Shown: piece after piece, positions 1 through 64,000 of the stretch | Layout of the letters: every line of letters begins with the position of its first letter | Position numbering within the stretch: the first letter of the stretch is position 1 | Origin: Heterobilharzia americana | Lineage: Eukaryota > Platyhelminthes > Trematoda > Strigeidida > Schistosomatidae | Direction: 5' to 3' | DNA length: 64,000 nucleotides | Assembly (NCBI GenBank): GCA_944470555.2 | Contig: OX104130.1 | Span: forward strand, 76,699,160-76,763,159 | Program-made: the position numbers and the translations under genes | Notes under the pieces: generated by a model | The model's database searches: none | What the model was told of the DNA's origin: nothing | Seen by the model: the letters and a program-made list of their open reading frames with translations, nothing else

Positions 1-483
1 GTATTCGCGGACACGTTTTACAGGCTGACGCACGGTACGGCCGATATACTCAGCTACACAAAAACAAGTAAACCGGTATATACACATTGATGTAGCCCAA
101 TGCGTCGGCTTGTCTTTCATACATTGACCGAAACGTTCCTTGCAGGAGAAAATAATTCGAAGTTTGGAGGTGAAGTATGTTCTGTTTAAGGATTTGACAG
201 TTGTTTCCTCAGGAAGTTTGCAGCAATATCATTTTTAAATTCAAGATTCAACAAAGAAATCTCTTTTGGATATCTGACACTGCATCACCTTTAAATTCTA
301 GATTCATAAATAGTTTCCATAGAGGCTGATTTGATGACTGATTTCACATGTCTTTGTCGCACATACTTCCCAATAATTTGGCTAGGATAGCCGTTTTGCG
401 TAAGCATTCCTGCTGCTGTGGAGAAAGGTACATCGACCGTAGTCAGAAATTGCTGTCAACATGTATGCGTGAACGACCCCACC
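1..483. other. Unassigned sequence left of RTE copy A
   Basis: No open frame, tRNA-like box or repeat that I can name. The first 150 bases are somewhat richer in CG dinucleotides than the rest of the window, which may mean the tail of another element that begins outside the window. The RTE 5' signature starts at about 484. Confidence 0.4.
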
Positions 484-3400
484 TAGCTTACTAGTTCACT
501 AGTTCACTAGTTTACTATCCAGTCCTAAGCCCGGATGAGTAGAGAGAAGGTTGGGCATTGGGCTAGCAACCCAGCCCCGAAAAACCAATCGAATCACTAA
601 AGAGACTTCAAAGCACAGAAAAAATGCAAAAAATAAAAACAAACTTATTCCTCGCCGGCATCGGGGAGACGAAATGACACTGGTTGGTGAAAGCCTGCCT
701 TCGGGAAGCCAATTGGCCGATGTGTCTTCTCTTCTCCCGATGAAAGCAAAAGTAAGCATAGGGACACGGAATATCCGAACAATGTTTAAAGTTGACTGAC
801 AAGGCTGCTTAGATTGCAAAAAAATGAGAAGATATAGCATCGAAGTGCCAGACCAAGAATCCGCGACAGCAGATGGAATGGAAGTGGACTCTCCAGTGTC
901 AACAGGAGGAGAGTCAATAATCTACTCTGATATTGTCACCCAGATGACAACCACAAGCACACTGAGTTTTCGAGTGGCTATCACGATGTCTCCCTCTCAC
1001 GAGCATCGAAGCCTCCCTCTCATGCAGTGGGAACCAATCTCCTCCTTCAGGATCATGACAGCAAGGTTCAACTCAAAAGGAAGGAAAGTCACAATCATTC
1101 AATTCTGCACTACACACCTACAAATAATGCAGATCAAGAGAAGAAAAGGAAGTTCTACAGACAGCTGCAATTAGTATTGGACAGGACCCCACCCCAGATG
1201 GCGACATTAAAATTCTAATGGGTGAGGTGACATGAATGCCAAATGTGGAGCGGACAACACAGGAAGAGAACTTGTCAGGGGTCGAGGAGAACTCAGTGAA
1301 ATGAACGAGAACGGTGGACTGTTTGCAGATTTCTGCGCATTCAATGATTTGGTGATTGGGGGCACTGTGTTCAAGCACAAGGATATCCACAAAGCGACAT
1401 GGATTTCACCATTCACCAGATGGACACACTACATTAAGAACCAGATCGACTTCATCTCAATGTGGGGAAAGTGGAGATGCAGTCTACTTGACACAAGATC
1501 AAGAAGGGGAGCAGATGTAGGTTCGGACCACTTTCTAGTGCAAAGAACCTTCAAAATCAAGTTGAAAGCCTTCAATTTGAGGAAGTTGGTGTTAAACCAC
1601 AGTCCAAGTTCAACACCCAGAAAAGAAGCTGAACTGAAGGACGAAACTATAAAGGACATCTTCAGGTCAGTCAGTCATTAGAACAAAATAGGAGATATTG
1701 AGCAACATCCCTCAGGGAACCTGGTTGGAAGGACGCCGGAACTCTTTGAAAGCTATGTGGAATGAAACTTGCATAACCGTATTAGGAAGGAAGAGGGAAC
1801 AAGACAAAGAATGGATTTTCACGGACACATGGAAGCTGATAAAGGAGGTAAAGGAAGATGGTGAAGCAGAAGATGAACCAGTGCAGTGCAGGGATGAACA
1901 ACGAAAAGAAGAACTGAGTACAACGTACAAAACACTACACTGGACAAAGAAGTGAAGAAGAATACACGTAAAGACAAAAGACACTTCTACGACAAACTTG
2001 TAAGTTAAGCATAACAGCCTGCTGGCTGGTAGGAAAGACCTGAAAACACTATCAGATAACCAGGTTACTATCTGGGAAGAGATCAACACAGATGAAACCA
2101 ATCAAAGATGGTGAAGGAAACTTAGTTACTACCAAAAATGAGAAAGGAAGGAAACGATGGGCTGACCACTTCATAAAACCCTTGAGTCGACCATCACCAC
2201 CACTTTCAACTTGTCTTGAAATATCACCAGCAGCCCAGACACAGAATTACTGGTGAACACAAGCCCTCCGACAACAGCGAAAGCCTAAACACCATAAGGT
2301 TACTGAAACTGGGAAAGCAGCAGGACCAGATGGAATTCTGCCAAAAGAACTAAGAGCAGACGCAGAAACATCAGCAGCGGACATGCCCAAACCACTGTAG
2401 CAGAAGGTTTGGATGGTAGGAAGGAAGGAAGGAAGGAAGAAAAGGTACCTGCCCACTGATTGGAAGAACGGGGAACCTTGTCAAGCTCTCAAAGAAGGAA
2501 TACCTAAGTCTTTGCAAGAACCAGCGTGGATTCACGCTCCATCCTTATCCACCTCAAGCAAAATATTGGGTAGCATCATCCTGGAGAGACTAAAACATCC
2601 TCTAGATTCAAAATAAGACCGGAAGAGGCTGACTGGCTTCAGCAAAAACAGACAATCATGTGCATATCAAACTGCAGCGCTGCACTATGCATCGTTATAA
2701 AACAGAGCGTCGAATGCCGGTCAACTACATCCTTACCTCAACTTTATCGATTTTGAAAAGGCATTCGATAGCGACGGCCGAGAAGTAATTTGGCAGGCAG
2801 GTGCCTCAACACTACGCTTTTAGTGCTACAAACTTTTATCAACCTCATTCAACAGCTATATGCTACATGATGCTAAATGCCAAGTGATTCACTCAGGGAT
2901 ACCTTTGAAGTGAAGACAGGAGTAAGACAAGGCTGCCGTCTACCAACAACGATGATCATACCGACTGTGCTCGACTCGACTGGACTGTATCAAGCAATAA
3001 ATTGCGATGAGCGAGATAATTAGCTAGGACTGATTGACCGATGAGAAGTCCCTAAAAGATTTAGATTTCGCACATGATGACGACTTATTTCTAAAATCTT
3101 GTCACACAAACTCAAAGATCTACAGGCGAAAACTAACAAGTTGGCAGAAGAGGCGAGGCGAGGCAGCAAAGGAAAACGGACCTCATTCAGGTGAACGTTG
3201 AGAAGATAGAGGTGATGAAGATACTCAATCATCAACAACAACAACAACAGGCACCAATCACCATCAACGAGAGGAATCTAAAGGAAGTTGTCTCTTTCAC
3301 CCAACAACCTACCTACATAGACAGCATCGTTTCAACTACAGGTGGCGGTGGCATAGATGAAGGTTTCAAAACCAAGATCAGAAAGACAGCAAGACAGGTC

Positions 3401-4065
3401 TTCGTTAATCTGAAACCGATGTGAAGGCCTATTGCTCTCAGCATAAAGCGAGAACAAGATCCGGATTTTCACCACTAATCACAGTCAAGTCAGTGAGTGC
3501 TTCTATGTGATGGTTGAGAGACTTGACACCTTATGGAAAGCATTTCCAACAAACTTCACACATACATCATCAACAGTTGCCACACACGCTCACTTGCTCA
3601 CTCAATACTCAAGATCAAATCAAATCAGACGAGATGAGATGAGATGAAGCGAGACGAGACGAGACAAGATGACATGAGATGACCAGAAAGAATCAACAGC
3701 GAGCAATTGTGGCCTGACCACACAACAAACCAACCAAGAACACATCGTCCAACAAATGTGGAGAAGAAAGTGTAGGTGGAGTTGAATTGGACATACACTG
3801 AGAAGACGATTTGGGGATATCACATGTCAGGCGAGGTGAGGACAAGGAAGGCCAGGTGAGGCTAGGCCAGGCCAGGCCGTGGAGTGGGAGTGAGATGGGA
3901 AACGACGAGTTGGATGTTTGAGTCTAGGATGATATGGAGGAGATGGTGTGTGGAGGAAATGGAAGTTTGTGAGCAGTTGTGGAGTGAAGCTAGAAGAGTG
4001 TAGAGAAGAGAGTGAAATATCGGTGTATTACTGAAATCCTTTTTTCTACTGGGAACCTAAAGGAC
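484..4065 (+). mobile_element. RTE-clade non-LTR retrotransposon copy A, full length but decayed
   Basis: The copy begins with the 5' signature shared with copies B, D and the mini-element (repeats of ACTAGTTC, then a CCGG-like TCCTAAGCCC block near 520-535) and ends near 4065 with the 3' block GGGAACCTAAAGGACA. In between the order is endonuclease, reverse transcriptase, C-terminal domain, as in RTE elements. It is the most diverged full-length copy here: many frameshifts plus local expansions of simple sequence, namely GGAA at 2417-2439, CAA at 3231-3249, GAGAC/GAGAT at 3622-3680 and AGGCC at 3836-3880. No target-site duplication could be recognised, in keeping with age. Confidence 0.85.
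759..3424 (+). pseudogene. Broken endonuclease-reverse transcriptase ORF of RTE copy A
   Basis: In life this protein nicks the target DNA with an APE-like endonuclease and primes reverse transcription of its own RNA at the nick. Visible pieces: an N-terminal GTRNIRTMF (759-785, family WNVRT motif), an endonuclease stretch NENGGLFADFCAFNDLVIGG followed by KATWISP and NQIDFIS (about 1303-1465), and RGADVGSDH with the SDH motif (about 1506-1532). The reverse-transcriptase core survives as DFEKAF at about 2750 and an AHDDDLF stretch at about 3074-3094 where the family has its FADD catalytic box. The C-terminal part is readable at 3191-3424. The frame changes many times and stops are frequent, so no active protein is possible. 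Confidence 0.85.
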
Positions 4066-5383
4066 ACGTACGAAAAAAACTACCATGGAAATTAAAATCG
4101 TCATTTTTATTCGCAGTGATATTACTTCAGTTTAAGTCAGGTTTTTGTAGATAAAGGTGATCAAAGTCCGTCAGCTTTTTTGATAAGGAATAATAATGAT
4201 GGTAATAATAATCCTTTTATTCCAAATAACGTGCATGATGCATTCTAGTGCTTTCAGTATGTAATATTTCAACCAATTAAGTCGATGTTCAGTATTTTTA
4301 AAGGAAATTGTTATTGTATGTGATTAGTGGTAATATTGACAACAGTAAATAAGGCAGTAATGTGAAACAGACACTTGGTGTTGTATTACCATCTTGTCTG
4401 AACTGGGTTATGAATAGGAAATCGAGGATAATTTATGTGGTGGTAATTCATTCGATTCGTACTGAGTCTGAAATCCCATATAAAGGTCCTAGAATTGGTA
4501 ATGTGCTGTATTTTTGTGCATTTATAAGTCTATTTCTATCCAGCTTTACTTTTTTACTTTGACTAGTTTTTAGTCTGAAAAATGTCAGATCTAAAATATT
4601 TTCGAAAAAGATGAAAGCAAACTGAAAAAGAAGAATCGGATGAAATAGTTTCAGTGCAAAGTTTTTGGCAAACTACTGAAAAATGTTTGTGCCTAAGATT
4701 TATATATAAGCGTTATTCACTTGGGGTTGAATTTATTTTACGAGTAAGATGCATAAAATGAATATAGTTTCTGCATCATATTTAACTACTACTGAATAAA
4801 ACGAATGTTATTGTCCAGATTAGTGTCGTATTCAATAGCTGAAGTGTCAGTTTGCATTTAATATCCTTCTAAAATGTCAGATCCTCATTATTTATGAGGG
4901 TTTCAATCCTGGTCTAAGTAGAAGCTAATTGCAACAATGTATACTTTATGGAACATATAGATAATTGGAAAAAGAATAGAATATCAATTTCTTGTTAATT
5001 TATTAAACAGAAACCTGATAGCTCCCTAGAAAGGTCAATCTACAGGAAAACAACTGGGAATAGATGATTCATTCATTTCTAAATTAAGGTACTACTGAGC
5101 TGCACAAGGATCATAACTCATTCACCTTGCATGATAATAAGAATTTGAGCAAAAAATATGATGGATAAATAGGTAGAATACCATCAAGAAGTACTTTTTC
5201 AGAATATCAATAATGAGTTCTTACTATTTCTAAAAGCATCTTATTTATGAATGCCGAATTCGAAAGTGATGACACAACAGAACTATTGATGAACAGCTCT
5301 TCAAAACAAATGTTGTTGGACTGCAGCCATTCCTGTCTAACAGACAGATGATTAATGGACACAAGAAATGAAAACCGTCAACC
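4066..5383. other. Unique AT-rich DNA, no gene recognised
   Basis: The region between RTE copy A and the PLE fragment. The only open frame of note (4362-4562, 66 codons) has no motif, no codon bias that I can see and a chance-like length. I see no splice-linked exon series. Confidence 0.4.
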
Positions 5384-5689
5384 GGGGACATATCCACACG
5401 TTTCCATCAGTTCGCCTGCTGTTGTGGGGGTGAGTATGTAGCCCCCACAAAGCACAGTATTTTCAAATGTGTAAGAGGGTGTAACAGTCCCTTCTTGGGT
5501 AATTTTGTTAGCTCTGATCCTGTCTTTTACGCAAAATATTCTTTTGAAATCTTACATTTAGTCATATCACATGCCTCAGAAGTGCAGATTGCTTACTTAT
5601 GCGTAACACAGGCGTTGGCAATCAAACAACTAAAGTCTATGCTCTGTGTACAGAAGAAGTATGTCCATTCTCTTAGTTTGCTGTCGTGA
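5384..5689 (+). pseudogene. Penelope-like element fragment: GIY-YIG endonuclease domain and C-terminus
   Basis: One frame is open from about 5390 to the stop at 5687-5689. It opens with HQFACCCGGEYVAPT (5405-5449), which matches the Cys-rich start of the PLE GIY-YIG domain (family form: YxFTCxCGAxYIGRT). It ends with ALAIKQLKSMLCVQKKYVHS (from about 5612), the typical PLE terminus (ALAIxxLKPELCVQKxYVxSLxLPW). The catalytic block is altered: the family YIGR is YVAP here, so nuclease activity is unlikely. The His/Cys-type linker and central helix are degraded between the two. The piece is 5'-truncated, lacks the reverse transcriptase and lies just outside the left palindrome arm. Family assignment is from memory of PLE proteins. 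Confidence 0.7.
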
Positions 5690-5989
5690 GAATCCTTCTT
5701 TGAGTGAATTTATCGCTTTGATATTCATCTTTCTCTTACTGAGTGATTATTTCTCTTATTCTTCATTTACGATACGAATCAGTTGGCTTTGTCCAGCCCT
5801 ATGAAAAATCAGTTACCACCCAACTAGATGCTTGATAACGTCTCTGCCTATAGTATTTAACAACACAGATTCAAATCCCGAATGAAATACCAGTTCCATC
5901 AAGACTGTAGATCAACACAAAAGCAATGTTAGGCAGAGCTTTCTGGCGATTACCTCAAGTGAGCTAACACTTTTATCCGTCTTTATGGA
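5690..5989. other. Interval between PLE fragment and inverted-repeat arm
   Basis: About 300 bases, probably including the PLE 3' untranslated tail. No gene seen. The outer boundary of the large inverted repeat falls at 5990, where similarity to the right flank stops. Confidence 0.4.
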
Positions 5990-6862
5990 GAAATCAGTCA
6001 TTTTCTTGCAAACCTTCTCATTCAATCATAATGAATTATCAAATGACTTTAAGATGACATTCATTTCCACTGCAATGTCTTCCAATAGGATTATGACAGC
6101 ATAACTTTAAGAGATGAAACTAGGAAGAAAGGTTGAGTAATCGGCTCATAAACTGTGTTATAATTTAACTGAAAATTTTCCCACTGCAACTAGTGGAAAA
6201 CAGTGTTTAAGTCAATATATATTCTTGTTTATTTCCCAACAGGTTATACGAATACATTCAGCAATTATCCAGTATAGATATTTTTGATACTGTTATAGTC
6301 AATATAATTTGGATCCGATCTCATGAACTACAGGGGAATAATATAGATGATAATGACTATAAAATATCATGTGAATGCTTTTAAAATCATAAATCATTGC
6401 TTGTCTTTGAGCAGTTATTGTATACGTGTTTAGAATGGAGAGAAATAAATTATCTTCGCAAACCAATTCAATAGTGAAACTGAGAGAAAGGCTATGAGAA
6501 TTTTGGGATTAAAAAATGTTTGGATTCTTGATAAATTCAGAAGTTAGGAACGAAGTACGAAATTTAAGTAGATTAGGCCGACGATGATTTGTTGTAATAA
6601 AAATGGAACTTAAAATAATATTTCACCATTCACCCAGTTCTACTGGGAGAACAAAGCTATTTCGGTTGTACTCCGATTAAACAGAGAAAAGAAAACATAC
6701 TGAAGAATTGTTCTGGCTTTCTGTATATAATGGCAAAGGCTGAAGACTTGATGTTCGATGGTTGAAAGCAATCGTTAGGAAGCTGTGATGAACTTACGTT
6801 TTGTGCTTGCTGGTGTTCATCTGCAAGGCGTACAGGCAAACATGAAAAAGTGTAGTACTTTC

Positions 6863-6928
6863 AATGATTCACACCCATATCACTCACGATGTTGAAGTGA
6901 CAGACGTAACCAATACGCCATTCAGGCC
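6863..6928 (-). repeat. tRNA-like SINE head (left-arm copy)
   Basis: Mirror of 46600-46665. Read on the minus strand it has a TGGCGTATTGGTTACGTCTG stretch resembling a pol III A box and a GGGTGTGAATCA stretch resembling a B box about 30 bases on, as in tRNA-derived SINEs. It is too degenerate to be a tRNA gene. Family membership is inferred. Confidence 0.3.
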
Positions 6929-8627
6929 ATGACTGACTCCTTGTTGAACTGGTTTTTATACATAGGTTGGTCACAAGTGGAGAACCGATGTAACTGTCCA
7001 GTACTAAGGGCTAAACACTGATCAAAATCTATCGATCAAGGTTCTGCAATCTATCGACTAAACGACAATGTAGTGCACTGTGTTTTGCGTATTGGTTGAA
7101 GTTTCATCAGTCTGATGTATGGCATTTACTAGATAAGCGATTATTGGACTCTAAGTAGACTTCACACTTCATTTATTCAAAAATATGTGATTGAGTTACA
7201 ATGGGGAATTCAGTCTCGTCTCTCACATGAAACTGAAAATACTAAACCAAATGACTTGTAACAAAACATGTCTATGACTACAAAACTGCTTAATGAACGG
7301 TCAGATTAGGAACAACTGAAATGACCAACTAGACGATTTTGCGTTATGGAGACCTGGTTTTCCAGCTGAAATGGAGAAACTTGACTGTTTATTTCAGTCG
7401 TTGCTAGAGTGGCCCTTGAAATCACCCATAAACGAGGACATTGACGTAGTACCGTCTCCGTTCAAATTGCCACAATTCACATTTGCATGCAAGGAACAAG
7501 ATTACAGAAAAATGATATTCAGTGAGATATTCATGTGCATGAAGAGACCGGTGGATAGTGGAGGTACATAGACTTTTCAAGAATATGCAGATGACAAAGA
7601 ATGTATGACAGATCTTACTTAGTGCAAAGAGTCTCTAGTCCTTGATTTCTATGTTCTAGAGAAATCTGATTCGACACTCTACACTTATTTACATGACTCA
7701 GAGCAACGATAGGCTGCTTCTTGTGCTGATGTCAAGCTTTCTCGTGACTACTTTTAATTCTTCGACCCAATAATATTTCGTCCGACATCCCTTGTTGAAG
7801 TAAGCAGTCATAGTTTTTCCTTCCAACATTCATTCCAGTGACACTTTACCTTCTCTTACAACGTCGATCATCTCATTCATGATCTTGTCTATTCGAATTT
7901 CATCATTACGCTTTTCTCTTTGCATGTATATCTCAAAAGAGAGTATATTCTTTCGCATGAAAACTGATTATCAAATATTCCCTTTAAACTGTTGTTTCCA
8001 AACTCCACAACATTTTCCATTCGGGTAGGAAATGTAGTTATAATTACAACGATGAATGCATAAACAAGATTCTCAAGTGACTTGTGTCTTCATGTATGAC
8101 TATCTATCAGTAGAAATGGTAATGTGGGTTAATAGGATAGCGAACAAAACAAAGGTAATATTGAAATGTCATTAGGATAACTGGCCATTTCGGTTCTTCG
8201 GTTATATATCCATGGTAGAAATGAACGAGTTAACGTATAATGATGACAATAAGATCTCAACTACAATCAATCACTAATATAAAACGATTATGAGATTTTG
8301 TTTACAAAATGTATTTGTGAATCACCCATTTCATAATCAAATATTACATGGGTACCTGTCATGTGGAAATCTCACGCTTCCACTGCCATTTGCATTCATC
8401 TCATTCCTATCGGAAACACATTCTCAACATGAAACATATCAACTTTCAATGTTTGCAAAGCACCTATCACAGAATCATTCATTTTCATAGTGACTTGCAT
8501 CTACTTGGTTGGAGGTAATTGACAAGGAGCCTTTGATATGAGTTTTATGCATATTGGCATCCATCTAAAGGTATATTTGCTATCTTAAGGGAAGTGATGT
8601 CCTATCAGAGACTCGGACATTTATCTC

Positions 8628-8687
8628 AAAGTACTGGGATTTGAACTCGCCTCCCACAGTACTGCAGTCAATGGTGTCACCTCTGAG
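8628..8687 (-). repeat. tRNA-like SINE head (left-arm copy)
   Basis: On the minus strand the segment has an A-box-like GGTGACACCATTGACTG and a good B-box-like GAGTTCAAATCCC, separated as in a tRNA, after which the tRNA likeness stops. It is a SINE-type head rather than a functional tRNA. Its mirror is 42817-42876. Confidence 0.4.
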
Positions 8688-10350
8688 TTATTTTAGATGC
8701 GAGTTAATCCCTCACAAGTCGCAAAATGGAAGAAATCTAGGTTTGTGCTTTCATTATCAGCACCTCTAACCAACTAACATCTTTCATACAGAACAACCAT
8801 GGTGAGTCGTCTAGCTTGGTAGCCATATTAGAAAATGATCAATGGGATTTGGTTGGAACTCAGGACTTGGTAAAAAGAAACTGGTTACTCTCCAGTGACT
8901 GCATACTTTCCTTATCCTATAAGGAAGAACTTCACATCAATCTTCCGTTTATGAACTATCTATTCAATTGTCAACTCATCGAATTTTAACAAATCATAAT
9001 ATCATCCAACTATCGACAAAATACTGACAGAACACATTCAAACCATTCATTTTTTGTAGAAAGCTTCGAGTCTTGGCATGCATACTCATAAGCGAAAGGA
9101 TGTGACTGGGTAGGGACAAATAAGTAGAGTTTACTTTGTCTGGTCTGTATAATTTTCCTGAAAAAGTGACTCGAGTGGTGGTGAATGGGACCAGTTTAGA
9201 TTTTCCAGCTGAATAATGAGGCCAAAATATTTTCGCAGTTTCTGGCTAAGAAGGAATGTGTGTGAATGTATGGGAATATCTTCTACTGACCAGCTCCTAA
9301 GTGGTGTGTCTTTCATTCACCAAATTATGTAAAGCTTTCCCAGAATGAAAACATCATTCATCGTCTAGCTGAATGTCAATCCTTTTATTCAATGGTCTGA
9401 GTGAAATTTATCCAGATAACAAAGCGTTTGAGCTAAAATAAAATTCTACTATCTTCCTTCATCACATATATGTATGCGAAGCACAAATCAAAGTTATATA
9501 TCCTCTTCTCCAACTCAATACCTCACCAACATTTCGGCTGTTGTGACACTAATGAGTCAAGATAATTCGATTGGTTATTTATGCCTAAACTTGAATGGCC
9601 AAGTCTGTGCTCTCATGTAACATACTGTGTGGACAATGCATTCATCTAAGTTTTGGAAAATGGAGTAATACAGATATCAGTAGAAGGCATTTCGTAGATG
9701 AATAATAAATACGACCATTGCAGACATAAACACCAATGGACTACAGTAACACTAACATCAATATTTGCTTGATCATTTTACACTCAGATCTCTGCCATAT
9801 CTATTCATGATGACGAATACACCTCACTGATAAAAAGCTCTGGAAAGAAGCTGAAGTTTCTCAATGGCAACTTTTACGTTTGTGGGGATTTATTTGTTGA
9901 CTTGAGGTTGGTGTTCATCTCGGACTGACATCGGTTGGAGTGAGTACCTATGAAGACCTGAGAGGACTGGACAGCTATTTCATATAGGTGCACAATCCAC
10001 TCCGACAATGTGCACCTATGAACTCGTCAGAGAAGGAACCAAGCTACCCAGCTTTCACCACGATCGCCTTAACATTTTTCTAATAGGTTCGATTCCAATG
10101 ATCCACATCTTGTTTCTATCCGAAGTTTTCAGATGTTCAACGGTTCTCCATCTGATGTCAGTCATTGATGAATAGCAGATTGAAATCATTGAAATCCTCA
10201 CAAACTCGAAATGTCTGTACATTAACAGAAGTTTCTTCTGATTTCTCCAGTAATGATGGTGGTGTGTGAGAAGCATGAATATTTGTGGTGTCTGCTAAAA
10301 AGACTTAACATAGTGCAAAATTATATCAGATAGACTTGTGAGAAAAAGAA

Positions 10351-11340
10351 TAAAAATTATTTGCCATTCTTAGATATCCTCTTGAGTCAACGAGAAGACG
10401 GTTCAATAAGATGGTCAGTTTATAGAAAGCCTCAATGGGCAGGGAGATATTGGAATTTCTGTAGTTTTGTTGACCCCAGCACAAGTGAGACCTGCTTGAT
10501 AAAATGATCATTAAATACCATCTGTGTTATCTGTAGATTAGATATGGTGGATGAAAATATCAAATTACTGACCGAAACAAATATGGAATACGGATACCCG
10601 CTGAAGTTTATGAACCCCTGTAGAGGTCAGGTAACACTAATGCCAACTGTTTATTTAGTTCCTAAGACAAGTGTTCATATCCCTCCACCACACACTGGGA
10701 CCTTTAATGATATGATTTGAGACGTAGCTTGGTAACAGCCATTATGCAGCTAAGCTCATTATTGCGGAGTGGACAAAACACATGTTTCACCGTACACCCA
10801 AACACTTTTGAGTGATTATGCTATATTTCACTGGGTGCTTAAGAAAAGTACTAATATCACTCCACCATGCAGAGTTGAGTTGAACGATATGATTTTGAGA
10901 CGTAGGCTTAAATCAGTCATTATGAAAATATAATATGCAGCTAAGATTATCATTGTGGAAACGAAAAGACACACGTTTCACCACATGTCTGAACATCATA
11001 TACCACCATGTTTGCCAGTTTACTTTTATGTGTAGACATGTGCACAGGGGAGTTATCAAGACATTAAGTTGACGTTAGGGGAACATGTGCCTAAATGACT
11101 TGAATAACGGGTAGAATATTTAACTTTGATTAACATGGGTGGTAGACAACGCTCTTCATCTACAGCTAAACAGATCATAGAAATAGGTCACAAAATGAAT
11201 GTTTCAACTACTTTCCAATATTTGCAGAAGAACAGTCAGAGACACATACTGAGATTTGCGGAAGCGATGGCCATACACAAATCGAAACCAAATCTGATTA
11301 TACTAGAATAACCTGTTCCTACCCTATACCTATCTTGGAA
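10351..11340 (+). pseudogene. Penelope-like element remnant (RT end, linker, GIY-YIG C-terminus), left arm
   Basis: The frame starting near 10351 reads YLPFLDILLSQREDGSIRWS, then VYRKP, open to about 10720 except for one TGA at 10504. LPFLDILL...DGS...VYRKP is the PLE reverse-transcriptase signature at the palm-thumb junction, and EYGYPLKF further on is the family ENGYP block. A later NDMILRRRLKSVIMK (about 10890) matches the linker that precedes GIY-YIG, and SSSTAKQIIEIGH followed by LRFAEAMAIHKSKP (11144-11300) matches the C-terminal end. The nuclease core between them is unrecognisable. The thumb/linker section is duplicated (see 10676-11000). The mirror copy on the right arm shows that the insertion is older than the arms. 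Confidence 0.7.
10676..11000 (+). repeat. Internal tandem duplication in the left-arm PLE remnant
   Basis: Two diverged copies, about 10676-10817 and 10852-11000, with offset near 176 bases. Both carry an ATATC(A/C)CTCCACCA start, then AACGATATGATT or AATGATATGATT, GAGACGTAG, CAGTCATTATG or CAGCCATTATG, GCAGCTAAG, and CGTTTCACCA or TGTTTCACCG. The same pair is present in the right arm (about 40500-40825), so the duplication happened before the arms formed. Confidence 0.7.
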
Positions 11341-14300
11341 CGTCTCATTTATCGACTGTGATTATCATCAACTAAGTCACTGCTCCTTCTCTACTTCAAT
11401 ACGCTATTATTGGAGATGTTATATTTGTTCTGCAGTTCATTCTTTCCTTTCATATGCACTAGCTGGAGAGAATTAGATGTGTCATTATATTGTTTGAGAT
11501 TTATTGTGTAAATACATCACATATTGTTCAGACAATCTTCATCTTCCAGTTGCAGTATCTTAATGGTAACAAACCCTTTTCTACAGGTAATATTTTTGAT
11601 GCAGTAATGAGTTATCAGCATTTAATTTTTCAGCTGATTACTCCATGTAGGATCTTTTCAGGTTATATGACGTATTGTTGTGCGCTAAAGAACCCACCAT
11701 CATCCATCAAGATGTGTCTCATAATTTTATTGTGATTACTTAAAGTGATGATGGAGATCAAATTTCATGGTTTGACAACATATTGGAATGAATTAAACCA
11801 CAAAAAAGTAATTCAGAGCGAATTAATACGTAAACATCATTTTCCAGTAGACCAAACTTTAGGCCAATGGTCATATATATAATTGTCAATGACAGTCATA
11901 ATTATGCAAAGTAGCAATTTCAACCTTCGGTAAGGTCACCTGCTTTCCATAAATTCACTCCTACTAAACTCTATTTGTTATTTAAGGTTATGTCCAGTTT
12001 ATAAAAATCTTTTATTCGTCTAATCCATATCCTGGGCATAATAAAGATAGGATCACAAATCATACTGGCATTTGATGAACCTGATGCATTTCAAAACTAT
12101 ACACAGCCTATCTTATGTAACGTCCAGGTGCAACAGTCGATTTAGGGGACACTTAAAACTTTCAATGCAAATAACTGACATTACTTCAATTCTTTCAAAC
12201 GGGATTCCACAACAACTGATGAAACCTTTGGATAGCATTACCTAAATACATGTGATCGCTAAAAATATTTATCGCTAATGATATTTATAAGGGGTTGAAC
12301 TATATTACTCGAAGGTTAATGGTGAGCCTTTATATCTAATTGAATAATTTAAGTACCAGTCACCAATTTATAGCCTTTCTTCAAAAAATCACAGTCATTC
12401 ATATTGCTATCAATAGTTTTTACTTGGTGATTCCTGCATAGATCTCTGAGTGAATACTGACAATAAACCGATGACTTAGCTTCGAGAGGATCGCGTAGGT
12501 GAGTGAGTTAGCAGACGGCTTGGGTGATATCAGATTTTGTACTGATAAGTGTTTGATTATAGTCTGATATGAAGTGGACATTCATAACTTCATCAACTGA
12601 TCATTTGAAGAAGACGTGATGAAAATCACCGAATATTCCTCCCGAATTCAAATAAAAATAAAAACGAAAACTGCTAAACTAGTCAGGTGGAATAGCAAAC
12701 ACTCCTGCAATCTGCTAACTATATTCATATCATTAGAAGAACGTAGTGGTCAGTTGTCAAATTCATGAATTCAAACCTCCATTAGTGTCTAGTTAGTGTC
12801 CATCCAACCAAATCACGTTAGTGTTACTTCTGTGGCAAACAGTAATAGTTCGAGCACCTTAGAAAAACTCAGAATTCCTGAACCATTTCATCACCAGAGC
12901 ACTCCATGTTTTCGAGAAAATACAAGTGATGCCATATGTGAGTGAGAGTTGGTTGAAGAGACAACATCAAAATCCAATACCTTCTGGAAAGGCCTTGATC
13001 CGAAATAACCTTAATCCTTCAATACATCTCCTGTTATTCTATCATCATTTCTATTTCTGAGGCTTCCACACACCATCAGCGATCAAATCGAAATGGTGGT
13101 CTTTAAGCGTTTATTAACATATATCTGAATATCACGCTAATGAGTCTCACACAGAACACTTGCATGTCAACTGAACACAATTGTAGGATCCACGGGAAGA
13201 TACTCAAGCCACTGATTCCCACTTCGTGTGACTGAAAGGTGAATGCATCGAAACAGGTAGTTTAACTCTCTCTACTTGTCGACGTCATGGTGTAACAAAA
13301 TGTCACGTTTTTGTATCCACCAGTTGAAATTATCAGCTGTTCAATTTACTATATATCACAAGACAACAGAAAACTGAATGAGGTGAACTTATAGTTGTCT
13401 GTCATATCTATGTGACAAGGTTTGAAATCAACAACCCAGCCGATGCCTCACTTGTGCTTAAAACTGTGAATTATTGTAAGAGTTAACTTTGGTCATTAAA
13501 CTAAGATGTAAACCAAGTACCAGGAAGCATTATTTAAACAACAGTATATACAGAATGAAAGAAGAGCAGCCTGAAGCGTCAAGAAATTGTGTCATCTGAA
13601 CTATCAGAGCTCCAGCTTAACACATCATATAAGTCCAATAGCTTGTTGGAAATATCAGTGGAGAGAGAAAAATAACGTGAAAACCACACTGCTAATATCA
13701 CCATGGAACGAAGATGTGATGTTGTAGGAAATGAATGAAGATCAATAAATGTCAAATCGAATGAAGTCGATTGTTCATCTCTACAAAGTTACAAGTGATT
13801 CACTTGAAGTCTTGCATCATTTATCACTGAATGACACGTACTCAAACGAAAAGTGTAACACTTCCTATTAGCATTATAATGCATTGATTCTGGTCACTCG
13901 CAGTTCCACTACCATTTTACTAAAAACTACACTCATTTTCTGTGTACAGAAGTACCACCAATAGGTTGTTAAAAATACTCATGATGTGGCGACTAATCTG
14001 AATTATCAACTTCAACTGTTGATTTACTACTTTCCAGTCGTTGATGTAGTTACACACGACATGATGTGTTACTCAGTACACAACTTCGGTGAGGAAATAC
14101 ATCTGATACGAAGAGGAGCTATGCAAAGCATCCAGCGATGATTCAATCAGATTATTATTATTCACAGAGTTCATAATGCTGATCACATCTAAATATGATG
14201 TGAATCGCATTCAGAAATGTGCTGTGTATAGATGGGTCATTCAGTTGCTTCAGACACACTAACATTTATGACCATAGAAGATACGCCAGACAAAACAGAC

Positions 14301-17300
14301 GCTTTCATAGATGCTTTTGACTGTGTTGTGATTATCAAATGTACAGAGTACTCCATGCAATGAATCATACTCTAAAGAACTTTAAAACTGTAAATAGACT
14401 TATTTTTCAATGAGAACAGTGACTTCCATCTTGGTAACATCAATGGTTATCATCATTAATTCATTCAATTCTCAAAATATTCAGGCGAAAACCTACAATT
14501 CCCTCAGCTATACGAAATTGCTTTGTTCGCATCATGATTACACAACTTTGTGGAATCGTTCCAAAATAACTGGGTTACTCAAATTGAATAGCCTGTTCTC
14601 TTTGTTAGCAGAAGTTTGAAACGCGTAACTTATGTGTATATCATGTAACTCAAGTATTTCCGTAGGTTGTTCTGCATACATGTTTTCAATTAATATGCAG
14701 AAAACTTCTTTCAGCAACAATATTTTCAGATACTACAACTTCAGGTGATACATCCTTCATATTTTGAAGTGTATCTGATTTTATTTTTCCTAACTAACGC
14801 ACACATGAATAAGTTTGACTGCCATATAATTCAGATAAACTGAAGAAACCGTTAAAAGCTGTGCAGGTAATCAACATTTTTCTTTGTCCTTTTTTGAATG
14901 ATGCTCAGTCTTATCAAGCTAGAAGAATAGCTCCAAGCATTGAACACATTAGCTAGACTGATGTCCATCAAAAGGAAGTTTGAGGAATTACAACGCTGTT
15001 TTGAACACACTTCCAATGTTGTCATTGATGGTGGTAAACTTTCACATTTCACAATGAATAAGATATCTAAGGCATCATATTTTCATGAGTTAACTATACA
15101 CTCGTAATCATGTAGCCTCACAGAGGATAGGTGACAAGAACCTTTTGACCTTTTAATTCCCCTTCTCACAAAAGCGGTCACCCAGGGGGGCAACTAATAT
15201 CCTGAGCGTAACAGAGATACGACTGAAGGTGCTACATACCTTTAAATGACAAGCATCCACCAGTAAATAAAATACCTCACTGAAAGCAATGGGTGAACAA
15301 ATTAACACTGGAATCACTTATGGTAGGTGCAGAAGAATGTAGCAAACCAAGCTGGTCATCGGAAAATGTCGCACCTCATAGACAGAAGACACAGACTAAT
15401 TAAATGATGCTTCGCTGTTAGGCAAATATAAAAAACCTGTTGACATTGCACCTCATTCATACACATGTTCTACCGAAAAGCAAACCAGCCAATTCATACA
15501 TTGTTGCAGCCGTGGGGTATAGGTTGATTGGCCTTTCCAGTCCGAAGAGTGACCATAATACTTTATTACCTCATGAATAGTAAATCCATCTTCCAGATCA
15601 CCAAAAAGCGTATCCCATTTGAATTCTTGTTATTGTAGCAGACAGTCTGCATAGAAATGTTATCCTTTTCGATATATTACGAAAAAAGATACACACCATC
15701 TCCTAAAATGAATAGTTTTTCACTCGCTTTGCTCACTTATTTGCCGTAACTCATAGTATCATCAGGATTTGAAGCTTATAAATATACAAGTGTGAAACAG
15801 ACACAACTATGACTTGCCCCCTTCAAATTACTTCATGCAATATCACAAAGCTGACTAAGAAATCTGACGATTTCATTTCAACACAAGCTATCACAATATA
15901 TCCCTTAGTGAATGAGATCGTATTCTGTCTAACACATAGTAGCCCATTGGTGATCTAGAGGTAAATTATATTTGGTTACTATAAACAGACAACAGAACAC
16001 ATCAAATCTATGATTGGTCTGCACTCTTTAATACCAGATAACATGGAAACCATTTCTTTCTGAAGATATCCATGAACACGTTTTCATCAACGATGACACC
16101 GACATCGTGAAAATCATGACAATGACATCCAAATTCTTGACCACTTTGCGAAGCACATTATTTGACTTTTCCAGGTAACAAGTACTTTACCACAATATGT
16201 GTAAACCTGATATCACAGATGGTCATGGTAGTAAGCTCTAAGATATCACATTTGAAGCCACAAATCTACAACAGATTCAAATGGTCAAGCTTTCATAGAT
16301 CGATTCAAATTCGCTGGTCATGAACGAATGTAACATGTTTGCCGCATTTTATGATCACAGCAAATCCTTGTAGTATTTGTTATTTCATAAGCTACTGACT
16401 CTTATTCAATCAGCATTAAGCATAATTTGTTGTTCAGGTAGTTGTCAATTATTTGTTTTTGTCTACACTTGTTATGTAGTGCAATTCACTGCTGTTCATA
16501 TTACACACTCAAACGAAGCCTTTTCACTAATGAATGTAGACACAGAGTATATTTGATTTCTACCACTCCAAATATACAATGAAGTTTCGCAAATACACTT
16601 TGACGAAACCTGACGCAAACCACAACCACTCACGTTTGTACTTCTAGTCAGATGAGCTTTATTCATAAGTGGATTTGGCAATCTAGAGTGTAAACACTTT
16701 AAGTGAAATAAAGTAATGCTTATTAATATATACTTATAATGGATGACTCCTACCTTACTCACATCAACATTGACTTCTATACAACTAGACATACTACTAA
16801 AAAAGCAACTTGAAATGGAGTAGAATATCTTACCAGATTATTCTATTGAATGTTGATTTTTCAGTGGTCTGTAAATATTTACTTTCTCTCATCCCATTGT
16901 TTTCGCTAAACAGCTTATATTTCCATGATATTCATCATATCCAGACTGGTGAACATGAGATGATAAGTGTGTGTTGTTTGGATTGAAAAAGTTAACCTGA
17001 TATTTGATAACTGCTTTACTCACCACCAAAGGAAGAAGAAATCTATTCAATCACCTTCTGAAATCCTGTATTCCACACTTTCCTATCAACAATCTACACA
17101 ATTTGTTCAATCTCCTACTCTATACCTGTCACAGTTGATGCTGTGGAGTGACAGTTCAATCACTCCTGTCTGTGTATTGCACAGTCAAGTTGACCAGATC
17201 CTCCCCACTAGAAGAATAACAACTCCAATCAAGCTAGTCAAGCATTATGTCGCCTACATTCGAAGAAAACAGCAGACGAACAATTCACTTTGACTTCAGT

Positions 17301-18553
17301 GTTGTGAGCCATTCGAATCAAGTTTGTGGTAGTAATTTTGTCAATCAATAAGTAAACATTGTCAATACTGTCGCCAGATTCTCCAGTGAAAGTACATTAT
17401 CTGACTGACAGAACTGATCATTCATGATGCCCAAGTGTAATTCACATACCTTTGATTTAAAACTTGTGTAACATTCAGTAGCCATCAGGCTTCGTAATTA
17501 AACTGGTCTCTGTGAAGCTTTATCTGAATCTGAATCAGAATATTTCTATTCAGGAGTAAAGTATTTTGAATAATAACTGAAATATACGATGATACAATGT
17601 TAATAGCACCTGCTTACCACAATAGACTGGATTTTGTAACTTGAAGACAGATTTCCATTGAACACAATGGTCGAAATTCAACAATATGTAACAGAAACCA
17701 CAGTAGACAACTCTGGTGTTATTTTGTCTTCTGATTAATCAGAAAACCTCTATGATTCAGTAAGTGAAGGTAATATTCTGAAGAAAATGCCACTGATTTG
17801 TGAGTGAATAAGTATTCCTGAAACGGTTTACGCCTTGTCAATCGATTACACACCCCGTAATAACTCCATTTTACAATTCCTTGAATGCTTCATGAACTTC
17901 TTGTATATGGTTACCATCTAGAACAACAACAGTTCACCATATGGCACCCATCTTTCCTGACCTATCCAAAATCTAATGATGCGATGAAATAAAGTGTTTA
18001 TAGAGTCTACTAATTGTTTCGTCCACTGAGATATACTGAAGCTCAGTGTGTTGGATTATATTGATTTCAATAACCTAAATGATTGGCATCAGATAGGAAA
18101 GCATCGTAAACCAAAAACTGTTTCGTCCACTATTGTTACTACACAACAGATCAAATGTCTTCAAATGCAGTCTGTGATCCCCAACTATCAATGACATATC
18201 TAAGCTCAGAAGAGTAGAATTAAGTGCAGTCCTTGAATGCCATCCCATCCACTTTAATGCAAGAAAACTTATGGCCAGATTCGGGATAAATCAGAGTCAT
18301 GCACTGCTACTGAATTACTTACCGCGGTAAACACAACCACCTCCAACTAAATAGGTTCCCATTGGTTTCTGACTTGACATCTTTTCATGCTGATGGTCAT
18401 TTTCTAGTGATACACTTTTCTGTAGTATGTAGCTGATGAGAGGATAAACCCGATGAGTTATTCATGGAAATTCCGAAAAGAATCCATTGATTATAAGTGA
18501 GATTGTCTGAGACAACCGTGGTTCGGTAGACCGATAATGTTGATACCGAATAT
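11341..18553. other. Left-arm interior, no gene recognised
   Basis: AT-rich DNA. The longest open frames (for example 16967-17293 plus, 108 codons, and 16496-16792 minus, 98 codons) appear identically in the other arm only because the DNA itself is near identical. They have no domain, signal or repeat that I recognise. The step in arm identity lies at about 14.4 kb inside this stretch. Confidence 0.45.
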
Positions 18554-18613
18554 TGACAAGATTCAAACCAGCTACCTCAAAGTTACCGGTGTGGTGCTGT
18601 GCCCATTGAACTG
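18554..18613 (-). repeat. tRNA-like SINE head (left-arm copy)
   Basis: Minus strand: an A-box-like stretch around CAATGGGCACAGCACC and a B-box-like GCTGGTTTGAATCTTG, spaced as in a tRNA-derived SINE. The following bases (to about 18760) may be its body. The mirror is 32881-32940. Confidence 0.35.
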
Positions 18614-21600
18614 TGAAACCCAGTTGATAAGGTTTTCACCCCAATCACCAAAATGTTTGCCCAGTTGCCATGCGAATCCTTGGTTCGTAACTGTTCGTTC
18701 CTCTTAGTCACGCTGACTGCCTAACCAGGTCTTCTCGTCACAATTCAAATCAAACCCAGTCGAAAGGGTCATTAGGCATGTGGTTTGAGTCCTTTCCCAT
18801 CGCACTTAGGGTTTTCATTCCACCGTCATTCATTTTTCTGGATCAAAGACGAGTTGATATTTACGTGATATTTAAGGCAGGTGAAAGTATACCATGGCTA
18901 AAAACTAGATAAAAACATCATGGCAATGTAATGAAATGCAAGATATTCTACATCGTAGAATATAAGTATGGTTAGAACATGAAAAGTAATCAGGTTCGTT
19001 GTTACCAAGACATGGCAATGCTTGTCGATAAAACCTGGCAGAAGAATGTTACAGACTACTGGATTCTCAACTAGCTGAGTCGACATACTGGATACATGAA
19101 TTTTCATGATCAGAACTGATGTGATAACTAACTCGAAAAAAGTAACGCCTCCAGCTACTAAACATCAACCTGTAACGAATAAAGTTCCAGCATTTGTATA
19201 AATTTTACACTCCAGTTTGCGAACTGAAAATGACCTTTTTTATATCAGCAAACAAAAGTAAATCACAAGGCTACAAACTTTCTGAGACTAGGAAATCAAA
19301 TTCGTCAATATATACATTTCCTGAAATAACCCGCAATATCCAGCCCTCAATTTCTTATATCTGCCTACTTCCATCAGCAATCAACTGCATTCTGATCCCC
19401 ACCGACGTGCCACCTCTTCACCTCCAAAGCTCTATCTACACTGGCATTCGACACCGTTTTTAAGTTCTCCTGAAAGTTCAGCCAAAGATAATTGTCGTGT
19501 TTATACAGCAGCATCTGATGCTTCGAACTACACAGCACAAACTTCAATGCTCACATACTACATCAAATCGAACAATGGTCATCGGAAGCATGAACTTGTA
19601 AACACTAGACCATGAAAATCTCCATCGTTCGCGAGACACGATTGCAAGACCGAAGCATGTTTCTCCACCTAACTCCTCCCAGAACTGTGAGGAATGTGAA
19701 GACTTCGATCAGCAGGAATCTCCAATGTTGCTCTTACTAAATAACTACGTGATTGTTACTAGCCTACTGTAAAAGTAACGACAGGGTCTAGGACCGATTC
19801 ACACACTGAAATGAGTAACCTGACCTGAATATTTTAAATCGAATTAATGGACGGAAGTGAATTCTCTTTCAGGAGTTCTGATAACAGTGAGACTGAGAAG
19901 TGGTATAAATGTAGCAATATGATAAGACTAGTCAGTGACTGTAAGCAGGACTCGACAGGGAAAGCTGAGACGAAGTACACTGCAGCCACAACACATTATA
20001 AACATGAATGTTTGTATTTATGAAGGTAACTGAAGTGATGACAGCGATTAGTTTTGCTGTGGCGGATTGAAACCGGTTTGCAAATCATTCAGATAGGATA
20101 CTTCTCAAACGATGAACAGAATAGTTAGAGAAAAATTTGACTGGGATCTGTCTTGAATTTCGCTGCATGAAAAACTGAAATAAAACACTTACTCTCCACA
20201 GAAATCTAGAAGGATGTAAGAAAAGTGGAACTAAGATGAGTAGTAGAGGTTGATGGATTATCACTACAATTATCCAGTGAGGTTGAACCAGTTTCGTAGA
20301 TTTAAGTGACTGAAGTGAAAGTCGGAGTGAGTGAGTCAGTTATGATTCTCTGTGACTATTTCAAATTGCTGACTGACTCCATCTTCGAGAAACGAAAGAA
20401 ATCCTATTGTGATAACCATAAAGGAATCAACCTGAAGAATACACTGGAATTCTACAACCAACATGCATCCGTCACACAGTCAACCTCATAAACACCACAT
20501 CCCAGAACACAAAGCAAACACTAAACTGACTGTAGGTCAACCAAATATTTAACCTTCATCACATCTTGAAGATGAGGTCATTTTTCGATACAATAGGCCA
20601 TAGTAGACATAACCAATCAAAGATTACTCTGAAAGTGTCTCTCTGTGAAGTCGATACGCTGTAAGTGCATCATCCTCCTAGTTGGATAATTGAACACATG
20701 TAGTTGAAGCCTACAGTGAACTGGTCAAGATGAAGCTAGGAGTGATAGAACTAAGACGTAGCACTAATAAATGAATAGCATATTCATTAGTCTGATTTAT
20801 AAAGAGGAATCTACACTTGTAGCTTTGATTTCATGAGAAATGTGAAATTGATGTGTGAAGTTTCGATTGGAGTTATATCAGAATCATTCGAAGCAACGTA
20901 AACATATCCACATGATTCTCATTTTATGCCGCATTTCTTCATGTTCTGATGTAGGCTGTAACAACCCCGACAGGTTAAGATGTTTTGCCAGAACCTGTAC
21001 TTATCAAGACTGACCAAGATACTGACGACAGTTCTCACGAAAACACGCAGAGACCTCATAAACATTCGCCAACTCCTCATACACATCAATAATATCCAAA
21101 TATTTAGATGGATCGCAGTAAGAGATGAAACAGTATCATGCTGTGCAATAAGTGGGTAAACACACTAACCTGATAGTTTCAGTCCATGTAACTGTTATAT
21201 TCACTGAACGACAAAATGGTTTCTCCACACCTCACATCACTTGACGTCAAACTACGGCTTGATCTGCCAGTATTACACAGAGTATTATCATTTGATTTTA
21301 CAGATGTGTATCAAACAAACAGTTCACGAATGAGTAACGCCTTCTGTATTGCAGGAGTGAAACCTGAACACTGTTTTCGGTAGTAGCTCCATTTTAATTT
21401 GTCTACTAGGTGTGTCACACAGTCAAACATTATCATTCACTGGATAACATTTTGACTGAAATTTGTCTTTCATATTTCTACTAACCTATCCAGCAGGACA
21501 GAGAATCTTGAAGGAAACATTTGACTCAGTGTGGATAGAAATACGTCTCAATGACTACCCACCCACGTTAAGAAAATCTGACTGATAGTGGTTACACAGG

Positions 21601-23334
21601 TGTCAATAATACCAGGAATACTAATAATGGTAATAATGTTGATGACAGTAAAATGGTGACATTGTGAAGAAAGAATTCGTAGCCTTTTCCCTCTTACTAT
21701 ACAATGAAGGCAAACTGGAATCTTAAGAGAGAATTGCCAACAAGGCTGGGATTAGAGGAGCAGTTAAACCCAAAAATCCACTAGGAAATAATCTCTGTGG
21801 ATCTAATTAACTGAAATAATTTAGATTGCAATAAATGTCAGCTCAAAAATACACGTCAAACTGGTCAAATAGCGTCATTTAGGTGGACGAGAGTAAGATA
21901 GAGAATCTAGGAAGAAGCTTGACAACGAATATTCACGTGATGGAACTCAATTACACAATGCGGCACGACAGAGAGACAAAGGTGAAAACTACAGGGAAAG
22001 ATTTGTAACCAATAATTTTTGCTCACCGAATCACCACCAAATACATGCAATGAAGTTTCAAACATTTATTCTACACAATTCATTTAAGTGGAATGAGAAC
22101 AACAGTTTTAACAGAACACCATGGTTCCATTTTATCTCGAGAACTAATAGTAAGCTAGCAAATATACAGAAACATTGGACGAATAATCCAGAAGGCTAGT
22201 TGGAGAAGTGGAAGAGAGAGACAAGCGTATTCAGTATACTGAAATTGGAGAGGTGAGACGTCTATGAAAGGCGAGAGGATTTGTGTCAGATAAGAAAATT
22301 AATTGAGTTGAGTTCAGATAATGAGGTCAGACTGTGAAACTAAATAACAACAAACGTGTGGGAATTCATAATGATTCGCATAGAACATGATGATTGTCGA
22401 CAGCACAAACGTTTTCATAAAGGTATACACGGATTGACGAGAAAGGCCAAACTGAAATGGATTCATGCAATTATGTCAAAACTGCTGTTGTCCTTCTATT
22501 GCGGATGCCATCTTTAGAATTATAATGAAATCTGTCAAGTCAGTAGACACAATCTGATATGTATTCCTTCACAGATGCCATTTCGATTTCAATCGATCAT
22601 TGGTTACCACTCCAGTGAAGCGCAACAAATTCGAATTCTTCTACTAATTAATTATTTTGGACGATTTCTGGATATCAACTTCATGTCCACTATCAACAGG
22701 GTGATGAGAAATGAATGTGTTGTAAATTCTTTAGAATATGCTCAAATTGCATTCAGAGACCCTTCAATCTGTTAGTTGAGTACACGTACTTTGTTAAGTT
22801 CGTGTGGATTAGTCTGTGGGGTTGGAGACAGCATGAAAGGGGCACATGTCACATGTAGATTGTGTCACTGAATAAGTGAGATTATCCTAGCACCTAGATA
22901 AATCCATTTTAAAGGAGCAGATATTCCCTGATTTATTCTCATTACAACAGCACCTCTTAAACCAAGATTTAGGAAAACAAACTTCTTCACGTCTATATCA
23001 CACATTAGACTTTTAGTTGGTAGATTCTAGTAAATACTCATGAATTCCTGCAGATATCCGTTATCACGAAGGCAATTTTCAAACATATTCATTTCATTTT
23101 CCTATATCCTTTTCGAAGATAACGAAGATATCTTACATGATTGAAAAGCTTTTACACCAGTCCTATCTCATAACTTATTTGACAAAACTATAGGAATCAA
23201 GATAAATAAATCCTTTTTGAAAAATCCTTAAAACGTATATATTCTAGTACATAACCAAACGTCGTCGAATGAATTCGGAAGTTGAGGAAATGAAGCCTCT
23301 CAGTCTATTTATATTCCTTTGTGAATTCTATGTT
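18614..23334. other. Inner left-arm DNA, no gene recognised
   Basis: Nearly identical to 28160-32880 of the right arm after removal of the RTE insertion. Open frames are short (up to 89 codons) and lack motifs. One frame (22575-22775) follows a pyrimidine-rich tract ending in CAG, a possible splice acceptor, but no partner exon is evident. Confidence 0.45.
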
Positions 23335-23825
23335 TTAATGTGCTATGTTGAGTAGACTAATCAGATCCGAGACATGTTTCAGGCTACCATAGACAACAAA
23401 TGCGTCGTCAACATACCTACTATAGAAGGTTGTCTCATCTATAGTATACTTGGCACTCATAGACCGCCTGTCACAACACCATCAATTTAACGATGCAAAA
23501 CGTTGTTGAATTTACATTGTACAGTCTTAGTGAATATGAGTAATAAGTGTTGGAATTCTTCTTCTCTGAACAGAGACAAAAGATATCACAATTGTTTTCG
23601 GTTGTAAGCAGCTAGTGGGAAACACCAAAATAAAATGAATTCTTGCTATTCTGCTGAAGCCTTGATTCCTGTTCTGTTTGAACATTCAGTGGAAATGGTG
23701 CAGCACATGTTCCAGACACTAAAAAGAAGAAGCAGGTGAAAAGTACACAAAACATGTCTGGAATGTTAGCAGTTGCCCAAATAGTAACATGGAGAATAAT
23801 TCTTGTCCGAAATGTTATTCAGTAA

Positions 23826-23889
<64 letters not shown>

Positions 23890-24817
23890 AAAATGTAACA
23901 TTCTGTTCTGTTATTATTTGTATTAAGTTTGTCACTATTTATTTTCATTTCAGTAGAACAGTTGAATTGTCAATCACTAAGTTAATCATCATCTCTGAAT
24001 GCGCTTCCTTTCACGTTTCACGTTAACTGTAACAAAATATATCACACCTCAATGTTGCCTCATTCTATTCTAGCCATTTACAATATCTTACCTTATTGAA
24101 ACGTGTGTAAATTGAAATGAAGATACTGAATGAATAGTGAATGGTGATCTGAACATTATTTTAAGTTCTAATAACAGTTACTGATTCAAGACACCTGAAA
24201 GCAAATGCATATATTCATAAAATTACTTGTGGTTTATTTGTCCGTCTAACTTAACTGTAATGATCGAATATAACTATCTATGAATGAGAGTAGCTTCGAG
24301 AGACAATGCTGTTCTGCTAAACTGAGAGACGCAAATCTTAGTGTTGTGAATAGTAAAGTTACGCCTGAATTTCTGTATGCAAATGTATCATTAACATGGG
24401 ATTATTTCCAAGACTACTATTGTAGGCTTAGGCGCGTTTAAATGTTCAGCATAATCGTGGCTTTGTTAAATTTCAGCTGTTTGAGAATAGTCTGTGACAA
24501 ACTACACTGGAACAGTTAGTATACCTAGAAACAACTAGTCACTGTGCTAAACTTTTCAGTATATCGGAAACATGAAGATGGAAAGAAGACTTTGGATGTT
24601 GAATTCGTTGAGTGTAATCTGGTAGCCTTCTTCAAGAAATCACCCCAATCAATGGTTTCCGAAATAATTACAAGTAGTACTGATACACAGACAATAGACA
24701 AAAGGTATTCCACTGGCTCGAAAATAAAATCAAGTTCGTGAGCATAACGAAATATAATTTCACTTTTGAATTCATATGTCCTTTATTTCATGAAGGTAGA
24801 AAGTGAGATCGCCTGAC
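23335..24817. other. Unique spacer between the palindrome arms, 1,483 bp
   Basis: Arm complementarity stops between 23334 and 23335 on the left and between 24817 and 24818 on the right. The sequence between them has no counterpart elsewhere in the window. It contains a TA microsatellite and two opposed short open frames (24544-24741 plus, 24525-24713 minus) without recognisable motifs. A spacer of this size with long arms is the usual form of chromosomal palindromes. Confidence 0.85.
23827..23884. repeat. (TA)29 microsatellite in the palindrome spacer
   Basis: A perfect 58-bp run of alternating TA. Such runs extrude cruciforms and vary in length readily. It sits about 220 bp left of the palindrome midpoint (about 24076 before the RTE insertion is counted). 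Confidence 0.98.
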
Positions 24818-24921
24818 AACATAGAATTCACAAAGGAATATGAATAGACTGAGTGGCTTCATTTCCTTAACTTCCGAATTCATTCGATGACGTATGGTTA
24901 TGTACTAGAATATGTACGTTT

Positions 24922-24934
24922 TAAGGATTTTTCA
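24922..24934 (+). repeat. Left target-site duplication of RTE copy B
   Basis: TAAGGATTTTTCA, repeated exactly at 28264-28276. The uninterrupted site exists once in the left arm as the reverse complement (about 23218-23230). The first three bases could instead belong to the element's TAA tail, so the true duplication is 10-13 bp. Confidence 0.9.
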
Positions 24935-27900
24935 TAACCTCTCCTGGTTAACTAGTTCACTAGTTACCAGCCGGTTCTAAGCCCCCATAAAGAAGGAAGG
25001 TTGGGCATAGGGCAACCTAGCAACCCCACCCCGTAAAACAAATCTAACCACTAAACAAACTTCAAAGCACAAACAAAATATTAAAAATAAAAACAAAATT
25101 ATTTCTCGCTGGAATCGTAAAGACGAAATGACCCCGGTTGGTGAAAGCCTGCCTTCGGGAAGCCAATTGGCCGATGTGTCTTCTGTCTATAGATGAAAGC
25201 GAAAGTAAACGTGGGGACATGGAATGTCCGCACGATGTTTGAACCCAGCAAGGCAGCCCAGATTGCAAAAGAGATGAAGAGGTATCACACTGAAGTGCTG
25301 GGAATCCGCGAAAGCAGATTGAATGGGAGTGAACTCTCCAAACTATCAACTGCAGAATCAACAATCTACACCGATATTGTCACCCAGACGACAACCACGA
25401 GCACACTGAGTTATTGGGTGGCTATCATGATGTCCTCAAGAGCATCGAAGGCTCTCATGCAGTAGGAACCAACCTCCTCCTGCAGGATCATGACAGCAAG
25501 ATTTAACTCAAAAGGAAGGAAGGAAGGTCACAATCATACAATGATACGCTACACTATGCATCTACAAATAATGCAGAGCAAGAGAAGAAGGATGAATTCT
25601 ACAGACAACTTCAATCAACACTGGACAAGACCCCACCTCAGTTGGTTATATCAAAATTCTAATGGGCGACGTGAATGCCAAATTGGGAGGGGACAACACA
25701 GGAAGAGAACTAACCATGGGTCGAGAAGCGCTCGTTGAGGTGATGAACGAGAATGGAGGACTGTTTGCAGAATTCCGTGCATTCAACGACTTGGTGATTG
25801 GAGGTGAGGCAGTGTGTTCAAGCAGGAGGATGTTTACAAGGCGACATGGATTTCATCAGACACCAGATGGACACACTAAAAATCAGATTGACTTCATCTC
25901 AATGTGAAGAAAGTGGAGACGCAGCCAGCCTTCTTGACACAAGGTCAATAAGAGGAGCAGATGTAGGTTCAGACCACTCACCATCTGGTGCAAGGAACCT
26001 TCCAAATCAAGTTGAAAGCCTTTGAGGAAGCTGGTGACAGACCACCGTTCAAGTACAACACCCAGAACAGAAACTGAAGGACGAAACTGTGAAGGAAATC
26101 TTCACGGCAGCCATTAAGACAAAGTGGGAGATATCGAGGAACATTCATGAAGAAACCTGTGTAGGAGAACACTGGGAGCTTTGAAAGAGATGTGGAAAGA
26201 AACCTGCACAACAGTATTAGAAAGGAAGAAGAAAGAAGACAAGGACTGGAATTGATCTCGACGGATACCTGGAAGCTGATAGAGGAGGGGAGGATGGTGA
26301 AGCAGAAGATGAACCAGTGCAAGGATGCTCAACGACAAGAGGAACTGAGTACAATGTATAAAACACTACAATGGACAAAGAAGTAAACAAGAGTGCACGG
26401 AAAGACAAAACACACTTCTAAGAAACACTGGCAAGTGAAGCAGAACAGGCTGCAGGTAAGAGAGATCTGGCAACATTGTATAAAATAACCAGGTTGCTAT
26501 CTGGGAAGAGATCAACAGAGATGAAACCAATAAAAGATTACGGAAATTTAATTACGAAAGAAGAGAAACAGAGGAAACAGTGGGCCGACCACTTAAAGAA
26601 GCTCTTGAATAGACCACCACCTGCACTTCGTCCAGAAATACCACCTGCAGTCCAGCCACAGAACCACAAGTGAACATGAATCCTCCAACAAAAATGGAAG
26701 TCCTGAACGCCATAAAGCTACTGAAATGCGGGAAAGCAGCAGGACCAGATGGAATACCGCCAGAAGCACAAAGAACAGACACAGAGACAACAGCGGACAT
26801 GCTCACACCACACCACTATTGCAGAAGGTCTGGAAGGAAGAGAAGGTATCTGGCGATTGGAAGAGGGGTTACCTTGTCAAACTGCCGAAGAAGGGAGACC
26901 TCAGTGTTTGTAAGAACTGGCGCGGAATCACTCTCCTGTCCACCCAAAGCAAGCAAAATATTAGGCCGCATCATCCTATAGAGTCTAAAGGATGCGCTGG
27001 ATTCAAAACTACTACCGGAACAGGCAGGCTTCAGGAAATACAAATCACGTGCGGACCAAATCACAACGCTTTCGCATCATCGTAGAACAGAGCATAGAAT
27101 GCCGTTTAGTCAACTCTCTACCTCAACTTCATCGACTTTGAAAAGGCCTTTGACAGCGTCAACCGAGAAGTAATTTGGCAGTTGCTCCAACACTATGGAA
27201 TACCCCAAACCTTTATCAGCCTCATTCAACAACTATATGAAGATGCCACATACCAAGTAATTCAAAATGGAAAGCTCAGTGATGCTTTCGAAGTGAAGAC
27301 AGGAGTGAAACAAGGTTGCCTACTATCCACCATGATATTCCTGATTGTGGTCGACTGGATCATGCAGCAAACAGTGGGGAGTGAGAAGAGGGGGATACTT
27401 TGGCTGGACCGCGGAAAAGAACCTAGGAGATCTGGATTTCGCCAACGATGACTTGTGTCTGATGTCGCACAAACTTGAAGATGTACAGGCAAAAACGAAT
27501 AAGTTGACAGAAGAGGCTAGGCAGTGAAGACGGGACTTCAAGTGAATATAGAGAAGACAGAGGTGATGAAGATACCGCACAAACAACTCCAACAACAACA
27601 ACAAACTCCAGTCACCATCAACGGGAGAAGCTTAAAGGAAGTAACCTCCTTCACCTATCTAGGAAGCACTGTTTCAACTACAGGCGACACAGGCACAGAC
27701 GAGGATGTCAAAGTCAGAGTCAGAAAAGCAAGACAATCGTTCATTAACCTGAAACCAGTGTGGAGATCTTCTGCACTCAGCATGCGGAACAAGATCCGGA
27801 TTTTCAACACCAACGTCAAGTCAGTGCTTCTGTATGGCTCAGAGACTTGGTGCTTTACGAAAGGCATTTCCAATAAACTACAGACATTCATCAACAACTG

Positions 27901-28263
27901 CCTCCTACGCTCGTTACTGAAGATCAGATGGGCAGAAAGAATAAGCAACAGGGAGCTCTGGGAACGAACCAACCAAGAACCTATCACCCAACAAATATGC
28001 AGGAGGAAGTGGAGATGGATTGGGCATGCACTGAGAAGGCCGACTGAGGACATCACGCGCCAGTCCAGGCACTCGAGTGGAATCCCCATGGGAAGCGACG
28101 AGTTGGACGTCCGAGGGTGACATGGAGGAGGTCGTGCGAGGAGGAAATGAGAGCTTGTGGACTGTCGTGGAACCAGGTTCAAAAGAACTCAGAGAACTGA
28201 GGTCACTGGAGACGTGCTACTGAAGCCCTATGTTCCACTAGGAGCCAAAGGGACTAATAATAA
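24935..28263 (+). mobile_element. RTE-clade retrotransposon copy B inserted in the right arm, about 3.33 kb
   Basis: A full-length copy. The 5' end has CCTGGTTAACTAGTTCACTA (24938-24960 region), then the leader and the protein region (about 25193-28235). It ends with the 3' block CACTAGGAGCCAAAGGGA and a short (TAA)n tail at 28254-28263, the usual RTE 3' end. It is bracketed by an exact 10-13 bp target-site duplication and is absent from the matching site in the left arm, so it entered after the arms existed. Despite this it is already broken in several places. Of the copies here it is the best preserved, especially in its last third. Confidence 0.93.
25193..28235 (+). pseudogene. Endonuclease-reverse transcriptase ORF of RTE copy B, frameshifted
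   Basis: Order of blocks: APE-like endonuclease with GTWNVRTMFEPSKAAQIAKE (from about 25214), MGDVNAKLGGDNTGREL (25662), NENGGLFAEFRAFNDLVIGG (about 25747) and RGADVGSDHSP (about 25950). The reverse transcriptase follows with KCGKAAGPDGIPPEA (about 26724), KKGDLSVCKNWRGITLLS (about 26889), IDFEKAFDSVNREVIWQ (about 27128), TGVKQGCLLS (about 27299) and DFANDDLCL (about 27435), which has one residue more than a FADDL box. The C-terminal domain, 27524-28120, is a 198-codon open stretch with FTYLGSTVS, NTNVKSVLLYGSETW and WERTNQEP. Frames shift at least six times and stops occur, so it cannot encode an intact enzyme. Function is known from the RTE family only. Confidence 0.9.
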
Positions 28264-28276
28264 TAAGGATTTTTCA
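28264..28276 (+). repeat. Right target-site duplication of RTE copy B
   Basis: Exact repeat of 24922-24934, directly after the (TAA)n tail. From here the right arm resumes in register with the left arm (28267 pairs with 23227). Confidence 0.9.
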
Positions 28277-31200
28277 AAAAGGATTTATTTATCTTGATTC
28301 CTATAGTTTTGTCAAATAAGTTATGAGATAGGACTGGTGTAAAAGCTTTTCAATCATGTAAGATATCTTCGTTATCTTCGAAAAGGATATAGGAAAATGA
28401 AATGAATATGTTTGAAAATTGCCTTCGTGATAACGGATATCTGCAGGAATTCATGAGTATTTACTAGAATCTACCAACTAAAAGTCTAATGTGTGATATA
28501 GACGTGAAGAAGTTTGTTTTCCTAAATCTTGGTTTAAGAGGTGCTGTTGTAATGAGAATAAATCAGGGAATATCTGCTCCTTTAAAATGGATTTATCTAG
28601 GTGCTAGGATAATCTCACTTATTCAGTGACACAATCTACATGTGACATGTGCCCCTTTCATGCTGTCTCCAACCCCACAGACTAATCCACACGAACTTAA
28701 CAAAGTACGTGTACTCAACTAACAGATTGAAGGGTCTCTGAATGCAATTTGAGCATATTCTAAAGAATTTACAACACATTCATTTCTCATCACCCTGTTG
28801 ATAGTGGACATGAAGTTGATATCCAGAAATCGTCCAAAATAATTAATTAGTAGAAGAATTCGAATTTGTTGCGCTTCACTGGAGTGGTAACCAATGATCG
28901 ATTGAAATCGAAATGGCATCTGTGAAGGAATACATATCAGATTGTGTCTACTGACTTGACAGATTTCATTATAATTCTAAAGATGGCATCCGCAATAGAA
29001 GGACAACAGCAGTTTTGACATAATTGCATGAATCCATTTCAGTTTGGCCTTTCTCGTCAATCCGTGTATACCTTTATGAAAACGTTTGTGCTGTCGACAA
29101 TCATCATGTTCTATGCGAATCATTATGAATTCCCACACGTTTGTTGTTATTTAGTTTCACAGTCTGACCTCATTATCTGAACTCAACTCAATTAATTTTC
29201 TTATCTGACACAAATCCTCTCGCCTTTCATAGACGTCTCACCTCTCCAATTTCAGTATACTGAATACGCTTGTCTCTCTCTTCCACTTCTCCAACTAGCC
29301 TTCTGGATTATTCGTCCAATGTTTCTGTATATTTGCTAGCTTACTATTAGTTCTCGAGATAAAATGGAACCATGGTGTTCTGTTAAAACTGTTGTTCTCA
29401 TTCCACTTAAATGAATTGTGTAGAATAAATGTTTGAAACTTCATTGCATGTATTTGGTGGTGATTCGGTGAGCAAAAATTATTGGTTACAAATCTTTCCC
29501 TGTAGTTTTCACCTTTGTCTCTCTGTCGTGCCGCATTGTGTAATTGAGTTCCATCACGTGAATATTCGTTGTCAAGCTTCTTCCTAGATTCTCTATCTTA
29601 CTCTCGTCCACCTAAATGACGCTATTTGACCAGTTTGACGTGTATTTTTGAGCTGACATTTATTGCAATCTAAATTATTTCAGTTAATTAGATCCACAGA
29701 GATTATTTCCTAGTGGATTTTTGGGTTTAACTGCTCCTCTAATCCCAGCCTTGTTGGCAATTCTCTCTTAAGATTCCAGTTTGCCTTCATTGTATAGTAA
29801 GAGGGAAAAGGCTACGAATTCTTTCTTCACAATGTCACCATTTTACTGTCATCAACATTATTACCATTATTAGTATTCCTGGTATTATTGACACCTGTGT
29901 AACCACTATCAGTCAGATTTTCTTAACGTGGGTGGGTAGTCATTGAGACGTATTTCTATCCACACTGAGTCAAATGTTTCCTTCAAGATTCTCTGTCCTG
30001 CTGGATAGGTTAGTAGAAATATGAAAGACAAATTTCAGTCAAAATGTTATCCAGTGAATGATAATGTTTGACTGTGTGACACACCTAGTAGACAAATTAA
30101 AATGGAGCTACTACCGAAAACAGTGTTCAGGTTTCACTCCTGCAATACAGAAGGCGTTACTCATTCGTGAACTGTTTGTTTGATACACATCTGTAAAATC
30201 AAATGATAATACTCTGTGTAATACTGGCAGATCAAGCCGTAGTTTGACGTCAAGTGATGTGAGGTGTGGAGAAACCATTTTGTCGTTCAGTGAATATAAC
30301 AGTTACATGGACTGAAACTATCAGGTTAGTGTGTTTACCCACTTATTGCACAGCATGATACTGTTTCATCTCTTACTGCGATCCATCTAAATATTTGGAT
30401 ATTATTGATGTGTATGAGGAGTTGGCGAATGTTTATGAGGTCTCTGCGTGTTTTCGTGAGAACTGTCGTCAGTATCTTGGTCAGTCTTGATAAGTACAGG
30501 TTCTGGCAAAACATCTTAACCTGTCGGGGTTGTTACAGCCTACATCAGAACATGAAGAAATGCGGCATAAAATGAGAATCATGTGGATATGTTTACGTTG
30601 CTTCGAATGATTCTGATATAACTCCAATCGAAACTTCACACATCAATTTCACATTTCTCATGAAATCAAAGCTACAAGTGTAGATTCCTCTTTATAAATC
30701 AGACTAATGAATATGCTATTCATTTATTAGTGCTACGTCTTAGTTCTATCACTCCTAGCTTCATCTTGACCAGTTCACTGTAGGCTTCAACTACATGTGT
30801 TCAATTATCCAACTAGGAGGATGATGCACTTACAGCGTATCGACTTCACAGAGAGACACTTTCAGAGTAATCTTTGATTGGTTATGTCTACTATGGCCTA
30901 TTGTATCGAAAAATGACCTCATCTTCAAGATGTGATGAAGGTTAAATATTTGGTTGACCTACAGTCAGTTTAGTGTTTGCTTTGTGTTCTGGGATGTGGT
31001 GTTTATGAGGTTGACTGTGTGACGGATGCATGTTGGTTGTAGAATTCCAGTGTATTCTTCAGGTTGATTCCTTTATGGTTATCACAATAGGATTTCTTTC
31101 GTTTCTCGAAGATGGAGTCAGTCAGCAATTTGAAATAGTCACAGAGAATCATAACTGACTCACTCACTCCGACTTTCACTTCAGTCACTTAAATCTACGA

Positions 31201-32880
31201 AACTGGTTCAACCTCACTGGATAATTGTAGTGATAATCCATCAACCTCTACTACTCATCTTAGTTCCACTTTTCTTACATCCTTCTAGATTTCTGTGGAG
31301 AGTAAGTGTTTTATTTCAGTTTTTCATGCAGCGAAATTCAAGACAGATCCCAGTCAAATTTTTCTCTAACTATTCTGTTCATCGTTTGAGAAGTATCCTA
31401 TCTGAATGATTTGCAAACCGGTTTCAATCCGCCACAGCAAAACTAATCGCTGTCATCACTTCAGTTACCTTCATAAATACAAACATTCATGTTTATAATG
31501 TGTTGTGGCTGCAGTGTACTTCGTCTCAGCTTTCCCTGTCGAGTCCTGCTTACAGTCACTGACTAGTCTTATCATATTGCTACATTTATACCACTTCTCA
31601 GTCTCACTGTTATCAGAACTCCTGAAAGAGAATTCACTTCCGTCCATTAATTCGATTTAAAATATTCAGGTCAGGTTACTCATTTCAGTGTGTGAATCGG
31701 TCCTAGACCCTGTCGTTACTTTTACAGTAGGCTAGTAACAATCACGTAGTTATTTAGTAAGAGCAACATTGAAGATTCCTGCTGATCGAAGTCTTCACAT
31801 TCCTCACAGTTCTGGGAGGAGTTAGGTGGAGAAACATGCTTCGGTCTTGCAATCGTGTCTCGCGAACGATGGAGATTTTCATGGTCTAGTGTTTACAAGT
31901 TCATGCTTCCGATGACCATTGTTCGATTTGATGTAGTATGTGAGCATTGAAGTTTGTGCTGTGTAGTTCGAAGCATCAGATGCTGCTGTATAAACACGAC
32001 AATTATCTTTGGCTGAACTTTCAGGAGAACTTAAAAACGGTGTCGAATGCCAGTGTAGATAGAGCTTTGGAGGTGAAGAGGTGGCACGTCGGTGGGGATC
32101 AGAATGCAGTTGATTGCTGATGGAAGTAGGCAGATATAAGAAATTGAGGGCTGGATATTGCGGGTTATTTCAGGAAATGTATATATTGACGAATTTGATT
32201 TCCTAGTCTCAGAAAGTTTGTAGCCTTGTGATTTACTTTTGTTTGCTGATATAAAAAAGGTCATTTTCAGTTCGCAAACTGGAGTGTAAAATTTATACAA
32301 ATGCTGGAACTTTATTCGTTACAGGTTGATGTTTAGTAGCTGGAGGCGTTACTTTTTTCGAGTTAGTTATCACATCAGTTCTGATCATGAAAATTCATGT
32401 ATCCAGTATGTCGACTCAGCTAGTTGAGAATCCAGTAGTCTGTAACATTCTTCTGCCAGGTTTTATCGACAAGCATTGCCATGTCTTGGTAACAACGAAC
32501 CTGATTACTTTTCATGTTCTAACCATACTTATATTCTACGATGTAGAATATCTTGCATTTCATTACATTGCCATGATGTTTTTATCTAGTTTTTAGCCAT
32601 GGTATACTTTCACCTGCCTTAAATATCACGTAAATATCAACTCGTCTTTGATCCAGAAAAATGAATGACGGTGGAATGAAAACCCTAAGTGCGATGGGAA
32701 AGGACTCAAACCACATGCCTAATGACCCTTTCGACTGGGTTTGATTTGAATTGTGACGAGAAGACCTGGTTAGGCAGTCAGCGTGACTAAGAGGAACGAA
32801 CAGTTACGAACCAAGGATTCGCATGGCAACTGGGCAAACATTTTGGTGATTGGGGTGAAAACCTTATCAACTGGGTTTCA
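28277..32880. other. Inner right-arm DNA, no gene recognised
   Basis: Mirror of 18614-23217, differing by only a few substitutions (one example near 31770 opposite 19724). No gene seen. Confidence 0.45.
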
Positions 32881-32940
32881 CAGTTCAATGGGCACAGCAC
32901 CACACCGGTAACTTTGAGGTAGCTGGTTTGAATCTTGTCA
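32881..32940 (+). repeat. tRNA-like SINE head (right-arm copy)
   Basis: The plus-strand version of the segment at 18554-18613: an A-box-like start and a B-box-like GCTGGTTTGAATCTTG. It is a tRNA-derived repeat by appearance only. Confidence 0.35.
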
Positions 32941-35900
32941 ATATTCGGTATCAACATTATTGGTCTACCGAACCACGGTTGTCTCAGACAATCTCACTTA
33001 TAATCAATGGTTTCTTTTCGGAATTTCCATGAATAACTCATCGGGTTTATCCTCTCATCAGCTACATACTACAGAAAAGTGTATCACTAGAAAATGACCA
33101 TCAGCATGAAAAGATGTCAAGTCAGAAACCAATGGGAACCTATTTAGTTGGAGGTGGTTGTGTTTACCGCGGTAAGTAATTCAGTAGCAGTGCATGACTC
33201 TGATTTATCCCGAATCCGGCCATAAGTTTTCTTGCATTAAAGTGGATGGGATGGCATTCAAGGACTGCACTTAATTCTACTCTTCTGAGCTTAGATATGT
33301 CATTGATAGTTGGGGATCACAGACTGCATTTGAAGACATTTGATCTGTTGTGTAGTAACAATAGTGGACGAAACAGTTTTTGGTTTACGATGCTTTCCTA
33401 TCTGATGCCAATCATTTAGGTTATTGAAATCAATATAATCCAACACACTGAGCTTCAGTATATCTCAGTGGACGAAACAATTAGTAGACTCTATAAACAC
33501 TTTATTTCATCGCATCATTAGATTTTGGATAGGTCAGGAAAGATGGGTGCCATATGGTGAACTGTTGTTGTTCTAGATGGTAACCATATACAAGAAGTTC
33601 ATGAAGCATTCAAGGAATTGTAAAATGGAGTTATTACGGGGTGTGTAATCGATTGACAAGGCGTAAACCGTTTCAGGAATACTTATTCACTCACAAATCA
33701 GTGGCATTTTCTTCAGAATATTACCTTCACTTACTGAATCATAGAGGTTTTCTGATTAATCAGAAGACAAAATAACACCAGAGTTGTCTACTGTGGTTTC
33801 TGTTACATATTGTTGAATTTCGACCATTGTGTTCAATGGAAATCTGTCTTCAAGTTACAAAATCCAGTCTATTGTGGTAAGCAGGTGCTATTAACATTGT
33901 ATCATCGTATATTTCAGTTATTATTCAAAATACTTTACTCCTGAATAGAAATATTCTGATTCAGATTCAGATAAAGCTTCACAGAGACCAGTTTAATTAC
34001 GAAGCCTGATGGCTACTGAATGTTACACAAGTTTTAAATCAAAGGTATGTGAATTACACTTGGGCATCATGAATGATCAGTTCTGTCAGTCAGATAATGT
34101 ACTTTCACTGGAGAATCTGGCGACAGTATTGACAATGTTTACTTATTGATTGACAAAATTACTACCACAAACTTGATTCGAATGGCTCACAACACTGAAG
34201 TCAAAGTGAATTGTTCGTCTGCTGTTTTCTTCGAATGTAGGCGACATAATGCTTGACTAGCTTGATTGGAGTTGTTATTCTTCTAGTGGGGAGGATCTGG
34301 TCAACTTGACTGTGCAATACACAGACAGGAGTGATTGAACTGTCACTCCACAGCATCAACTGTGACAGGTATAGAGTAGGAGATTGAACAAATTGTGTAG
34401 ATTGTTGATAGGAAAGTGTGGAATACAGGATTTCAGAAGGTGATTGAATAGATTTCTTCTTCCTTTGGTGGTGAGTAAAGCAGTTATCAAATATCAGGTT
34501 AACTTTTTCAATCCAAACAACACACACTTATCATCTCATGTTCACCAGTCTGGATATGATGAATATCATGGAAATATAAGCTGTTTAGCGAAAACAATGG
34601 GATGAGAGAAAGTAAATATTTACAGACCACTGAAAAATCAACATTCAATAGAATAATCTGGTAAGATATTCTACTCCATTTCAAGTTGCTTTTTTAGTAG
34701 TATGTCTAGTTGTATAGAAGTCAATGTTGATGTGAGTAAGGTAGGAGTCATCCATTATAAGTATATATTAATAAGCATTACTTTATTTCACTTAAAGTGT
34801 TTACACTCTAGATTGCCAAATCCACTTATGAATAAAGCTCATCTGACTAGAAGTACAAACGTGAGTGGTTGTGGTTTGCGTCAGGTTTCGTCAAAGTGTA
34901 TTTGCGAAACTTCATTGTATATTTGGAGTGGTAGAAATCAAATATACTCTGTGTCTACATTCATTAGTGAAAAGGCTTCGTTTGAGTGTGTAATATGAAC
35001 AGCAGTGAATTGCACTACATAACAAGTGTAGACAAAAACAAATAATTGACAACTACCTGAACAACGAATTATGCTTAATGCTGATTGAATAAGAGTCAGT
35101 AGCTTATGAAATAACAAATACTACAAGGATTTGCTGTGATCATAAAATGCGGCAAACATGTTACATTCGTTCATGACCAGCGAATTTGAATCGATCTATG
35201 AAAGCTTGACCATTTGAATCTGTTGTAGATTTGTGGCTTCAAATGTGATATCTTAGAGCTTACTACCATGACCATCTGTGATATCAGGTTTACACATATT
35301 GTGGTAAAGTACTTGTTACCTGGAAAAGTCAAATAATGTGCTTCGCAAAGTGGTCAAGAATTTGGATGTCATTGTCATGATTTTCACGATGTCGGTGTCA
35401 TCGTTGATGAAAACGTGTTCATGGATATCTTCAGAAAGAAATGGTTTCCATGTTATCTGGTATTAAAGAGTGCAGACCAATCATAGATTTGATGTGTTCT
35501 GTTGTCTGTTTATAGTAACCAAATATAATTTACCTCTAGATCACCAATGGGCTACTATGTGTTAGACAGAATACGATCTCATTCACTAAGGGATATATTG
35601 TGATAGCTTGTGTTGAAATGAAATCGTCAGATTTCTTAGTCAGCTTTGTGATATTGCATGAAGTAATTTGAAGGGGGCAAGTCATAGTTGTGTCTGTTTC
35701 ACACTTGTATATTTATAAGCTTCAAATCCTGATGATACTATGAGTTACGGCAAATAAGTGAGCAAAGCGAGTGAAAAACTATTCATTTTAGGAGATGGTG
35801 TGTATCTTTTTTCGTAATATATCGAAAAGGATAACATTTCTATGCAGACTGTCTGCTACAATAACAAGAATTCAAATGGGATACGCTTTTTGGTGATCTG

Positions 35901-38900
35901 GAAGATGGATTTACTATTCATGAGGTAATAAAGTATTATGGTCACTCTTCGGACTGGAAAGGCCAATCAACCTATACCCCACGGCTGCAACAATGTATGA
36001 ATTGGCTGGTTTGCTTTTCGGTAGAACATGTGTATGAATGAGGTGCAATGTCAGCAGGTTTTTTATATTTGCCTAACAGCGAAGCATCATTTAATTAGTC
36101 TGTGTCTTCTGTCTATGAGGTGCGACATTTTCCGATGACCAGCTTGGTTTGCTACATTCTTCTGCACCTACCATAAGTGATTCCAGTGTTAATTTGTTCA
36201 CCCATTGCTTTCAGTGAGGTATTTTATTTACTGGTGGATGCTTGTCATTTAAAGGTATGCAGCACCTTCAGTCGTATCTCTGTTACGCTCAGGATATTAG
36301 TTGCCCCCCTGGGTGACCGCTTTTGTGAGAAGGGGAATTAAAAGGTCGAAAGGTTCTTGTCACCTATCCTCTGTGAGGCTACATGATTACGAGTGTATAG
36401 TTAACTCATGAAAATATGATGCCTTAGATATCTTATTCATTGTGAAATGTGAAAGTTTACCACCATCAATGACAACATTGGAAGTGTGTTCAAAACAGCG
36501 TTGTAATTCCTCAAACTTCCTTTTGATGGACATCAGTCTAGCTAATGTGTTCAATGCTTGGAGCTATTCTTCTAGCTTGATAAGACTGAGCATCATTCAA
36601 AAAAGGACAAAGAAAAATGTTGATTACCTGCACAGCTTTTAACGGTTTCTTCAGTTTATCTGAATTATATGGCAGTCAAACTTATTCATGTGTGCGTTAG
36701 TTAGGAAAAATAAAATCAGATACACTTCAAAATATGAAGGATGTATCACCTGAAGTTGTAGTATCTGAAAATATTGTTGCTGAAAGAAGTTTTCTGCATA
36801 TTAATTGAAAACATGTATGCAGAACAACCTACGGAAATACTTGAGTTACATGATATACACATAAGTTACGCGTTTCAAACTTCTGCTAACAAAGAGAACA
36901 GGCTATTCAATTTGAGTAACCCAGTTATTTTGGAACGATTCCACAAAGTTGTGTAATCATGATGCGAACAAAGCAATTTCGTATAGCTGAGGGAATTGTA
37001 GGTTTCAGCCTGAATATTTTGAGAATTGAATGAATTAATGATGATAACCATTGATGTTACCAAGATGGAAGTCACTGTTCTCATTGAAAAATAAGTCTAT
37101 TTACAGTTTTGAAGTTCTTTAGAGTATGATTCATTGCATGGAGTACTCTATACATTTGATAATCACAACACAGTCAAAAGCATCTATGAAAGTGTCTGTT
37201 TCGTCAGGAGTATCTTCCATGGTCATAAATGCTAGTGTGTCTGAAGCAACTGAATGACCCATCTATACACAGCACATTTCTGAATGCATATCACATCATA
37301 TTTGTGATGTGATCAGCATTATGAACTCTGTGAATAATAATAATCTGATTGAATCATCGCTGGATGCTTTGCATAACTCCTCTTCGTATCAGATGTATTT
37401 CCTCACCGAAGTTGTGTACTGAGTTACACATCATGTCGTGTGTGTCTGCATCAACGACTGGAAAGTAGTAAATCAACAGTTGAAGTTGATAATTCAGATT
37501 AGTCGCCACATCATGAGTATTTTTAACAATCTATTGGTGGTACTTCTGTACACAGAAAATGAGTGTACTTTTCAGCAAAATGGTAGTGGAACTGCGAGTG
37601 ACCAGAATCAATGCATTATAATGCTAATAGGAAGTGTTACACTTTTCGTTTGAGTACGTGTCATTCAGTGATAAATGATGCAAGACTTCAAGTGAATCAC
37701 TTGTAACTTTGTAGAGATGAACAATGGACTTCATTCGATTTGACATTTATTGATCTTCATTCATTTCCTACAACATCATATCTTCGTTCCATGGTGATAT
37801 TAGCAATGTGGTTTTCATGTTACTTTTCTCTCTCCACTGATATTTCCAACAAGCTATTGGACTTATATGATGTGTTAAGCTGGAGCTCTGATAGTTCAGA
37901 TGACACAATTTCTTGACGCTTCAGGCTGCTCTTCTTTCATTCTGTATATACTGTTGTTTAAATAATGCTTCCTGGTACTTGGTTTACATCTTAGTTTAAT
38001 GACCAAAGTTAACTCTTACAATAATTCACAGTTTTAAGCACAAGTGAGGCATCGGCTGGGTTGTTGATTTCAAACCTTGTCACATAGATATGACAGACAA
38101 TTTAAGTTCACCTCATTCAGTTTTCTGTTGTCTTGTGATATATAGTAAATTGAACAGCTGATAATTTCAACTGGTGGATACAAAAACGTGACATTTTGTT
38201 ACACCATGACGTCGACAAGTAGAGAGAGTTAAACTACCTGTTTCGATGCATTCACCTTTCAGTCACACGAAGTGGGAATCAGTGGCTTGAGTATCTTCCC
38301 GTGGATCCTACAATTGTGTTCAGTTGACATGCAAGTGTTCTGTGTGAGACTCATTAGCGTGATATGCAGATATATGTTAATAAACGCTTAAAGACCACCA
38401 TTTCGATTTGATCGCTGATGGTGTGTGGAAGCCTCAGAAATAGAAATGATGATAGAATAACAGGAGATGTATTGAAGGATTAAGGTTATTTCGGATCAAG
38501 GCCTTTCCAGAAGGTATTGGATTTTGATGTTGTCTCTTCAACCAACCTCTCACTCACATATGGCATCACTTGTATTTTCTCGAAAACATGGAGTGCTCTG
38601 GTGATGAAATATTTCAGGAATTCTGAGTTTTTCCTAAGGGTGCTCGAACTATTACTGTTTGCCACAGAAGTAACACTAACGTGATTTGGTTGGATGGACA
38701 CTAACTAGACACTAATGGAGGTTTGAATTCATGAATTTGACAACTGACCACTACGTTCTTCCAATGATATGAATATAATTAGTAGACTGCAGGAGTGTTT
38801 GCTATTCCGGCTGACTAGTTTTGCAGTTTTCGTTTTTATTTTTATTTGAATTCGGGAGGAATATGAGGTGATTTTCATCACGTCTTCTTCAAATGATCAG

Positions 38901-40165
38901 TTGATGAAGTTATGAATGTCCACTTCATATCAGACTATAAACAAACACCTATCAGTACAAAATCTGATATCATCCCAAGCCGTCTGCTAACTCACTCACC
39001 TACGCGATCCTCTCGAAACTATGTCATCGGTTTATTGTCAGTATTCACTCAGAGATCTATGCAGGAATCACCAAGTAAAAACTATTGATAGCAACATGAA
39101 TGACTGTGATTTTTTGAAGAAAGGCTATAAATTGGTGACTGGTACTTAAATTATTCAATTAGATATAAAGGCTCACCATTAACCTTAGAGTAATATAGTT
39201 CAACCCCTTATAAATATCATTAGCGATAAATATTTTTAGCGATCAAATGTATTAAGTAATGCTATCCAAAGGTTTCATCAGTTGTTGTGGATTCCCGTTT
39301 GAAAGAATTGAAGTTAAGTCAGTTATTTGCATTGAAAGTTATAAGTGTCCCCTAAATCGACTGTTGCACCTGGACGTTACATAAGATAGGCTGTGTATAG
39401 TTTTGAAATGCATCAGGTTCATCAAATGCCAGTATGATTTGTGATCCTATCTTTATTATGCCCAGGATATGGATTAGACGAATCAAAGATTTTTATAAAC
39501 TGGACATAACCTTAAATAACAAATAGAGTTTAGTAGGAGTGAATTTATGGAAAGCAGGTGACCTTACCGAAGGTTGAAATTGCTACTTTGCATAATTATG
39601 GCTGTCATTGACAATTATATATATGACCATTGGCCTAAAGTTTGGTCTACTGGAAAATGATGTTTACGTATTAATTTGCGCTGAATTACTTTTTTGAGGT
39701 TTAATTCATTCCAATATGTTGTCAAACCATGAAATTTGATCTCCATCATCACTTTAAGTAATCACAACAAAATTATGAGACACATCTTGATGGATGATGG
39801 TGGGTTCTTTAGCGCACAACAATACGTCATATAACCTGAAAAGATCCTACATGGAGTATATCAGCTGTAAAATTAAATGCTGATAACTCATTACTGCATC
39901 AAAAATATTAACTGTAGAAAAGGGTTTGTTACCATTAAGATACTGCAACTGGAAGATGAAGATTGTCTGAACAATATGTGATGTATTTACACAATAAATC
40001 TCAAACAATATAATGACACATCTAATTCTCTCCAGCTAGTGCATATGAAAGGAAAGAATGAACTGCAGAACAAATATAACACTTCCAATAATAGCGTATT
40101 GAAGTAGAGAAGGAGCAGTGACTTAGTTGATGATAATCACAGTCGATAAATGAGACGAACCAAGA
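32941..40165. other. Right-arm interior, no gene recognised
   Basis: Mirror of 11341-18553. Up to about 37.1 kb it is almost identical to the left arm; beyond that, substitutions become frequent. No coding sequence could be supported. Confidence 0.45.
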
Positions 40166-41150
40166 TAGGTATAGGGTAGGAACAGGTTATTCTAGTATAA
40201 TCAGATTTGGTTTCGATTTGTGTATGGCCATCGCTTCCGCAAATCTCAGTATGGGTCTCTGACTGTTCTTCTGCATCATTGGAAAGTAGTTGAAACATTC
40301 ATTTTGTGACCTATTTCTATGATCTGTTTAGCTGTAGATGAAGAGCGTTGTCTACCACCCATGTTAATCAAAGTTAAATATTCTACCCGTTATTCAAGTC
40401 ATTTAGGCACATGTTCCCCTAACGTCAACTTAATGTCTTGATAACTCCCCTGTGCACATGTCTACACATAAAAGTAAACTGGCAAACATGGTGGTATATG
40501 ATGTTCAGACATGTGGTGAAACGTGTGTCTTTTCGTTTCCACAATGATAATCTTAGCTGCATATTATATTTTCATAATGACTGATTTAAGCCTACGTCTC
40601 AAAATCATGCCGTTCAACTCAACTCTGCATGGTGGAGTGATATTAGTACTTTTCTTAAGCACCCAGTGAAATATAGCATAATCACTCAAAAGTGTTTGGG
40701 TGTAAGGTGAAACATGTGTTTTTTTTAACATTCCTCAATAATGAGCTTAGCTGCATAATGGCTGTTATCAAGCTACGTCTCAAATTCATATCATTAAAAG
40801 TCCCACTGTATGGAGGAGGGATATGGAAACTTGTCTTAGGAACTAAATAAACAGTTGGCATTAGTGTTACCTGACCTCTACAGGGGTTCATGAACTTCAG
40901 CGGGTATCCGTATTCCATATTTGTTTCGGTCAGTAATTTGATATTTTCATCCACCATATCTAATCTACAGATAACACAGATGGTATTTAATGATCATTTT
41001 ATCAAGCAGGTCTCGCTTGTGCTGGAGTCAAGAAAACTACAGAAATTCCAATATCTCCCTGCCCACTGAGGCTTTCTATAAACTGAGCGTCTTATTGAAC
41101 CGTCTTCTCGTTGACTCAAGAGGACATCTAAGAATGGCAAATAATTTTTA
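40165..41150 (-). pseudogene. Penelope-like element remnant, right-arm mirror copy
   Basis: The same remnant as at 10351-11340 in opposite orientation. On the minus strand the LPFLD...DGS...VYRKP block lies near 41060-41150. A 91-codon open stretch at 40682-40957 covers MVDENIKLLTETNMEYGYPL and the thumb/linker block PPYSGTFNDMNLRRSLITAI. The left-arm copy has a stop shortly after FNDM where this copy stays open, so the two have decayed separately. It is not functional: the rest is broken and the GIY-YIG core cannot be read. Confidence 0.7.
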
Positions 41151-42816
41151 TTCTTTTTCTCACAAGTCTATCTGATATTATTCTGTACAGTGTTAAGTCT
41201 TTTTAGCAGACACCACAAATATTCATGCTTCTCACACACCACCATCATTACTGGAGAAATCAGAAGAAACTTCTGTTAATGTACAGACATTTCGAGTTTG
41301 TGAGGATTTCGATGATTTCAATCTGGTATTCATCACTGACTGACATCAGATGGATAACCATTGAAGATCTGATAACACCGGACAGAAACAAGAATATGTG
41401 GATCATTGGAATCGAACCTATTAGAAAAATGTTAAGGTGATCGTTGTGAATGCTGGGTAGCTTGGTTCCTTCTCTGACGAGTTCATAGGTGCACATTGCC
41501 GGAGTGGATCGTGCAACTATATGAAATAGCTGTCCAGTCCTCTCAGGTCTTCATAGGTACTTACTACAACTGATGTCAGTCCGAGATGAACACCAACCTC
41601 AAGTCAACAAATAAATCCACACAAACGTAAAAGTTGTCATTGAGAAACTTCAGCTTCTTTCCAGAGCTTTTTATCAGTGAGGTGTATTCGTCATCATGAA
41701 TAGATATGGCAGAGATCTGAGTGTAAAATGATCAAGCAAATATTGATGTTAGTGTTACTGTAGTCCATTGGTGTTTATGTCTGCAATGGTCGTATTTGCT
41801 ATTCATTCTACGAAATGCCTTCTACTGATATATGTATTACCCATTTTCCAAAACTCAGATGAATGCATTGTCCAGACAGTATGTTACATGGAGCACAGAC
41901 TTGGCCATTCAAGTTTAAGCATAAATGACCAATCGAATTATCTTGACTCATTAGTGTCACAACAGCCGAAATGTTGGTGAGGTATTGATTGAGTTAGACA
42001 AGAGGACATACAACTTTGATTTGTGCTTCGCATACATACATGTGATGAAGGAAGATAGTAGAATTTTACTTTAGCTCAAACGCTTTGTTATCTGGATAAA
42101 TTTCACTCAGACCATTGAATAAAAGGATTGACAACTAGCTAGACGATGAATGATGCTTTCATTCTGGGAAAGCTTTACATAATTTGGTGAATGAAAGACA
42201 CACCACTTAGGAGCTGGTCAGTAGAAGATATTCCCATACATTCACACACATTCCTTCTTAGCCAGAAACTGCAAAATATTTTGGCCTCATTATTCAGCTG
42301 GAAAATCTAAATTGGTCTCATTCACCACCACTCGAGTCAGTTTTTCAGGAAAATTATATAGACCAGACAAAGTAAACTCTACTTATTTGTCCCTACCCAA
42401 TCACATCCTTTCGCTTATGAGTATGCATGCCAAGACTCGAAGCTTTCTACAAAAAATGAATGGTTTGAATGTGTTCTGTCAGTATTTTGTCGATAGTTGG
42501 ATGATATTATGATTTGATAAAATTCGATGAGTTGACAATTGAATAGATAGTTCATAAACGGAAGATTGATGTGAAGTTCTTCCTTATAGGATAAGGAAAG
42601 TATGCAGTCACTGGAGAGTAACCAGTTTCTTTTTACCAAGTCCTGAGTTCTGACCAAATCCCATTGATCATTTTCTAATATGGCTACCAAGCTAGACGAC
42701 TCACCATGGTTGTTCTGTATGAAAGATGTTAGTTGGTTAGAGGTGCTGATAATGGAAGCACAAACCTAGATTTCTTCCATTTTGCGACTTGTGAGGGATT
42801 AACTCGCTTCTAAAAT
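41151..42816. other. Outer right-arm DNA, no gene recognised
   Basis: Mirror of about 8.69-10.35 kb with several percent divergence and small indels. Open frames here differ in length from those in the left arm because of independent stops, as expected for noncoding DNA. Confidence 0.45.
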
Positions 42817-42876
42817 AACTCAGAGGTGACACCATTGACTGCAGTACTGTGGGAGGCGAGTTCAAATCCCAGTACT
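42817..42876 (+). repeat. tRNA-like SINE head (right-arm copy)
   Basis: A-box-like GGTGACACCATTGACTG (from about 42825) and B-box-like GAGTTCAAATCCC (about 42859-42871). It is likely the head of a tRNA-derived SINE and the counterpart of 8628-8687. Confidence 0.4.
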
Positions 42877-44072
42877 TGTGATAAATGTCCGAGTCTCTGA
42901 TAGGACATACTTCCCTTAAGACTGTAAATATACCTTTAGATGGATGCCAATAGGCATAAAACTCATATCAAAGGCTCCTTGTCAATTACCTCCAACCAAG
43001 TAGATGCAAGTCACTATGAAAATGAATGATTCTGTAATAGGTGTTTGCAAACATCTGAAAGTTGATATGTTTCATGGTTGAAATGTATTTCCGATAGGAA
43101 TGAGATGAATGCGAATGGCAGTGGGAGCGTGAGATTTCCACATGACAGGTACCCATGTAATATTTGATTATGAAATGGGTGATTCACAAATACATTTTGT
43201 AAACAAAATCTCATAATCGTTTTATATTACTGATTGATTGTAGTTGAGATCTTATTGTCATCATCATACGTTAACTCGTTCATTTCTACCATGGATATAT
43301 AACCGAAGAACCGAAATGGCCAGTTATCCTAATGACATTTCAATATTACCTTTGTTTTGTTCGCTATCCTATTAACCCACATTACCATTTCTACTGATAG
43401 ATAGTCATACATGAAGACACAAGTCACTTGAGAATCTTGTTTATGCATTCATCGTTGTAATTATAACTACATTTCCTACCCGAATGGAAAATGTTGTGGA
43501 GTTTGGAAACAACAGTTTAAAGGGAATATTTGATAATCAGTTTTCATGCGAAAGAATATACTCTCTTTTGAGATATACATGCAAAGAGAAAAGCGTAATG
43601 ATGAAATTTGAATAGACAAGATCATGAATGAGGTGACCGACGTTGTAAGAGAAGGTAAAGTGTCACTGGAATGAATGTTGGAAGGAAAAACTATTACTGC
43701 TTACTTCAACATGCGATGTCGGACGAAATATTATTGGGTCGAAGAATTAAAAGTAGTCACGAGAAAGCTTGACATCAGCACAAGGAGCAGCCTATCGTTG
43801 CTCTGAGTCATGTAAATAAGTGTAGAGTGTCGAATCAGATTTCTCTAGAACATAGAAATCAAGGACTAGAGACTCTTTGCACTAAGTAAGATCTGTCATA
43901 CATTCTTTGTCATCTGCATATTCTTGAAAAGTCTATGTACCTCCATTATCCACCGGTCTCTTCATGCACATGTATCTCACTTAATATCATTTTTCTGTAA
44001 TCTTGTTCCCTGCATGCAAATGTGAATTGTGGCAATTTGAACGAAGACGGTACTAAGTCAATATCCTCGTTT
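42877..44072. other. Outer right-arm DNA, no gene recognised
   Basis: Mirror of about 7.43-8.63 kb. The frame 43014-43214 (minus) matches 8290-8490 (plus) with several amino-acid changes in its second half and no sign of selective constraint. Confidence 0.45.
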
Positions 44073-46098
44073 GTCTGAGAAAGTTTCAAGTGATTTACTG
44101 ATTCATGAGAAATAAGTTATCAGTCCACTCAAATTTGAATCATGCATGTGGGTTACAATATCAACCAACAGTAGGTTCACACTCTGCATATTTTTGAGAT
44201 TCGAAGTGTATTGGTTACCGCTACTTATGCATTCCATGCATCCTTTTTATCCTTAGAGTTTCGTATTAGACATCTGTTTCCAGGATGTTTGATGAGTGTG
44301 CTGTGTGCTTGCAGAATGTATATACGAATAGCTAAGGCAAAAGGCGACACTGGACTTTGCAACCATCACTTCTTGATATCTAACATCAGACACAGTGAGA
44401 CATGAAGAGAGGTCAACCCCTTTAGTGACAACATCATGTGGGGATGAGAAACCTCTGACCATAGCTCAGTAATTTGGAATTATCAGTCAGATTGCTTATC
44501 ACTTGTCATTCCTTGTAGAAATAGTAATTTTTTCCCTTGATTTCCTAGTGTAAAACAGGGATTCAGTAGCACGCCTTCATTCCACTCTCTTCTCTGCAGT
44601 CTTTTCAACCTCGCTCCACGACTGCCCACAAGCTTTCATTTCTTCCTCACACCATCTCCTTCATGTCACCCTCACCTCAAATGCCCAGCTTGTCGTTTCC
44701 CCTTTGGATTCCACTCGAGGGCCTGGCCTGGCGCGTGATGTCCTCAGTCAGCCTTCTCAGTGTATGCCCAATCCATCTCCAATCCCTTCTTCTGCATATT
44801 TGTTGGGTGATTGATTCGTAGTTGGTTCATTACCACAGTTCCATGTTGCTTATTCTTTTTATTCTGGCCATCTGACCTGATCTTCAGTATCGAGTGAGCG
44901 TAGGTGGCAGGTGTTGATGAATGTTTGTAGTTTGTTGGAAATGTTTTTCTTAACGCGCCAAGCTTCTGAACCGTATAGCAGCATTGACTTGACGTTGGTA
45001 TTGAAAATCCGGATGTTGTTCACGCTTTATGCTGAGTGGAGTGGAATGGAGTAGATCTCCACACTGATTTCAGGTTAATGAAGGAAGGCCTTCCGATAGA
45101 CTCGTTAACAAATACGTTTCTAATGCGGGTCGTTTTGTTCACCGAAACCTTCTGGCTTATGTATGGATCGAAAAACCAGTTACTACCAGATGACATGCAT
45201 TTAAATTTATTTAACGTTCTGCCGAACAACAAATTACAAAAGACCATCAAATATTCAGTATTGTGAGGCCAAGCATTGTATAGAAACTATCGTTTTTAAA
45301 TTGATGAAACCTCTGTGTGTATGAACGTATTTCGTTTGTAGTAAGTACATTGTCTAAAAGGGTTTCCAATGTGATTAAAAGTTATGCAGTGGACTCAGCA
45401 CACTCTAACTCACCAAGTGGAACACTGACACTTAAAAGCAGTAGTCTTAACGTAGCAAAATCGCTGATCTTCTGTGAAGAAAATTTAAGGTAATAACATC
45501 ATGTTTACTTAAGTAAATCTTGTATAACTGATGTATCATTTATAGATAGGTATTAGTCGAGTATTCTCTCCAGCACGTTTTATGATTACTTTTCATTTTG
45601 GACTGATGGGTCCTGCTGCCAGCCACCATCACTTCCCGCTTAAAGGCTGACTGGTACATGTCCGATTAGTTCGGTTTCGTGGCTTTTTCAACTGATGGAC
45701 TCGTGTTCACAGTGCTATTATACCCCTCGACTCTTCAGTATTTTCATCCACTTGTAAAGGTTATATTTTTGTGATCGGAGACGAACCTACGAGATTATTC
45801 TAATCCTATGCGAATATGGCAGTGAATGTTATCGGCTTGTAGATATCTCAAGCAAATATATATATTTAGTAAACAATATGATTGAGTAGGTTCCAGAAAT
45901 CTTAGTATGGATAAATGGTAATGAAGGGCATCAGTAAACTGGCCATTTGAATAGATATTACTTATCGGCGTATTCTAGATGGTACATTTTCATACCCAGT
46001 TGGTTGGAAGGGATTTCCTATTTTGGCCGTAGATCCTGAATTTCAATTTTATCAAAGCGAATGTTGCGTATCTAATGTACCGAGTATTCATACATTTT
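44073..46098. other. Segment present only in the right arm, about 2.03 kb
   Basis: The left arm reads straight through at 7427-7430, whereas the right arm holds 2,026 extra bases. The left side ends in CCTCGTTT (44065-44072) and the right side resumes in TTTATGGGTG (from 46096), so only TTT is shared at the joint. There are no terminal inverted repeats, no poly-A or TAA tail at the ends and no transposon gene spanning it. Inside is an old minus-strand RTE fragment (44537-45095) flanked by unassigned DNA. The pattern fits a deletion in the left arm through 3-bp microhomology at least as well as an insertion here. Confidence 0.85.
44537..45095 (-). mobile_element. 5'-truncated RTE fragment, 3' end only
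   Basis: The reverse complement carries the RTE 3' end: the block with GTGCTACTGAATCCC at the 44.55-kb side, through the C-terminal coding region, to FINLKSVWRS (about 45040-45080). It is clearly diverged from B and D and has many small indels. Truncation at the 5' side is the normal outcome of incomplete reverse transcription. Confidence 0.8.
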
Positions 46099-47538
46099 AT
46101 GGGTGATTTCAAAGGTCACTCTGGCAACGACTGAAATAAACAGTCAAGTTTCTCCATTTCAGCTGGAATACCAGGTCTCCATAACGCAAAATCGCCTAGT
46201 TGGTCATTTCAGTTGTTCCTAATCTGACCGTTCATTAAGCAGTTTTGTAGTCATAGACATGTTTTGTTACGAGTCATTTGGTTTAGTATTTTCAGTTTCA
46301 TGTGAGAGACGAGACTGAATTCCCCATTGTAACTCAACTACGTATTTTTGAATAAATGAAGTGTGAAGTCTACTTAGAGTCCAACAATCGCTTATCTAGT
46401 AATTGCCATACATCAGACTGATGAAACTTAAACCAATACGCAAAACACAGTGCACCACATTGTCATTCAGTGGATAGATTGCAGAACCTTCATCGATAGA
46501 CTTTGACCAGTGTTTAGCCCTTAGTACTGGATAGTTACATCGGTTCTCCACTTGTGACCAACCTGTGTATAAAATCCATTTCAACAAGGAGTCAGTCATG
46601 GCCTGAATGGCGTATTGGTTACGTCTGTCACTTCAACATCGTGAGTGATATGGGTGTGAATCACTGAAAGGACTACACTTTTTCATGTTTGCCTGTACGC
46701 CTTGCAGATGAACACCAGCAAGCACAAAACGTAAGTTCATCACGGCTTCCTAACGATTGCTTTCAACCATCGAACATCAAGTCTTCAGCCTTCGCCATTA
46801 TATACAGAAAGCCGGAACAATTCTTCAGTATGTTTTCTTTTCTCTGTTTAATCGGAGTACAACCGAAATAGCTTTGTTCTCCCAGTAGAACTGGGTGAAT
46901 GGTGAAATATTATTTTAAGTTCCATTTTTATTACAACAAATCATCGTCGGCTTAATCTACTTAAATTCCATACTTCGTTCCTAACTTCTGAATTTATCAA
47001 GAATCCAAACATTTTTTAATCCCAAAATTCTCATGGCCTTTCTCCCAGTCTCACCATTGAATTGCTTTGCAAAGATAATTTATTTCTCTCCATTCTAAAC
47101 ACGCATACAATAACTGCTCAAAGACAAGCAATGATTTATGATTTTAAAAGCATTCACATGATATTTTATAGTTATTATCATCTACATTATTCCCCTGTAG
47201 TTCATGAAATCGGATCCAAATTATATTGACTATTACAGTATCAAAAATATCTATACTGGATAATTGCTGAATGTATTCGTATAACCTGTTGGGAAATAAA
47301 CGAGAATATATATTGACCTAAACACTGTTTTCCACTAGTTGCAGTGGGAAAATTTTCAGTTAAATTACAACTCAGTTTATGAGCCGATTACTCAACCTTT
47401 CTTCCTAGTTTCATCTCTTAAAGTTATGCTGCCATAATCCTATTGGAAGACATTGCAGTGGAAATGGATGTCATCTTAAAGTCATTTTATAATTCACCAT
47501 GATTGAATGAGAAGGTTTGCAAGGAAATGACTGATTTC
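46099..47538. other. Outermost part of the right arm
   Basis: Mirror of 5990-7427 with about 3% divergence over the stretch read (near 46.87-47.06 kb). It contains one tRNA-like segment (46600-46665) and no gene. Confidence 0.5.
46600..46665 (+). repeat. tRNA-like SINE head (right-arm copy)
   Basis: TGGCGTATTGGTTACGTCTG resembles an A box and GGGTGTGAATCA a B box, with tRNA-like spacing. The mirror is 6863-6928. It is a degenerate repeat, not a tRNA gene. Confidence 0.3.
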
Positions 47539-48769
47539 AGTAGCGTTTTTATTCTCATTGGCATGTCAGAAAACAGTTGGAAATAGAAAGGATTTGTACA
47601 GCAGTCTCATCTCAATGGAGAACTCCTGAGCACTGCATTCAAACGAATTCATGTTGAAATGAACACAAAACCTTTCGATCTTGTGGCTCATATCCCATTT
47701 GGCCATTGATTGAGAGTCGTATTGTGGTTGCCGTTTTGCAAACGGATGGATATAATTTGATCGGAACTAAGGAGTACGCATCATGAAACTGCTTACTTTC
47801 TTGTGACTAGTCAGTTTATATTTAGATAACAAAATAAGCCGATTGAGACATTAATTCAGAAAATGAATTTTTCCCTTCAACGAATCGTTTTCAGTAACTA
47901 TGCAGTCGTATTTACAGTGATAACGGGTGAGCAAATAGATCCATGACTGGTTGTTTGGTCAGCTAATAGGTCATCGAAAAAAAAATATTCTACTATGAAT
48001 TATGGAGTCGTTTCTAGAATAAGAATAACGTGACGTAATCGGAAGTTGTTTGAGGAAAATGTAGATCTGATCATAGTGATGGCTAGTAGGTTAAAAAAAT
48101 AAAGATGCTAATTAAAGTCGATAATCAGAGTATTATAATAAGGAAATTGGTCCAGACATGCTGAGGCGTGTGACAGTATATCATAAATCAATACAACAAA
48201 AATGATCAGTTATTAGGAGTGAGATGAATCCTGAAACAGTAAACAAAGTCAAGGCAGAATTATGACCACTGAAATATAAGAAGGTGGATGTACCTCTTTT
48301 ACATGTAGAGCTCAAACTTTAATTAATGGATGGTGTTATAGTGTATCGTAAGATTGTCATGATCTTTTTAAAATGCTGTGAATAATTAAAGCCTTTCTCT
48401 ACCAATCTGTCTGCTTCAAACTTTCGAGAAAAGTAAGTGGACCAATGTGTAAATACCAGATTGTTTGAAGAAGCTAAGATCAATAGGATATGCTATTTCA
48501 GAAAGGCCTTATAATAGTCAAGGCCTTCTCAAATACACATAAACTGTTTTATTTCGTTCATATTTTGACACAGCAACGCATTTCCTGTAATCTTACCCTC
48601 TTTCCCAGTTACCGAGGAACCGAGTGCTGGAATCTGAAGGTTCACACTTCACACTCCTTTTGAGCCATTTGGCTTCAAATTATATAGGATTTTGAAATAC
48701 TAAGGTGAAAAATCAATGGAATCAGAGTTTGCCGGAATGGCCCAACATGCAATTTTTAACTAACCTACA
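47539..48769. other. Right flank of the palindrome, no gene recognised
   Basis: Unique AT-rich DNA. The PLE remnant that follows may extend into its right end on the minus strand (reading towards lower coordinates), but I could not recognise the PLE C-terminus there. Confidence 0.4.
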
Positions 48770-49450
48770 CTCTCATGCGGATAGCCAAACAGGATAGTGA
48801 TCTGAGATGTGTTTGGAAAGACTTCGTTTTGTAAGACTTGACTATTTAGCTCCTTAAGACCAGGTAAAATGAAAGAAATACATGAATGTAGTCCAAAGTG
48901 CCAGTTTGTCCTTCTCATCTCCTTGAATCACTGTTGGTTGGAGATCAAGTGACTTTCGGCAGCAAAGAATGTTTTTCTGATTCACTTGTACGAGCAATTT
49001 TTCACCTCTTTTTACTGCGTCAGAGAGTTCAGTAGCTAGGAATGAGATCTTTATAAGAATATTAGGAAATTACCGTTTTTGCTACTTTAGTATCATGCTT
49101 TTTGCAATGAACCTTGGAGCATGGCCGTTTAGAAGAAATACTTTTCAACGGTACTGCGTCCCTTCGTTTGTTGTGTCATTGGTGCGAATTCCCGAGAGAA
49201 ACAAATGAGTTAGGTTCCCTTTTCTAATCAGTGGTACCAGATTTTAAAAATGGGTACACCGTTCATTTCTAGCCGGTTTCCTATGAATTGACCTTGTAAT
49301 TGAGCCATGAGATCAACTATTCAATAAAATATCAAGAAACTGAAGTCCTAGTTTCTTTCCATTCACTTTTACGTTCGGAAAAGCGTACATTGTTGTAATC
49401 ATTGAAAACTTGTCTTTCCCCCTGGACATGGTTTGTAACGCTCAAAGATG
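48770..49450 (-). pseudogene. Second Penelope-like element remnant, minus strand
   Basis: The minus strand reads MYAFPNVKVNGKKLGLQFLD then ILLNS (about 49390 down to 49320), followed by SIHRKPARNERCTHF and KGNLTHLF: the PLE block LPFLDVLL...YRKPT...YTHFxS with the following KRNLV helix. Further on, LWTTFMYFFHFTW and SKHISDHYPVWL match the pre-GIY-YIG and GIY-YIG blocks (family forms CIYxFTC and RIxEHxPxWL). Stops and frame changes are scattered throughout. It is clearly a different PLE copy from that in the palindrome arms: the shared blocks differ at most positions. It is inactive. Confidence 0.65.
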
Positions 49451-51127
49451 ATTAAAATCTGAAGTTTTAGGGGGGTTCGAAATGTTAATCAACCTCTCAG
49501 CTATCGACTAAGACACTAAACGAAATGATTACAATCATATTTTTCAATCGTAAACGTATTTCTTACAGAAAATACTTTCGTGCTTTATTTTTCAATAGCA
49601 AATTTTATTCAGCAAGAATTGAATAATCTTTATATTTGGGCAGTTCTTGGTACAAAGTGCATTTCTCTACCAGAAAGGTTTGACCACGTTCAGTCACTCT
49701 TATCGACAAATATTTACCTCCATACGGATATAATAACACTGTAAAACGACTACATAATTTGCACGATGAAAGCTTAATTCCTATAAATAGTTCCAGATAA
49801 TTTCAACAGGGTTGATGTGGTTTGAAGAAATATTGTGGCTACATTTGTCAGTAACAATTACTTTGCTTCCATTTATTTACTCTTCAGCTTCTCCAGCAAC
49901 AATACTGACAGCATTACTTTTGAATGTCGTCCTAATTACTTGAGTCAATACAAACATAAATAACAAACATTTGTGGCACATCTGACTGGCTTTTCCTCAA
50001 TTTATCAACCTTCACTGTTGAATTCATCAAATTCGTCTCCTCCATTCTGGGTAACTGTTTATCAGTAATCTGTGAAGATTTCCTTTCATGTGATTGCAGA
50101 TTCTTTATATCACTGGGTCATGAAAACCAGGTTAATCTTTTTTCTTCTCTTGACATCTCACTATATTTAGTGTTCACAAATGACTTCGATGTATATGAAG
50201 CCTGTAAAGGAGCTCCACTGTTAAATTCTGATCACTGTGTTGTATAAATGTTTCCTGAACTGTATGGCAAATTACCCAAGAAAGCGATTAGATACTTCCA
50301 GCACAGATGCTTCTCACACAACAATATAATATGTTTGGGAAGCATGTTAAAAGAAACAGACTGAGATATAGTCGTTTGGTGAAGTTTTAGATAAAAGTCT
50401 CATTGATATCACGAGCTACCTCAGATTCTGTCTTAGCATAGGGTTCTCTGGTGGAACGATCTTCATGTGACTCGATAAACTTTCTCCTCCTCATCTCAAG
50501 AAACTTCGAAGAGAAAGGGATGGACTGCTTTGGGTGAAAAATTGCCCGAACGTCCAAAGACCAAAGAAGTCTCAAATACGACTTCTAAAAACAACATAAA
50601 TCTAGACGTTTCAAGTGCTTGATAGCACTTTTAATGTTCGGAAATGATTCAAAAAACTTGCTGATGGAAAATGGGTAACTCAAGGAACCTGTTGTTAAGT
50701 CGGTGAATGAGATCAGCTATTTATACACTGGCCATCTGATATCATCCCTACCTGTGTGTACAGTTAGATTAATAGTTATTTTCTTGATTTTAATGCAAAT
50801 AATGTTTTCAAACCCCTCAAATTTCTTGAATCCACCATTAGGCCAAGGTTCCAGTGGTGTTTAAAGTTTTATGTTGAGAAAATATGGAGATATTTTATGT
50901 CATCCTCTAACATGCTTTATTTTCTAAAAAAAGTATTAACTGTTGCTTGGAAGGTGATTAAAATTACACCAGTCATCTGGAATAGACGTAGATTTCAGAC
51001 CTACTACCATAACATGATAAACATCCAGACTATGGTTGTTACGAATGTCCTGCAAGAAGTTGAAAGCCGAGTCTGATTAAATCATAATAGGAATATGTTT
51101 TAATCTAATCCCAGAGTGTTTAGAAGA
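49451..51127. other. Unassigned DNA between PLE remnant and RTE copies
   Basis: No gene recognised. A minus-strand frame at 50387-50575 (62 codons) is rich in charged residues in its middle (EMRRRKFIESHEDRS) and might be an upstream part of the same PLE, but nothing in it is diagnostic. Confidence 0.35.
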
Positions 51128-52228
51128 TATACGATGATGCTACATGCCAACTGATACACAATGGAAAGCTCAGTGATACCTTTGAAGTAAATATATGAAA
51201 AAAACAAGATCGCCGCTTACTATTAGTGACGATCTCTTTGATTTTCGTAGACTGGACTAGATCATGTAGGAAACTGCGAGGAGCGAGAAGATGGCCATGC
51301 GCTATTTGACAAGAGAAAAATCCTAGAAGACTTGAATCTCATCGATGATGATTTATATCTTATATCTAATGTCTCACAAACTCGAAGATGTACAGGCGAA
51401 GACTAACAAGTTGACAGAAGAGGTGAGGCAGGGCAGTGAAGATGAGACTTCCTTTAAATAAACGTAGAGCAGACAGAGGTGATGAAGATATCCAACCAAC
51501 AACAGAAACAACAACAAGCACCAATCAAATGAACGGGCGAAACCTAAAGGAGGTAGTCTAGTTCACCTACCTGAGCAGGCAGCATCGATTCAGCTACAGG
51601 TGGCGGTGGTACAAATGAGGATGTAAAGGCCAGGATCGTAAAGACGGAAGGACAGGGCTTCATCAATCTGAAATCAGTGTAGAGATCTACTCCACTCAAC
51701 ATCACTCAGCATAAAGCATGAAAAAGATGCGCATTTTCAACACTAATGTCAGTCAAGTCAGTGCTTCTATGTGATGGTCGAGAGGCTTGGCCTGTTGCGA
51801 AAAGCATTCCCAACAAACTACATACACTTATCAACAGTTACCGCCTATGCTTACTCTATAATGACACTAAAGATCAGATAACCAGAAAGAATAAACAACG
51901 AGAATATCCGGCTGACTGGCAGTCGATCAACCAAGAAGCTATAGTCCAGCAAATACGCAGAAGAAGGAAGTTGAGATGGATTGGGCATGCAGTGAGAAAT
52001 CCATTCAGAGACATCATGACCCAGGCCAGGTACTCGAGTTTAATCCAAAGTGGAAACGACGGTTTTGGCATCCGAGCTGAAAGTGACATGGAGGAGATCA
52101 TGTGAGGAGGAAATGCAAGCTTGTGGGGAGTCCTGAAGCCAGGTTCAAAAGACTACAGAGAAGAGAGTGGAATGGAGGCATGCGACTGAAGTACTTTATT
52201 CCACTAATAACCCAAAGGACAAATAATA
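51128..52228 (+). mobile_element. RTE copy C, 5'-truncated, 3' third only
   Basis: Similarity to the other copies starts in the reverse transcriptase (the region equal to about 27230 in B) and runs to the 3' end with CCAAAGGACAAATAATAATA. The FADD region reads NLIDDDLYL (about 51335). The C-terminal part is open for 119 codons (51746-52105), with SIPNKLHTLINSYRL and RRRKLRWIGHAVRNP. The (TAA)n tail is followed within about 10 bases by the 5' end of copy D, so the two stand head-to-tail. Confidence 0.88.
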
Positions 52229-52455
52229 ATAAATAACGCCTTGTTAACTAGTTCACTAGTTACTAGCCGGTCCTAAGCCCCCATAAATAGGGAAGGTTGG
52301 GCATGAGGCTAGCTACCCCACCCCGTAAAATAATTCTAACTGCTAAAGAAACTTCAAAGCGCAAACAACATATAAAAGAATAATAACAAAATTATTCCTC
52401 GCTGAAATCGGAGAAGCGAAATGACGCCGGTTGGTGAAAGCCTTCGGGAAACCAA

Positions 52456-55400
52456 TTGGCCGATGTGTCCACTCTCGATGAAAGTGAAAGTAAATGTGAG
52501 GATATGAAATGGGCTGGAGAGGCAGCCCAGATTGCAAACAAGATGAGAAGGTATCACATTGAAGTGCTTGGAATTTGCGAAAGCAGATGGAATGGGAGTG
52601 GACTCTCCAAACTGTCAACTGAAGAATCAATAATCTACACCGATATTGTCACCCAGACGACAACCACGAGCACACTGAGTTATGGAGTGGCTATCATGAT
52701 GTCCTCAAGAGCATCGAAGGCTCTCATGCAGTGGGAACCAATCTCCTTCTGCAGGATCATGACAGCAAGATTTAACTCAAAAGGAAGGAAGGAAGGTCAC
52801 AATCATACAATGATACGCTACACTATGCATCTACAAATAATGCAGAGCAAGAGAAGAAGGATGAATTCTACGGACAACTGCAATCAACACTGGAACAGAC
52901 CTCACTTCAGTTGGCGATATCGAAATTCTAATGGGCGATATGAATGCCAAACTGGGAGGTGACAACACAGGAGGAGAACTAACCATGGGTCGAGAAGCGC
53001 TCGGTGAGGTGAAATGAACGACAATGGAGAATTGTTTACAGAATTCTGTGCATTCAACGATTTGGTGATTGGAGGTGAGGCAGTGTGTTCAGGCAGGAGG
53101 ATATCCACAAGGCGACATGGATTTCATCAGACACCAGATGGACACACTAAAAATCAGATTGACTCCATCTCAATGTGAAGAAAGTGGAGACGCAGCCAGC
53201 CTACTTGACACAAGGTCAATAAGAGGAGCAGATGTAGGCTCAGACCACTCACCATCTGGTGCAAGGAACCTTCCAAATCAAGTTGGAAGCCTTCAAGTAA
53301 GCTGGTGATAGACCGCAGTTCAAGTACAACACTCGGAAACTGAAGGATGAAACTAAAGGAAATCTTCACGGTAGCCATCAAGACAAAATGGGAGATATCG
53401 AGGAACATCCCTGAAGAAACCTGTCTGGAAGAACACTGGAAGTCTTTTAAAGAGATGTAGAAAGAAACCTGCACAACCGTATTAGTAAGGAAGAGGAAAC
53501 AAGACTAAGAATGGATCTCGATGGACACATGGAAAGTGATAGAGCAGGGGGAGGAAGATGGTGAAACAGAAGATAAACCAGTGCAAGGATACCCAAGGAG
53601 AAGGGGAACTGAGTACAATGTATAAAGTACTACACTGGATAAAGAAGTGAAGAAAAAGAAGAGTGCACCCAAAGACAAAAGGCACTTCTAAGAAACACTG
53701 GCAAGTGAAGCAGAACAGGCTGCAGGTAAGAGAGACAGAGACCTGACAACATTGTATCAAATAACCAGGTTACTATCTGGGAGGGAAGAGATCAACACAG
53801 TGCAGATGAAACCAATAGAAGATGATGACAGAAATTTAATTACGAAAGAAGAGAAACAAAGGAAACGATGAATTGACAACTTCAAAAGGCTCTTGAATAG
53901 ACCACAAACTGCACTTCGTCCAGAAATACCACCTGCAGCCCAGCCACAGAACTGCAAGTGAACATAAATCCTCCAACAAAATTCAAAGTCCTGAACGATA
54001 TAAAACTTCTGAAATGCGGGAAAGCAGCAGGACCAGATGGGACCCCACCAGAAGCACTGAGAGCAGACGTAGAGACAATATGGGATATGCTCACACCACT
54101 ATTGCAGAAGGTTTGGAAGGGAGGAAAGCTACCTGGCGATTGGAAGAAGGGTTACATTATCAAACTCCCGAAGAAATGAGACCTCTGTGTTTGCAAGAAC
54201 TGGCATGAATCACTCTCCTGTCCGCACCAAGCGATATATTAAGCCACATCATCTTGGAGAGACTACAGGATGCACTAGATTCAAATGTACGACGAAACTA
54301 GCTGGCTGCAATCAGGAAGTACAAATAATGTGCGGACCAAATTGCAACGCTTCGCTTCATCATTGAACAGAGTATAGAGTGACAGTCAACCATCTACCTC
54401 AACTTCATCGACTTTGAAAAGGTCTTTGACAGCGTCGACCGACAAGTAATTTGACCACCAGTTGCTTCAACCCTACGGAATACCACAACCCTTTACCGAT
54501 CTCATTCAACAACTAAATGAAGACTCCACATGCCAAGTTATTCACAATGGGAAGATTAGTGATGCCATTGAAGCGAAGTGAAGGCAGGACTATTACAAGA
54601 CTGCCATCTATTATCACCCATGTTATTCTTCATTGTGATCGACTGGATCATGCAGCAGACAACAGTGAGGAGTGAGAAGATGGGTACACGCTGTTTGATC
54701 GATGAAAAGAGCCTAGGAGATTTGAATCTCGCCAATAACTTATGACTAATGTCACACAAACTCGAAGATCTACAGGCGGAAACTAACAAGTTGACACAAG
54801 AGGCGAGGCAGGGCAGCAAAGGCGGGACACCATTCAAGTGAATGAAGATAAGACAGACGTGATGAAGATACCCAATCAACAACACCAACACCATTACCAC
54901 CACCACCAACAACAACAACAAGCTGCAATCACCATCAACAGGAGAGAGTTAAAGGAAGTAGCCTATTTCACCAACCTATCTACGCAGGCAGCACTGTTTC
55001 AACTACAGGTGACACAGGCACACACGACGACGTCAAAGTAGCCATGATCGGAAAAGCAGGCGAGACATGCCTGCTTTCATTAACTTGAAACCAGTGTGGA
55101 GATCTTCTACACTCCACTCAGCATAAAGCGTGAACAACATTCGGATTTTCAACACCAATCGGGTTAAGTCAGTGCTGCTGTATTGCTCAGAGACTTGGCA
55201 CGCTAAGAAAGGCATTTTCATCAAACTACAGACATTCATCAACAACTGCCGACTACACTCACTCACTCAATACTGAATCTCAGATGGTCAGAATGATAAG
55301 AATAAGCAACGAGGAACTGTGGCTGGCTGGCTGACTGGCTGGCTGGCTGGCTGGCAACGAACCAACGAAGCAAGAAGCTATCGCTGAACGAATATGCACT

Positions 55401-55640
55401 TGAAGGAAGTGGAGATGGATTGGACTGGGCATACAGTGAGAAGGCCGACTGGGGACATCACACACCAGGCCAGTCACTCGAGTGTAATGCAAAGGGGAAA
55501 CAACGAGTTGTGTGTGTGTGAGGTGAGAGTGACATGGAGGAGGTGGTGTGTGTGAGGAGGAAATGAGAGGTTGTGGGCTTTCCTTGATGCAGGTTGGAAA
55601 GATTTGAGAGAAGAGAGTGAAATGGAGACGTGCTACTGAA
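52456..55640 (+). pseudogene. Broken endonuclease-reverse transcriptase ORF of RTE copy D
   Basis: The endonuclease part can be read from about 52490 (AAQIANKMRRYHIEVLGICE), then MGDMNAKLGGDNTG (about 52931) and RGADVGSDHSPSG (about 53223-53262). The reverse transcriptase has KLLKCGKAAGPDGTPPEA (about 54002), LPGDWKKGYIIKLPKK (to 54177) and IDFEKVFDSVDR (about 54407-54442). The FADD box is degraded (LANNL, about 54728). A CAx-rich tract near 54878-54922 and a GGCT tract at 55321-55354 lie inside the coding region. There are multiple frameshifts. Three open stretches of 65-168 codons are pieces of it. Confidence 0.88.
55321..55354 (+). repeat. (GGCT)n tract inside the RTE copy D coding region
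   Basis: About eight GGCT units with one variant (GACT). The same tract, longer, is in copy E on the opposite strand (61750-61812). It is absent from B and C at the equivalent place, where the family reads an ELWERTNQ-like sequence. Confidence 0.95.
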
Positions 55641-55695
55641 GCCCTATGTTTTACTAGGAACCCAAAGGACAAATAATATTAATAATAATAATAAT

Positions 55696-56082
55696 TGAAT
55701 ACCGACTAAACGAAGGATATAAGTATGGATGAAAATAAGGTCAGATATTGTGGGAAAAAGATTTCGTACATATTCCTCCTAAGTTGTCAGTTTATGCAGG
55801 AAACTTCCTTTTTATAATATGTCACATATAGTTACGATTAAATAAGTTGAAAAGTGTTTTTTCTTAAGAAAGTCCTACTAATCTACTACTTCAAAAATCG
55901 TTGTTGACAATCAAAATTTTATGTTATGTGACATCGAAAAAAAATCCGGATAGCGATGTCATAATTATTTAATAACAAAATGCACGGTCAAATCTTACAT
56001 TTCGTCACCTAATGACTTTCATCAAGAACTGTTCAGTAATCCATCAATATAAGTATAAAACTGGGACACTGTGGTAGAATTC
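55696..56082. other. Unassigned DNA
   Basis: Short AT-rich stretch between copy D and the foldback repeat. Nothing recognisable. Confidence 0.4.
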
Positions 56083-56311
56083 GATTCCGTATTAGATTTG
56101 TTTATTTAATATATTGCGAACAATGATACAATATTATTTACTTGGTAATGTTCCGAGAGTAAATTATTACTGCTCATAATCATATCAATCATAATAAATG
56201 CTACACCAATATGATTATGAGCAATGGTAATTTATGCTTGAAACGTCATCAAGTAAATAATACTGCATCAGTTTGCGCTATATATTAAATAAACAAATCT
56301 AATATGGAATC
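56083..56311. repeat. Foldback (MITE-like) inverted repeat, 229 bp
   Basis: The two halves, about 56083-56186 and 56210-56311, are imperfect reverse complements of about 100 bp each (roughly 80-85% by eye) around a loop of about 23 bases. The outer ends GATTCCGTATTAGATTT and AAATCTAATATGGAATC pair almost perfectly, and so do the inner GCTCATAATCATAT and ATATGATTATGAGC. No coding potential and no clear flanking duplication. Confidence 0.85.
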
Positions 56312-59300
56312 GCTTAGCAATTCCTCTGGTATTTCTGCAACAGAATACATGACCACACAAATAGCATAACTTTTTATTTAAATTCGATTACTTGTGGTGC
56401 ACAGCGTGAATAAATATTCATAAAGATTTCTTGAATAAGTAGAAGCAAATAGATTTCTTAAATTAAAGGCGATTACCAATCTCAGTAGAGAATCACAAAG
56501 GATCCATTTACGTGTGTTCCCAGTCAGATCTCCTCGGTCTCTATTCTGTTAGACATAGCTTCGCATATATATAAAGACAATCATTGCGGTTTCCAAGCTT
56601 ATGATGACAAGACTGCTAATTATACATTCTGGAATAACAATAATAATGGTGATCTCAGTAAAGAGAATAATTATGAGAAAGACATGGTTAGGTGAATAAG
56701 CTCTCCTGTAGGCAAGGTAGAGATAAAAGCTGTATAAGTTTATTCTGAATACAAAGGTCAGCATTTTTTATCGGTAACGTCTAAGTCTCAGTTACATGTG
56801 AAAGATACATTAGAATTCTGTTGAAAATATTCAGTGGAATGCCAAAATCACTTAAAAACGCTTTCATTTTGTCCGATCTGTGACCACTATCAACGAAATG
56901 CCAAAAACAGAGCTTTATATAGACTCAACCTATCCATTTCCCACTCACAGAGACAGTTATTCGGCAACATGTTGGTTGATATGCCTAAGTTGTATGTCTG
57001 GTAAAACTGTCTCCACCATTTTAATCAATAAATATACATAAAAATGATGAGATATATGTAGGCGGGATCTTAAATAATCCATCTGCGCATAAAACGTTCC
57101 AGTTTTTGTAGCATAAATATTTTGAACTGAAAATGTAAATGTCAATTAATTGTCACTGAAAGCACATTCTGTTATCTCTCCAAATGTTAGAAAGTAAAAA
57201 TTTGAATAAAGGATGCTAGGAAGATGGAAATAGTATCAGGGATAGAAAACTATCAAGGAAATGTAACAGTCTATTTCACTAAACAATTTTAGTCCTTAAA
57301 ATCTCGATGGATTCGATCTACAGTCTCGAACCGATCGAAGTTTCTTGTTAGGAAGATCATGTGTAAGATAGATAAATAACTTTTGCATTTTGTGATGCAT
57401 GTACGCAATTCATCTACCAGCAGCTATTTGAGCAATACTGAACGCAGTCAATACAGAATGAACTCTTGAGAAACACTGTTTACTTGTTCTTCGACTTTGT
57501 TGGCATGACACCATTGAAAGTTTATTGAAACAGAAAAATATAGTAGGTAACTAAGTGAAATTGAAACATTAACATTCCTTTAGACTGTTTAGTGTTTTGG
57601 GTACTTTGTCGACCAGAAAATAAAGACTTTTACAAACATAAGTAAAACTATTCATAACTATTCAATCCCATTGTATGGTTAATTTTTCGTGTCAAGAAAT
57701 GAACGAAAAAGATCATCTTTCTTATGAACTTTAGAAAGATCATTTAATTGAGGAATTACTCAGCCAGATAGTTTTAGTTATCCAAATAGCTCTAAAATAA
57801 TGATCAATTCGTTTTTCATATTCTTCAGACTTTTTGTCAGCTTTTTCTAAGAGATTAGAACATCGATATTTAATATTATATTATACTCTAAGTGGATATC
57901 ATATCTGTAGTGAACCAATGTAATAATACTGTATATACGTACATTTAAATGTTCTCCTCAATTGTGTTTAAGTTTTGCTAGCATTTTAGACAAGGAGATA
58001 TGTCCATTAAGTCTTAAAAGTGGAGTAAATCAATGAAAAACAATATTTATTTCTTGATGAGAAGAATATCGGTTTACATCAGTTCGATTCTGGAACACAC
58101 AGTCTATATTGTACGCTGAACGCTGTCTTTGAAATAACCGAATATGAACAATCCAAGAAGAAAGACATTTGCAGAATAACATGTTATTATTAATCCTAGA
58201 TGTCAAGTCTTGGTTTATTTCAACATATTTAAAGTATATCAGGTCATTAATACTACTAAGAACTTTATTTTAATTGTAGGCTGTTTACAGCTATTTGATG
58301 AAAGAGTGTGAAATAAAATGAGCTCATTTAGGATTTGTCTTGGTGCGAACTTGACAGACGCAAAGACCAATCACTAATTATTCGGACTTCTTATATACCC
58401 ACGAATACGAGACCAAGGAAGAACACGATAGCGTAGTCGGATGGAATAGTATATTTGGATGGTTATGCCAAAATACTGATGCGTTCCAACTAACTGGCTA
58501 GAGAGTCGAATACGAGCAGTGAAACGTAACACAACAGTGTGCCAAATGGCGAGGATGCTTGACCGGGTGCCTTCAGCTTGACGAGTCCAGTTAAACTATC
58601 AAGGTCAGCATCAATGTTGAATGTCGTCAAACCCTAGGCTATTGATTTTGATAAAGTGTATGACGCTACACTCATTTTATTCTTCAAAGGTCTTTGTTTG
58701 TGCATTGTGGAAATTTGTCAATGTAAGATATCAAAGCGAACTGTTCGAAAAAGTCCGATTTCATCACTTTAGCAGGTAAAAAGTGTTACGTTGGGACTTC
58801 AGTCTTAATATTCTTATAACTGACTACTGCTCACTATTATCATTTTCAGTATGATCTTTGTTTTACTTTTTTTTGCCTGCTTCACATTTATCAAAGGGAC
58901 TTGTAACTAACCCACTGAGTATCGAGAAACAACTTTCTCTTCATAGAATTTCATAATTTTCTCATAACTTTCACAATCGCTTGCAATATTATGTATTCTT
59001 TTCCCTTCCATGGAAACCAAAGTGAATAGAATGCCAATAACACTATGGTAGTCCAGAATTCAATAAATTTCTTAGGTTTTTATTATAGAGATAATTATGG
59101 TTGTATGGCATAAGAAGGAAAAATCATCGAATAGGAAAATTCCCGTTAGGCTTTGAAATTTCTTCTCTCTTTATGTGATAACAAAATTAGCCCTACCAGT
59201 TTGAACTGTGCATTTTTGTCATTGTGTACAATACAATTAAAATACTCTTTATAACAAGACGTATATCCAGGAGCCTTCTACCAAGAATCACTTTGCTTCA

Positions 59301-59369
59301 AAGTTTCAAGAAGAAGCCCATAGACTAATGTCTATAAATCAGATTTCAGGTTTGTATTCATCATGGAGT
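56312..59369. other. Unassigned AT-rich DNA
   Basis: No gene recognised. Two minus-strand frames (56549-56764, 56957-57145) are short and motif-free. A stretch at about 58400-58680 is richer in CG dinucleotides and contains a string that could be read as IDFDKVYDA (about 58640-58670), similar to the RT motif IDFEKAFDS, but the surroundings are not recognisable as RTE. Confidence 0.4.
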
Positions 59370-59485
59370 GATATCAGTTGGAGAAATATTGGAAACCTGG
59401 GAGCAGTGGACATCTGTTTCCTCGGTGCATAGGACTCCTCAACAGTGCACTCCCATGACCTCACCTAGGATTCAGCCAAAGACCT
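59370..59485 (-). repeat. Schistosome-type SINE tail fragment, minus strand
   Basis: The minus strand reads GTTGAGGAGTCCTATGCACC, then a GTCCACTGCTCCCAGGTTTCC stretch. This resembles the dispersed schistosome repeat tail that runs GCTGAGGAGTCC..., then GTCCAGTGCTTCCAGGTTTTCC. The resemblance is from memory. A short SINE or a solo tail is likely. Confidence 0.45.
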
Positions 59486-59544
59486 TCATGTTCCACAGGT
59501 AACATACTTCCATTGATCCACTTGGTTGGGATCCAATGGCCAAA

Positions 59545-59690
59545 ATTTTCCAGTGACTTAATGGTAACGTGCTGGTGACGGAACCTAAAGATTTTAAGTT
59601 CGATTGCTGGCGGGTTTGTTGATGCTTACTGCTTAGGGCTGTCATATCATGACAAACTGACTGTTCAGTGCCCCTAGGTTTTCAATGTTA
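59545..59690 (+). repeat. tRNA-headed SINE-like repeat, plus strand
   Basis: The head has A-box-like CTTAATGGTAACGTGCTGG (from about 59557) and B-box-like TTAAGTTCGATTGCTG (about 59594-59611). It is followed about 50 bases later by TGTTCAGTGCCCCTAGGTTT (about 59661-59682), the same tail type as in the neighbouring minus-strand fragment. Too diverged for a tRNA gene. Confidence 0.5.
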
Positions 59691-60011
59691 TCTTAACAGA
59701 TATCAGCTGATTATGAACAGTACGTTGAAATAAGTAAGCCCTTACAAACTTTAAGATAAAGAACTAAACGTCGACTCGAATAAATAAAAGTCATCAATTT
59801 TTCTAACTAACACTATGTGCAAAATTTAAATATCAGGCCATTTCACTCAAGCATAATATGCAAAAAGGTAGTCAAAGCACACAGGACCTTACCAATCATG
59901 TCCAACTTATCAGAGATGAGGAATGTTTAGATTTTGAGAAATTTGTCAAAACAAATCATCTTTGAGTGAAGTTTTTCTACTGCATTGCTTCACGTAAACA
60001 TTGCAGAGATG

Positions 60012-60020
60012 CATGCAAAA
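60012..60020 (+). repeat. Left target-site duplication of the mini-RTE
   Basis: CATGCAAAA, repeated exactly at 60403-60411 directly after the TAAT tail of the 382-bp element. Confidence 0.75.
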
Positions 60021-60402
60021 CTGACAACTGTGCCTGGTTATCTAGTTCATGAGTTACTAGCTGGTCCTAAGCTCAGATGAAGAGAGAAGGTTGAGAATAG
60101 GGCTAGCAACTCGACCACAGAAAACCAATATACAAAATGACTTGGAGATGGATTGGGCATGCAGTGAGAAATCCATTCAGAGACATCACGACCCAGGCCA
60201 AGTACTCAAGTTTAATTCAAAGTGGAAACGATGGTTTTGGCATCCGAGCTGAAAGTGACATGGAGGAGATCATGTGAGAAGGAAATGCAAGCTTGTAGGG
60301 AGTCCTGAAGCCAGATTCAAAAGACTACAAAGAAGAGAGTGGAATGGAGGCGTGCGACTGAAGTACTATGTCCCACTAGGAATCCAAGGAATAAATAATA
60401 AT
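60021..60402 (+). mobile_element. Non-autonomous mini-RTE: element 5' end fused to 3' end, 382 bp
   Basis: The first part (about 60032-60130) is the RTE 5' leader: TTATCTAGTTCATGAGTTAC, TCCTAAGC, AGAGAGAAGGTTG. At about 60137 the sequence jumps to the C-terminal coding end, GAGATGGATTGGGCATGC, and continues to the 3' end with CCACTAGGAATCCAAGGA and an ATAAATAATAAT tail. The whole endonuclease and reverse-transcriptase core is missing. A 9-bp exact duplication brackets it, so the deleted form appears to have inserted as a unit. Its 3' part is closest to copy C (shared GAAATCCATTCAGAGACATC). It would need RTE protein supplied in trans. Confidence 0.82.
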
Positions 60403-60411
60403 CATGCAAAA
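60403..60411 (+). repeat. Right target-site duplication of the mini-RTE
   Basis: CATGCAAAA, matching 60012-60020 at all nine positions; the next bases outward differ. Confidence 0.75.
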
Positions 60412-61430
60412 ATGATTGCTATGTTTGTAGGATTTCTGGGAACACATTATATACTTTCCTCATATTTCCACCATTGAATTTTCAGTGAACACAAATTGGG
60501 TACTTACTAATTTTGAAGTGTTTTTTTTATCTGTTCGAAACCATATAACTAAACAGTGTTTAATCAATTTTGATGAGCTGAGTAACAATCTAGAAAAGTT
60601 GATTTTCTCACTTCTTCATAGCTGATAAGATTTGTATAAAGGCTACTTCACGAGTAAGAAGACAAGATTTGTTTCAGAAAATTAAGTTTACCTCTTAAAA
60701 ATTGAAGGAAAACCAAGATTCTTAGTTAAAGAAAAGTAAATCACAAATCAGAAAAGAAATAAAAACAACACTGATAAAATATAATATGAAACAAAGTTAT
60801 TTACTACATAAGAAACATGTTCTTCATATTCTTAAGTACAGCTGTTACCATTAGCTTTGTACGGGAGATAATGCTGGGAAATGATTTTTTCGTTAAATCA
60901 ACACAGGATTGAAATTCAGTACAAAAACTATTTGGTTATCAGTATACCTGATGAAATTATATTAAACAAAATAAGAAAATTCGTAGGAAAACAAAGAAAA
61001 CAGAAAAGCAGAAAGTAGAACTTGAAGTATACCAGGCTCAGTAAGCAATGAAGTGAAATGCTTCCATTTTTAAACGGTTTCACAGTTTCTTTTAACAAAG
61101 ATGAAATTGTAATCACTTTGTGACTCATAGCCCTGTATGTGAAGTAGGCGAGAAATTTAAGAACATACAGGGAATATACTGCGCAGCTAGAATGAATATT
61201 AAGATGCAGTACAATGGCAGTATTATTAGTACTTCTTTGGTGTTGATAAGCAGATTGCTTTGGATTTCTGAACGCCCTCAATGAAGGTTTAAACGTAAAG
61301 AGAATTAATTTCTTTATTAGAGGTTACAGTAATATGAAACTCTTTTATTCTGCTGAAGAAGCAATAGCTTACACAGCGAAACGTTCAGAAATATCTTGTT
61401 CGGATATTCCAAACACGTTAATCATTTATT
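60412..61430. other. Unassigned DNA
   Basis: AT-rich and without a supportable gene. A minus-strand open frame of 117 codons (60928-61281) has a hydrophobic C-terminal half but no recognisable domain. Near 61350 the string CTGCTGAAGAAGC...GCGAAACGTTC resembles a motif seen at the ends of dispersed schistosome repeats, recalled from memory. Confidence 0.35.
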
Positions 61431-61774
61431 TTTTTGTCCCTTGGGTTCCTAGTAAAACATAGGGCTTCAGTAGCACGTCTCCATTTCACTCTCTTCTCTC
61501 AAATCTTTCCAACCTGCATCAAGGAAAGCCCACAACCTCTCATTTCCTCCTCGCACACACCACCTCCTCCATGTCACCCTCACCTCACACACACACAACT
61601 CCTCGTCTCCCCTTTGCATTCCACTCGAGTGACTGGCCTGGTGTGTGATGTCCCCAGTCGGCCTTCTCACTGTATGTCCAGTCCAATCCATCTCCACTTC
61701 CTTCCAGTGCATATTTGTTCAGCGATAGCTTCTTGCTTCGTTGGTTCGTGGCCAGCCAGCCAGTCAGTCAGTCA

Positions 61775-61806
<32 letters not shown>

Positions 61807-62427
61807 ACCAGCCACAGTTCCTCGTTGCTTATTCTTATCATTCTGACCATCTGAGATTCAGTATTGAGTGAGTGAGTGTAGTCGGCAGTTGTTGATGAAT
61901 GTCTGTAGTTTGATGAAAATGCCTTTCTTAGCGTGCCAAGTCTCTGAGCAATACAGCAGCACTGACTTAACCCGATTGGTGTTGAAAATCCGAATGTTGT
62001 TCACGCTTTGTGCTGAGTGGAGTGTAGAAGATCTCCACACTGGTTTCAAGTTAATGAAAGCAGGCATGTCTCGCCTGCTTTTTCGATCATGGCTACTTTG
62101 ACGTCCTCGTGTGTGCCTGTGTCACCTGTAGTTGAAACAGTGCTGGCTGCGTAGATAGGTAGGTGAAATAGGCTACTTCCTTTAACTCTCTCCTGTTGAT
62201 GGTGATTGCAGCTTGTTGTTGTTGTTGGTGGTGGTGGTAATGGTGTTGGTGTTGTTGATTGGGTATCTTCATCACGTCTGTCTTCCCTACATTCACTTGA
62301 ATGGTGTCCCGTCTTCGCTGCTCTGCCTCGCCTCTTGTGTCAGCCTGTTAGTTTCCGCCTGTAGATCTTCGAGTTTGTGTGACATTAGTCACAAGTTATT
62401 GGAGTTAGACTTCTCCTGCTCTTTAGG
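61431..62427 (-). mobile_element. RTE copy E, 5'-truncated, minus strand
   Basis: The reverse complement of about 54.72-55.67 kb of copy D, with only a few percent difference. One shared frame (61868-62101 here, 55033-55266 in D) differs by one residue over its 77 codons. It starts at the 3' end (minus-strand AGTAGCACGTCTCC next to GGGTTCCTAGTAAAACATAG at 61443-61475) and fades at about 62402-62427 in the reverse-transcriptase FADD region. It includes the expanded GCCA/GTCA tract at 61750-61812. No flanking duplication was recognised. Confidence 0.9.
61750..61812 (-). repeat. (GGCT)n tract in RTE copy E, 63 bp
   Basis: Tetranucleotide repeat written as GCCA with a GTCA block on the plus strand, at the same place in the element as the shorter tract of copy D (55321-55354). 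Confidence 0.95.
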
Positions 62428-64000
62428 TTGTAAGAGGACTTATGGATACGAAAAGCATGGCACGGCATGTAAGAATGGCACACATCGGATAGGTATAAGC
62501 CTAACGTATCCAAACCACCAATTAAATGGACGGTTTAAAAATTCTTGGGCATTTAGTAAGTGTGATTTACCGTGTAAGGTGTATGTATATGCTTGATGTA
62601 TTGTAACTCTTTTCAATATGCCTAAAAGATGAACCCAAAAACACTGTGTAGTCAGTCTTTGGACTCTTTTTAAATTGATATCAGCGCGATTAATATTTAC
62701 AATATGAATATTATTATTATTAATATTACAATATTTACAATACACATCCTCCTTAGTATGTCATTCTAGGAAGTTTACCCACGACAGTCTACAACATTAT
62801 GGACAATTCAATATCCCTAGTTTTTCAGACGATAATGTTTCCAGGCTAAAATGCATTCCATCTCAGGTAGGTTGAATGTACACTAATTGGAATTTAGGTT
62901 GAGCAATGAGCTGAGTATCACATTCGCTTCATAATATGAAGATTTCGAGAACTTGAACGAGCTTATTGTTTACTGACACTTAAGATTTCTTGGATGGAAA
63001 TTTGATGACTACTCAGCTGAATGTAGTAAGTGAAATGTGAAAATACCTTCTCTGTTCTAAATTTGTTGTTAACATTACTTAGAACTTAACTATACATACG
63101 TCGATGAGAAAATAGTAGAAATATAAATGGGGTGTACAAAATATTATTCTAGAATTGGTGAACAACGATGTCATGGTTAAGTAACCAATGATAAGGGCTT
63201 AACGGATTTTCATTACGATGAGTAATATGCTGAGTACTATTAAGGTGATAACAAATTTTAAAATAGATTGAAAGGGAAAATGAAAAAAAAACAGAAGTGC
63301 ATGAGGTCACGAAAATTTGTGTCTATAAGTTTAGGAAGTTACAATTACTGTGGTAATGCATGATTGACAAAAAACTTTCTGAATGCTTAGGTCAAGTTTG
63401 AGTTAGTTACAACTGCCTCAATAAAATGGCAAATGGTCCAGATTTTGTTGTTTACTAACCAATTCGAAGGGTTTTGGTACCTTTAAATTATTTTTTATAC
63501 CAAGCATATACTAAGTGATTTTACTAATTGAACGCTATGAATCTATGAGGCTTAAATTAATTGGAATATATTGCGGACTGCTAACATGGACCCTTGTCTT
63601 TGTCACTTTCACCGTGAAGCAGTTGATACAGTTAGTGTTAACAAGAGTAAGGAATTTGTTTACTTCGCGTCATTTAAGTGAACAGTTGGTTAGGTACATA
63701 CAGACCTTTTTGGCGGTAGGAGTTTTCTTTTTCAATGCAGCACTCCATCTATAGTTCATCCTTGGGGCAGGTTCATTCTCTTTGAGGGGTCAGGTGTTGA
63801 AATATAGGCTTCTTCCTAACCGTGCTGCACTTAGTTCTTTCTGTTCTATCCTAGTAAGCTTATTAGTGAACTTGTGTGTATAACCATTTTACCGCATGTA
63901 GCATTCTGCAAAACTCAATTACACTCTAATTTTATCTTCAGAGCACTGTCTTAAGTGCTAATCTAATACTGTCGATCATTTTGCAATGTGGCCGCCAGGC
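62428..64000. other. Unassigned DNA at the right edge
   Basis: No gene can be supported. At 62690-62745 there is a TAATATT/AATATTA-rich, partly self-complementary stretch, possibly the TAA-type tail of another element. A 79-codon plus frame (63515-63754) has two hydrophobic segments (GIYCGLLTWTLVFVTF and FLAVGVFFFNAAL) but begins without context and has no known domain. It could be part of an element continuing past the window. Confidence 0.35.

Follow-up and report, generated by a model that had tools for sequence, protein, structure and literature searches.

Structure and content of a large inverted repeat

The 64-kb window (the whole stretch of DNA analysed, C4:76699160-76763159, which holds no N) was compared with itself, revealing a mirror-image structure of 41.5 kb in total, with two long inverted arms and a short spacer at a single locus, that is, a palindrome. 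Its parts are listed below in window coordinates, together with the three zones into which the arms were divided.

5990-23334, plus strand: arm A, 17,345 bp, the presumed ancestral copy, since an old dispersed repeat passes through its inner end into the spacer
23335-24817, no strand: spacer, 1,483 bp, with one full-length copy found in the genome
24818-47538, minus strand: arm B, 22,721 bp, inverted and presumed to be the derived copy
5990-14488, plus strand: zone 1 in arm A
37006-47538, minus strand: zone 1 in arm B, which takes in the 2,026-bp private stretch
14489-23217, plus strand: zone 2 in arm A, the putative latest conversion tract
28277-37005, minus strand: zone 2 in arm B
23218-23334, plus strand: zone 3 in arm A, from the RTE site to the spacer
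24818-24934, minus strand: zone 3 in arm B
24935-28276, plus strand: RTE non-LTR retrotransposon private to arm B, ends uncertain by a few bases
44073-46098, no strand: second stretch private to arm B, 2,026 bp
about 22542-23690, plus strand: old dispersed repeat over the arm A/spacer boundary, broken off at the inner end of arm B

Self-BLAST paired 28264-44072 with 23230-7430 (98.7% identity, alignment length 15,823), 46096-47538 with 7432-5990 (96.4%, 1,443 bp) and 24818-24937 with 23334-23215 (94%, 120 bp). Inverted homology this long is not a chance match, and these alignments confirmed the giant inverted repeat with arms of about 17.3 kb described in the first-pass annotation, with sharp edges at the two outer and the two inner ends. 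Once its two private stretches are discounted, arm B amounts to 17,353 bp, close to the length of arm A. The arms differ at 239 of the 17,334 aligned bases, corresponding to an identity of 98.6%; since this whole-arm value lies below 99%, the palindrome was filed as partly homogenised, identity of 99.9% being restricted to zone 2.

The spacer had been regarded as unique. One full-length copy of it was found in the genome, but it is only partly unique: about 350 bp at its start are part of the dispersed repeat which occupies the inner end of the arm as well. The spacer further contains a perfect (TA)29 at 23827-23884; repeats of this type can break, and it is no more than a possible trigger of the rearrangement.

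None of the 98 ORFs of at least 50 aa in arm A and the spacer had a Pfam match at 0.01, in a scan that could miss short exons, and thus no multicopy germline-expressed genes were recognised among them. Likewise, no Rfam match at gathering score was obtained in the window. Over 42 overlapping ORF frames of zone 1, where one difference is counted more than once, 51 synonymous and 159 non-synonymous codon changes were recorded, with no purifying pattern. Coding arms were rejected on these grounds, and the arms look non-coding.

Two stretches are present in arm B only. The 3,342-bp RTE near its inner end has broken frames, and its empty site lies at 23217/23218 in arm A; the target duplication is AAGGATTTTTCA, so that the arm-specific RTE with a clean target duplication noted in the first-pass annotation was borne out. 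The 2,026-bp stretch includes an RTE 3' fragment (about 44527-45089) and its ends have TTT in common; it represents either an insertion in arm B or a deletion in arm A. When 199 aa of the arm-B RTE (27521-28120) were compared with known proteins, the best scores were to Trichobilharzia szidati proteins (75-76% identity, 91% cover), and pieces from Heterobilharzia americana reached 73-90% identity with 56-69% cover among the at least 120 matches listed. Lack of RTE in the arms was considered as a special feature and dropped; RTE-free stretches of 25, 20 and 16 kb occur within 100 kb.

Divergence and putative conversion between the arms

Similarity is uneven along the arms: differences between the two copies define three zones of unequal divergence. 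Between 5990 and 14400, in zone 1, 223 of 8,400 sites differ (2.66%), whereas zone 2 (~8.75 kb) shows just 8 differences in the 8,749 aligned columns lying between those at 14488 and 23238 (0.09%). Divergence in zone 3 is 5.1% (6 of 117 sites, 23218-23334; 95% CI 1.9-10.8%); the interval is wide and the zone spans 117 bp only. All 21 small indels are found in zone 1, at 7530-14189, and none in zone 2; if they were spread evenly over both zones, the probability of all falling in zone 1 would be ~3e-7. A fit with two changepoints, its borders at the zone edges, improved twice the log-likelihood by 272. Runs limited to 8 substitutions reached 8,750 columns at their longest, compared to a maximum of 2,079 in 2,000 shuffles. 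In both arms zone 1 passes collinearly into zone 2, with no indel or junction at 14488. At the other side, divergence resumes at 23238, 21 bp beyond the RTE site, after 3.5 kb free of differences; the position of the tract's end point is a probability argument, since the last difference within zone 2 is at 19722.

A near-identical tract flanked by more divergent sequence and ending at or very near a large one-sided insertion is the predicted signature of arm-to-arm conversion halted at unpairable DNA, and a recent transfer of the inner half from one arm onto the other seems to have taken place. The first-pass annotation had invoked such conversion, which receives indirect, internal support from the bounded tract seen in this one assembly. 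The RTE would then have been in place before the last conversion. The GC content is 37.1% in zone 2, 36.2% in zone 1, 34.0 and 35.8% in the non-RTE flanks and 33.4% in the spacer, a grading as GC-biased conversion predicts, although the gradient is small and a nearby RTE-free stretch reaches 42.7%.

The age of the RTE was approached with a tree of 12 local RTE copies, some of them partial, built on the 3' kilobase and drawn from 264 kb around the locus. The terminal branch of the arm-B copy measured 3.75%, a value that is an upper limit because the sample was confined to those 264 kb, and part of this branch may predate the insertion. Halving the divergence between the arms gives 1.3% for zone 1 and 2.6% for zone 3, the interval of the latter being wide. 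Taken with the restriction of the insertion to one arm, the RTE branch fits arms whose origin predates most of the divergence they now show. Zone 3, which the RTE would have screened from conversion, agrees with the age of the element, and zone 1 looks younger, as though converted at an intermediate time.

Two further RTE copies, at C4:76625115-76628282 and 76667100-76670267, each carry a 1,056-aa open frame and lie very close to one another in the local tree, and for this reason the family was probably active recently. An inverted RTE-related pair with 94% identity was also observed at window positions 54732-55686 and 61421-62402, each member with a TGGC/GCCA tetranucleotide run.

Polarity, proposed history and alternatives

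The dispersed repeat at the inner end of arm A, which is degenerate, was compared with its relatives on contigs C60, C6 and C2, chosen because their spacer and zone-2 matches were less than 1 kb apart among the matches listed. In all three, the repeat was collinear over the arm A/spacer meeting point, with 61-75% identity in the 125-135 bp at either side. At the inner edge of arm B, the C6 match stopped exactly at 24818, a low-identity C60 match extended 42 bp into the spacer, and C2 had no match to that piece. Another pair of spacer and zone-2 matches, on C4 near 29.5 Mb, was 2.7 kb apart and on opposite strands. As the repeat is continuous at the arm A/spacer junction and broken at the edge of arm B, we take this junction to be old and arm B to be derived. 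The genome candidates that were scored gave two near-full copies each for zone 2 (14500-23217) and for the outermost 1.4 kb of the arm, all of them within the window, and the next zone-2 match showed 67% identity over about 600 bp. Junction microhomology, read by eye, was 0 or 1 bp.

The present order is X-arm A-spacer-inverted arm B-Y, where X and Y are the outer flanks and arm A and the spacer are joined as in the old repeat elsewhere. We consider it probable that this is a real chromosomal palindrome in which an ancestral arm A gave rise to an inverted copy, arm B, and drift was followed by a conversion of the inner half that halted at the RTE. The ancestral locus would have been X-arm A-spacer-Y; a fold-back or template switch, with at most 1 bp of microhomology, could have set a copy of arm A in inverted orientation between the spacer and Y. 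Afterwards, arm B would have received the RTE near its inner end, the outer half would have seen 2 kb gained by arm B or lost by arm A, and the arms would have drifted to about 2.7-5% difference. Conversion may then have rewritten about 8.75 kb of the inner half, halting at the RTE because the other arm lacks the element and could offer no pairing there. Similarity between the arms could stem from their physical closeness, with a 1.5-kb spacer allowing hairpin-like pairing; as the arms look non-coding, this similarity may need no selection, and the best reading is that they are kept alike by closeness and not by gene selection.

The haplotype join suggested as an alternative in the first-pass annotation would make the palindrome an artefact of assembly, in which the arm's copy from a haplotype was inserted inverted between the spacer and Y at a locus whose true order is X-arm-spacer-Y. 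The 2.7% and 0.09% blocks could indeed be allelic, as divergence between alleles of a recombining population can also switch abruptly between high and low, presence or absence of an RTE is a common allelic difference, and the 329 contigs beyond C1-C8 may include haplotigs (the 13 sampled measured 14-189 kb). However, a haplotype join normally leaves a gap and the window has none, so that a plain scaffold join does not account for it. A head-to-head join should also extend the homology into the flanks, yet that shared by X and Y is limited to 147 bp at 65% (E 0.002), perhaps a dispersed element fragment, and the left flank (about 4620-5989) had no second match among the 40 candidates scored out of 922. 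Moreover, the haplotig ends would have to coincide exactly with both breakpoints, one of which lies inside the old repeat. The absence of gaps, the lack of relation between X and Y, the count of two copies and this breakpoint all weaken the artefact, which stays in consideration as an unlikely explanation.

It is less likely still that a real inverted duplication was left without conversion, its inner half having been duplicated later or held by strong sequence constraint. Two-step duplications exist and zone 2 could hold some unrecognised function, but the collinearity of zones 1 and 2 through 14488 speaks against a later duplication, and constraint hardly explains a sharply bounded 8.7 kb with zero small indels and few substitutions; the 98 ORFs of arm A and the spacer matched no Pfam family, and the window had no Rfam match at gathering score. 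A single giant mobile element bounded by terminal inverted repeats of 17 kb would share the inverted ends and the short middle of this structure. We regard it as highly improbable, because neither the spacer nor zone 2 nor the outer 1.4 kb had a further copy among the scored candidates, no target duplication is visible at 5989/47539, no ORF of at least 50 aa in arm A or the spacer matched Pfam, and the arm A/spacer boundary falls inside an unrelated old repeat. A DNA transposon with long inverted ends was rejected for the missing outer target duplication, transposase Pfam match and extra scored copies.

Chromosomal setting and related structures

The assembly comprises 664.9 Mb in 337 contigs, the largest of which, C1 to C8, measure 162.6, 79.5, 86.8, 85.6, 37.1, 46.1, 36.1 and 116.7 Mb (C4, 85,565,828 bp; C8, 116,706,024 bp) and are not ordered by size. 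Their order fits the numbering of S. mansoni, 1 to 7 and then Z, and under it C4 would be autosome 4 and C8 would be Z. This order suggests that the palindrome is autosomal, and the sex-linked position found attractive in the first-pass annotation has gained no support so far, since the window is on C4 and not on C8, which is Z-like by order and size under that assumed convention. Females of H. americana have a ZWA system, an autosome having been drawn into the sex chromosomes. This autosome could be C4, and the autosomal reading is weakened by that system. In Schistosoma, Z and W copies of u2af2 are described in PMC8662593.

Conversion between palindrome arms is a repair process known chiefly from sex chromosomes. 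Long arms, a short spacer and arm-to-arm conversion are shared with the palindromes of primate X and Y chromosomes. The divergence of zone 2 (9e-4) is close to the median arm divergence of 4.7e-4 given for 12 conserved primate X palindromes (PMC8981503). The fluke palindrome differs from these in that only half of the arm is homogenised and no gene was found, and a sex-chromosome position is established in the primate case only. In size, both arms and spacer resemble W.P1 of the willow Salix purpurea, with evidence of conversion, arms of 20,071 and 19,550 bp and a spacer listed as 3,586 bp in a table and as 2.6 kb in the text of the paper (PMC7023750). W.P1 is female-specific, with five gene families and arms over 99% identical, in contrast to 98.6% and no recognised gene in the fluke (PMC7023750). 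Lacking found genes and over 99% whole-arm identity, the structure does not belong to the sex-chromosome palindrome class as defined. An ordinary inverted segmental duplication would also place an extra inverted copy beside its source, with nearly blunt junctions, but would not explain the bounded near-identical tract that ends at a one-sided insertion. A partly homogenised, gene-converted chromosomal palindrome is a kind already known.

Among the open-licence papers listed on palindromes or long inverted repeats and on the species and its sex chromosomes, no schistosome palindrome came up, though this does not prove that none exists. The usual explanation for large converted palindromes is gene protection on non-recombining chromosomes. 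We tentatively propose, with slightly less than even confidence, that the locus is an autosomal gene-free flatworm palindrome kept alike by closeness-driven conversion, where the one-arm RTE acted as a wall and left a strip of old divergence behind it. A palindrome with no gene found in it, on a probably recombining chromosome, would suggest that geometry is sufficient by itself. The locus also offers a natural test of transposons blocking conversion, and in fluke assemblies such palindromes may be collapsed or wrongly discarded by assemblers.

Several repeats were observed next to the palindrome. To the left of the window, C4:76673746-76692065 is a satellite array whose 9-bp motif (AAATACTAC) is degenerate and which shows, in part, a 1,243-bp higher-order unit. 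Inside it is a 143-bp N run (C4:76674556-76674698), either a gap or withheld sequence. The satellite is flanked by 2-kb inverted repeats with 94.7% identity (C4:76671752-76673749 and 76692884-76694885). A second inverted repeat, of 992 bp and 98.3% identity, pairs window positions 3073-4064 with C4:76694437-76695427 at the satellite border, and a related 450-bp copy (93.8%) is found on the opposite side of the satellite. Finally, a direct repeat of 0.7 kb with 84.7% identity flanks the palindrome, at window positions 49892-50561 and C4:76695584-76696260.
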